Below are positions 1 to 64,000 of a stretch of DNA of 64,000 nucleotides, piece after piece. Position 1 is the stretch's first letter; every line of letters starts with the position of its first letter. The notes beneath the pieces are model-generated. The model did no database searches, was not told the DNA's origin, and saw nothing but the letters and a program-made list of their open reading frames with translations. Source of the stretch: Saccoglossus kowalevskii (taxonomy: Eukaryota > Hemichordata > Enteropneusta > Harrimaniidae); NCBI RefSeq assembly GCF_000003605.2, contig NW_003111473.1:189329-253328 (forward strand), in the 5' to 3' direction. Made by a program: the position numbers and the translations under genes.

Positions 1-273
1 GTCCCATACCCATACCCTACTACAGCACAGGGAATGAACTCACCTCAGGGTGCAGGACTTCCACAGATTCACCAAAGTCCAAGGCATGTTCAGTACAAAC
101 CCACTTTGCCACCTCATATGCAACCTCAAGCAATGCTGCAGCCTACAGTGCCACATACTTCTCAGTATCGTCCTCTCTATATCAACTCTCCCACTGCAGG
201 TGTTGCATATACATTGAGCCCCACAAAGACTCGACCATATCAGTACCTTTACCAGACATTTACTGGTGACTGA
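1..273 (+). CDS. C-terminal end of an unrecognised Pro/Gln/Tyr-rich protein (partial)
   Basis: The frame is open from base 1 and ends at TGA 271-273, giving the last 90 residues of a protein that begins left of the window. The segment is low-complexity, rich in Pro, Gln, Tyr, Ser and Thr, with no membrane segment or catalytic motif. It ends in PYQYLYQTFTGD. Such tails are common in transcription co-regulators and RNA-binding proteins, but I do not recognise the family. An acceptor-like stretch (pyrimidine-rich, ending in ACAG near base 24) means the exon may start just inside the window rather than before it; the frame is open either way. The strand is supported by the coherent Pro/Gln composition. 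The antisense frame at 40-300 is read as its shadow. Confidence 0.6.
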   Translation, partial: VPYPYPTTAQGMNSPQGAGLPQIHQSPRHVQYKPTLPPHMQPQAMLQPTVPHTSQYRPLYINSPTAGVAYTLSPTKTRPYQYLYQTFTGD

Positions 274-3200
274 CACCACTTTGAGCAGCCTGTCTAGCAC
301 TTACCCACAATGCAATGTTACAGGAAGTAATTGTTGGCCATATTGGTTTTTATGCGGCTGGAATTCTGAATATTAAGAAACTTATAATAATAACATTTTC
401 TAGATATGTTTTGGAAATATTAATCTTAGATGTAAATAGTATAGAATATAAAGAATATAATGATTGTTTTATTGTGTGTTATTTAAACACTAATCCATAG
501 AAAAAAGGTTAAATTCTGGTATTTTATTCCAAATATAATGCTATTTTTCAGGGGATATTTTGTGGGATATTTGAGACTCAAAGTGATCTTTAGTTGTTGG
601 GGTCACTTTATGTATATGTGGGACATTGCTAATTTTTTGCATTACAGTGTATAAGTAGGAGCATTTTTTAAAAATTATTGAATATTATACGTTTTGTTAT
701 TTACTTGTGTTGTATTTTTGGGCAGTATTATTGTGACTTTAAAAGCCAGCATATAAATAGATTTGTGTATTGTTGTATACTCACTGTCTGTCAATTTTCT
801 GAAGATTGGGCAGCACATCTAATGAGTATTAATATAAGGCATTTCATTTTAATTATCAGACTTCCTTAGTGGTGCACATTAGGATCAACCAAATTTATTT
901 ATCTCCACCATTCTTTCTCACTATTATCGTTTTTTAATAATCAAATGGTCTTCACAAATATACCAATTTGCTACCCACCTCTGATACGCACATGATGTAC
1001 AGTTGATTTTGAATACTGAAGTCCAAGAGTGACTTACGTGGAGTGCATCGGTGCAATGCATGCACTCACATTGTCACAAAAATGGGAAATAGAAATTATC
1101 ATAAACTTTAAATTGTGAAAGAAAAAAACACCATTGGTCAGAACAGTGCATCAGCTTGTTATTGTTTGGTTTTTTCTATTTCTCTTGGCATGATACTTAA
1201 TTTAGTATGTGGCTTACTCAACTGTGTTAAACCTTGTTGCACCACTCAAGGAAGTTTTTTTTTAACTTTTAATATTTAATGTAGATTTTCAGGTAGAATT
1301 TGACTAACAATATGGCTAAGTTAGGATTGTTTACAGTGTTTCACTGAATGCCATGACTCAATAAGGTCAAACGCTTGATTTTTGACCTTGCCACACATTG
1401 TGTTTTATTTTATTAAAAATTGTTTTTGTTTTATTTTTACCTAGGGTGAATTCCAATTTCCAATGTATTTATTTTTTAATGACTCAAAAACAAAATACTT
1501 TAAATTTCTTTTTAGTTGGAATATACATCATAATAAAAATAATTAGTAAAAAGATACGTTATTGTTATAGTGCAAAAGAAGATAGTACTTGCTATATTAA
1601 TTTAGTTATTAGGAATTGAGTAAAAATGAATGATATCAGAATCACGATAGAAATATAGATCACTGTTAAAGTTGTAATTTTGTTCTAGGCATCTTTAGAT
1701 GAAAACTTGCAGTAGCCGAATACATTGGCTCTTTCTAGATTGCTAATTTTTTCACAGTACTGTACTGAGTTTTACTTATGCCTTGATGTTTATTATAAAA
1801 TAATATTTAAACTTGCATTTCTATGCATTGCTATCAAGTTTATAAGGATACGTACTAAATAGTCTTAAAAATACAGTTACAAAAGTCCTATTTTTCAAAA
1901 TTAACTCCAAGGAAGGTATATTTTTTGCCTTCTTTGTATATATTATATATCTATATATCTTTATGAACTGTAAGCATGTACTTGTGTTCAAATTATGCTC
2001 ATTGGGACAATTGTTTGGTTTTAATCGTGTTAAATTGAATATCAAATGAATTAGACATTGTTATTTTCTTGAGAAATTTCTACTAATATAGCTAATTGAA
2101 TACTTTTTATTGATAAATTGTATACATTTTCACAAAATAACATTGGAAATTAACTACTTGTTTGTTACATATATCTGGCAATACTAGAATCTGTCTTAAC
2201 TATTATAGAGTATGACCTGTTGTGCAAAATTATTTTTGCAAATATATTTGCAATAAGAACAATTTATCTTGAATTTTTTAGGAAAAGTTTTTTCCTCAAT
2301 TTTTTTTAGTGATTAAGCAGTGGAGTGGAAATTTGCATAACAATATTTGTATGTGTGTTTGGGTTGTAATTTCTCCAGTAATTTTACTTAGTTGTAATTT
2401 GGTACTTATGTAATATTTTAAGTGTGTTGTTACAGTACATATATTATACATATCTTTTATTCCAGTGTTTTACAATGTAAGTATTTCGCCATTTTACGAG
2501 GCAAACAAAATAACTGTTTTACGTGTGTCTTCGATTTTTGTGAGGTTTTACATATTTTATAGTAAGTATTGTTATTGAAAATCACAAAAAGTGTTCAGGA
2601 ATGTGGGGTTCAACTGTTGTCTGCATTGCTGTAGAACAAAGAATTCTGAATTATCCTTTTCCAAGGCCACTTTTCTGCATGTCGTATTTTAACCAGATAT
2701 GTAGTAGGAGGGATGCAAAGCACAATGCTTATTCCAACCATTTTGTGATAACCTGTGCAGAGAACAGTTGAACTCACATTGAGTGTTACCTTTTTGTAGA
2801 AATTTTAGATAGAGGTAATTCGGTGCTGCCGATAGATACCATCATAATTAGAAGTCTGTCGGGTAAATCATTTTGTATGGGAGCAAAACATGTTCTGTCT
2901 TTTGGAAAAAAAATAGTTTGACTTTTGAATTTGTTTCTGCTATTTGTGTAAGCTTGTTACCATCACACAATTCAAACTTTGAGGGCATTCACATTGATGT
3001 GTCAGCTCCTACACCAAAACGTAACATAAATAATTAGCCAAAACAATGTTTGTGTGAAAATGTCTATAAAGCAATTACTGCGATGGTAGCATCCATTTTT
3101 TCCCATTACAAATACTACTTAGATACAGAAATTTATTAATATTTTGGGGATTTTGCAGCACATTCAATTTTTGTGGAACACATCCAGGTAGATATATAAA

Positions 3201-4389
3201 TTGAAGACTTCATTTGTTTCGTGAGACTGTGTAGCATTTACCAACACTCATCTGTTGACTCATGTTGAAAAGTTAAATATCCCAGCGAATGTTTCAAATA
3301 CCGAATATAATTCATAAACTTGGACATCAGTTTATATGCTATCTGAAACCTCATTTTTCGGTCTAATTTGGTTTCACATGTTCTAACAGTATATTCAATC
3401 TTGTGATTTTCGGCATGGCAACAAACATATATTAAACTTGCCTATTAAATCACACAGGCAATAAATAGAACTGTTTGTTTGGTATATTGTGCTTTGTTTT
3501 ATCAAATCCAAGCAGGTGATCATGTCTGTCCTCAGTCACACATTTTAGGGACCAACATTAGCAATTCTTCACAACCTAGTTCAATGAACCTATGCAATGT
3601 TTCATGCTGCTTGAATTCTCCACCAAATTGGATGCAGTCCATTTTCGGTAATCTAATCACTCTCCTGATTGGTCAATTGCTGGACACTTGTATCCAATCA
3701 AATTATACTTTACTGCTGGTGATAGAACTAGAAATCAAAATGATGTTTCCAGTTGTATTGTAACTGGAGCTTAGACATAGTCTGCACTTAGAAGTGGCGA
3801 AGGTGTTCTTTTATTAGAAATACAAAGTGAACAACCATTTACAAATATTCCATTTTGAGAATGGTGACTGGCAAATAGACTTTAGTGGACAGACTTTGTC
3901 TTCCATTTAAGTCAAGGTTGTCACACCATTTCGTAACATTTTTTATCAGTTCCACTGCCTTTGAATGTGTTGTATTTTATCTTATGTACATTTCAATTGT
4001 CACTCCAACATTCTCTGTCCATTTAAACATTATTCAATTGTTGCCTCATGTAACATGCTAATCAGGGTGTTGTATTGATTTCATTGTTATCATCTAAACT
4101 GCCAAATTTTCTAAATTTGTCTAGCTTTATTTAGCAGGGGAATATATTCAAATAAAAATATTGTAAATTCTCTGATGAATAATGTACTGAGCATGTGCAT
4201 TCTGGATAAACCGAGTACAACATTATTCATATTATTCACGTCTTGTGCCACAAATCAATCTCATTTTATAGGCATTTTAGTGAATTGCAAATACTGCAAT
4301 TTTCATTTTCTTCACTCATTCTAGTTCTCATGTTGACTTTGTCTAAAAACATGCAATGATTTTTGTGCTCATCAGTAACATTAAACAGA
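274..4389. other. 3' UTR and intergenic sequence, nothing further recognised
   Basis: This is AT-rich sequence following the stop codon of the plus-strand gene. The first part must include its 3' UTR, but many A/T-rich words could serve as polyadenylation signals and I cannot choose one. Short open frames here lack coding-like composition and flanking splice sites. I see no RNA gene. Confidence 0.5.
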
Positions 4390-5176
4390 TGGTTCACAAT
4401 AGGTCGCTCAAGTCAATATTTACCCTTTTCGCAATTGGTAGCTCAAGTCAATATTTACCTGTCTCACAATTGGTAGCTCAAGTCAATATTTACCTGTCTC
4501 ACAATTGTAGCTCAAGTCAATATTTACCTGTCTCACAATTTATAGCTCAGGTCAATATTTACCTGTCTCACAATTGGGAGCTCAAGTCAATATTTACCTG
4601 TCTCACAATTGGTAGCTCAAGTCAATATTTACCTGTCTCACAATTGATAGCTCAAGTCAATATTTACCTGTCTCACAATTGGTAGCTCAAGTCAATATTT
4701 ACCTGTCTCACAATTGGTAGCTCAAGTCAATAGTTACCTGTCTCACAATTTATAGCTCAGGTCAATATTTACCTGTCTCACAATTGGGAGCTCAAGTCAA
4801 TATTTACCTGTCTCACAATTGGTAGCTCAAGTCAATATTTACCTGTCTCACAATTGGTAGCTCAAGTCAATATTTACCTGTCTCACAATTGATAGCTCAA
4901 GTCAATATTTACCTGTCTCACAATTGGTAGCTCAAGTCAATATTTACCCTTCTCACAATAGGTAGCTCAAGTCAATATTTACCTGTCTCACAATTTATAG
5001 CTCAGGTCAATATTTACCTGTCTCACAATTGGTAGCTCAAGTCAATATTTACCTGTCTCACAATTGGTAGCTCAGGTCATTATTTACATGTCTCACAATT
5101 GGTAGCTCAAGTCAATATTTACCTGTCTCACAATTGGTAGCTCAGGTCAATATTTACCTGTCTCGCAATAGGAAGC
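4390..5176. repeat. Minisatellite, 35-bp unit, about 22 copies
   Basis: The core word AGCTCAAGTCAATATTTACC recurs every 35 bp, followed by TGTCTCACAATTGGT. Units differ mainly at the last few bases (ggt, gat, ggg, tata) and at AAG versus AGG. The variant block beginning 'tatagctcagg' occurs at 4541, 4751 and 4996, that is, 210 and then 245 bp apart (6 and 7 units), so longer blocks have been copied. Because 35 is not a multiple of 3, the frame rotates. The apparent plus-strand protein here (repeating NIYLSHN) is an artefact. Confidence 0.95.
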
Positions 5177-5732
5177 TCTGGTTCACATTTTACTGGCTCA
5201 CTGGTGACTGGCTTGGAAGCACAGGCAAATTGAAAATGCACTAATCCAGTACTGGAAACTTGTTTAAACATGGCTGTGGTGATAAATTTTGATTTCAAAA
5301 ATCATTGCATGTATTAGTCATACATTTTAATACAGTGTGCAATATATTCATGTAGAAGGACTCTGCATTTTCAAAACTATGGATTAATTTTCAAAATGCG
5401 GGTTATTTTTAGTCAGGTTATCAATTCCTGCAACCTCTATTTTATTAGCTGTGTGCTGTTTTACGTTACATGATAATATTCTTTATGGTGAATGAGGGAA
5501 GGTTTCAATAAAAACTTTTTTGAGCTTGAAATGCAAGTTGTCTGTTTCTTATTTTAGCCTATGTGTTGATTAAATAAGGACTCTAATACCATAACCATCA
5601 GAAAATAGCCCTGATAATTTAAATACTTGTTTGTATACAATGGGTTTCGTGAAGATATGAATTTGATTTTGTATATAACATTTTTAAATGTTTATAAATT
5701 TCAAATGAGAATTGAAAAAAACTTGACCAATC

Positions 5733-5757
5733 CTCAGACTAGTAATACTAGTCTGAG
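5733..5757. repeat. Perfect 11-bp inverted repeat (hairpin)
   Basis: CTCAGACTAGT at 5733-5743 and its exact reverse complement at 5747-5757 are separated by three bases. The loop closes to a single base if the flanking A/T pair is counted. It lies just upstream of the CpG-rich patch. No poly(T) tract or gene end makes it a terminator, and its function is unknown. Confidence 0.8.
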
Positions 5758-5809
5758 ACCAATCACAACAAGCCTTAATGGATGAATACTGCCAATAGAA
5801 CGCCACTGC

Positions 5810-6200
5810 AGTCAGTTAACCCTTAACTTCTTCTTTGACACTGACTCGCTTTGCAATAGGTGATTTTCCGTTCAACTGCGAGATCTCGCGAGATGTATTA
5901 AAGACACGCCTCGAACATCTGCAGCAAAAATCAAACGATTTGATTTTGAACTTCTTTATTTCGTAGCTCACATCGACTGGCCGATCTTCCACAGAGGAAT
6001 ATTGCTTTCGAATACCTTCACTTAATCAAAATTGTCTATCATCAAATGTGTACAGCACATTATTAAGCATGGAAATGCCCCCCAAAATATTTTTGCGTTT
6101 GTTGAATCACACACGATGTTTGACGCCACTGCAACGCTGTTTGTCCTGTTTTTACGTTCAATTTCACGCATAACGCGTGATTCTCGCAGTAATCGGAAAA
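5810..6200. promoter_or_regulatory. Isolated CpG-rich patch with a TCTCGCGAGA palindrome
   Basis: CpG dinucleotides are dense here compared with the surrounding AT-rich, CpG-poor sequence. The palindrome TCTCGCGAGA at 5884-5893 matches an element known from many housekeeping promoters and reported to be bound by Kaiso/ZBTB33. No coding exon of either flanking gene is nearby. It may be the promoter of a non-coding transcript, an enhancer, or a 5' exon of a gene I cannot see. A plus-strand donor consensus near 6670 would suit a transcript starting here. Confidence 0.35.
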
Positions 6201-8945
6201 TGGTCTATTTGTACCAAACGATAATGGTACTGCTTGTACATTTTTTTAAAATTTATTTCAGTGAATGAATCACTAATTTCAAGCATTTTAAACAAATTTG
6301 ATTGAATCTACCGTATCTTTTGTTTTATTGGTAATTTTTCATCCAATGATTGGAAAATCCCTGTTACCAATTAGTTTTTAAAGCCAGTGAGAAACCTGAT
6401 GTAACAGATAAAAACAATGATTATGCATACTTTTTGTGAAGCGTCCCATGCAATCAAGTTTGGGCTTGGGAGACGAAAATTTCTTTTATTTAACCCTTGT
6501 TGTGTGAAGACTGGATGGAGCTGTTGATACAATAAGAGGATAAATCAGCATACAAGTGTGGTTTACCAGTGCATTGTGGGAAGTGTCATTTGACTGACCC
6601 GCACATTGTGTACATTATCAGAGGTGTTAATCCATTGTCAGTTTTGAAAGAACGCATTGTCACTACCGGTAAGTTGTAATTAGCACACTGATTTCAATAA
6701 ACCTGTGATTGACAGTCACTTTGAAAACTTGTACGTTTGAAATGTCCAATCTTGCCAAAGTAGTACCCTTGCATCAAAATTGTACAACAAAATAAAGTTC
6801 TCAATGCATCCTGGATTATCAAAATGAACAATTTTGCAAGCACTCAGTGTGGTGTATGAACCAGGAATTTAAAAGACAAGACATCTACATATTGGCCATA
6901 TTGAATGAATGTTATACAAAATGTTCAATGCAGACCAAATACTTCACCATGGAGTGTAATTTACATACTGGAATATGGTTGCCATCTTTCCTTTTATACA
7001 ACCAGAGCTGTAGTTTAAAGAGTTATGATTAATGTAGTTTATGAATGACCTGGCATGAGTGTTTATGTGCATTACATTACATGTGTTTATGTGCATTACA
7101 TCCAGTAACCGCAAGCTGATTTCACAGTAATATAAATACCATATCATTGTGTTGCTTGTCTAGATTTCTATGCAGATGTGGCTTCTTAACCAGTAATATG
7201 CTATACATCATTGATTATTACCAGTATTATCTATAACATTCGCGTTTGAGAATTCTCTATGTATTTGGAAACGTGGCCTTTCTAAAGATTGATAATAAAA
7301 ATAGCTTTAAGATATTACAGGTAGACATAAAAAGATGTCTTTCAGAACTGACCAACACTAAAATGTAAAAAACAAGTGTTGAATCACCATTTCCTAGTGA
7401 TCACAGTAAATCTGTTGAATTAGAAATGTTAATCTACGACTTGTGATGTGGGTAGAAAAAGCACAGCATTAAATTGGAATATTTTGTGGCAGTTTTCTGA
7501 CCTCACTCAGATTTAATCCTTCAAAATTGATATGGACAAAAATAAGTCATCGCATGTCATCAATTAAAAATTTGCCAGATCCTAACACCCTCTAGTGGTG
7601 GGTTCCACCACAAGTCACCACTTTTGTTTATGCGTTAATGTTGCCATATCCCAGAACAACCAATATAGTTTACCATAGACACATACTGCAAATTTTATTG
7701 CCCTTTTATTGATTTTTTACAATGCAAACTTTCACAAAAATTAAAACAACCTTATTTTAGAGAGATACTATTTCTGAACAAGATTTCGTCTTGCAAGAAG
7801 AATGGTGTCTTAATTCTTGTTCTGGTCAAATGCCCCAGTCATTCTTTCAAATACTGTTTTTTGCAGCCATGCAAACTTCAAAAAGTATACTTCTGTGAGA
7901 AATTCGGAACACGCATGCATATCCCTTGAGCAGGACGCTTAGACAATACTCACTCATATGCAGGACGTTTAATTTGGATAAAGTACAGATCATGCATGAA
8001 CCATGGGATACATATTGATGAACCCCATCTGTGACTTAGTTAAAATAACTTTGATCCATCAATTTAAATGTGGTGCAATTAAAAGGTAACAGATTATTTG
8101 AATTTGTGATATCCTGAACATCAACATTATCTTTGTGTGCAACGACAGATGCTATACATGTAAGCCGTTGGTTACAGAGCCTAATGTAATCAAAGAAAAG
8201 TGATTGAAAGACTTATCTCCAAATAAAAACATCCACAAAAGTTTTAAAACTAGAGTCTTGTATTTTTTGTATACGTTAATATTTATTGAGTAGCAACCAT
8301 TATGCCCAGGTTACCTACACAAGCCTCTGAAAAAAACATGGCAGAACAGAAAAACATCACACATTGGATTTTTATGACACATTTTATTTTTCTATATCTA
8401 CAAAACTGTGCCTACACAGTTCCAAGCAATTCCAATATAAAGTATCTTTTTTCCTATGCTTTTTGAAAATAATTATTGCTGTATTCTGTCACAGAAAACA
8501 TGGGTAGAAATGGATTGGTTTTACTTTCAATACATGGTGACTACAAATAGAACCACCTCAAATGTGATCAGTGGTTAACGAATAGTCAATGCTGTGACAT
8601 AATAAAATAGTAATGTAAAAAACTTGTTGGATGCATAAACTACTGATATTACTTAGCATTATGCATTGGATCAGTAACAATCACAGCACCATTATGTCAC
8701 ATTTAATTTGGTCCAATTGTTACCATCTCAGAAAGTGAGTGGGGTACATTCCCACAGTGCCTTCACTGGGAGCGGAACAAACAGCTTTCTCGTAACGCAT
8801 TTCTGCACATACTCAAAGGGGGGGGGGCATTTATTTTTGCCTTTTCATTGAACCTTTCACTAACATACTAAATAACAATGCTTTTTTACTCGTTAGCAGG
8901 TTTTCATCCTATACTTCAGCAATTTCCGCGAGTTGCGCAGTCTGA

Positions 8946-9673
8946 CACATTTACGTGTGCATTAAAAAGCCCAAATTGACACACTTATAGCATGCATTAA
9001 GAGCCCAGAATGCCACACTTGGAGCATGCATTCAAAAACCCAGAATGCCACACTTACAGCATGCATTCAAAAGCCCACAATGCCACACTTACAGCATGTA
9101 TTCAAAAGCCCAGAATGCCACACTTTTAGCATGCATTCAAAAGCCCAGAATGCCACACTTTTAGCATGCATTCAAAAGCCCAGAATGCCACACTTTTTAG
9201 CATGCATTCAAAAGCCCAGAATGCCATACTTTTTAGCATGCATTCAAAAGCCCAGAATGCCACACATTTAGCATGCATTCAAAAGCCCAGAATGCCACAC
9301 ATTTAGCATGCATTCAAAAGCCCAGAATGCCACACATTTAGCATGCATTCAAAAGCCCAGAATGCCACACATTTAGCATGCATTCAAAGGCCCAGAATGC
9401 CATACTTTTAGCATGCATTCAAAAGCCCAGAATGCCACACATTTAGCATGCATTCAAAAGCCCAGAATGCCACTTTTAGCATGCATTCAAAAGCCCAGAA
9501 TGCCACTTTTAGCATGCATTCAAAAGCCCAGAATGCCACTTTTAGCATGCATTCAAAAGCCCAGAATGCCACTTTTAGCATGCATTCAAAAGCCCAGAAT
9601 GCCACTTTTAGCATGCATTCAAAAGCCCAGAATGCCACTTTTAGCATGCATTCAAAAGCCCAGAATGCCAAAC
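8946..9673. repeat. Minisatellite, 33-37-bp unit, about 21 copies
   Basis: The core AGCATGCATTCAAAAGCCCA followed by GAATGCCAC and a variable ACA/T tail is repeated throughout. Early units are more diverged and about 35-37 bp long. From about 9450 on, units are nearly identical and exactly 33 bp. As 33 is divisible by 3, both strands stay open and give 11-residue periodic 'proteins' (MHSKAQNATFS on plus, AFWAFECMLKV on minus). These are by-products of the repeat length, not genes. The GCATGC palindrome is in every unit. Confidence 0.95.
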
Positions 9674-11464
9674 ATTAGGATAACATTTTATACATACTGT
9701 GAACAACTTTTATGGCATTCGTTTTACAAAAAAATATTTAAATTTTTTGAATGCCATCACATGCATATTTTGATTTATTTTTTAAAATTTCTTTCCAAAT
9801 AGAAAAAATTCCCATTGTAAATTAGCTATTGGTCTTGATTAAAAATTACAAAAAAAAAGTTTATTTTTTGAAAGATGACAACAGTTGTTTGCTCCATCAA
9901 TGTCAATTGTGGATCCATCCATCCTATGCTTGATAGAAACATTTGTATAGATGCAAGGGGGTCAGTAGATATATGAATTTAAATCAAAGTCAAACACTAT
10001 AGGCTCAAGCAGTAAACTTTGAATCACTGTTTTTAGACTTCTATGAATGCTGATATGAATAGTTTTAGGTGATACAGACAAAATACAAATTCAATAAAGC
10101 CTTTGTTAAATCGTTCATTTTTCTAAACATGAAGCACATTTTATTACAAAATAATTATGCACAAGAAAACAAACTAGTCACTGGAAGTGATCATCAACCA
10201 GTTTAACTTGAAGACTGACATGTTTTTCATTAAAATAAGCATTAAACTTCAAATTCTGAATATCAAAAAGAATACACAGACAGGCACACGGGAAAAATAT
10301 ATTACATTTCAAGAAAAACAAAACTTCCCTTGTATCAAATCTTGATATACAAGCTGACATTCACTTGGTAAATATGGTCTAGGCTATCTACACAGAACCA
10401 CAACTTGATGCTAATAAAATTTGATAAACATTTCACATTAGCTGGAATTAGTCTGATTTGAACGATGTAGGAGGCTCTGTAAGATACAAGATGTTTCTTT
10501 AGGTTCTTGTTGTCACAATGATCATGTGACCTAGTTCAAGTAATCTACAGCTGCTTAAAGAACATACACAATGCTATGACATTATGTAAAATGTGACGAA
10601 AATTAATATTCCATATTATAATCTCATTTAGGACTATACAGAATCCTGTCTGTGTGTTAGGTAATATAATGCACTGAACTACCAAGCCACCTGTAGTCTG
10701 TATGGTATACAATCAGCTCGCCATTACCATGGTTTTTCTGTTGTGCAAAATAAGTTTCCCCATAATATTTTATTGGGACTGTTGATAAGAAGTTGTGGAG
10801 ACATCGAGTAACAACAGGCCAATCTGACTGACACATGTCATTCCATTTAATGCATACAGAGAAACATTAGATACCGGTAATAATGAAGTTGAAAGCGACA
10901 AGCCAAACAAGTCTACGATAAAACACACTAATGCCCCAGTTTGAAAATAAGAAATACATGAAAAATGCAATGCAAGAACATATATACATAGCAAAGCCAA
11001 TATCTACCAAACTACACGAGAAAATAAATACAAGTTGCATATAAAAATCTGGCATGCATCTCTTCTTCTTCTAAAAGACACTTTGCATATACTTTTGTAT
11101 TTTCATAGCATTTTTTTTTTTTTTACAATTTGGAGCAAACACCACAGAACTGAATGCCCCTACATCCCTTCGTAAATTGCCAGATACACACAACATACAT
11201 GGAATGCTAGTTTTAGAATGAAATAGTCTAAATAGTGAAACAAAGGCAGAAATACATATATTTTTGTCACTGTAATAAAATGAGCACACGTTCTACTGCA
11301 CAATTAACTGAATATTTCGCATACTGTCAAGTGATATGCAAATACAATTTGACAATGTGTAGTTAGCTGGTTTTTTTACTGTCTGGGTAACAATGTCATG
11401 TTTAATAATTAGATTAATAAATTGTTTTAACTCTACAAAAAGAATTGCATGAATTATTAGACTG

Positions 11465-11745
11465 GTGCTCAGAACCAAGGGCTACAACCCAGAGCCAAAG
11501 GGTTGTACAAATATTGGTATCCAGATTGAAGGCGCTACACAAATATTGGTCCCCAGAACCAAGAGACTACACAAATACTGATACCCAAGCCAAGAGGCCA
11601 TACAAATATTAGTGCTTAGAGCCAAGTGATTACACAAATATCAGTGTCCAGAACCAAAGGGCTACACAAATATCAGTGTCCAGAGTCTGGGGTCTATGGA
11701 AATATTGGTAACCAGAGTCGAGGGGCTACACAAACATTGGTTGAA
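11465..11745. repeat. Degenerate minisatellite, unit about 31 bp, eight to nine copies
   Basis: A diverged unit of the form CCAGAACCAAGAGGCTACAC followed by AAATATTGGTA repeats with many substitutions and small indels. Divergence between copies is much greater than in the two minisatellites to the left, so this array is older or less homogenised. Confidence 0.85.
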
Positions 11746-12395
11746 AATAGTATAAACAATCAACATTGCAGTTCACTTTTAATGATTTTAGTTTTAAAAT
11801 TTAATTTTTTATCAAATTTGTAATTATTTGAAAGATGATTTAAGTCAAGCACTAACGACTTTGCAATATTCCTAGAAATACTGAGATTAAACCAAAGGAA
11901 TGGACAATTTGATTTTCACAAAATAGTTAAGTGAACAGAATCCAGTAAAACAATCATTTAATCAATGGTTTGCATGCAACTTTGGGAAAAATGCATCACA
12001 TACATACTAACCAATGAATCACAGCTAAAAAATAAAGTGATTGACAGTATTTGTATTCCCAATCAATGTTCTTTTATACAAAACATATTTCAATCAAAAT
12101 AACTCGCACTCAATACCATGCAAGTTCTTGGATAAAGAAAATTAACTGAAAAATGTAAATAATTAAACCTTTGCAATGGTTGGAGTTGAATTTGCTAGAA
12201 CACTATTTTAAATGGCAGAAAATGATCTTTACACATGATTTCAACAATTATATTTAGTAGATATGTAATTTCCACTAAGTACTCTCAATGCAAGGGATTA
12301 TGAGTGACTAGATGACTCCTAAACAACCCCCTGTTAATTCGTCCGACGTGAGTCAACCACTTATATGGTACAATGGTTGGAAACCATTCAATAGA

Positions 12396-12401
12396 TTTAT
12401 T
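12396..12401 (-). promoter_or_regulatory. Candidate polyadenylation signal for the polybromo-like gene
   Basis: AATAAA on the minus strand (tttatt on plus) is the first exact signal that I found after the stop codon, giving a 3' UTR of roughly 0.6 kb. In AT-rich DNA such words arise by chance, so only transcript data could confirm it. Confidence 0.25.
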
Positions 12402-13015
12402 AGTTTCACTAAAATTAGCGCACATATACTAAAGCCACACTACATCATAGTAAGATACTAGTTCCATACACTGACAGCAGCTGTATATGTTGACAGGTTG
12501 TATGCATAGTTCAAAGTTTGCATCAGAGGTGGGTGTCAGCTGGCTGTTCACAGTAGTATCCAAAACTTCTGTTGAGTGCCACGTCTAACTTCTTAATATA
12601 TTAATGCTCTATTTCAAAACATCTTATAAAATTTATAAAACTTCTAATAATGTCATGGAAAACAAATGGTGAAAAGTGGCACTCATTCAAATTTCTCAAG
12701 GATTGCACCATGGCATTGTGGGATACAATTGCCTGCACTATGTCCACACAGGCATGTCCATAAAAGAGAAGGTTGTCAATAAATTGCCGGACTGGAATAT
12801 TTACTCCAAGGTCCAGCTATGTTCCCCTGCTCCAGTGTACTGGTATGTACAGGTAACTCTTAGCCAGTTAAAGTTGTGGTCCATATAAAAACATGCCTGA
12901 CCTCACAAAGTAATAGTAAGTAATCACATCTTTCCTAAAATCAACCTTACAAACAAATACTCAACAACCAAATAAAGAATTGATGCGACTGTCCTTGTTG
13001 GCAGATTGCGGCAGT

Positions 13016-16000
13016 CTATTGATTATGTGGTGCTGCTCTTTGCAATCCCAAACTAGCTAAAGCCTCAGTTCTGTCACGAATCCCAGTGAAGGGTTCCAGG
13101 TTCATCCTAGCAGCTTGTGCATTGCTATTCCCCTGAATGTAGTTCATAATGTCATTGTTTGGGCGTCTGGATGAGGATACTTTAATTAATGAGGGCATAC
13201 TATTGCTTACTCTGGGACAGTTCTGCTTCTCAAGCAACTGTGTGAGATGAGGTGAGACTTCTGCTGGAGAAATGCGTGTCTGTGATGCACTGGCAGGATG
13301 ATTGTACAGCTGGGAGTTTGGAGAAGATTCAACCGAAGATTGACTTGATCTTATTTGTGAATGTCTATTTATTTGAGGTGGTGCTCTCAAATCAGAAGCA
13401 GTTCCCTGGTTGTAAACATTTCTTATATTGTCTTTGTTTCCAGGAAGGATAGGGGCTCCTTGCTGCATTGCTGAAGCAACTGCTTGGTAAGTGGTTGCAA
13501 TCATCGGTGCAGAATGGGAACGTGGTTGTGAGATTTGTTCTGAAACTCCTCGTCCTGAAGTAGAGACTGTACTTTGATGAGATGACCCTGTTTTGGAAAC
13601 AGGTGACGATAATACTGATGTTAGGTCCCGAGAGGAATGCAAAGAAGATGTTGATACAGCACTGCTATTTACAGGTTTAGTAGAATTAATGCTGTTCCCA
13701 TGACCGGAGGTAGAATAAACTTGCATTAATGAATCCATCTGAGAAGATGCATAAGCTGAATCAGAAGAGTTTGCAGTGGATGTAATCCCTTGACTGGAAG
13801 GCAAATGTTCTGATGTACCATGTCTATCAGGAGAAATGCCTCTTCTAGGCCTCCCTCTATTCCTCTTGTCAATAACATTTGAAAAAGGTTCTAGAGTTTG
13901 TCCTCTTAACCTAGATACAAAGTAAGATGATTGCATATCCCTGGGATGCATAATGTGCCCAGGATATGATGGCTGGGCATTGCTCCTTGGAGGCAGTGAG
14001 CTGCTGGAACTATCAATTCTTCTTTGAGGAGAACCATCTTGAGAATTCAGTTTTCTGATTATGCCGTCATTTTCAACCCAAATATGTTGCTCATTTGGAG
14101 AAACTGTCCAAGACTTTCCTATAACAAGACCAGCCACACCTTCTTTTGAATCAATACCACCATAAGATAAGTCATTAAAAAAACCAGCAGCCTCTGGAGA
14201 TATTTTTCTCTTCTTCATTGGGACTGTGAGATCTACTGGTCCTGTTCCTTCCTCAGATTCCATCAACTTTTTCTTCTCCCTTACTGGAGTGGTTGTATTA
14301 TTTTCAATTTTTGTCATCAATTTCTCCGGAATAAGCTCTGGAATGGAATCCCTTGAGGAACTCAAACTGTTTTTTGTAACTTTCACAATCTCAGGACTTG
14401 ATCGAGTTAAGTGAGGAGCCTTTTCATCCTTTTCTACAGTACGTGCAGTGGAACTTGTGTATTGAGATTCATTGGAATTTGCAACACGATGACTCGACAC
14501 AGAACCTCCTCTAACACTACTCTTGTTCATTGATGATGTTGGTGGTAGTGCTGGTAAATCTGCTTTACTTGATGCTTCCTCTGCCTTTAAAATTGTAGCA
14601 GCAACATGTAAAGGAAAGTGTGAGAGTAGAGACAGCTTATGTGGATCAGTTATAGTGTGAAGTGGTTTATCTGGTGTTGCCATAACACTTCTTGTTGTAC
14701 TGTCAGACATAGGAGTTGCACTTCGACTGGAGCTGCCACAGGACGATCTTCTCTGTCTGTTCAGTTTTTTGTGTTCTACTTGCAAGTGCATTTTCATCCA
14801 AGCTCTCTTGTTGCATACAAAATCACAACGTCCAATAAGACATCGTAGCATAGAAATATTCTCTTCCATGTCTTCACTGTACATCTGTAGTCGCACACAC
14901 CCTGGCAGTGGCAGTGATTCATCTTCCTCACATAATTCTCTAAACCGAGCTTCTACAGCAATTTGATCATTTGTAGAAATGGTGTGGGCAGATGCAATAA
15001 GCTCTCCACATGGAGGTGCCATGTAACTATCACTAGCCAAATTGCCAACAGATGCATGACCAACATCATGCTGTGGGTCTCTCTGAAGCGGTTCTAGCTG
15101 AGGCATTTCAGCATCTTCAATAATCAAGTCCTTATGAGTAGAAGATGATTTAACTTCAAAACTGCTTCTACTATCTGGTTCCTGTACATCTGATGAAGAG
15201 TGTGTAAGACTTGCATCAGTGTTATTGGTAGTACTATCTTTCTCAGCCTTCTTTAAAGAAGAAGTAATACTTCTGGTCTGAGCTCTACCAATAGGTATGG
15301 AATCAGGACTTCCTTGTTTTTCACCGAAAGAATCATAAAGTTCATTAATATTTTCATCAAAATCCAAAGGCCTTGATAAATCTAAAACTTCTCCAGAGTC
15401 GGAATCGCCTGGCATAATATCAGTAGTCTCAGTCCCACTAGCTTCAGAGTCTGTTCGCTTTTCTGATAGCAATTGTCTAACCGTTTTAATTTTGTTGTTC
15501 TTCATCTTTTCAGCCAAGCGGAGAATCTTTGCATGGCGCCGTATACGATATGGTTCTTTGTAGGGGTCTTTTTCTTCTTCAGATAACGTTAACCACTTCC
15601 CTACTATGTACCTTTTTAGAGATCCCTTGGGTTTGCCTTTAAATTTATGGCTAAGTCTCTTGGACATCCATTTATAGTATCTGTAGAAAGGGGAGCTTTT
15701 AGATGTTGCAGTGTTCAGTTTGAATGCTTCATGTGACATTGACAAAGAATCTGGACCAGGGTTAAAATCTGGGTCTAGATCCGGATCTAAGTCCAGGTCA
15801 AGATCAGGATCTGGACCATCTACAGCATCAGCGATAAACTTGGATGTTTTGAGTCTCTGTATGTTTGTTTTCTGACGTCTTACATATTTTCTACGTTTTT
15901 TAACCTGTCCTAATCCGTCTGGAATTGGCAGTCCTCTGGCAGTCAGTGCCTTTTCCAGGTATTGTTTCTGTGAGTCTAATCCTAGAGATTTCCATTTCTG

Positions 16001-17469
16001 ACCAACAAGTCTCATCACATCAGTGTGACTTCTTCCAGGGTTATCTTTTCTAATCTCCTGGTATACCTCTTTAGAGTAGATGTTGTAGCCGGTACTGTAA
16101 GCTCTTGCCACTTTCACCACCTTTGGCCTATGTGCAAGTGCAGCTTTAGCACTTGACATGCGAATGCCTGTTTTAAGTGAAGTTTTTCTAACCACCAACG
16201 GCCCACCTTTTGCTCTAATATTATAATCTAATTGTTCCTGACGTGGTAAGGCATCCCATTTTTCATGGATCAGTTGATACACTTCCAAGCGACTCTTATC
16301 AGGATGCTGTTTGCTCACCTCTTTGTACCATTCCTTCATGAATACTGCATAGCCTAATGCTTTCTTCATTTTCTTTTTCTGTCGATCATTTCTAGTATCT
16401 CGAGCAGGGGCTTCAATCACTCCGTTTTCTTCAACTTCAACATCTTCATCCTCTTCATCATCATCCATACTAGCAATCGAAACAGCTGATCTTCCATACT
16501 TGCGTTGACGTTTTCTTATCATAGTTTCTCTTGCACGCCTGTGATATGCTTCTTGTTCAGTCTTATCCATTGTCTGCCACTTGGCATGGATGATTTTCAT
16601 AAGCTCCTTTTTTACTTTATCAGGGTATTGTCTTTTCAATGTTTTATGCATGTCCCTTACAAGTATATTAAAACCCCTACGACAGTGTTTTCCCCTTTGA
16701 TCACTTGCAGATTTCACTTTTGGCACCCGTATCTGAAGAATGGATGGCACTACAATATTAGTCCTTAGTTGATGGTGGTCTTTACTGTTTTTCTCGGATT
16801 CCTCTGCTGCTTTTTTGGAACTAGATTTGTTTAGAGTTTTTTGTATTTGTTCTCTGGCTTTAATGTGATAACTCTTTTGTTCTGCTGGATCCAGCTTTGT
16901 CCACTTCCCATGAATCATTCTTCTAACCTCACTCATGGTCTTGTTTGGAAACTTTTTTTTGAATTGAGCATACTTTTCTCTTAAAAAGAATGGATAACCA
17001 TTTGTGAATTTTATTCTTCTTTCATGGCCATCATATTCCTGATGATTGGTTTCTGGTGATGTAGTTTCAGAATTGTTTTCATTCACATCAGGTTCAGCAA
17101 CTTCCTCCACACTAGATTTTGGTTCCATTTCTTCAGTATGGGTTGAATCTACTTCAGGCGTATTAGCGTTAGTGTCAGTGTCTTCCTCTTCTTTCTCTTC
17201 CTCACCTTCAGTAGTAATTTCAGTCTTTTCATCACTACTTGAAGGAGGAACAGCATTCATGCATTCCTGTAGAGCTTCTTGGAGGAACGGTGAACCTTGA
17301 CTCATCCACAGTTGAAGAGGCTTTTTGAAGAAATACCACTCATCAGCTGGGACTTGTTTATTGGACATTTTGGGTGCAGACTTGGAAGCAACTTTCCAGA
17401 ACTCTCTGCCTTCTTCATATCTACATCGATAAAGAAAGATGTCTTCCTCAGGTATTTCAGTAGGACGAC
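13016..17469 (-). CDS. PBRM1: Polybromo-1-like protein, terminal coding exon: end of BAH domain, five HMG boxes, C2H2 finger, AT-hook
   Basis: This terminal exon starts after a TTTTGCAG acceptor and runs open for 4,454 nt to the stop. Entry is at phase 1, matching the exon at 19470-19639. It opens with the rest of the BAH domain; RPTEIPEEDIFL closely resembles human PBRM1 BAH2 (RPTEIPENDILL). An acidic linker follows, then five HMG-box-like segments at about residues 594-657, 702-764, 810-864, 900-955 and 1034-1092 of the joined 1,927-residue model, each with the W-x4-5-L...Y pattern. Box 5 is the most diverged. A Asp/Pro-rich DPDLDLDLDP stretch lies between boxes 4 and 5. A C-x4-C-x12-H-x4-H finger follows (C1320, C1325, H1338, H1343), then an AT-hook core RGRPR (1648-1652), and VLDLS (1138-1142) and PVDLT (1521-1525), which resemble CtBP-binding motifs. 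The rest is Ser-rich and probably disordered. The family acts in PBAF nucleosome remodelers in the nucleus. Human PBRM1 has one HMG box here, so this tail is strongly altered. Confidence 0.92.
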
Positions 17470-19469
17470 CTGCAAAATCAGTTAGGTACACAGTAAGGAA
17501 CAATAATAATGATGATTAATTCAATGTACAAAGCTTATAGGGAATGTAAATGATTTAAAACAACAATGAATTTGGTACAAGTTGGGTTAATTACTGACCC
17601 AATCCAGAGGTTGTGCTAGATTTGATGTCAAAAATTTCATAAAAAAGTCTGTGACCGAGGCAAAAGTTTTCCCCACATAAAAGGCATCTATTTGTTTTGT
17701 CAACGAGTGAGAAATAGAAATTGTTTTGAACAATATTAGTGTAATGTGATTACAATATAATCAAAGAAAAAAAAGAACTCCTGTGTAATATTTTTCTGTC
17801 TAATTAATTTCAGAGCATCTATAATTCAATTTAAATCCGATTTGATATCAGAAATGAACTAAATGTATTATTATGCATAGATTTAGGTCTATGTATTGTT
17901 CTGGGGAACGTACAAAGTTTTATTTTAATATGATAATTATTCCTAAACAAGCGGCCAGTTGGCTGAGATAGCTCCGCTGTTAGCAATGCACATTTCAATT
18001 AAAGAACAGAAGATATCATTAGAAAATGAACAATATGTATAGTATCAAAGCAATGGGACTTGTTTTCAACAAGAATTCAAAAATATCACTTTTTACCAAA
18101 AATGACAAAAATATTCACCAAAATTAGACAATTGAAGATATCATCATGAAATGAACAAATCTGAGAGAGGTCTACCCAAGGTACATATACACCAAGTATC
18201 AAATCATTCAGGCTTGTAGTTTTTAAGAAGTCGAAAAAAAAAAAACATTGACACATACGACGGACAATCACTCATATGATAGGCTCCGCTCGACAAAGTC
18301 GACAGTGGAGCTAAAAAATTGGAAAGCTGAAGAGAAATTAGATTGTTGCATTGTCTTAGAGTATATATGCACCAAGGTTCATTAAAATAAGATAATGAGT
18401 AGTTGAGATATTGCTGGAAATGCTGAAAACTGCCTAATTATTATGAAAAAAAGGTAATTGATATGCACAGATGTTAATGCAAAACAATGTGCCAGACCAT
18501 CTATGTATTAAATTTCATTGAAATGTGATTAGAACCAAAAAATTATGAATCATTATGAAAATTAAGTAATTATCATGAACAGATTTTAATTGAAAACTGA
18601 GCAGGTCTGTGCATTGCCCTAGAGCATCTATGTACCAAGTTTCATTCATTGAAATGGGATAATTAGTACTTGACTTATTGATGTGAAAACCAAAAAAATG
18701 GCTAATTATGCAAATTTTGTAATTAATATGCACAGATTTTAAACCAAAACCAATCTTGTCTGTGATAACTTTTAGAGCATCTATGTACCAAGTTGTATTA
18801 AAATATGATAATTAGTACTTGAGATATCAGTGGAAAAGCCGAAAAATGTACTTATAACTATGCAAATTTGTAATTAATATGCATGGTTTTGTACCCAAAA
18901 ATAATCAAATCTGTGCAGAGAACAGAGTCCAGAGCATCGATGTCCCAAGTTTCATCAAAATCCAATAAGAGGTCTTTCAGATATCACTGGAACAGTCATG
19001 GAACAGCTAAAAATTAACTTATCATGCAAATTAGGTAAATAATATGCATAGATTTCAACCAAAACCTAATCAAATCTGCGCATTAGCCTAAAGCATCAAG
19101 TTTCATCAAAAACCAACATATGGTTCTTGGGATATCAGTGGAACAAACATACACATACAGACGCACTAAATGCAAAGACATTGTGTGCTTCGCATACGGG
19201 AGTCAAAAACTGATGATTTATTATCCTTTAGTACAGACTTGATCAATGATGTAAAGCAACTAGCTATATCCTGCTTTGATTAATGCTTCCTAAACCCAAC
19301 ACTTACTGTGCATACTGTCAATGTAATGCACCCTAAAACCTAATATGCATACTGTCAGTGCATTTCTAACACTTGTTTTGATTCAACTTTTGGTATAATT
19401 GTCCCTTTAATTACATGCTTTTTATAATTGATATATTTGATACTGGTATCATGTATGGGTAAAACTTAC
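17470..19469 (-). other. PBRM1: Intron carrying a repeat array
   Basis: The intron lies between the two BAH-encoding exons, with donor GTAAGT at 19469-19464 and acceptor TTTTGCAG ending at 17470. Most of 17945-19200 is dispersed repeat, described separately. Confidence 0.85.
17945..19200 (-). repeat. Dispersed repeat with internal units of about 150 bp and a GC-rich hairpin end
   Basis: The reverse complement of about 18060-18315 matches 63489-63730 closely, including the GC-rich inverted repeat AGCTCC..GTCGAC..GTCGAG..GGAGC and the text 'atgagtgattgtccgtcg'. Beyond it, 18318-19140 holds about five diverged units of roughly 150 bp sharing 'taattaatatgcacagatttt', 'agagcatctatgtaccaag' and 'gagatatcagtggaa'. 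The segment ends in 'cagacgcactaaatgcaaag'. No protein is encoded. It resembles a non-autonomous element or a dispersed satellite. Confidence 0.8.
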
Positions 19470-19639
19470 TTCTTAAATAATCCGAGAAGTGGAGTACAGT
19501 ACATTTACCAATCACATCAGACATTTGACGGACAATAGTATGGCCCTGGAATACTTCTTTCTCATAGAACACTGTAGTAGCAAGATGTTTAGTGTCTTCT
19601 GGGTAGAGGAAGACAGGTCCCTGGAACCAAGGCACACCA
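19470..19639 (-). CDS. PBRM1: Polybromo-1-like, BAH domain exon (middle)
   Basis: The exon has 170 nt, an acceptor CTGTTCAG at its right edge and a donor A|GTAAGT at its left edge, with entry at phase 2 and exit at phase 1. It encodes GVPWFQGPVFLYPEDTKHLA through GKCTVLHFSDYLR. This is the core of a BAH domain: GPVFLYPEDT, the FYEKEVF helix and the GKCTVL strand all have counterparts in human PBRM1 BAH2 (GPIFIHPEET, FYKKEVF, GKCAVLSFKDFL). Joining to the next exon restores DYLRSRPTEIPEE without any gap relative to the human protein, which fixes both splice sites. Confidence 0.93.
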
Positions 19640-20169
19640 CTGAACAGATAGAGACAAAGTTAAATTTATGACTGCACCTACATCACTGACAAACAGGCAA
19701 AGTTTGCTGTAAGACGTGCATCATATAATTTTAGTATTTTGGCTTTATCCATGAATTTATTAATTTGAATACTATAGTTAATGAGTTGCATGTAGAATGA
19801 GCAAACATTCTGGTTAGCTAACGATGTGTTTAACATAATGTCTCTCAGTTTATAGTATAAATATATAGAATTTATTCACCATGACTATGGTGCACCACAT
19901 TCCGAATCAAGTTAGTATCAAATATCATAGCCGATATAAGGTAAAAGTCACCCTACCAGTAAAACTAATTTTATGCGGATTTATACACAATAAATTGTAT
20001 GACTGTACAATAACTCATGTTTATTTTGTCGAATGAAAACCATCAAATTACATTTCTGTCTTGTTTGGTTATAACCAGACTACACGTATTTGTAATGCTA
20101 GTTTATACTTGGCTTTAGTACTTAGATAATACCATGACATCACTCCAGCATTATATGTTGTGAACTTAC

Positions 20170-20351
20170 TCTTTGTCTTCCCAGAGGCTGTCTATTTTAG
20201 CAATACCAGGTTTATTCCGACCATCAGGATGCAAGTAGACGCAATCCCCTATTTTATAACACCCAGTTTCAGTCACGTACTGCTCATAGAATGGACTACC
20301 ATCATCTTTTACTAATGGTTCATTGGTTCTCATATTAATTAGCGGTACAGT
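20170..20351 (-). CDS. PBRM1: Polybromo-1-like, BAH domain exon (start)
   Basis: The exon has 182 nt, acceptor ATTTTACAG and donor GA|GTAAGT, with phase 0 in and phase 2 out. It encodes a short linker and then SPFYEQYVTETGCYKIGDCVY and IAKIDSLWEDK, the first strands of a BAH domain. GCYKIGDCVYL resembles LKVGDCVFI of human PBRM1 BAH2, and the order FYEQ followed by GDCV is also as in human BAH2. It therefore follows the bromodomain-6 segment directly. There is no exon for the other BAH domain of the family between 20352 and 20866. Confidence 0.93.
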
Positions 20352-20454
20352 CTGTAAAATGAATACAACAAGTCATAGTATATTTGCATTTGACTGAACT
20401 AACATTTGAGGACACAGCACTATGTCTTGTCTATTAACAAAATCTGTTGAAGCA

Positions 20455-20560
20455 TGGCTGATAAATTGTCGAGGACGCATAAAAAGAAAACGGACGAACG
20501 GACGGACAGAGACCGAATTTTTGGACTTCATCCGAACAGGGACATGCACCTGTAAACCCA
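20455..20560. repeat. Short dispersed repeat fragment
   Basis: The sequence around 'gacagagaccgaatttttgg' followed by 'acttcatccgaac' resembles, at the same orientation, the end of the element at 26870-26950 ('ccgatttcggactgcgtccgaac'). It lies in the intron between the bromodomain-6 and BAH exons. The antisense open frame here (20373-20561) is part of this repeat and is not a missing exon. Confidence 0.5.
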
Positions 20561-20866
20561 ATATGCATAATCATGATACAAAGTTTCAATGAAATTTCCC
20601 TGTTCATCTCCAAGAAGCGAAGAACATATTTATGTATCAGAAATTAGCATTAGCCATACTTGACCAAATTATAATGAGAAATGATTGCATATGCAAGTCA
20701 TTGTACATTGTCTGTGTGTTAAGTTTGAATGTGATCAGTCAAAGCATGTATGAGAAATTACTCTGGACGATCTCAAATTAATACTCCCTGGGTACTAGTA
20801 AATCACTTTAAGGATATATACATCATACCCACTATAGTACCAAACATAAAAGACATGTTTTCTTAC

Positions 20867-21079
20867 CATATTACTATAGTCAACATCCAGCTCTGTCTCT
20901 GTCTCTGGCATTCGCTCTTGTTTCCGCACTTTGTCATGAGCTTTTTCTGCTTTTAAATCAGACTGAAGGTGAACATTGATATAATGCAATGCTGGAGAGT
21001 TCAAAACTTGTCCCCATTCACACACCTGTTCACGAGATAATATGTAGTACTCCTGTAGCCTTATTGCAGTGTAATAAAT
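20867..21079 (-). CDS. PBRM1: Polybromo-1-like, bromodomain 6 end and charged linker exon
   Basis: The exon has 213 nt (71 codons) and is phase 0 at both ends, with acceptor TTTTCTACAG and donor ATG|GTAAGA. It encodes IYYTAIRLQEYYILSREQVC, then LNSPALHYINVHLQSDLKAE and a charged linker. This matches the last helix of human PBRM1 bromodomain 6 and what follows it (IYEDAVELQQFFIKIRDELC, LLSPALSYTTKHLHND). In human PBRM1 the linker leads to BAH1; here it is spliced to a BAH2-like exon. Confidence 0.92.
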
Positions 21080-21676
21080 CTGTAGAAAAGTCAAGATACA
21101 TTGTGAGTATATTGTTACAAGTACAGTTACACTCTAGTTCATGAACCATACCATACATTCTGAAATGCTTCAAACTTTACTATCAGTTTATGGAACCTGG
21201 TCATTGGACATCATTTTACTTTTCTTGATAATCATATTATATCATGTATCTTGACTATCAACTATCATGAACGTGGTATGAATGGATAAACAATGCTTTG
21301 ACAATGCCCCGTTGATGACAGGGCATTGACGTTGACATTGACGTTACAACAGGTGCCTAAATAAACTGATCATGAGAACCGATCATTGCAATACTGGTAT
21401 CCCTCTATCCCTTGAAAGATTCTTAGCGGCATTTGATGTGACTTGCATTCAACCATTGGAAATTTGCATATCAAAAGTATCACTATATGTGATGGGGGGG
21501 GGGGGGGTTGAAATTAAATTGTAAGCCAATGATTAAATGATTTATTGCGTTCTAGTGTACAACGATGATGGTCAGATGCAAATATTCACCATTTTAGTAA
21601 TATTTTCTACTGTAAGCAAACTACGAATTAGCTAATTCCAGAATATAAGTGATTTGATGACACTTTACTTAATTAC

Positions 21677-21806
21677 CTCTTGATAGTCTTTGGATAGACG
21701 TCTTATTTTTTCAAATATTGCAAATAAATCTTTTTGCATCTGGTCTAATCGTTGATAACATCCAGTGTAAAGTTTATTTGACACTGTGCTGAAATCCATT
21801 ACTAAC
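21677..21806 (-). CDS. PBRM1: Polybromo-1-like, bromodomain 6 central exon
   Basis: The exon has 130 nt, with acceptor TTTCATTGTAG and donor GAG|GTAATT, entering as the third base of a codon and leaving at phase 0. It encodes LVMDFSTVSNKLYTGCYQRL and QKDLFAIFEKIRRLSKDYQE. It corresponds to human LTFDIIRKNVENNRYRRLDL and QEHMFEVLERARRMNRTDSE, helices A to B of bromodomain 6. At the position of the usual binding asparagine there is Ser in my alignment, so acetyl-lysine binding by this domain is doubtful. Confidence 0.9.
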
Positions 21807-24649
21807 CTACAATGAAAGGATGAAAAACAAGAAGTATTTATTTATTTTTGTCTGTATATCTACTTTCATTCTTACTGTCATCTACAGTGGAGACTGACAC
21901 CAGCATATGGTAGTGGTACTACAAAGAACTTAGTAATAGTCCCCATCATCTAACCACTGACCCTGGCTAAATGTCAGTAAGGCATCAACACATTAGTTTA
22001 AAGGTATGGCAAGGCTTTTTTCTGGATATTAATTCAATTTTGCAGAATTAAATCACAAAAATTTTGCTTGGGAAGACAGTCTTAAATAACAAATTCATTG
22101 GTGGTTTGTAGTATTTTTGCATCAAAATATTTCATTCATTTATTTATAGGCACAAAATGCATTACCTTATGAAAATTAAAACCCAACATACTAATGACTA
22201 GGTATGTTCATATTTTAATTAGTATTCTTGTGGGAGGGGGTAATCAATTCGAACAGCAGAATCACAAATGTGAAATTCAAAATAATATTCTGACTACAGT
22301 CGACTGTAACAAAGAATCATGCAAGAATAAAGTGTCAGATCACATCTTCAAGCAAAGATGGTTTCAGCAATATTGGGGTAAGGTGGGGTGGGGTGGGAGG
22401 CGATCCAGCCTAAGATAAGGCCCCATTGAGAGAAATATATAATATAAAACAAATAAAATTTTGAAAAACAATCACATTTGACTAAATCACAAGACAGCAC
22501 AGGCAACTGCAAAAAACATCTACATTTACCATGTAACATAATACCAAGTAGTCATGCATATCATGAATAACCTTCCTTGTTACTGTCACTAGCCATATCC
22601 ATGACCATATACAAAAGGTCAGACACGCATGTCTGGATATAGTACTCGGTAACAGTAACAGGGGTTGCCCAACAAACATGGTGCAAATTTCAACTATTAA
22701 TGTTTTTTTCAGACATGACTGAACACCAATGAATTACATTTTAAAATGGAAACAAAGAAAGTAATTCTGTTTATTGAGCGGAAAACTGTGGGTGGTTAAA
22801 TTCATAATATATGCATTGTGTAAGAAAGTTTAGAGTATCAGGAAGCATGCAACAAATGCGTAATATGTGATACATAATTCAGTACAGTGACAATAATGAA
22901 GCTAGCCCCACATTTGGATACATTTTATAAAATTAAGAGTCTAATGAGAAAAAATCACAAGTGGAAATGAAGTATATAAAAGTAATTCCTGATTTGTAGG
23001 ACATGTGGCTCTGTTGTGTCTTGTAAATTTCCCTACGCGACTTTTGTACTAAGAACTATGATTAGGTATGTTATTTGCACTTTACGACAGGGCTAAGGTC
23101 ATCAAATCTGCCATAAAGCAAAATGATACATCAATTCTGAGCTGTTTGTTTGTCTGTTATTTCCTCCAATGGGGATAGCTTCAACTCTAGGTACATTCAA
23201 TGAGATGATTCATCTTTATTGCAGTACATAATTTAGATATTCTCCCCAGATACTACTGCTCTAGCACTAAATGAGCTGCAATGCAAACTATTTTATCACA
23301 AACGTATGGACACAATTTTAACTCTTTAAGATGAGTGACTCTCAATAAAATAAGGAATTGTTCTTCTCTCCGTCTGCAGTTGTCATGGGAAGAACACAAG
23401 AGGTTTACATGATATAGACAATGCATATACGTAACATGACCGAGGGAACCCCAAACTTACTTATTAGAGTTTCCTGACTGCTGAGTTGGTACTGGTTGGC
23501 TGATATAAAGACAATGTTGTTATAGTTAAAATAGATGAAGATATAATAGATGAAGAAGACAGCTAATGCAGTCTAATCTACAATAATATGACGTCACAGA
23601 TCACAAACAACATACAGGTTGGAAAATATGTGCCAGCCATAGAGTTAATATTAGCAATGTTAGCTCACCTATTTCAAGAACAACAGCTTTAAGTTAGTTA
23701 CAGAACAGAGTACAAGTGTGGCTTAATAGGATAACCTAACTGTAGATACAGTATGTCATATATAAAATCCCCAACAACCAAAAAACATTAAAAGTTTACA
23801 CATACTGGATAAATAAGTATTATAATCTAGTCTAGTCTAGTCTAGTTAATTGATTGGTTGCATATATCAGTGTCTTTTTATCTGACCTCTGCACTGATCA
23901 AAGAACCGATCAGAGCTGAATCCCTGAGTTATTAGTCATTTATCATCATTAGAGAAGAGTTCATTCTGTATATGTCAGTGATTCCCTGTTATTGTATGAT
24001 ATCTCTCAATAAACCAAGTCTGCCAGTCTCTAGATGTTTTTAATCTATGAACTAAAAATAAATCAAGTGTGAACTAACTCTTAATTAACACACTTTTCTA
24101 TTTTGTTTAATTTAAAACAATAAAAAATGAATGAATTTGCATATTCTGATTTGGAATCTTTTACCTTGTGACATTATTTTGTTTTTATAATCAAATTAAA
24201 TTGAATAAATAAAACTGATTTTGTATAAATTTAAGCGTAAACAAGATTCACCTGATATTTTGACTAAAGACCCCCCCCCCCCAAAAAAAAAAGAAATCCT
24301 GCATAACTACCTTGTGGGCTTGGCACTCATCAATACAAACTTAGTGTGATACTGTATTTGCTTTATTAGATGTGAAACTTTAATGAAATAGAGCTCATAA
24401 AAAAAATTGCATTTATTGCATGCTGGATAATTGAAATGCACTTTATTTTGACCACAGACATACATTGAATGAATGAATGTGTTTCTAATAAAGCAAATAT
24501 GGTACATCTTCACTCACAATTGTTGCCAAGACTGTATTGTATACATTATAGAAATTCCGCTATAACTATGTAATAATAATTATTTTTTCTTCATGTTATT
24601 ACTTTAATAATACAGTGTTATATCACAGCTATTAATACAAACTACTCAC
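21807..24649 (-). other. PBRM1: Introns within bromodomain 6, holding one microexon
   Basis: The introns on either side of the 39-nt exon at 23461-23499 hold AT-rich sequence, a (CTAGT)n run at 23826-23845 and homopolymer tracts of C and A near 24270. Nothing else is recognised. Confidence 0.6.
23461..23499 (-). CDS. PBRM1: Polybromo-1-like, 39-nt microexon in the bromodomain 6 loop
   Basis: Exactly 39 nt lie between a GATATAAAG-flanked acceptor (ATCAG) and a perfect GTAAGT donor. Its phases fit both neighbours (2 bases in, 2 bases out). Including it gives SDT-IQPVPTQQSGNSNK-LVMDF; skipping it gives SDT-M-LVMDF, also open. So it could be a cassette that adds 13 residues to the loop between the first two helices. 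The human domain has a comparable loop (VDPNFPNKPPLTFD), which favours inclusion as the normal form. Confidence 0.75.
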
Positions 24650-24861
24650 ATTGTATCGGAACATTCCCGTTCCAGGAAATTGACCAAGGCAGTCATCAAG
24701 TAACGTCCTGATTCATCTTTATGGTTCAATATATTACCATGAATTGTTTTCAGTATGTCTTGTACGCATTGCTGTACATCAGGTACTTCAACTCTGTTAT
24801 GATCTAAATCAATCAACTCAGCTTGTGATTGTAACAGTACACAGTGTAGAGTCAACGCATC
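24650..24861 (-). CDS. PBRM1: Polybromo-1-like, bromodomain 5 end and bromodomain 6 start exon
   Basis: The exon has 212 nt, acceptor CACCGACAG and donor AT|GTGAGT, with phase 0 in and phase 2 out. It encodes DALTLHCVLLQSQAELIDL (last helix of bromodomain 5; human DALVLHKVLLETRRDLEGD), then VPDVQQCVQDILKTIHGNIL and NHKDESGRYLMTALVNFLE (first helix of bromodomain 6; human VPNVTLLIQELIHNLF and SHQDDEGRCYSDSLAE). The boundary inside the last helix of bromodomain 5 joins cleanly to the next exon. Confidence 0.92.
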
Positions 24862-25659
24862 CTGTCGGTGTCAATAAAAGGCAGTTACACATACTGTATA
24901 TAATTGCTCACAGTATTCAAAGCACTCACATGGCAGATAATGAAATCAATGCAAGTATTCCAAATACAGCTGCACAATAATTTCACCTTTAGCTATAGGG
25001 ATGAAAATTAACAAATATACCACCTCTAGTCTAATGGGTTGACTTTAAAAAACTGATTCTCCACATGGAAATAGAGTAGTCTAAACAAGTCAATTTGTGT
25101 TACCTTTCATAAATAAACCTCAAGAATATGTTTTGGTCACAATATCAGTCAAAACTTGCTTTTCAGACACACTGCTCAACATTTTTTTAAAAACTAATTT
25201 AGGTGTTTCTATTTCAGTGAAACTGTACAATGATGACACATTGTACTTTGTAAAATTGTTATTTCTGCATTTACTTCGATGGTTGCCCAAAATTGGTCAA
25301 TCGGTTTTCAAATTTTGTTACTCCATGACAAATGTGGTTTTCCATGATAACAACCACCTGTAACATGGTTCTGCAAATTGAAAACATTTTGACATAAAAA
25401 CAAATACAAGCTAGTTTGCCTAGATGGAATCTGACAGTATGTGCATGTGTGAATTTAAGCAATAAAGACTGTATACACATAAGTGGAGATGCTAGTTTAA
25501 CAAGCCATGCATGGCACAGTCCCCGTTAGTTATTAAATTTAAGAAATATAGTTTTGTTTATAGTAATATAGCTGGAATATAACCATGTCAGGAATATGGT
25601 TTTTTAACATTAAAATGATTGACATTTGTATCTGATCATCAAACAAGTACTTGATATTT

Positions 25660-26371
25660 NNNNNNNNNNNNNNNNNNNNNNNNNNNNNNNNNNNNNNNNN
25701 NNNNNNNNNNNNNNNNNNNNNNNNNNNNNNNNNNNNNNNNNNNNNNNNNNNNNNNNNNNNNNNNNNNNNNNNNNNNNNNNNNNNNNNNNNNNNNNNNNNN
25801 NNNNNNNNNNNNNNNNNNNNNNNNNNNNNNNNNNNNNNNNNNNNNNNNNNNNNNNNNNNNNNNNNNNNNNNNNNNNNNNNNNNNNNNNNNNNNNNNNNNN
25901 NNNNNNNNNNNNNNNNNNNNNNNNNNNNNNNNNNNNNNNNNNNNNNNNNNNNNNNNNNNNNNNNNNNNNNNNNNNNNNNNNNNNNNNNNNNNNNNNNNNN
26001 NNNNNNNNNNNNNNNNNNNNNNNNNNNNNNNNNNNNNNNNNNNNNNNNNNNNNNNNNNNNNNNNNNNNNNNNNNNNNNNNNNNNNNNNNNNNNNNNNNNN
26101 NNNNNNNNNNNNNNNNNNNNNNNNNNNNNNNNNNNNNNNNNNNNNNNNNNNNNNNNNNNNNNNNNNNNNNNNNNNNNNNNNNNNNNNNNNNNNNNNNNNN
26201 NNNNNNNNNNNNNNNNNNNNNNNNNNNNNNNNNNNNNNNNNNNNNNNNNNNNNNNNNNNNNNNNNNNNNNNNNNNNNNNNNNNNNNNNNNNNNNNNNNNN
26301 NNNNNNNNNNNNNNNNNNNNNNNNNNNNNNNNNNNNNNNNNNNNNNNNNNNNNNNNNNNNNNNNNNNNNNN
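25660..26371. other. Assembly gap, 712 N
   Basis: A run of N lies in the intron between the two bromodomain-5 exons. Open frames across it are artefacts. Flanking exons are continuous in the model, so no known coding piece needs to be inside, although an extra exon cannot be excluded. Confidence 0.98.
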
Positions 26372-26489
26372 AATAGGATTGTCAAACCAATATATCTGTC
26401 TATCTATGACATGATGTATAATGAATCGTTAAAATTTGAACATAATCAGTGAAAGCAAGTCAGAGATATGGCACGAGAACCACATTCAT

Positions 26490-26950
26490 TGAAACAAAAT
26501 GGCCGCCAGTTAGTCATTTTGAATCTTATCTGAAAAACAAAATTATTTGCATCAAGGTCCCATAATGTCTAATGTATATATCGAGTTTGAACAAAATTCA
26601 TTTGTAAACAGCCGAGAAATGCTTGATTTTTAGGATTTTTCAGCACAAAAATGGCCGCCATTCGGCCATCTTGAATCAGATCATAAAACAAAATCCATCT
26701 GTAAACACCCGAGAAATGCTTGATTTTGATGATTTTTAGCACAAAAATGGCCGCCATTCGGCCATCTTGAATCAGAACGTGAAACAAATTGACGTGCATA
26801 TGTATAATATCATATATGATGTATGTGTGAAGTTTGATTGTGATTGGTCCAGACATTTCTAAGATACAGGTCCGGATGCATGCACAGACGCACGCATGCA
26901 CGGAGGTCAAAACATAAGTCCCCGATTTCGGACTGCGTCCGAACGGAGAC
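26490..26950. repeat. Dispersed repeat with two copies of a 97-bp unit
   Basis: 'gtaaac(a)gccgagaaatgcttga' occurs at 26604 and 26701, and 'aaaatggccgccattcggcc' at 26649 and 26746, both 97 bp apart. A third diverged 'aaaatggccgcca' is at about 26496. ATGGCCG and CGGCCAT form an inverted repeat in each copy. The right end (26880-26950) resembles the fragment at 20455-20560. The minus-strand open frame here is repeat-derived. Confidence 0.8.
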
Positions 26951-27337
26951 TAATAATAACCCTCCATTGAGTATCTAATCTCTTAATCTATACAAACAAT
27001 AAAATTGAAAAATTGAGTTGTTATTTCACATACAGATTATTTTAATAATTAAACAAAGGTTGTAGTGAATATGAATAATAATAATTTAAACATAATTGTG
27101 AATTGAATTTCCAACATTTTATAATAAATATATAAGTTTGGGAAAAAACGACAACAATAACAATCTCCAAACTAATCTACCAATAATGCTGTCAGGCATA
27201 TATATTTGAATCATCTGTAAATCAACTAACACTTAGTATAGAACTATCAATAGATACATGATGTATATTTTACTGTTAACAGCCAAGAACATAATATACA
27301 AGTCAAGACATTGAAAATTAGTAGTTGTCATTTCCTA

Positions 27338-27351
27338 CCACTAGAGGGCAG
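27338..27351 (+). promoter_or_regulatory. CTCF-like motif next to a splice donor
   Basis: CCACTAGAGGGCAG fits the CTCF core consensus CCASYAGRKGGCRS at every position. It lies in the intron directly after the donor hexamer of the bromodomain 5 exon. A weaker relative occurs near 7586-7600. Binding is inference from the motif only. Confidence 0.35.
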
Positions 27352-27357
27352 CCTTAC

Positions 27358-27525
27358 CTTATGTATTTGTGTGTATGGTTTGTATACCCTGATGGTATTA
27401 TTAAACAATGTCAGCAGATCCTCTATCATTTCTTCAACAGAGTAATATTGATCTTTCTGCATTCTACCAACAATACCACTGAAATCAAGTGGTCTGCCCA
27501 CAATCTTGTAATAGTCAGGATTCTC
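27358..27525 (-). CDS. PBRM1: Polybromo-1-like, bromodomain 5 central exon
   Basis: The exon has 168 nt (56 codons) and is phase 0 at both ends, with acceptor CTATCTACAG and donor AAG|GTAAGG. It encodes ENPDYYKIVGRPLDFSGIVG and YYSVEEMIEDLLTLFNNTIR then VYKPYTQIHK. This is the most typical bromodomain stretch in the gene: the ZA-loop PDYY, the 'RPLDF' strand and FNN. The counterpart of the binding asparagine (human TYNEPES) is Tyr here (VYKPYT), so canonical acetyl-lysine recognition is probably lost. Confidence 0.93.
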
Positions 27526-30500
27526 CTGTAGATAGAAACACATTATATTCTCAGAATTAACAAAGTGTCGGTATTTGTATGCTCAGACATTTCACGCTAG
27601 AGAAAAGAAACCTTGGAATATAATCAACGGTACACTACAGTTTTCAAAAACGTATTTACTTTCACACTAGACATATAGGTTAAACTTGACTATTTTTAAA
27701 CAAAATGACTTCTTGAGTCAATTAATCCACTTTTGTTGCTGAACAGGATTATTATGACTCCCCGTGACATGGTTTCCCAAATTCACAAACTTTTACAAAG
27801 AGACCAGAATTTTGTCACCGGTCTAAAAATGTGACCATAACACTCCTATACGGATTGCACTGGCTTCCTGCTGTTTATAGAATCCAATTTAAAATCCTGA
27901 TGATCACATACATATCACTGCATAAATTAAACTCTTCTATCTATATATATAGGACAACTCTCTGATACAGCAACAAACACAGAGGAAAGAAAATTCCAGG
28001 GCTCATGTTGATAAGTCAGTGCAGAGGAAATCCTCATTCAAGTTTCACCTAAATCATTGTCAACATTTTCTATTTCCATGTTGTTGGAAATAATCAATCA
28101 GAACAATATTAGAAAACCACATTCTGGGTGATGAAAAAAACCCGGCCTCTCAACACACAATACTGTCAGAAAAATAAACTTCTCCTGTCATCCGCAAATC
28201 ATAAATAAAATAATGTAACTATTATGACCATGCCCCTTGAGAATCTAGCTATTAATAACAAACAAGAATTCAATTCAAGAAGGCTGCCTGGTATAATCTT
28301 TTCTATACAGGGCAAGAGTTGAATAAAAGTTTGGAAACAATAAAATATTATATCTAAACAAAATTTTTACACTGAAAATACTGGTTTAGGTTGCAAAAAA
28401 ATTAAGTCATCATAATAATCTAAAAACGTATTTAATATTAGTTTTTGTAAAAATTTATCCCCCTACAAAAAATTTACCAAGTAATTATTTGGTAAATTTT
28501 CATAACTTATTGATGGCTACTAAAATTCTGATTGATAAAAGAATAATGTTTTATTTGGTTCTCCAAAATTTCATCTTAGATTTTTTCCCCTCATTTTTTG
28601 GAGAGTCTTAGGAATGGTAGAAAAAAAAACATTACTCGCAATGAATCAGCTAAACCATACAAAGTTATATTTAGCGACAAATGTATAAACAAAATGATAT
28701 AAAAATGTAGTATACAAATTATGTAATGTAAATACTGGTATTATTAATGACTAAAGATGAACAGTAATTACATTAAAAAAATAATTAATATTCATGTTCA
28801 TCCATTAAGTTGAAAATTGATCTGTGATGAAGTTACCAAGCATACTACTATAACAACCTATTTATGTTTTTGATGTACTGCAGACATACTATTGACAACA
28901 AATTCTTTCAAAACCTTTCAAAGCCTGGAAACATGATTTTTTTCCCTCCAGAACTCTTGTACATTCTAGACTGCGTACAAATCCTGTTACTGCTAGAGCC
29001 AAAACTAGAATTAAACCATATATTGAATCCAGATTCAAAACCTTACTTTTTAATGTTCATTTTGTGAACTATCAATATCACTGATGGATAATAGGCATAC
29101 CTGTATATAAAATGTATATTACCATAATTATGCTCTAAGCTGGCAAGTAGGTTGCATTCAGTCAGCAGCAAAGAATCAAGATTAGGCACGACATTAAAAT
29201 ATTGGTGATTAATATCTACTATTTAGTGCAAATATCATACATTTAATTGGCGACCAAACAAACTTATCATTGTCAAAAAATAAAGCCTCACGAGATCTTT
29301 CAACCTAACCCTAGTATTAGTGTATACATGTAGTACATCTATAAGATGAGACTTGTTTTATCAGATATTGAAACTAAAAGAGGTGCCTTCACAGGATTAC
29401 AGGGTATGCTGAAACCATAAGGTTGGTGGTTTTAAATATAATTTTTTAATTAAAATGACAAAAATATTAAGTAAAATTAGAGAAATGAAGTTGCCATTTT
29501 GAAATGAACAAAATACATAGTGAGCATTTTAAAATGAAAGAAATCTGAATGAGGTCACCCCAAAAGGACCTAACATGACAAGTATGGAAGTAATTTGAAG
29601 AGTAGATTACAAGAAGAAGTGTTATTTCTAAAAAGTTGACACTGGAGCCAATACAATCAATCATCTCAATAAGTTCTGCTTCAGTAACCAGAAACTTAGA
29701 TTAGATCTGATCAGCATAGATCTTGGTCATTGCAAAAGTTGTTTTTTATTGTTCGGTAATCTTTTAATTTAATTTAAGAAATTTAGTTCAAGACAATGTG
29801 GCTTATTTTATGTGCTCTCAACTTATTAATCAGAAGCCAACATGGCAATGTTGTTAGTACGTGTATGTGTTATTCCCAGTTACGCCAAGGATAATGTCAA
29901 TGTTCCCATTACAATAGTTTGGATGACATATGTTGGTAATATTCTACACAACACAACTGTACACTAAATGAACAGGGTGTTCTCATCCATATTAATTATG
30001 CAAGTTAATATTACTAGCAATGTGTAACAATCAATCATAGAGGATGAAAGAAAATGTCAAAAACAAAAATTGAAACAGAATTATGGTGTTCACAGTTCAA
30101 CAATCAAATTGCTTTAATACACCATCATTTATGCATAGTTTACGAACAGTCTGTCAGCCAGCTGATATAGCATTGTAGTATATGATTGAATTATAGAACA
30201 CATACGGCACATACCTGCATAAATTCAATGCTACATTATCAAACTAAATGATAAAATGAAAAACATTTCATACAAAATGACAATAATGTTTTAGACAATG
30301 GTGCTAAGATAATCAAGAATCAATAAAAAAAAAAATACCACATGAACAATGTACAACGATTTTCACTCCAGAAATATACATCAGGCAGATTGTTGATAGT
30401 ACATTTGATCAAAATATATGCTAAATAGACAGTTTGGGATTGTAAATGAAAATAAAAGAAATGTAATGGAACAGACAATAATTAACATATAATTTTACAG

Positions 30501-31427
30501 TTTCATCTTGAATTACAAGTTAAAAAACAATTTTGTTGAGAAATAAATAGCAGTCTGTGTCAGAGGTCAGCCATATGTTGAGTCGAGAATTTATCAATGA
30601 CCCTCGTGCGTTAATTGTTGTCAGTATTCATCTATTCATGAAAAACGTATCAAGAAAATAGTTACCAAATTGATATTTCCAAATTCCATGTAGCCTAGCT
30701 TGGAAAGAATTCTTTATTAATTGTCTAATAAATTGCTGTTGTTGTGGGGGCAGGGGGTCAGTTCCGAAATCATGCAGTTATACAGACTGCCACTAACATG
30801 CTCAGTTGATAACAGTAATCAAAACAAGTTCAATCAAGTTTAAGAGTGTATATAATAATTAATAGAGAGATCACATTAAAGACTGTTCAGCTACAAGATA
30901 ACTTATTTATTGACCATTGCTTTCCAGTTATCTCTAGAGCATCAATTATCCAAACTATAGTGGGACACAAGGGTAAAGTTCAAATTATATAATGTCATAA
31001 CAACCTAGGACAGTCCAGATTTATTACACTCAAATTCAATCATGCAAGCTTTCCAATAACAGGACTCTTCATACCTACGTGTTAGTTATTAAATAAGGTT
31101 TGGCTGTGATAAAAGAACGCCCCACTCACACAACACAAAAATGTTACCATACATTTTTCCATAATTTCTTTTGTTAATTATGGACAAAATTTATGCAACT
31201 GCCTACAGGAAAAAATTATGTGGGTTTTGCAAATGATGATAAAAATTGATATTGTTAAACTGAAATAAAATGATGATTCATAATAGTTCATCAACTTTGA
31301 ATCACACATTATTTGTAGTATTTAAAAACCATTAATCAACATAAATAAAACCAATGGAGCACAGTATCCGGACAATGGTAGTTAGGTTTAATTTGACATT
31401 CTGGTAAAGAACATAATACATATTTAC
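27526..31427 (-). other. PBRM1: Intron, no exon recognised
   Basis: This 3.9-kb AT-rich intron has a diverged stretch at about 29440-29660 that resembles the dispersed repeat at 18060-18310 ('aaatgacaaaaatatt', 'gttgacactggagcc'). Nothing coding was identified. Confidence 0.5.
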
Positions 31428-31598
31428 CTTCTGTAAAGGAACCTTTTGGAGCGACTCAGACAATACTCTACCATTATCATCTTTGTAGCCTTGTATCCGG
31501 TTGAAAAGGTGTAGAAGTTTCCACTTTTCTTCTGGTGGCGTGACCCCCTGTTGTCGAGGCATTATGTAACATGTGCATTCACCCTGTTCCCTGTAATA
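31428..31598 (-). CDS. PBRM1: Polybromo-1-like, exon with the start of bromodomain 5
   Basis: The exon has 171 nt (57 codons), with acceptor CTTTTTGTAG and donor AAG|GTAAAT, phase 0 at both ends. It encodes YYREQGECTCYIMPRQQG, then EEKWKLLHLFNRIQGYKDDN and GRVLSESLQKVPLQK. The second half corresponds to the first helix of human bromodomain 5 (NEVYEAVKNYTDKRGRRLSA, LPSR). A second AG eight bases in (TATTACAG) could be an alternative acceptor, giving a start at 31590. The ATG at 31562 lies in frame ahead of the domain and might itself be a start if upstream exons are untranslated. Confidence 0.87.
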
Positions 31599-34500
31599 CT
31601 ACAAAAAGATAGAACTCCATCAATGACATGAATTCAAATATTTAAAGGCCACATAAACATTTCTGGTTAAACCAACCAATTAACCAACTACCGGTAATAA
31701 ATGATTTATCATATAGATCACCGGTGGAGGGAGGGGGGGGGGGGTCTACTCCAAATCAAAATTAGTATATCATAAAACAAAGAAGGGCTACAACAATACA
31801 CCATCTATGTACATTATATAAGCAGAGTGTGACAGTCATCTGTTACACACATTAACATGGTGATAAATGATGTGGTAGATGAAAAAAACATCTATCAAGA
31901 TGCAGAAGTAATCAATCAATAAATGCTGTAACCAGCAGGTACATGAATACTCATTCACACCATGATTCACTTTTTAGCCACAATACCGACACGTTTTATT
32001 TTCTCCCTATACATAATACGTAGTAGTAGTCCATATTTTGTAAATATAGCACATGATACTCAATCTTCAGTTTTTAGTTTCCATCACTCCACATTTGAGT
32101 TCAACATTTTTTTTTAATCACACAGGAAATGATGGAAGATGTTGACACGTTTCAAAATAAATTCAATGTGCTGATTGTCATTAAATCATCCAATACAGAG
32201 ACAAGATAAATAACAATCATGATGCCTGTGATCAAACATTGTCACAAATTATACATAACCAAACGCAGAATGGATGATCAGCCGCTAGACAAACTACCAT
32301 CCTCTAAGGAATGGTAATATTTGCTTTTATATCAGTATTCCTGACAACCAATTTATCCAATTTCAGGTGTCTCCGATTTGAAAGCCTTATTCATAGAAAG
32401 ATGCCATTTAATTCAGTGAGGCAGTCATCAATGAGCATGTTGTGAGGCACCATGCATAATGGCTATGTCAATAAAACGCACATATCATGTATGCTAGAAA
32501 TGTTGACATTAATCGAATAGAACCATATTAGAAGATCCCACAAGGTTTACATTAACAACTGTCAATCAAACAAGCACACTTCAAACAGCAGTACAAATAT
32601 ACATACATGTAGTTACAGACCTTGCATGCAAGATTTGAGAAACATTATTTACTGTACTGATAGATTCTAAATCTAAATAAAGGCAATAATTATTCATGTT
32701 ATAAACATGGATGTTTATATTAAAACTCTATTTAATAAACTTGGCAATTGACATGCACTTTTCTACAGAGTACAAGAATCCAAATGAAGTAACACAAAAT
32801 TTTCACGGGGGAACAAAACTATGGTGTTCAGTCATCCTAGGAATTCACACGTGGTTGTATTGATATAAAGTGCATTTACTATGGCAAGACTAGAAAATAC
32901 TACGGTAATAATGTATCTATTGGTAGGGGCCAACTATACACCCAAGACCATCTGTTGACCTGACCTGACCTTACAATTACACATACATTAAATTACTTGA
33001 AAAATTGAACTGGAAACTACATGTAAGAAGATGCATTAACTACAGGACAAAAATTTACATGTGAATCAGAACCCATATTATGTGTTCATCTACATCCAAT
33101 GAACAAGACCAGTGAAACAGATTGTGATTGTTCAAACATATGTGTACATACATGTAAGAGTAAGAACACAAAACCTATTATTGTTTGTAATGGGTAAGGT
33201 CAGTGAAAAAAAATATCATACCTGGAAAGTTGTACAGGAAAAGCACAACTCAAATTACATATAATAAGAGGGAAAATGCATTAAAAATAAGTGTTTACGA
33301 GGACAGGCCTCCTCTTGCAGCTTGCCTGCAAGGCCTTTAGCTTGTACATACTAATCAAGTTGGAAACCCTATACTGCAGTGATATCAAGGCACTGATGTG
33401 TCAGTTCAGTATGTACATAAGACACCAATCAATAAATGATTTAGATATGAATATCTTTTACCTATATAAAGTGATCTGGACCAACAGCTGATATCAATCG
33501 ATAGTATATGATGTACAGAGAACCAACATAAATATTGAAAACCCAGTCACATACATATTTAATTTAGTCACAGCCCACCCCCACATGCCATACACAATAT
33601 TTATATCGCTCATATGGAAAACATCATTACAAAATAATGATTAACACCAACATATGTTATTTCTTTTAAAGCAAATACTGATATGCAAAAATAATATAAA
33701 GCTTTGATGATGGTTAATTAAATCCACTAGACAGCGCCATACAACCTTATGGGGCCGTGTAGTCATTATTTGTCAATGGTCATATGACTCATATCCTTGT
33801 TATTTTATATACGTTGATATCATTCAGTAACATAAAAACGTTAATGTAGTATCAACTTGTGTGTTGCTATGACACTACACAATAAACATTTATCACGACA
33901 GGCACTTTACACAGATTGGTTTGCAATAAAGTAATAAAGGTTCTCTTCTGAAATGATGGGCTTGGTTTAATAAACCTATGCCAATTAATGGCTTACGAAA
34001 CGAGTAACCATGGTTACACCCATTGTGGAATGCAATCCACATTTGCATATATCACTCAGTTGATGAATTATTTTAATGAATTGAAATTCCATGACCTTTA
34101 TTTGCCAGAATTGTAAGTAAAAAAATATTTGATAATTATTATTAAAAATTCCACTCTATCAGATATCTTTTAAATGAGACTTTGTCTTGACATTTCCTAT
34201 AAGTGGTTTTAATATTTGTCAGGAGTTGAAATAAAGACAAATTATGAGATAGTAATTTATTGCTTCCTAGATGTGCGTCACTACCAATTAAAATAATTAA
34301 CTGAATTGTCTGTTGTAAATTAATAATGCAGATTATAATGAACAACTTTCATCTTCAATCATCCACCTCAGTGACCACAAATAAATATTTGGGTAAAGCT
34401 TGTTAGACAAATACATTTCTGAACATGATCAGATTATAGAGACAGTTCCCAGAAGCAAACTTATAAATAACATGCAGTTTTCAAACTACTCAATCTGGAA

Positions 34501-36104
34501 CCATTTTAGCTATTCTAAATCTCACCTTAGTTGAATGATACGAGATAGATGTACTGATCTATTATATACATAAAAGTTGTAATCATTTACATACATATAA
34601 AAGTTACCTAATGGGTTGAGTCAGTGAAACCATGCATATCGCCTCCTGAGTGTCTGAAAAACATCAGTTATTATGCTATGGATAATCTCAACACAAGTAC
34701 ATTAGACAATCCTACGTTGTGCATATTAAATAAACCATTGCGAGTAACCCTCCACATCCGTATTTACATCTGTTAGTTCATGCTAGGTGTAATGAATATT
34801 ACCATAAAGTAACACAATTAAACATGGCAGGTACAGGGTGCTTTAGGAGCCAATAGAAAGACACTTAAGGAGTTATCTGATGACGTACATACATATTCAG
34901 ACAGTTGCAATTCTTGATGCCATCAAGGGTCTGCAGCATTTCTAGATAATATCCAGTGACTTTATTTATGTTTTACCATACTAAATACAGCTTAGAGTGC
35001 AGTACTGTGCATTAGCTGTATTGCAGATGTCAAATTGCAAAGCTAATCGTTGATTGTTCCCACAATAGTGTAACTGATCCATGCGCTTTGACAACAGTAA
35101 TACAGTTAGAGTGGATGAGACGAATTTCACATGCAGTTATATAACCACAACCATTGTAACTATAAAAACAGCTTTGATAAGCTTTCAATTGCAGTTGCAA
35201 TTAATGTACTAATTTGACCTACGACTATTCTGATAAAGAATTTTTCTCCCACGTTTTATATTACTAAGTTAGCATCTGCCAATCATTGTTTACATAGCAT
35301 TACAAAAACCTCATGCATTTAAACATGTGACCTTGGTAGATTTGCACCAAATGCAATTATATCCCTGATTACAATGCAAGATATTACAACCCTCTCATGG
35401 TTTAACCAATCATGCATGCACACGTTGTATATATTACAAGTATCTATGATTAATATTAAAATGTCATGTCCATTAATTTGTTTGGCAAAATGCCATACAC
35501 TCCTGTATCATTTACTTTTGCTCTTAAGCATAAATGCAAATGTAGTATTTATCTAGAATGGGGAAAACATTAGACTTTTGCTAGGTTCTACAATATAATG
35601 AGAAAAATATAAAATATCAAGTATCACAGAATACAACAAATATTTTTCAGAGCATTTGGTATATACACAGGTCTAATTCTAGATAATGCCATTTTGGGTA
35701 AACCACTGCAACATCAATTATGTATGACAAAGGTGTGACAATTCTCATGTCAATGAAAAACAGGAAGAAATCTATCAACTTACGACTTTTATAAAGTAAT
35801 TGAAAAAAATCCTGTCACTTAAAAAATCAAGTATGACGACGAATCATCCACTGTGTGGCCCGTAATTTCTGTGTTGTTAACGATCAGCATGCTATAATGA
35901 CTGCTGTGTAAAGCAGTAAAATAATGATGGTGCAACAAACTCAAGACCTGCGCATAAATCAATGGTTATAATTACAAATACTGTATACCTGCATGTTTTA
36001 ATACATAATGTATTGAAAACACAGAGGGGCTTTAGTAAATACAAGTAGACAAAGTCCATTTAGTATAAAATGTATGCCAAATCAAGCTATCATTAATAAT
36101 TTAC
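31599..36104 (-). other. PBRM1: Intron, no exon recognised
   Basis: AT-rich sequence. An exon-like segment at 34608-34654 was examined and not accepted. No PDYY-type bromodomain codons were found on the minus strand. Confidence 0.45.
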
Positions 36105-36160
36105 CACCTCTTCTAAATAAGACACATGCATGGTTTCTTTGTCTCCCATCTTTTTGATAC
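36105..36160 (-). CDS. PBRM1: Polybromo-1-like, candidate first coding exon
   Basis: ATG at 36149-36147 in a good context (AAAAAGATGG) opens 15 codons, MGDKETMHVSYLEEV, that end at a donor GTG|GTAAAT. Spliced to the exon at 31598 it reads ...SYLEEV-YYREQGECTC..., open and in phase, making a total of 5,784 coding bases (1,927 residues plus stop). The composition is coding-like. The acceptor at its right edge (AATAAG|GT) is weak, with little pyrimidine tract, so the exon may instead extend further right or be a chance match. No part of bromodomains 1-4 is encoded. Confidence 0.42.
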
Positions 36161-39100
36161 CTTATTACACCATAGTATAGGGTTGTAAAAGATGGGTGTG
36201 GTTTCTCAATTTCTACATGTATCAGGTCACCAGTTGTTTTTCTCATCAACTAAGCCATTAGTCACCCAGTCTGAAAAGTTTCCTGATTAGGCAACCATTC
36301 TAATAATATTACTTCACCAAAATAGATTTTGCAGAAACAAAGCAGACATGTCACAATAACTAATGAATGACTTGATTGTGAAGTCAAAAAATTCCCTTAA
36401 AGAATGTGAATACAGAGAGGCCTTCTGGGGATGCGCCACACATCATTTATGGAAGAATGGTATATGGAGTTTTCAATAGAATGTTATCACACAAATATTT
36501 ATTCATAAGATGATGTAAAATACCACCACTGGAATTCTCCCACCGTCGGACTTAACACAAATATTTTTAAATATTCCATATATAATTTTTTAAATTTCTG
36601 TACTAAATTTAGATCAAATGGATAGACATGCCATCATTTAATGGATTTAATCAATACTTGAGAAAAATAAAATGTCAAAAATAAAAGGGTTATTTTGTGA
36701 AATATGACAATAAACAACAATAGCCGGAAAATCACTATAAGAAGCTTTGAGCACAAATTGAGGACACACACCTTGACAAAAATGACAACAATAACCTTCA
36801 TTGTAAAAATAATCTGTTAATATTAAATAAATGTTCACTAATCAAGTTGGGTCAATCATCACAAATTTTCAATAGGCATCTGTAAATTTTAAAGTTGAAA
36901 TTGTAATTGTGCTCCAAAATAAAAATTTAATTATTAAAAATAGAATAATTACAACCACATGTTAACTTACAATGAGTAAAAAAAATGCAGTATTTTGACA
37001 AATATTAAGTACACCTATCATATTGCAGAAATCTGGCAGCATATATAGCAGTATATAAAGACAACGATAAAAAAAATCCCAAAGGGAAAAATGTTATTGT
37101 GTTCACATTTGTATTCTTGCCACAACATATAGATGTTATTATACAGAGGAGATAAACACATTCTATCCAAGGGTCTTGTGAAACATGATATATACATACA
37201 CTAAAGTATTTACATGTGAAAATTAAATGGGGCCATTTTCTTGCAATGAAGGTATATATAGACAGACACACACTGCATGTATACACAGTTGCACTATCAT
37301 ATTTGCTTAATGACGACATTTATCCTGAATCTCTCAGCAATATATACTATTTCAATCCATTTTCCTTGATTAATTCACTTCAATTTAGTTTATGGCTGGT
37401 TGGGCACATACATGAATCATTCATCTTACTATTAAGGACAAAGGAATATCACACACAAAGCAGCCTGTCCATGCGTCTTTACATCAGTCATTAGGTGTTA
37501 CAAAGTATTAACAGTTTTTTTTTTTATAATACCTTACATAATATTTTATGTTTTGGGGGGTCTGTTGAGGGGATTTTGTAATTGTCAATTCCAACACCAG
37601 AATGCATAGGATATTTATTTTGAGAATAATATTCACCAGATTAATGATTTGAACACAAAGGAGTTCACCGCCAGTGTCATATTAACTACTTTCAATAGAT
37701 TTTACAGAACCACAAACATGTTTTTTTCTTTCTTTTTTTTCTCACTTTTTTTTTAACTGTTGACGAACAAAGCAAAAATAAAACAATTTTTCCTGACAAG
37801 TGAAAGTATGAATTTAGTGGGGGTAATTTGCATAATTATGGGCACTTATAATTTAAGCTACAAAACAGTTCAAATAAAAAAAGTTAAACAATGCAGGGAA
37901 AATAAACATTTTAAATAATTAATTAGCATGAAAAATTATTTTATTCTAATTGCAATAAAATAACTCAGGGGTTTAAACAATAACCTTTAAATAAATATCT
38001 GCCTATTAATAGAATTGTACGGTAATTAAAAGTACACTTGGCAAAATAATACTGAGAATGTACAGTGTTTTTCTTGCACAAAACCCTGGCAATAAAAAAC
38101 TGTTGACCAACCAGTGAAATCAAAATTAATTTGAGCGTATTTTAAAATTAATATAGAAGTTATTAGGTGCAATATTGTTGAGTATTTGGGTTTGGATGAA
38201 ATCACATTTCATTTCAACTGGTAATAGTTTTGTAATAACCATATTTTCATCCAAATTTAATAACAAAAGCCGTTTTTTGTCCTGCATACATGTATATAAT
38301 ATTTCAATATATAGGCACAGTGGTTTCCTTTTTGGAAAAAAGAGCCAGTACAAGTTTACATATGTAGCTGTGCTTAGGTTCATTCAAGCACACAGTTGCT
38401 GAAAAATTAACTAACTGATCAATGGAGGGAGGGGGAATAGAAGGCGGCAAAGAATATTCAGAAGAAAGTGCCTGCTAGTTCTAGGAATATATACCAGTAT
38501 ATTTGTACATATAAAAACGTAAAGGGAAACTGATTCACTCAATAAAATATCAATTCAGAAAGAGAAGGAAACAAAACTACATGTACATTACCTGCATGTC
38601 AGTGATGTATTGGTTGATTGTGTTCAAGGCGATTTGTAGACTGATGAAATCAAAGATATAGTAGAAATAAAATACACAAAGCCGAGTGAAATCATGTAGT
38701 TTTTTCACAAACACATAAACCGTCACAGTGCTATCATTCAGTGCTAATCCAGTACGTCTATTATCTCAGTGATGAATACACACGCACGACAGCCCTAAAG
38801 CAATAACACCAATTATATCCAAGAAATGTTGAATAGGAAAGAAGTATTTGCATTATATATATATAAGTGATTAGACGCGTTGACGTTTGCATCATACAAA
38901 TTTTTATCTCGTATTAGACATAGCAACATTCATATTTAATTACATACTAATGGATTTCACCAGCCAATGTATGATCAGAGGCACAATATCATTATAATTT
39001 CCATAGACGCATGTCACTCTGATAAATTATGGCATCAAACAATCAGTGGACAAAGCTAAATGAATAATAATGAAAGTAGTTTTAACTAGTGTATACTAAA

Positions 39101-41283
39101 GCATATAGTGTCGTGTTTTTTTAATATACGACACAATTGATTTTCTCCACAAATGTGATATAAAATTTGTGCATGATGCGTTAACCTTTGAGTAGACTGT
39201 GCTAACATTTATAAGTCAAATCACTGATACACATTTTGTTGTAATTTTACAGACTGTAGAGACCATGCATAGAAATTCCTGCAATTTTTTATCCATTCTT
39301 TATACTGAAGACACTTTTTGTATGCAGCCTTTGCCACGCATGCAAAATTGACAACGTTACCCAGTGTCGTTGAAGACTTATTTATAGTGAATGCCTTTAT
39401 CACAAAAATGCTCCTAGCTGTATCCCAACATAGTACCTGATTACAGCGTTACTAAATTACAGCATGTACAATAAATCTCAACTTCATGCCTCTAAGTCTT
39501 TGTTAAATAAAAGTCCGTTTTGAGTTTTCTTGTAGATTACATTACCTGCTATCAAGTTATTACCCGCAACACTCCTCATCAAAACTGTACCACACCAAGT
39601 GACATAAAAAGGTGTACCAAACCAATGATTGGTCCAATAGCACTATTCTCACACCCAATCTCAAACTAATGTTAAAACCATTCTAAATGGAAATGATTTA
39701 AAATGGACTACTGATAGTCTGTACATAAAGCTAAGTATAACAAATATATAGGCACAATTAGATTAAATTGTTGAGAGCAACATGTCTAACCAAATTCACT
39801 TTGCCTTAATGTTCAAACATATAATTTAACATGTGATATTAACACTAACAACGTTAAAGATAGGACAGGAACATGGATATTTTATTTCTGTAATGGGAAT
39901 ACAGTTTTATTTTGTATCTAAGATAATCTTTGTTTTTTTAAAGGGTTGCAAGTGTGTGTGTGGGGGGGGGTGCGAGTACATGTGCGATTGGGGGAGGGGG
40001 AAGTACCAATGATGAACATTTTTTCTTAAATATGATTAACTTACAATGTATTTGTCAATACATTATTAATAAACAATAGTTGTGAAACACCTATCAGATT
40101 AAAAACAAACTGTCCTCAGCTGCACTTTAGCAGTGTGCGTTTTTAACACATTTCAGACTTTACCATGCATTAGTTATTTACTAGCGAAATAATTACATCC
40201 CTTTTTAGTGAGCCACTCATTACGTCCAAACAAAAATCGACTCTTTACCCATACAAACACTTCAAAAAATACAATCAACGTACACTATTTGACATTTAGT
40301 GCATTCCCAAGTGTAAGCCGAACATCTAAACAGAAATAAAATTTAACTATAGACCCACTGAATTATCTTGGTCATATCAATCACATTTGGAAACAAGGTA
40401 CCTAACAAACAGCATTGATGATATCTTGCATGCAAGCAGTCTACTCAGGTTTCAATTCCATTCCAACACTAGCACATGCAGAAACATTAATGTCACCATG
40501 AAATGGAGTCACACTTACAGTTTGCAGAACACTCCATTAGATACACTTATATCATGATGGTTGCTCAACATTAAAAAGTGTACACTCAATCATTGCATGG
40601 GAAATATATCGCGTATGCTGGTACAAATTATATTCCAAACATAAAACAATCCACCAGGGTGGTTGCTAAAGACAGAATAACTGGAATATTCAAGAAATTA
40701 TACCCAAGATGGATATACATGTAGGATACATAATTGCTAGCTTTACTTAGCAGTGATGCCTGTCTGACATTTGATAATTACATGACCTTTTAAGATCAAT
40801 ACTCCATGCGTAGTACAAAAATACGTCATATCAAATAAAACAATTTATTGGCAAATGCTGTTATGAACACAAAATGGGATGGAAAATTAACCAGACAGGC
40901 AAGTGACATATTCAAAAATTGATTTAGTGTTTCATCCTAATTATGTAATCAAAAACATGAATAAAAGCTTGTGAAGCGAGTATTTTGAGCAGTTAGTAAT
41001 GTTCTAACAAGTAGTCTACACTTTGCAAGTAATCTGGACCACAGTTTAAACAAAATGTCTTGTGTGCAGAGTGAATTGAAGGAATTAATTCAAAAAATGG
41101 GAATGTTTATAATAACAAAGTTAAGAATAACATTTTAAACATGAATACTGTGAACATTAATCAGTAATTTTTGAGATGTGCAAAGTGGAAGCCATCTTAT
41201 CCAGAGTAATGAGGGTATATTGTGTTTTTTGTCCCTACAGAGGGCCCAATGAAAATTACTTTATTGTATATTGGCCTACCCTC

Positions 41284-41347
41284 TTTAAATAAAGTGTTAA
41301 ATAGATAAATAAATAAAGTGTTAAATAAATAAATAAATAAATAAAGT

Positions 41348-41444
<97 letters not shown>

Positions 41445-41447
41445 AAT
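41284..41447. repeat. (AAAT)n microsatellite
   Basis: A nearly pure run of AAAT units with a few 'aaagtgttaaat' interruptions at the left end. It lies at the edge of a dispersed repeat copy (41448-41745). The minus-strand open frame of repeated FIYL residues is an artefact. Confidence 0.97.
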
Positions 41448-41745
41448 AAAACTTACTATGATAACATTTTTTCACCAAAAATGACAAAAATATTTTTTAA
41501 TTAGAACATTTTAGAAATATTCATGAAATAAACAAATCTGATAGATGTGCACTTGAGATACTTATATGCTAAATATCAAAGTAAAGACTTGTGGTTTTTA
41601 AAAATATCAAAAAGTAAAAAATATAACTTTTTTACCAATTTGTCACAAAATTAACAAAATGTAAAGTTGATGCCAACAATCAATCACTAATACAAAAATA
41701 TGATAGCTCAACTCTGTCGACTAAGTCAACAGTGAAGCTAAAAAT
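41448..41745 (-). repeat. Diverged copy of the dispersed 157-bp-unit repeat
   Basis: It shares 'caccaaaaatgacaaaaata', 'atgaaataaacaaatctga' and 'tgtcgactaagtcaacagtg' with the copy at 18060-18310. It has the same order and orientation but many substitutions. Confidence 0.7.
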
Positions 41746-43399
41746 TAATCTTTTTTTCTGAAACAATACAAACCAAACATTTGTGTATATTAAAGATTAT
41801 TATGTGTATTTTTCCCCTTATCTTTTTTACAGTTTATTTTCAAGACTTAGTTTTTGCACTATTGTTTTCACTTTTCAACTTTCCCAGGAGTTGTTAATAA
41901 ATTACTCCATGAGAACCACTAGATGAGAAGCACTGAAGCATTCATTAGATGAGATGATTCATATCCTTCAGTTCAAATACAATCAAAAATTTGAAACCAC
42001 TGTGAAGGCATCATACATGTACTCTAGCCATTTGAATTATGTAACAGGCAAATTAAATCATGTTTGAATAATTCAGTATGACAAATAAATCATGGCAATT
42101 TATAATGACATCTTATGCTAGATTATAGTGTATTCAGACATTCAGAGACTATTTACCTTCTATTTTACTCTAATCCATAAAATGACGTATGTAAGCATAC
42201 TTTGAAAATCACCATATTTGGTAACAGTAAATCCTCATTTGGTTATCACATGATATGCAAATTACAATAAAAATAGTAACTCCAAACATACAATGGTAAT
42301 CACACTAAGGTCATAAACTCACTAAAACAAGCTTACACTGAATAATATGTATTACCAGTGGTAATAATGATCATGATAAATCATAGTTTGTATATTTACA
42401 AATGTTTTTATCTTGTTCTTTGATTGTGAAAATGCAGGTGTTTTTGACATTTATTTGACAATTGTGATTCCATAGGACATAAATAACAATATATATATAT
42501 ATAAAATGTTCTAAACAATTCAAAACATGCTCTTTTCATACAACATAGCTAAACATTTTCACAGAAATTTGACTGGTGACCTCAATTTGTCAGTTTTCCT
42601 ATCTTGTGAAACATTCATGAAGGTGGAAATAATCAAATCTTTTTTTTTCTAGACTCCAAACCAGTTACACGCATGCCATGATGTATATTATTCGGATATA
42701 GTGTGTTGTATGATCATAAAAAATATTCAAATAAAACGCAAATATAACGAGAACACATATTTATGTATTATCGGTACATAGCATATTTGCCCTTAACAAC
42801 CATTAATCTTCAATATATATGTAGAGTTGGTACAATCTATAGTAAAGCAACGTCTCAATCTGAATACAAACCTCGTAAATTAAGCAAGCAGTTTACGTCT
42901 TGCTTAATACACTGCCACACAATTATATATGTACATAAATCAGTACTAAACTGTATACATTGAGGAAAATGTTCCATATATGGTCTATTAGATGTGCATA
43001 TACAAGAATGTTCAGATCACCTAACGTATAACTGAAACAAGCTTGTTGACATATATTGACAGAAATAGCGTTAGTGCTTAAAGTGCCTAAAAATGAATAA
43101 AAATCAAATCAATATAGCGGTACATAGCACAATCACTTGAAAATACATTCATAATCATATGAAAGCTGTTCAACTAAATGTACTAATCAAAGAATGCTTA
43201 AAAAGAAGCGAGGGTGTTGAATACATTACATACAATGTAGAAAATATATCAAATTTAAAAATTTTAGTTTAGGCTAATAAACAATATATCTGACATAATT
43301 CAGCAGTTTAAGTTAGTTTTTGTGAAATTAATCTGAACTGCAATATCAAAATTAGATTGACGAGTATTAGTATAAAAACTAAAAATTGGGTACTACTGG

Positions 43400-43650
43400 T
43401 GGTAATTATTAATTAAACCAATTAGGTAATTAATATGAAGAAATTTCAACCCAAAACTCATTAAGTCTGTTGATTACCACAGGGTTCCAAGTTTCATGAA
43501 ATTTGTGCAGTGGCTCTTGAGATACCAGTGAAACAGCTAACAAAAATTGCTAATTAACTATGCAAAATTGATTATTTCAGAGCACCTATATAAAGACTTT
43601 GACTGAAATTTATAGGATGAATGGTTCTTGAGTTAACAGACGAGTTTAAA
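43400..43650 (-). repeat. Partial dispersed repeat copy (150-bp-unit part)
   Basis: 'taattaatatgaagaaattt', 'ccaagtttcatgaaattt' and 'gagataccagtgaaacag' match the units at 18318-19140 in order and spacing, with substitutions. Confidence 0.6.
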
Positions 43651-44099
43651 AATACTATACAACTTAATCATGCACATATGGTTAGGTTGCATGTGATTGC
43701 AAAACACAACACGTGCAGCACTGTCTATTACATACACTAAACCATTCAGTAAAGTGGGTGGCAATGTTGCCTATTGGCTGGCTAGGAGTATACATATATG
43801 TTGCACTCACAGTAAAATCTGGAAGAGTCACACATTCATACAAACATACATGCACACACACAGACAGACAGAGTAACTGCAAAGACTCCCATTGTGTGTT
43901 CAATATTTTAAATGAAATCCAGTGTAAATACAATGCCCCAAACAAATTTAATTTTAAATGACTTATTTCAATAGAACAATAAAGATACTTGCAGTGAGAA
44001 ATGAAACACAGATAACTCACAAATAACTTCAGCTCTTAAGTAAATATATTCCACAATTATAAGTAGAAATTATTAAAACATGCCCTAGATATGATTTCA

Positions 44100-44340
44100 C
44101 GAGACAAGCTGGCTGATATAGCCCCGCTGTTTTAGATGCATACTAGTATGTTAAAATAAGAGAAAGTTATTGAACAAAATTAACAAATCTACCGGTAACA
44201 AAAGTCCACCCATTCGTGCCTACAAATAAAATAAAGCCATTTAAAAAAGGCATTTGTAGTGAGTACAAACACAGTCTTTAAGAAGTCGAAAATGTAAAAT
44301 TGATGGCAATGAACAACACCAAACTTTCAGTGATTGTACA
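44100..44340 (-). repeat. Partial dispersed repeat copy (hairpin end and flank)
   Basis: 'agctggctgatatagccccg' followed by 'ctgtttta' parallels 17945-17985 ('agttggctgagatagctccg' then 'ctgtta'), and 'aagaagtcgaaaatgtaaaa' parallels 18225-18240. The rest is diverged. Confidence 0.5.
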
Positions 44341-47300
44341 AATAGCTTTACTATCACAGGGCTAAAAACTGGTTTTCCAGTAATGTTACTTGTTGCTTGG
44401 TAACCTAACCTTAATGTGCAGCATGTTAGCATCATAGCCAAATTGCAAATAACTGTAAACCACGTATAGCCCTTTACTCAATGCTCTGAACAAAATATTC
44501 AATACAAAGGAATCCTACTACACATACACACACTTCCCAAATGAGCATATTAATACAATGTTAATGGAATAAATACAATAAGCAGAAAGTGTTTATCTCT
44601 ACCTGAGAAATGCTACCTGATTTTACCAGTGGATGAAACATGCTGCTATTCTGCTCAAAGCACGACACAAACTAATCTCTGATTTTTTGCAGGTATACTG
44701 TATATTTAATGAACTCTGAACACGCATATATATATATATGCAAAACAGCATATGTCATTTTGCATTATGGGCAGAACAATATGAATTGCTAACACCTGAC
44801 ATGCAATATAGATAATTAATCTAGGCTGGATTATTAACAATATTCTGATACATAAATTGAGATTATATCGCATGTGGGATTAAGCACAGTCTACAAATAC
44901 AGAGGTAAATTTCTTGCTTTGCTTCAGACAATATTCATGAAATAATAATTTTGAATTGTTATCTTATAATGTGATCACATACCATCTGTGTATGATATTC
45001 TAAGTTTTTGAATAGTGACATGAATTAATTCAGATTATATCAATTATTCCTGTCAATGGTGGACAATCCATTTTTTACCAAGATGAGGGTTTGGATCCAT
45101 TTTTAAATACTTCACTTGTAATAAAATGATTTATGCATGTATACAATACTCCAAAGACTCAACACGAAACTAGCACCTAATGTGATGAAAGTGTACACTG
45201 TGTCACACGCCACCATGCAAAATTTAGAAAACTAAATTCTTTAATTTGATACAATTTTTTTGAGCTTTCTAAGGTAAATCAGCCAGGCTGTTTATTTATA
45301 AGACCACAAGATATGGGACAATAAGTGTATGGAAGGTTAATGGAGGAAAAGAAGTAATATAAATCAACTTGTCTGAAATACCAAATTACAAATTATTAGC
45401 CATAGCAACAATCATCACCATGGTACCCAGATGTAAATTGAGTCCTCCCAATCAAAATAAATGTGACATTTATGAATTACTTGACACATGACAATATTCA
45501 CTATCTGGATATGTGATACTATGCTCATCATATATTATACTGTCTTACAAAATGATAACACAGTATCTGATTATACAACTGCCATTTTTAGAAATCTAAT
45601 GTATGCCAACAATAACACTTTATCCTTGATCACAACTGTTCCCTCATCAGCAGCCTGGGGAAAAAAGTTTCCAGACTACCATAGCAGTAATTACTGCCCA
45701 CCCTTACACCAGAGACAGGTAACTTTCCAGTTGAGCTATTACAAATTAAAACTAACATGCCCAGGGGTTTGGTAATTTTTTGTGTGGTCTACTTCAATTA
45801 AAATTATGGAAATGCAATTTCTTAGCTTATTTTGAATATAGATCAGACTTCTCAGCTCTAGATGAAAGTGATGATCAAAGAAACACTGACATCATTCAGA
45901 TCATTATGGTCACTGTCTACTGCTAAATAAAGTGATATTTTTAGTGATAACTTGGAATAATTTTTAATGCAGAGCTGGTAAATTTCCTGCAGGGCTGGTG
46001 AAATTTTGAAAGTTACCTGCCCTAGTGTCTGTTATTATTATTTCAAACACTGTCAATAGATATCATTTATGTTGACAGCTTTCTGCTTGAGTACAATTAT
46101 TTATCCTTTACAATTCATTATTAGTTGAGATGGCACATGCAATTTGCTATTGGGTAGATGAAACTATTCAATATATTGTATGTATGATTAAACATTACAG
46201 TCTCTTGTTATAATTCTCAGCTATAAAAATAATAAAACTCATTCATGTTTACTAGTATCTATTTTCCCTATTTTAATTTATTTATCTTAATGAGCTACTT
46301 TTGCGCTAAATGACAGATATATTTCTAGGGTCAAAATAAGTCTTTTATACAGTGATTCACTACATAAAAATGAATAAAAACATTTACTTTCATTTATTAT
46401 ATTTTATTAATACCTTTGTTTTATACTCTTTTAATTTTTTTTTTCCATTGCTATACCTTTATTGTATTCTTCAATCAAAGTCCCATAAAGGATACGATAA
46501 CAATAAAGATGATTATTATTATTACCGTACATAGAAGGAAGTTGATGAAAAAAAGAATTACAACATTGACAGTAAGATTATAGCTAATTTGAATAGAAAT
46601 TTGTATTTAAGTACTCATTTGCATGAAAAAAAATTTGTTTCCACAAAAAAATGCAGATAGACCAAATAAAATATTGTATAATTTTCTGTTACCCTAAGTC
46701 ATTAAATGTAAATAAAATGCATTTAAATAATGCAAGATAGAGTAACAAGGATGTTTAGTTCACACAATTGATTTACATGTATATTATAAAACATTCCCAG
46801 CAAGATCATTAGAAAAATTATGACAATACTAAGGGGTCTTAATTCTCATTATTAATCTGAGCATAATGGAGGCTGTACATGATGTCATACAGGTTTAATA
46901 GTTGTTGAGTAGACAAGAGAATAGTTGGAAGCTACAGAAGAGCAAACACTCATATACTATGAACACATTTACATACAGAGTCAATTTTAGGCGTGATATT
47001 AATTTAAACAACACACAATAATGGAATACCTTCTCAATGAATGCAGAAAGTACCATCACACAATGTTTATTCCTTGGTGTCTCACTAAGTGACCCACAAT
47101 GTTTATCAAAGCTTTTGGGGGTTGTGGGGTAACCTTGTAAAAGGTAGAGATCAACAAATAACACAATCTAACGCATGCTGTTCTAAAGCACATTAACTAC
47201 AAACTAAACTATAGAAGTCAATATTTTCAGTTTTAATGTATCTCAATATAGCGTTGTTTGGGGTTTACAATGAATGTTTCAAACATGCATACATTGTAAA

Positions 47301-50045
47301 AGTCATCATAACATGCTGGTATCCTCCCTTTTTAGATTAAATGATATAAAGTATGACACATGAAGCCATACATATACTATCAATGCTTTCATATATTAAG
47401 CTGAAAGCATTACATACAATACTTACAAATAATACTAATTGCTTGAAGATCAGACAATTCCAATTGATACACTAGGTACATGCAGTCAAGTGATTAGGAA
47501 ATCTAATGCCCTTGACCTGCATGCAAGTAAATACATGTACATGTCCTTCCTAGGGTGCCCCTTTGCTACTAGTATATTTTATATATAGGCATTTTATAAG
47601 CCATAAGTACAACAATGTCAGCAGTTGGTCAAGTCAATTGTACATGATCATTTATATGCACATGTCAATACAAATTTATGTTTGAGTACCAAATACAATT
47701 TACAGAACAATTCTTTTTTTCTGAAACCAAATTGATTTTGTATATACAATTTCTTGTAGAATAATACAATTGAATATATAAACTGTATATATCCAGCTAC
47801 AACAGTTTCAACACTATGGTGGCATACAACAGACTTGAAATCTGAATTGATTGAACTATTTTCTCACAATTAAACAACCTTGAGGGTTTTTCCATACAAT
47901 GCTACAAGGTAATACAACTTCATTACCAATTGATTTTTTTCAAGGATACATACTGACACAGAAATAAACAGGATTCTGTTTAAATAAATGTTTTGAATAT
48001 ATAGATGTAGCAAACAGATTATATATATTCATGTTACTTAAATAAAAATGAAGCACATAATGCCTGAAAGAAAAACATTCTTCAGTAAAATCAATGAGAT
48101 GAAAGACAGTAAACATTTATTCACATATTTACTTTCAAGTAGAAATATGAATTTAAATTGCTACAACAGAGAGGCTCTCAAACTAATATTATTTGCATTT
48201 ATATACACTATTTTTTAACTTATGTAAAATTCATATTATAAAGGATCACTTATTGCTATAACCCAATGTAAATTTATTCAAAGAAGGCAATAAAGTTATT
48301 ATTATTACCCCCTGAACTTTCAGCCATAATACAGTGACTTTTCAAATGACCTTTCAAATGATCCAATAACCATTTACATTTATGTTTCTCTCTAGATGGA
48401 ACATGACACACCCATCATTTGACAAGCAAAGGATAAGTCACCTGGTGTACATCAGGAAATTAGAAGAGGCATACACAAGGCATTCCAATAAATAACAAAT
48501 GCTTTGTGAAAACGCATTCCTACATAGCTACACGTACTTGTGCATATGCCAACAATGTGGACAGGTGGAAGGTACAACCTGCATGTCTTATATAGTCTGT
48601 CTGCTTGGAACAAATTAGACTTCAAAACATTGATTCTTTTATGTGGCCCAGAGTTTATTCCAGGATTTTGGTCAACATGGGTTATTATTATCTGGCTAAG
48701 TTTTCAAATATCATATTTATTAGAAGAGCTTACCAAAACATGTATTTATTTATAACTTTTGTACTGCATGCTAATGTAATATAATTTATATTGTACTGGT
48801 AATAATGAGGGATCACACATTTATTTAATACATGTTAGGTTGTGCCTGTCACATTGATGATGTTCATAGGCGGTGACTTTTTGTCTATGGCAGAAAAATT
48901 ATTTGAAAAGTGAAGAATTTAAATAGATGGTAAAGCAGGGATCAAAATTGAAAAAAAAATACCTGGTTAAGACAATCACTCAGAAAAACTCAATGTCTAC
49001 ATGAAAATGTAGTTGTCCAATAATTTTTTTTATTGATTTTTATTCTGAACAAATATTACAAATTACTGGTCTACTAGTATATCTAAATAATCATGAGGCA
49101 AGTAGAAAAGCTGGACTTCACTGGAATACAAAAATAAAGTAAAAATATTGTAATTTAACAACAAAAAATTGATTGCTCTAATAGGAACCAATTTTCAAGA
49201 TTTGGTTGTCCCATGGCGAAAAGCATTGTGGGCCAATTTCTAACCCTTTAAAGTATATTTTTTATTGATATAATAAATTTACTTTACCTTATAAATGCAC
49301 CATTGTATTAATACAGGCAATTTAGATTTGTAGCACTAGATGATAAATTGTGACCTGGAATGAACAACAAGGAGCAAACTTTGGACCCATTTCATTTAGG
49401 GATGAAAGAAAAACTAATCTAACTTCACAAAATATGGTGTAACAAAGTGGCTTTATCTGTAAATAACAAGCATAACACATGGTTCTTTGTGTTCTGTTAT
49501 TTGCATATGAAATGAATTTAGGAAAATTTGCTTCTCATTCTAGAGAAAATTGGAAAAAATGATGCAGTAATGCGTTTTTTTATTGAGATTATTTAATAAT
49601 ACCACTATAACACCAATATATATGTTTAATATTTTTTAAATAATGCTTTTCAGTACATGCAGTAAAGGTTTATTTGGATCAACAAAATATCCTCTGAAAT
49701 GGAAAACAAACATTGCAAAAAAAAAATGTGGAGACGCAGGTTTTAAACTGATAAGTGCGATGATGAGAAGCCATACTTTTTTGCCTAAATCAGTAACACA
49801 ATATTGAGGGCAGGGGTGAGAACAAGCTTTCCTAACTACTTGTGGAAAACACTGAAGGAGTTAATGATTAATAACGACCTAATCTTGACATATGTGAGGC
49901 TTACTTAATATTAAAGTTAGTTACAATAGTTGATATGGTTAATCCATTGGGTACTTAAAGGTACCATATATTTATTCATTTTTAAATATTCCTGCTGGAA
50001 AAATAATCACAATGGCCATAAGTTGAAAATGAAAAGAGAGACATC

Positions 50046-50800
50046 ACTCACACACACTCACTCAGTGTGACATACCTCCGCGTTACAAGAGACAATTACT
50101 TTTATCAGAGCCCAAGGATTGGTAAATGCTGGCTCCAGCCAAGCCGGGCTCCGATAAAACTCAGGGTTGGGCTCAGACAGACTGAACCCAACATGGCCCA
50201 TCAACACAAACGCATCAAGCCGAAATCACGTCCCTATTGCCTTCTTCAAATTACATTCCATTCAAATCTTGGCATCTCAGGAGTTGATATCGTTTGTAAT
50301 TTCTGTACAAAAACTGTAGATGAACGATTAGCAGCCTCTTCAATCACAATATGAGTGTTCATCAGCAATGACTGGCACAAATCAGTTGCTGCATTCTTAC
50401 TTGTCTTAAGCAAGTGCACCTGTACTCAAGTAATGTATTTTCCGTCATGACAGAAAATCCAAGAATGGTCATCGGTAGACGTCAATCAAGGGGATGTATA
50501 GATTCAAAACTAATTCTAAAATATTGATTGGCATATGACCGAGGGAGCTGTTCTGTTAGGCTCTTGTTAGGCTCCAAACGTATAAACAACAAGAGATAAT
50601 CTCCTGTTAATTGGTGGGAGGCGCAATAGTTCAGCTCTGATAAAATGTTGCCATGTACACCCAGCAATAACTTAGCTGCAAACCAGACCAGTGATTGAGC
50701 AGTAAGTATTGAAATAACGATAACTTAGTGAGCAGTAACTCAGGGACTGAGTGCATGAGCAGCAGCTTAGGGAGTGAGTGAGTGAGTGAGAAGTAACTAA
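50046..50800. other. GC-richer patch between CACTCA and TGAGTG runs
   Basis: The left edge has repeated CACTCA (50047-50068) and the right edge repeated GAGTGAGT (50771-50792), which are complementary in orientation. Between them the sequence has more C and G than its surroundings. The best open frame (50067-50354, plus) resembles no family that I know. It may be an inserted element or a decayed exon or pseudogene. Confidence 0.35.
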
Positions 50801-51817
50801 TCCAGAGATATAGTGAGATTTACTTCGCATATCTAAAATAGCTCTCTCTTGTCAAAAAATATTAGCTAAAAAGGGTCCAGGAATACATTTTGGATTAACA
50901 GTAACAATTCCTTATGAACAAAAATTACAATACAAAAACAAATAAAATAGAAAGTTCTACGAAGGGCACTGACATAAAATAATATCACATAGTATTAACG
51001 TTGATTTCCATTGTGTAAAGTAAAAATATTATCATTTTCTTAATTTTTTCATATTTGATATTTCATGTCAAGAGGAAGAGGAAGAGGAAAATGGAATAAA
51101 TAGAAAAGGTCACCGTACTTGGTTTAGAAAAAAATCCATTTAAAAAATAGAGTGAAAATAGGATATTTTGTCTGTTTTAGGGCATTTTACCTTTGTTTCC
51201 TATGGAACAGATATTTCTCAATATCACAATTTATGCTTGGCATAATAACTATGATTGACAGCGAACCAACAATTTTTACATATTGTTGACTAGTACTAAA
51301 ACCAATAATTGTAAACAGATTTTGACACAAAATATTGCTACTGCCATTTGTGCTAAAATATGTACACATGTGAAAATCTTGTGAGTAGCATTCTAACTAA
51401 AGCAAAAGGTTAATTATTCCTGGAAATCAATCATTAGAAATGAATCTTTAATATTCATAATATCACATTCTGAACATTTGAGAATGCAGTAATAAATTAT
51501 AGAAGAACTTAATGATGGTCAAACATACTGTTTTGTAGGTCAAGGGAAATTAAACAATTAAATTGTCCTAGCCCTAAACGAAAAGGAAACCCAGCAAAAT
51601 CACAATCACATTTTCCCTGGGGTTCATTATACTAAGGTACTTCATAAATAAGATTGCCACTGCATACTAAAATTTCAATTACAAGTAACAGCATTAAATG
51701 AAAAATCATTCAACCAAGCGGCACATTACCTAATTATAAAAGCATACATAAAAACATCTTACAATAATTAAATAAAAAAGCGCATTTTCAGATTGTTTTT
51801 GCCAATTACACTAATCA

Positions 51818-52015
51818 TAGAAAACAAAATGAATGACAATTTTGTGAGAAGATTAAATGTAGACTGATAAGTGAGCACTGAACCTCTGACCNNNNNNNNN
51901 NNNNNNNNNNNNNNNNNNNNNNNNNNNNNNNNNNNNNNNNNTAGAAAACAAAATGAATGACAATTTTGTGAGAAGATTAAATGTAGACTGATAAGTGAGC
52001 ACTGAACCTCTGACC
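51818..52015. other. 50-N gap flanked by an exact 74-bp direct duplication
   Basis: Bases 51818-51891 and 51942-52015 are identical, and they directly flank the N run 51892-51941. This is the signature of contig ends that overlap but were left unmerged. The duplication is probably false. Confidence 0.9.
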
Positions 52016-55000
52016 TTTATAAGATGTACATTATATGAATATAAAAACAAGCAACAATAAATACATACAAGTATATTGGTTATTTTGATCTAAAACAGTT
52101 TATATCTATACAGTACAAATATTTATTATATCATGAAGACAAAGCAGAGAACAGTTCAGAGAATACGTCGAAAACTGCTATTGTATCCATCAACAGCCTC
52201 AATTAAATTCACGACTTATTTAACAAATTGTTTTTTATTGGATTTATTTCAAGGGGGCAAAGTGTATACACTAAACTGAATTGCTATAAACAGTAAACAA
52301 AAGTAATCTGAAAACCATACATTTAAATCATTATCTCATTTTCGGAGAGTATATAAATAACATTTAATAATACCACATCATGTCTGCTTTTCCACATGAT
52401 TCCTCTCAAGATGTGTAATATCCCAGAACAGGGATGCACTACTACGTGCTTCAATAAACATTTGCTAATTTTATACACATGATCGGTAAATGATCAACGT
52501 TTTACAAATTTGAATTAATAAAATAACAAAAGTAACGTAGCTTGCTGTATGAACAGAAACAATAATAATGCTTGAAGTGTTCCACTGTTTATGCACTATT
52601 TATTTAGCATATATATAGCCACTAGATATATATACATATATGCCTGAACAAAATTAAAACTACAAAAGAGAAATAAATGTAAATTTATGAGAAAAATACA
52701 TTTTTTTTATTAACTGAATGTATTATGTATACAAGTGAGTAAATGTGTATGTGCTTGCAAAAGGGAGTTTGATAAATATAACATTTTTAAGAGGCAAATG
52801 TAGCATTTAGTGTTTCCAAACCATATCACATACAAAGGCCCCTCATATAATTATAAAGGTAATCCAGATGAATGGCACAGTGCTGAATAAGGTTAATGTA
52901 GACAGGGATCTTCATGTACCATAATAGGCAGACATCTAAATTACTTTTTATACTACACTGCATCTAACATTCTTTCCAATCATCACGCTACATGATAGGC
53001 AGGCAACAAAAGCAATGTGAAATGTAATCAGTTCAATGTATCCGTGTGACCATTCCGGACATCTAAATTCAACACAACCCGTCTTAGTCACTCAGCCGGA
53101 ATTAACGGTATAAAGAAGGCAAAAACAATCTGATTACAAAATGCTCTTTACATATGCATTAATAACCAGAATAAGCGTACCTCGCAAAGGTTGTTTTTCA
53201 TCCAGGCTAATATCACAGCAATTTATCATATATGGCCTAATGATTTATATATAATTCACACTGGTTAGCACAAAAGTAAGCTTGTATTATCCTAAAAGGT
53301 TACCCATGCCTAAATAACAAACAATTCCCAGCAAAGCATTCAAAAAGATGTACAATGTTAACCTTTTTTGGTGAACATACCTATAATTGTTACAATAGGA
53401 AGTGAAATAGTAAAATCAATGAAGGTGTCATAAACAACTTTTCTAAGGTGACTTGGGCTGTGAAATGTTAATTGAGGTGATATGTAAATTACAGTATATG
53501 AATGGAGGGAGTCTGTGCACACATGCACGGACAGGACAATATACCATACAATAGTTGGATTCTGTTGAAAATAACATCTATTCATTAATCAATAACAAGG
53601 GGCCAAACATTGGCATTTGATGGAATAGCCATTTTTAAATAAATAATGCTCTTGTACATTCAACTGTATCAATTTATGCATAATACTTGTTATATTTACA
53701 ACAATTACAGAAATACAAATTGTATAACCAAATTCCACCCAAATTGCTAGGAGTAAATGTAGCCTTGGTTTTTTTATTTACAAAAGAAGGTTCTAATCAC
53801 ATAATGATTTGAACAGAATAAATGTATCCATATGTCATTAGACAGCAGGAAGTTGTCCTTATATACGTGTACTGTTTATAAACCAAGTCATGCACTTATA
53901 TCTGACTGTTCACAGGAAACAGGTCTGGAATTGTTGAAAAAAAGATACCAAGTATTTTAGTCATTCACAGGAAATTAAATCATTATACCGATTAATCATC
54001 AAGTAAAAAACAATTAATTGTTAACTTTATAATTTTAGCTACAGTAGTTTTATAATGAAACCTGGTATATAAGTAAAAAATTAATGTTACAATTATAGCA
54101 CTGACAAAGATTTCTCATAAAAAAAAAAAAATCATGTACAAAAATAGTTATCATTTATATTTGATTTGTTTCAATCATTGAAATGTTTCTTTTTTGTGTA
54201 TTCCACTTTTTTCATTAGAACATTGAAAACAGCTGCCTATACATTGGTAAGTCAGGATAAACTCCAAGGCCATATCAACACATTCTCACATACAAGACAA
54301 ATCCCAAGGTCAGTTAACATTACTTGATTGTAATCATATACAGTTGTCCAAAGAGCAATGTAATTACTGAATTAACAACTATGTCACTCTTGTTCAATAA
54401 TCTATGACAAATGTGCAAGTACATTTTCTACATAAACTAAACTGCCTGGTGAACCTCAGGAAAACTGCTGTAATTAATAGTCCACCACTTAAGTACACAA
54501 TACACCTTCATCAAGGCCCCTGATATAAAATATATGAATGCTCAAACAAAAAGAATGAAAAAATAAATAACAAAAACACGTTTTCACATTGACAGATTAC
54601 ATGACATGATATACTACAAATAAATACAACAAATACAGAAATAGTAAGGCAATATCATATGCCCTAAATGTTGAGGCATCATGAAAGTATTATTTCACAA
54701 ACAAGGCATATATGTGGAATTTAACTAATGCAAACCACACAATGTGCAAGTCTAACAAAAGCAACAGCACTTGTACAAAATATTTAGAACCCAGTATAAT
54801 TTCCCAATCATTTTTCTTTAATTCTCAAAATCATAATTCAATAACGCACACCTCCATTGAAATATCTGGTATTTCACATTGTACTCACAAGTGCACAAAT
54901 GTAAGACAAGCTATTTATCACAAAGGGGCCCTTTATACAGATTGCAAATGCTATGTTATGGCCACCCCATAACAGGACCCAGAGGCCTTTTTGCACACAA

Positions 55001-55817
55001 TTGATACTATGCACAAGAACATGGATTATGAAAAAGAGAGTTGAAGTAAGTCCCATCACAATGTTTTATTTTTTAACTTACAACTTTAGGTAGAAGATTA
55101 TATGAATATTGTGAGTATTTTTTTTTTTTGAAATTGATGGATGAAATAAATAAAAAAGAACACCCACAAGCGGAAAATCTCCAACATGTCCCACATGCAA
55201 AAACACGTTTGCAACAAAATCGACCCCTTTGAAAAAAACACTAACTACCGAAAAGCTCACAAATATTGTGGAAAAGTCGCGAATACTATTAGTGGATACA
55301 ATTGATCATATGCATAAAAGTATCTCAGCACGTATACGATCTCTTGTTACGTGCGTCATACATTGTAACAAAATTAATAACTAACAGTAACACTAAACGC
55401 AACACAACATGTCGTTTAGTTTTGGACAAACAATAAATATCGAGTTTGTAAATTGCGAATTTCTGAAAATAAACATATGTTCGGAGCACTGCTTTCTTAA
55501 CGCTTATAATACTTGTTGTTGGACTTCACTCATTAGCAGATTCCGGGGGATGGGGCCAAAAACAAAAGACGCATATCACACAAAGGCATGAATGAATCAT
55601 TCCGTCATGGCACATAAGGCATTGTTTTGCTGTCTGCCTCGATAGTAAAGCGTATACACACGATTGCGCAAAAGAACTTAAACATACAGGCTAAATCTGG
55701 CGGATAAGCTCGCTCTTATCCAAAAACAAGGGTACTCACAAAGTTTTCTTGCTTAAAAGAACGCTTCAGAGATTCCAGCAGTCTTCGGAAATTTACCCAA
55801 ATTACTCTTTTCGACGC

Positions 55818-55856
55818 TCAAATGACACATAAAAACGCCGAGATGTACGCCGCCAT
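55818..55856 (-). CDS. Candidate 12-codon upstream open reading frame
   Basis: ATGGCGGCG opens MAAYISAFLCVI followed by TGA, within the candidate 5' UTR exon. The start overlaps the YY1-type motif. It may be a regulatory uORF if transcription begins to its right. The ATG may simply be part of the motif. Confidence 0.25.
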   Translation of the reverse strand: MAAYISAFLCVI

Positions 55857-55859
55857 TTT
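55849..55859 (-). promoter_or_regulatory. YY1-type motif AAAATGGCGGC
   Basis: The minus-strand sequence AAAATGGCGGC matches the YY1 consensus (AANATGGCGGC). In animal promoters this motif typically sits just downstream of the transcription start in the sense orientation. That placement supports minus-strand transcription starting a few tens of bases to the right. Confidence 0.5.
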
Positions 55860-55870
55860 CAAGGTTTCCC

Positions 55871-56290
55871 GAGATGCTCTCTCCCATTTTTGATCACACC
55901 ATTCAGCTTGGGGTGTTGCAAATTCATTTCATGGAACTAAAGAACATCATTCTATATTTTGTGTTTTCAGAACAATCTAGAACATAACATTAAGTATATA
56001 GTTTTTTGAATATCAATTAATTTTGCAATCGTGCTGATGTTAATCATAATTATTTATACAAAACCTGCACATCAGTCAACCTATAAAAATGGTATCGCCT
56101 TGCACCATATAAGGATATCCTATTTGAAATTCAATCAACAGGTCAAATAGCTGAAATGGACGTTCGTGTAATGTTTGAAAACATCGGTCTATGTTGACCC
56201 CGTTACTTTATACAACAATATCCGAAAGCAATTGACTATGATTTTAGTTTACTTGCAATAATGTAGTGTCGGAAGTATATATTTAGGGAG
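55871..56290. promoter_or_regulatory. Likely divergent promoter region
   Basis: This interval lies between the minus-strand 5' UTR-like exon and the first exon of a plus-strand gene. The distance is only a few hundred bases, typical of a shared bidirectional promoter. No TATA box stands out. Confidence 0.4.
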
Positions 56291-56380
56291 AGCCGTGTAA
56301 TGGAAGCTGCGGAATGTTTGTAGGCTACGATCAGTGAATATTCTGGATTGACCGTCTTGCAAACCTTTAGACTAGTTGCC

Positions 56381-56516
56381 ATGACTGTGGCAACAATACG
56401 ACGAAAGATTGTGTATCTAGTGGGGTTTGTGGTATCAGTTTGCATCCTATCAGTTGGGGGTCAGACTGCTACCCCAACACCTTTCACTGATGCAAAGACG
56501 TTACGTAATACTGCAG
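56381..56516 (+). CDS. First coding exon of a secreted or membrane protein (signal peptide), partial
   Basis: ATG 56381 opens 45 codons plus one base, ending at a perfect donor CTGCAG|GTAAGT (phase 1). The peptide begins MTVATIRRKIVYLVGFVV, continues with a hydrophobic stretch SVCILSVGG and then QTATPTPFTD. This is a basic n-region, a hydrophobic core and a likely cleavage site near SVGG|QT, followed by a Thr/Pro-rich start of the mature protein. It is a classic signal-peptide first exon with a phase 1 intron, usual for extracellular modular proteins. No later exon was recognised up to the right end of the window, so the family is unknown. A frame open slightly further upstream starts at a TTG and is less likely. 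Confidence 0.65.
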
Positions 56517-59500
56517 GTAAGTTAAGTCGTGTTTGATTGATCTTAAGTTCACAATGTCTATTGTGTATTTATATAACGGATTACAGACATGCTTTCCCCT
56601 GTTAATTCCTTGGTGGATTATCAGATAATAATAAAACAGATGAAATCCATATGTGTACATTATACCGAAAACCTTCTAATAATCCATCTATTAATTTAAT
56701 AACACAAGTATCTTAGTTTTGTGTGTAATATTTGTATGTAGTACAGTATTTGGAAATGGTGGTATATATCCTCGAAATGAGCCTGCCTTACACAGAGATC
56801 TTTTACATCACAAGTCCTTCAGCATGTGATGTTCCACAAGTATTGCCTGTTGGGAATCACAAGCTTAACTTGGAAAATTTCATGAAATTATACATGAAAA
56901 TTTATTTGCAAGAGTGAGAAATTCCTATATCCAAGTTCCAAACATTTCAGTCAAACTTGTTTTGACCAATAATGTTGTTGAAATCCCTGGATGCTGATCT
57001 CAGAAACACTTGATTGTGGACAGAAATGACCAAGGTTATAAACTTCAAAGTCTATTATTGTTGGCAACATTTTGGCATATCAAATAATATGCATAATACA
57101 ATCATGAATGCAACAATTACTCTAGTTGCTAGTTTCCAGCCAATAGCCACAAATTATTCTGTAGATTCTGCATCAAGCTTTTCAGAAAATTTCACCATTC
57201 TAATTTCTTTTGGAATACTTCACTGGTATGCAAAATTGCCAAAAAGAAATTATGTAACTTATGTGATGAAAAAGAAAGCCTTTATTTTTGGCCTTATATA
57301 GAGACCAATATCAGCATTATTTGTGAACAGTCCTTAATGAAGGATATTTTTGGTGCAACAAAGGTATTCCTTCATCTTTATAATACTAGTGCATGTATTT
57401 ATAAATTTCAATGGCTGTAGAATCAAACCAGCCAATCAACAAGCACAGTAACGTACCTATGTCATCTGAAAACATTACAGTGTTATTCAATTGGCTAATA
57501 GAAACCTTGTTTCAGTTTGAATTGTGATATTTATAAATATTTATAAAAATGAAGGGAATGCCTTTGTGGTGCCAAACTTGTAATATTTCAGTAATGATAC
57601 AACATTTGGTAGTTAAAAATACTCTTTTCTTACATGATGCAGTTTGCATTATTTCATAAATTGACTGATTGTTTTTATACACAAAAACATTGCCAGCTAA
57701 GTTGCTGACTGGTTTGCTGAGTACGTCTCAAGATCGTTACATGATTAGAGGTGGTTATACAAAACTAATTTTTAAGAAGGTGCATTTGGCTAAATGTGTG
57801 CAATGTAATGCAAACTCATTAATCTTGGGAATGAACATGATGATTATCCAACATTTTTATAAAAAATGTAACAATACTAGCTACATTAGCAGTAAAAGCA
57901 AACACCAGAACAGATTGACCATAGTAACAACCATATGTATTGTTACACACACTTACAATGTACATGTACCAGAGATGTTTCACTATGAACATTTTGTGAT
58001 AACTTTGCAATTTGTCATATAGCAATTTATATAATGAGATAAAATAAATCGAAAGGCAAATGCATCTTTGATTGAATTTCACCTTGTAATGAGCATACCA
58101 AACCAGTCAGTAACTTAGCTGGTAATTTTGCATTTTTGGTTTACTAAATAATATCACATTGACTGTAATGATTCTTGCTATACAAAGTTTGAACAGCTTG
58201 GGATGGCTTGAGGTGATATTTCCTTCTAGTTACATTACTGTTTTCAACCTAGCTTTTAAAATTATCCTAAAAATATATAAAATAGCTACAAGCAGGTGAC
58301 CTGTGATGAAACTATTTGTTATATGATCAGTCTGTATTTCAAAGTTGTAAGAATGTCCTCTGCGAGTGATAATGATGATGGATAAGGAGAGAGAGAGATT
58401 CAGCAATACAGGCAATCACATGTTCTCACAAATGAGTATGTTTTTTTTTATTAGTAGCTATCTTATAAATGTAGATGTATGTAGCCCATTTTCAGCAGAA
58501 ACTATTTTCCAAACATTACTGAGCATGCATGACAATGACGAGATTCAAACTTCACTGTGAGAGTCACCAGAATTAGATTAGGATTTGTTTAGTTTTATTT
58601 AGTGTTTGACAGTGGAAATACATAAATTGGATTCAAAGTCGAATCATTCATGGGTTGTAAAAATATTTGTTATTCATCAACTGTATCAATTAGTCCCTGT
58701 TTGGACTCAGTCTGAAATCAGAGACTTGACCTCTGGATTGACCTCTGTATGCATGCTTCCTTACCAATACTTGGACTGGTCTCAACAGATCAAACTTCAC
58801 ACATACATCATACATCTTGGGAGATGCATGCACATCCATTCATTTCACGTTCATACCTTTTACCCTTTTCACCACAAAATTTTCATCACAAATTCACAAA
58901 ATACCGGTAGTTCTGTTTATAGTCTGCACTTTCCTTCAACAGATTGGGACAAAAAATAGCAAAAATTTTTGAGTAACTGAAAATTGACAATTAGGGGTCA
59001 TTTCCAGAAATATTGAAGAATATGAGAAAAAAGAGCAGAAACATTTGGCCAAGGAAGGCTGGTGGTAAAAGGGTTATGCCTTGCTGAACATTATTTAAGA
59101 CAAGGATGAATTGTTTTTACTCTTTCACTTACAAGAAATTGTTGAGACTACTATAAGAGACAATATACACTTCACTTTTCATAATTAATTAAAAATTAAT
59201 TAAACCAATCCTAGACAATCATTCTGTGCATCTATTTTTTAGTTGACTGGGTAGTCCTGCATAGAAGTGTAACAGTCATTTGATATTCAACTTATTTCTG
59301 AAAATATGTACTAAGGCAATTAAGCACTAGATTTTGTTACTAAGTTTGATCACTGGTTACTACTGTGTGAGATTGACTGCGTAGCTGGGTGTCGTTCAGT
59401 GTATGTTCGCATCACATCAGGGACATTTGTGGTGGTCACTACCCTCAGTTGGCTAGTCACTCAACAGAGTAAACTGAAAAATGTTCTGTGATGACCACCA

Positions 59501-62500
59501 AATAAGTTTAGGAGAATGGCATCCCATCGTTGAGGACGATAACCTTTGACCTTATGTCCTGCTTCTGTCCTGAGTAAGACTGTAATTAACTCAGGCATCC
59601 TTATCGTAGAGTAGATGATTTCTGTGAGATGATGGATCATTTCTCTTACGTCAGCTTAGTCTGAGTAAGCATTGTTGGTGGTGATTGTTCAATATGAATT
59701 TCTTATCTAAAGTAAAAACATCAAATGAAATAGGAATATGGAAGAGACCATTCGAACATTTAACAAAACAATCTCTCAAGCTGTTCAACTTCTACAGTCT
59801 ATTACCATACTATATACAAAAGCATCATTGGCTTTTCATTATTGAAAGTAACCAATACACTTCTAGAAATGATCCCATGTTGCAAGAAATTGATATGAAG
59901 ATGGAATCCTTAAGGATATCTTTTTTTTTGATGCCCGCTTTAAGTGAAAAAGTTTTTTAAACTGAAAAAGTGCACCTCTTCCAGCTAATGGATTATCTTG
60001 TACATGTATATCATTGAGATAAGATGACTATGATTAAAAAAGGGTTAATAATTGTATGACCTTCTTCATATCTTTAAACCACTATGCATTACATGAATGC
60101 TGTAATTTAATATTTGTGATTTGTTTAAATTGTGTGTCATAAAAATTAATAATGAAACATAATGCACTGTCTTGTCTCTGGCAGCCCATCTGTTTTCTCC
60201 GCACAAGTTATTTTGCCTGCGGATCTATACATCTAAATTATATACATTCGTTTTTAACTTTTTCTGTTTTTTTATAAATTTTTATAAATACATTGTTTAA
60301 AATTCTGAAATAATATTTCAATGATGAATGAAATGTTGTAGATGCTGTGTACAAAATTGAAAATCAACAAGCTTAGTGTTGTGGGGAAATTAATCTGCTT
60401 TCACTGCAGGAAAGTGTACGTGTCCAGAAAATTTGATACTACTTGCGAATATGCACATACATTATTAAGTCGTTATAAATAGCTTTGGCTTGCCTTTAAA
60501 TGAAATATATCCTGTTACCTAGGCAATATATTATAAAAATATGGATATCTTGTTTAAAAGTTTATAATAAACCACCCAACCCGCAAAATGCGAAAGGACT
60601 AATTATAAACTGGGTTTTATATTTCTATATACTTTTACTGAAATCCCACTAAATTAAATTTATGTAAAATTACAAATCTTTAAATTTAACGTTCAGTGAA
60701 AAATTATCACAATAATGAACTAAAATAAATGCCTTTGCAGTACAAAAATTTTAGTCATTCTGTTAAGTGAAGCAAATGGATTTTAGAATTTAAAAATCAA
60801 CAGAAAATTGGACAAATCCAAAGTGCACACAGTAGAGATCATCTTGCAGTATGCTGGCCTACAAGACTTGTGCCTTGAATAATGGAGTTTTCAATATAAT
60901 GGAGTTTTCAATACACATTTGATGTCTATACATTCATTTGAACATAAAAATTTGGTAAATGTTTTATCATGAAAATCATAAAACACATCAAGCAAATTCT
61001 AATTTACATGCTTCCATCTGGCAGTTTAATTACACCGGTATACTTTTATGCAAATACAGTTTATCCAAAGATATTTAAAATCAAATCATACTAAAATATA
61101 GTTATTATTCTATTACAGCATGTTATAACTTGTCTATGCAAGTATTGTAGCAAGTTCAGTTTGAAAAATAATGATAAGGTACACATTTGGGATTCTACTA
61201 AGGTTGAATAGCCACAATGGCTATATATATATTGTTTTCCAGTTAAACCAACTTGCTTGGTTACTTGTCAAACTAAGGGAATACAAAATAATTCATGATG
61301 CTGGAGAGTAAATACAAAATAATAATGTCCAATTCGTGTTATATTTTGTCAACTAGGTTGTATATTAACTGTAACTGGGGGTTACATTTATTGTATATAA
61401 GGATTTGTTACCTTATGTGACAATTATTCACTGAGGCTTACAGTTAATAATTGTTTTGTCATCTTGAATTTCTCGGGACAACCATTCTGTACACAGAGAT
61501 ATTTATAATATTTTGAACATGTTTATTGACAAGAATATGAATTTTGATTGTCATTTCAATTTTGTTTACATATTTAAATGCTGCGTTTCATTTGTGTTGT
61601 GCTACTGGTGATTAGAGTGGACACACAAGTGAAATATTGATGTGGTTTTCAGCATTTGTATAGATAATAATGTTCACATCGTCACAGTATTCAAGTTTGC
61701 CTAACATGTCCTTAATTGGACTTTCAATATTGTGCATTTTGATATTCCAATTTGCTCCTAATTCGGCAACGAGCATGGTGTGTTTTTGTGCTTTGACGTG
61801 CAGAGTGAAATGTCAACATGATTTGCACAAAATGAGGGGTACGTTTATTCCATTCCACGTGACCAGTGCTCTCACCCAATCAGCTTAGAGTTTTAGAATA
61901 TGAAAAATGACAATGTTTGATTGTTTTTCCACAAAGTATGTTTTACTGATGTTTATTTCAATGTTATGAGGATGACATAAAGATGACCACTTTCGCTCTA
62001 CAATTTATTCATCCTAGCTAATTGGTGGTGGAAAGGGCGTTATTTTCTGTAGCCAATTCTAGGAGTAATTCACTAATGGTGTATGGTTAGCCAAGAGACA
62101 TTTTTCAATCTAATTCATTTCTTGTTATCAACGTGTGGGTCTACTTCTATTTGATTAACAAAACTCATTACTATATATCCCCATCTGAGTGGCCTAATTT
62201 AAATCGATCTTCAATCGTTATATTAATTCATTCACATTTATATAATAAATTACCAAATTGTAGGATGTGTGTAGTGTAATTATTGAGTGGGTTGACATGT
62301 GTACTATCGTCCATTCAAAATGTGATTGGAATAATTTAAAGATATTCGGGTATGTATTGTGCATATTAAAAATGGTTGATTAAAGGCGCAGGTTTGTGAA
62401 AGGATTATTTTTGAAGTAAATCGGGCAAGGCCAGCAAAAAGAGTACTCTGCACAAAGGATCTTTGAAATTCAATTAAATCTATATACTTCTTGTTCACTC

Positions 62501-63488
62501 GTTTCATAATTGATGATCACAGTCACAATTGCGCCGTGGTGATTGTTTTTCACTGTTCTGTGTGTTTGTGTTCATTTTTATAAGGTGCCCAGAATTCATA
62601 ATTTAACAGGAACCGCAAATAGTGAATACAATTTTGAAGTCAAATAAATTTAGTGGCAGGTGTTCGTTCTCCATTAGGTTTGGACCCTACGGCATCATTT
62701 ATACACTGCTTCTCGTGCTCTGTAATGATGTATCTTCTAAAACTGTTGTTCATAATCTGTGTATCTGAACAAATACTAATAAACAGGCCGCATTATTTAT
62801 ATACAATAGACGAACATTATTTTTAATATATTACCAGAGGAATATTCTTTTATTATTCCATTAATAAATGGTTATAATTTAGCTATGGAGACGAGAGAGT
62901 GTCACAGATGGTAATGTTTGTTCAAAAAATGGGCTTAGCTATTATATCTCGCTACTTTCTTATGATTGTTCTGTTACATGCAAATGTACAACATTTTCAG
63001 TGTTAGGATTCTGTGCATATTTTGTGATATATTGCTGTTTAGCTATCATAACATGATTTATGTGGGTGTCTTTAGTTTTCTTTAGTATATTTAACGTAGA
63101 GTGCTTGCCTAGTTTTTATATGGCAGTATTGAAACAACAAATTCTTTACTGTAATGTGCTTTTACCTTTCAAATACTTTTTGGTGATCTGGTGAGTAGTA
63201 CTTAATTTGCATAATGTAAATGTCATGTGTTTATAACCACCTTGTACAATGAAGTGCACGTTAAAATTACTATTTTGGCAAATCTGGCACTGATTCGAGA
63301 AATAACTTATTTTTTATGCTTTGGATAATCCAGATCTGATTTGTTTTTGGTTTAAACTAGTGCATAATATGATTTATAAATTTTCAAAAATTTTGTACAT
63401 AGAGAGGATGCATGATGGTATACATATCCTCATATACATATACAGATTAAAAGATTATTCTACCCAAAAATAGCATGGGAACCCACAT
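56517..63488 (+). other. Probable first intron of the signal-peptide gene; nothing coding recognised
   Basis: AT-rich sequence. The open frames at 57669-58022 and 58606-58959 lack convincing splice sites and family motifs. The stretch at 59340-59690 is a little less AT-rich but has no clear reading frame. Confidence 0.4.
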
Positions 63489-64000
63489 TTTTAGCTCCGC
63501 TGTCGACTTTGTCGAGCGGAGCTTATCATATGAGTGATTGTCCGTCGTCGTCCGTGTCAATGTTTTACTTTTTCGACTTCTTCTTGAAAACTACAAGCCT
63601 GAATGCTTTGATACGTGGTGTATATGTACCTTGGGTAGACCTCTCTTAGGTTTGTTCATTTCATGTTGATATCTTCAATTCTCTAATTTTGGTGAATATT
63701 TTTGTCATTTTTGGTAAAAAGTGATATTTTCGACTTCTTGTTAAAAACCGCAAGTGCAATTGCTTTGATATTACATATATAGGTACTACATGTGGACCTC
63801 TCTCAGATTTGTTCATTTTGTAATGATATCTTTAATTCTCTAATTTTGGTGAATATTTTTGTCATTTTTGGTAAAAAGTGATATTTTCGACTTCTTGTTA
63901 AAAACCGCAAGTGCAATTGCTTTGATATTACATATATAGGTACTACATGTGACCTCTCTCAGATTTGTTCATTTTGTATGATATCTTTAATTCTCTATTT
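63489..64000 (+). repeat. Dispersed repeat with GC-rich hairpin and three units of about 157 bp (cut by window end)
   Basis: It begins with an inverted repeat: AGCTCCGCT at 63491-63499 pairs with AGCGGAGCT about 22 bp later, with CGAC/GTCG in the inner stem. 'atgagtgattgtccgtcg' follows, then units starting 'ttttcgacttcttgttaaaa' near 63567, 63725 and 63882. The second and third units are almost identical. The first matches the minus-strand copy at 18060-18310. It encodes no protein. Confidence 0.9.

Follow-up and report, generated by a model that had tools for sequence, protein, structure and literature searches.

PBRM1, an important tumour suppressor in kidney cancer, distinguishes the PBAF remodelling complex and is considered to be tethered to chromatin by its reading of acetyl-lysine (PMC6441893). 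The 64,000-bp stretch of DNA analysed here (the window) contains a PBRM1-like gene which, unlike PBRM1 with its six tandem bromodomains, has two bromodomains as assembled and a 712-N gap in the critical intron. This polybromo may have exchanged contacts with acetyl-lysine for contacts with DNA, or the missing bromodomains may lie within the gap.

An intact gene of the polybromo family

The gene lies on the minus strand at 31,598-13,016 and is a real, intact coding gene that is presumably expressed. All eight of its exons are preceded by AG, GT follows each of the seven internal ones, and the phases at the exon ends (0, 0, 2, 0, 0, 2 and 1) match, so that the eight exons form a single frame with zero internal stops, encoding 1,887 amino acids counted from the ATG at 31,562 or 1,899 counted from the start of exon A. 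Exon A (31428..31598), placed by splice sites and phase, holds this possible ATG and the front of the first bromodomain, and exon B (27358..27525) continues with its middle, from PDYY to the BC loop. Exon C (24650..24861), also delimited by its splice sites, encodes the BD5-like last helix of this domain, a linker and the first part of BD6. The second part of BD6 is in exon D (21677..21806), identified by profile match and alignments, while its last helix and the conserved stretch after it occupy exon E (20867..21079), which matches residues 860-933 of human PBRM1 with an E of 7.6e-9 (tblastn). A BAH2-type linker and the start of BAH2 follow in exon F (20170..20351), the middle of BAH2 in exon G (19470..19639), and the end of BAH2, five HMG boxes, a long low-complexity tail and the stop codon in exon H (13016..17469), which is contained in an open frame of 1,499 codons.

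A previous reading made from the sequence alone had proposed nine phase-matched exons and 1,882 to 1,927 residues. Both protein lengths given here fall within that range and eight of the exons stand, while a ninth near 36.1 kb is a plausible candidate. This putative first coding exon, MGDKETMHVSYLEEV (36105..36149, minus strand), is 45 nt long, starts with ATG and has a possible donor after it. Its coding score of 6.3 is reached by 5 of 531 ATG-started open 45-mers on the same strand outside the exons, itself included; the open reading frame around it has no Pfam match, and nothing links 36,149-36,105 to the gene.

Overall, the protein matches human PBRM1 (chain 7y8r_U) from the bromodomain region to the HMG box with an E of 2.2e-143. 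Among 38 distinct solved sequences (E up to 1e-8) PBRM1 is the best, at 482.2 bits, and the next molecule is yeast Rsc1, at 62.8 bits; orthology to Rsc1/2 was rejected on this difference. On these alignments the gene is a strongly diverged member of the polybromo (PBRM1/BAF180) family, as the sequence-only reading had recognised. Its order of parts is also that of PBRM1, with bromodomains, BD6 and the conserved stretch, BAH2, an acidic linker and then HMG, the box after BAH2 being present in five copies. Pfam likewise reports two Bromodomain stretches (61.5 bits) and one BAH stretch (76.9 bits) in the first 509 residues and five HMG_box stretches (101.2 bits), in agreement with the domain count proposed earlier, though the fifth HMG box is weak. 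For exon H, virus and prokaryote contig collections yielded no relatives (10 pattern matches, 0 confirmed), as expected there.

One BAH domain and five HMG boxes

The single BAH domain is nearest to BAH2, with a score of 299 against 212 for BAH1, and all three exon pieces share this preference (BAH2 and BAH1 scores of 76 and 66 for exon F, 135 and 103 for exon G, and 95 and 50 for the front of exon H). A BAH1/BAH2 hybrid, suggested by the BAH1-like residues WED and HLAT in exons F-G and by the path of the best phmmer stretch through BAH1, was rejected because each piece separately prefers BAH2. BAH1 itself would lie between exons E and F, in an intron (20352..20866, minus strand) that is free of gaps and, at 515 bp, has no room for it. 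Six-frame scores against BAH1 there are 26-34, compared with 212 for the BAH domain of the window, and thus carry no BAH1 signal. BAH1 is absent, and its loss, claimed earlier, is borne out. The same intron contains a repeat fragment (20686-20755) that matches the repeat at the flank of the assembly gap (E 6.7e-5).

Histone contact through the remaining BAH domain is doubtful. We compared its pocket positions by alignment with the cage of human BAH1 (H976, W997 and Y999), which are G, V and L in the window, and with K1167, R1175, P1225 and E1263, the residues of human BAH2 tested for histone binding in the available text of PMC10425938. Of these four only E1263 is kept, which casts the doubt.

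At the C-terminus, the extension with extra HMG boxes noted in the sequence-only reading is confirmed by Pfam. When each box was tested singly against PF00505 (cut-off 25.4 bits), four of five exceeded the cut-off, namely box 1 (16832..17017, 38.2 bits), box 2 (16508..16690, 32.1 bits), box 3 (16193..16366, 27.5 bits) and box 4 (15926..16108, 40.1 bits), all on the minus strand; box 5 (15521..15706, minus strand) is weak at 19.2 bits (E 0.0017). Boxes 1 and 4 lie inside tblastn alignments with the HMG region of human PBRM1, and box 2 has a weak one (E 0.003). We considered box 4 as the ancestral box and found this unsupported, since the human box aligns with boxes 1, 2 and 4 and identities are too low; the boxes are 16 to 36% identical among themselves. 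By domain content, then, the gene is a PBRM1-family variant with one histone-reading domain lost (BAH1) and four DNA-binding boxes gained.

The tail beyond the boxes holds an RGRP at 13838..13858 (minus strand), found by eye, which we take to resemble an AT-hook core; Pfam reports no AT hook there for the protein. A C2H2-like pattern seen by eye near 14,842 was discarded for want of a Pfam match. In human PBRM1, a C-terminal helix (1514-1524) docks on the PBAF base, according to the accessible sections of PMC9741621. The best match to this helix in the tail, PNNDIMNYIQG, is reached by 553 of 2000 shuffles of the whole tail and, when the final 120 residues alone are shuffled, by 60 of 2000; it lends no support to a conserved docking helix. 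Because the helix is not recognisable, it is doubtful that the gene product still joins PBAF.

The first bromodomain and the assembly gap

To search for further bromodomains, we used a profile from six human bromodomains, built without window sequence and run with filters off against 2,072 six-frame open stretches of at least 20 amino acids. Exons B (E 4.1e-15), D (0.00085) and A (0.0011) were recovered, followed by exon C; beyond exons A-D this human-only profile found no bromodomain in the window, the next best stretch having an E of 3.9. As a control of sensitivity, eight of eight left-out human half-domains were recovered (E 4.5e-21 to 0.0026). A profile that includes the first bromodomain of the window inflates exons A and B to 5.6e-10 and 1.1e-23, and with it the weakest half-domain in the control has an E of 0.096.

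In the assembled sequence, the acetyl-lysine asparagine is missing from both bromodomains. Its position at the end of helix B is occupied by Tyr in the first bromodomain (exon B) and by Ser in BD6 (exon D), another departure from PBRM1 along with the unrecognised docking helix. Binding of H3K14ac by human PBRM1 needs BD2, BD4 and BD5 together, with N739 critical in BD5 (PMC6441893, in its accessible part), and it is reportedly strengthened by BD1 and BD6 (PMC10164552), so loss of the asparagine need not mean zero contribution.

The identity of the first bromodomain is less simple than the BD5-like start previously proposed, which overlooked the gap that splits this domain. Exon A scores 69 with human BD1 and 39 with BD5, and for exon B by itself BD5 comes out ahead (110 versus 101); taken together, exons A and B are slightly nearer BD1 (56.3 versus 50.9 bits), which is favoured in 80% of bootstraps. 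The front of exon C scores 44 with BD5 versus 14 to 21 with BD1-4 (14 with BD1), and it is because of exon C that the whole domain leads with BD5 (201 versus 174). These scores give moderate support to a first bromodomain that is not a plain BD5, in which exons A-B appear BD1-like and the last helix in exon C BD5-like. Hence the loss of BD1-4 does not hold in the form claimed, as the front of this domain resembles BD1 and a gap lies where BD2-BD5 would be.

That gap (712 N, 25660..26371) is the sole large one in the window, and its left flank is an interspersed repeat, a kind of sequence at which assemblies often break. The exon B-C intron around it (24,862-27,357) covers 2,496 of 64,000 bp, so that chance would place a gap there in about 4% of cases. 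A gap in exactly this intron is what hidden exons predict and counts against a contracted gene. It may conceal everything from the last helix of BD1 through most of BD5, in a fast-evolving polybromo that would be the species' own and would have a long bromodomain array; in that case nothing but the missing BAH1 and the additional HMG boxes would be unusual. The split affinity of exons A-B and exon C suits such an array, as do the Tyr at the asparagine position, which human BD1 shares (Y127), and the lack of an upstream bromodomain exon, expected were BD1 first. We give this alternative a substantial minority share of the probability. Against it, human residues 136-747, from the last helix of BD1 to that of BD5, correspond to some 1.8 kb of coding sequence, which with introns must fit into an estimated 712 bp, presumably assembled at the correct distance; the known intron parts on both sides of the gap have no bromodomain signal; and the junction of exons B and C is in phase 0, with the joined domain aligning to BD5 gaplessly there.

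As in the sequence-only reading, which also allowed for this being the only polybromo of the species, the first bromodomain could instead be a diverged BD5 in an N-terminally truncated paralog beside a complete PBRM1. The best single phmmer stretch, collinear through BD5, BD6 and BAH1 (with BAH2 and the HMG box in a second stretch), fits this and counts against a BD1/BD5 hybrid. The whole-domain score fits as well, and at 201 it does not exceed the 213 between human BD1 and human BD5, which would suit a fast-evolving copy. As the BD5 lead comes from exon C while exons A and B together prefer BD1, we consider such a paralog improbable. Far less probable still is a decayed pseudogene, or a two-locus chimera created by scaffolding at the gap. 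Both bromodomains lack the asparagine and the gap does separate exons A-B from C-H, but 1,887 codons run without stop or frameshift, the splice sites are intact, and phases match across the gap between two halves that complete one domain.

We favour, only moderately over hidden exons, a polybromo contracted by BD1-BD5 fusion and BAH1 loss that gained HMG boxes and shifted its chromatin contact from acetyl-lysine to DNA, at a probability of roughly 0.45. An internal deletion would have fused the BD1 front (exons A-B) to the BD5 last helix (exon C), leaving one hybrid bromodomain and BD6; BAH1 would have been deleted from between exons E and F, and a single HMG box would have become five within one large last exon. 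In the proposed mechanism the HMG array and the AT-hook-like site would grip bent or linker DNA, with BAH2 perhaps contributing a contact to histones or DNA, and the protein might target or hold a remodeller at open DNA without need of H3K14 acetylation. The extent of the shrinkage depends on what the gap contains; the loss of BAH1 and the array of HMG boxes hold whether the first bromodomain is a hybrid or the array is hidden.

Relation to Rsc1/2 and to multi-HMG proteins

If the contraction is real, a polybromo that swapped acetyl-lysine reading for an HMG array would offer a way to test which of the parts of PBRM1 is responsible for targeting, and a remodelling complex would follow DNA shape instead of H3K14 acetylation. 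Even on a cautious reading, the lack of BAH1 and the presence of five HMG boxes make the gene a natural experiment on what BAH1 and DNA binding contribute. The layout would also return to that of yeast Rsc1/2, with two bromodomains, one BAH domain and a DNA-binding motif. Rsc1/2 have two bromodomains and an AT hook with a location of its own, whereas the DNA-binding part of the window gene is an HMG array after the BAH domain. Outside PBRM1, the best solved chains are Rsc1 and Rsc2, which match by their BAH domain (E 1.9e-16 and 3.2e-15). Rsc1/2 and polybromo are linked by multiple bromodomains and a BAH domain together with either an HMG box or an AT hook (PMC7308085), and the relationship is confirmed phylogenetically (PMC9170682, accessible part). 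That a lineage-specific polybromo has abandoned acetyl-lysine reading, through the BD1/BD5 hybrid, lost BAH1 and expansion of HMG from one to five, and so regained an Rsc1/2-like layout, is rather unlikely in our estimate.

No polybromo with several HMG boxes is described in the titles and abstract openings of the open-access papers listed; a scallop study names a polybromo-1 transcript, with no domains in its accessible text (PMC6476759). Several HMG boxes per chain are also found in HMGB1 and UBF. Multi-HMG proteins such as these are not known to have a bromodomain or a BAH domain. The boxes of the window are 13 to 27% identical to those of HMGB1 and UBF1. The tail also contains a PVDLT at 14222..14242 (minus strand), noted by position only, which we presume to resemble a CtBP-binding motif.

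A PBRM1-family gene on the minus strand

Between 13.0 and 31.6 kb the minus strand carries a single gene of animal type. In transcript order its exons are A (31598-31428), B (27525-27358), C (24861-24650), D (21806-21677), E (21079-20867), F (20351-20170), G (19639-19470) and H (17469-13016), the last sitting inside an open frame of 1,499 codons. The first seven connect to exon H through AG acceptors, GT donors and matching phases across introns of 3902, 2496, 2843, 597, 515, 530 and 2000 bp, and the joined frame has no internal stops and comprises 1,887 residues counted from the ATG at 31,562. The sequence-only reading had proposed nine exons; eight hold together in one frame, while the ninth, an ATG-started stretch of 45 nt at 36,149-36,105 that ranks among the top 5 of 531 comparable stretches (itself counted), plausibly belongs to the gene but is unproven.

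The gene is a real, if unusual, member of the PBRM1 (polybromo/BAF180) family. In a search of solved chains, residues 1-636 matched human PBRM1 (7y8r_U) with an E value of 2.2e-143; the best chains other than PBRM1, Rsc1 (62.8 bits) and Rsc2 (58.8 bits), matched via the BAH domain. The main alignment pairs residues 7-446 with human 670-1104 (bromodomains BD5 and BD6, then BAH1), and a further one pairs 302-605 with human 1157-1444 (BAH2 to HMG).

BAH domain and HMG boxes

Pfam matches comprised Bromodomain, BAH and HMG_box, the last in five stretches. Five HMG boxes had been claimed; tested singly, boxes 1-4 exceed the curated Pfam cut-off, but box 5 falls below it. The claim of one BAH domain of BAH2 type was borne out, as every exon piece scores higher against human BAH2 than BAH1 (exon F, 76 vs 66; exon G, 135 vs 103; start of exon H, 95 vs 50; entire domain, 299 vs 212). 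Because the 515-bp intron between exon E, which follows BD6, and the BAH2 exon F contains no N and no BAH1 signal, the loss of BAH1 is firm, misassembly aside. This loss and the five HMG boxes are solid features of the gene, the fifth box less so. Excerpts of PMC10425938 name BAH1 cage residues and four BAH2 residues tested for histone binding; by these excerpts the cage positions here are G, V and L, and one of the four BAH2 residues (E1263) is kept, so this BAH domain may not contact histone tails as human BAH domains do.

The first bromodomain and the assembly gap

Position and sequence identify the second bromodomain as BD6. The first had been read as BD5-like, and its whole-domain alignment score agrees (BD5 201, BD1 174), a lead due to the last helix in exon C (44 vs 14). 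Exons A-B alone, however, lie nearer BD1 (170 vs 149 in anchored alignment; 56.3 vs 50.9 bits by phmmer; ahead in 80% of column-resampling draws), although exon B by itself favours BD5 (110 vs 101). The domain thus appears BD1-like in front, with moderate support, and BD5-like behind. Its score of 201 against human BD5 is no higher than that of human BD1 against BD5 (213), a divergence that would suit a fast-evolving copy but is no proof of a paralog.

Open stretches from all six frames, 2,072 in total, were searched with filters off using a profile of the six human bromodomains built without window sequence. The profile matched exons B (4.1e-15), D (0.00085), A (0.0011) and C (0.37), and among these stretches no bromodomain match beyond exons A-D was better than E 3.9. 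When human BD1-4 were each omitted from the profile in turn and their two halves spiked in, 8 of 8 halves were recovered (E 4.5e-21 to 0.0026), so an exon encoding an ordinary bromodomain ought to have been detected had it lain in the 32 kb upstream, though a highly diverged or very short one might escape.

The claim that bromodomains 1-4 are missing overlooked 712 N at 25,660-26,371, the window's sole large gap, which falls in the exon B-C intron between the two halves of the first bromodomain. The contracted array, the claim's most striking part, hangs on this gap. We put at about 0.45 the probability that an internal deletion joined BD1 to BD5, in which case the assembled distance would be correct and the gap would conceal repeat alone. 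A somewhat less probable alternative is that the gap conceals a segment running from the last helix of BD1 as far as BD5: a gap would land in this 2.5-kb intron by chance only about 4% of the time, and an ordinary polybromo is, in our judgement, commoner than a contracted one. However, human PBRM1 136-747 (about 610 residues) needs 1.8 kb of coding sequence, more than the 712-bp gap, and the known parts of the intron lack bromodomain signal. An N-terminally truncated BD5 copy is unlikely.

On its left the gap is bordered by an interspersed repeat that recurs at 58.7 kb; blastn places fragments of this repeat's family at 26954-26775, 58689-58852 and, in the BAH1-less intron, 20686-20755, and a further fragment at about 20545-20437 was assigned by eye from its similar start, about GTTCGGACNCAGTCCGAAAT. 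Fragments at the gap border and in that intron make a repeat-mediated deletion possible.

Predicted function and neighbouring sequence

As assembled, the acetyl-lysine Asn is replaced by Tyr in the first bromodomain and Ser in the second. Human BD1 likewise has Tyr, so that of the first bromodomain may be inherited rather than decayed. According to excerpts, H3K14ac binding by human PBRM1 requires BD2, BD4 and BD5 jointly, and a triple mutant loses chromatin affinity (PMC6441893); BD1 and BD6 are described as boosting H3K14ac binding, and DNA is shifted by BD2-5 but not by BD1 and BD6 (PMC10164552). Were the contraction real, the protein would be without a canonical acetyl reader and would rely on its five HMG boxes together with an AT-hook-like site, and BAH2 might contribute as well. 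For the PBAF docking helix (human 1514-1524 in the excerpted PMC9741621), the best counterpart is PNNDIMNYIQG near the C-terminus, matched by 553 of 2000 whole-tail shuffles and, within the last 120 residues alone, by 60 of 2000.

On the plus strand, 1-270 is a Pro/Gln-rich probable coding-exon end of a neighbouring convergent gene (VPYPYPTTAQG...QTFTGD, stop at 271); its coding score is second in the window, behind exon H, and Pfam gives nothing above cut-off. Tandem arrays of 35-bp repeats occupy 4394-5178 (22.5 copies) and 8958-9670 (20.7 copies). An interspersed repeat recurs in both orientations at 63483-64000, where it carries a 157-bp tandem unit, 17997-18322, 41461-41712 and 29434-29512. 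At 51818-52015 a 50-N gap has an identical 74-bp copy on either side, a pattern of the kind left when scaffolding does not merge overlapping contig ends.
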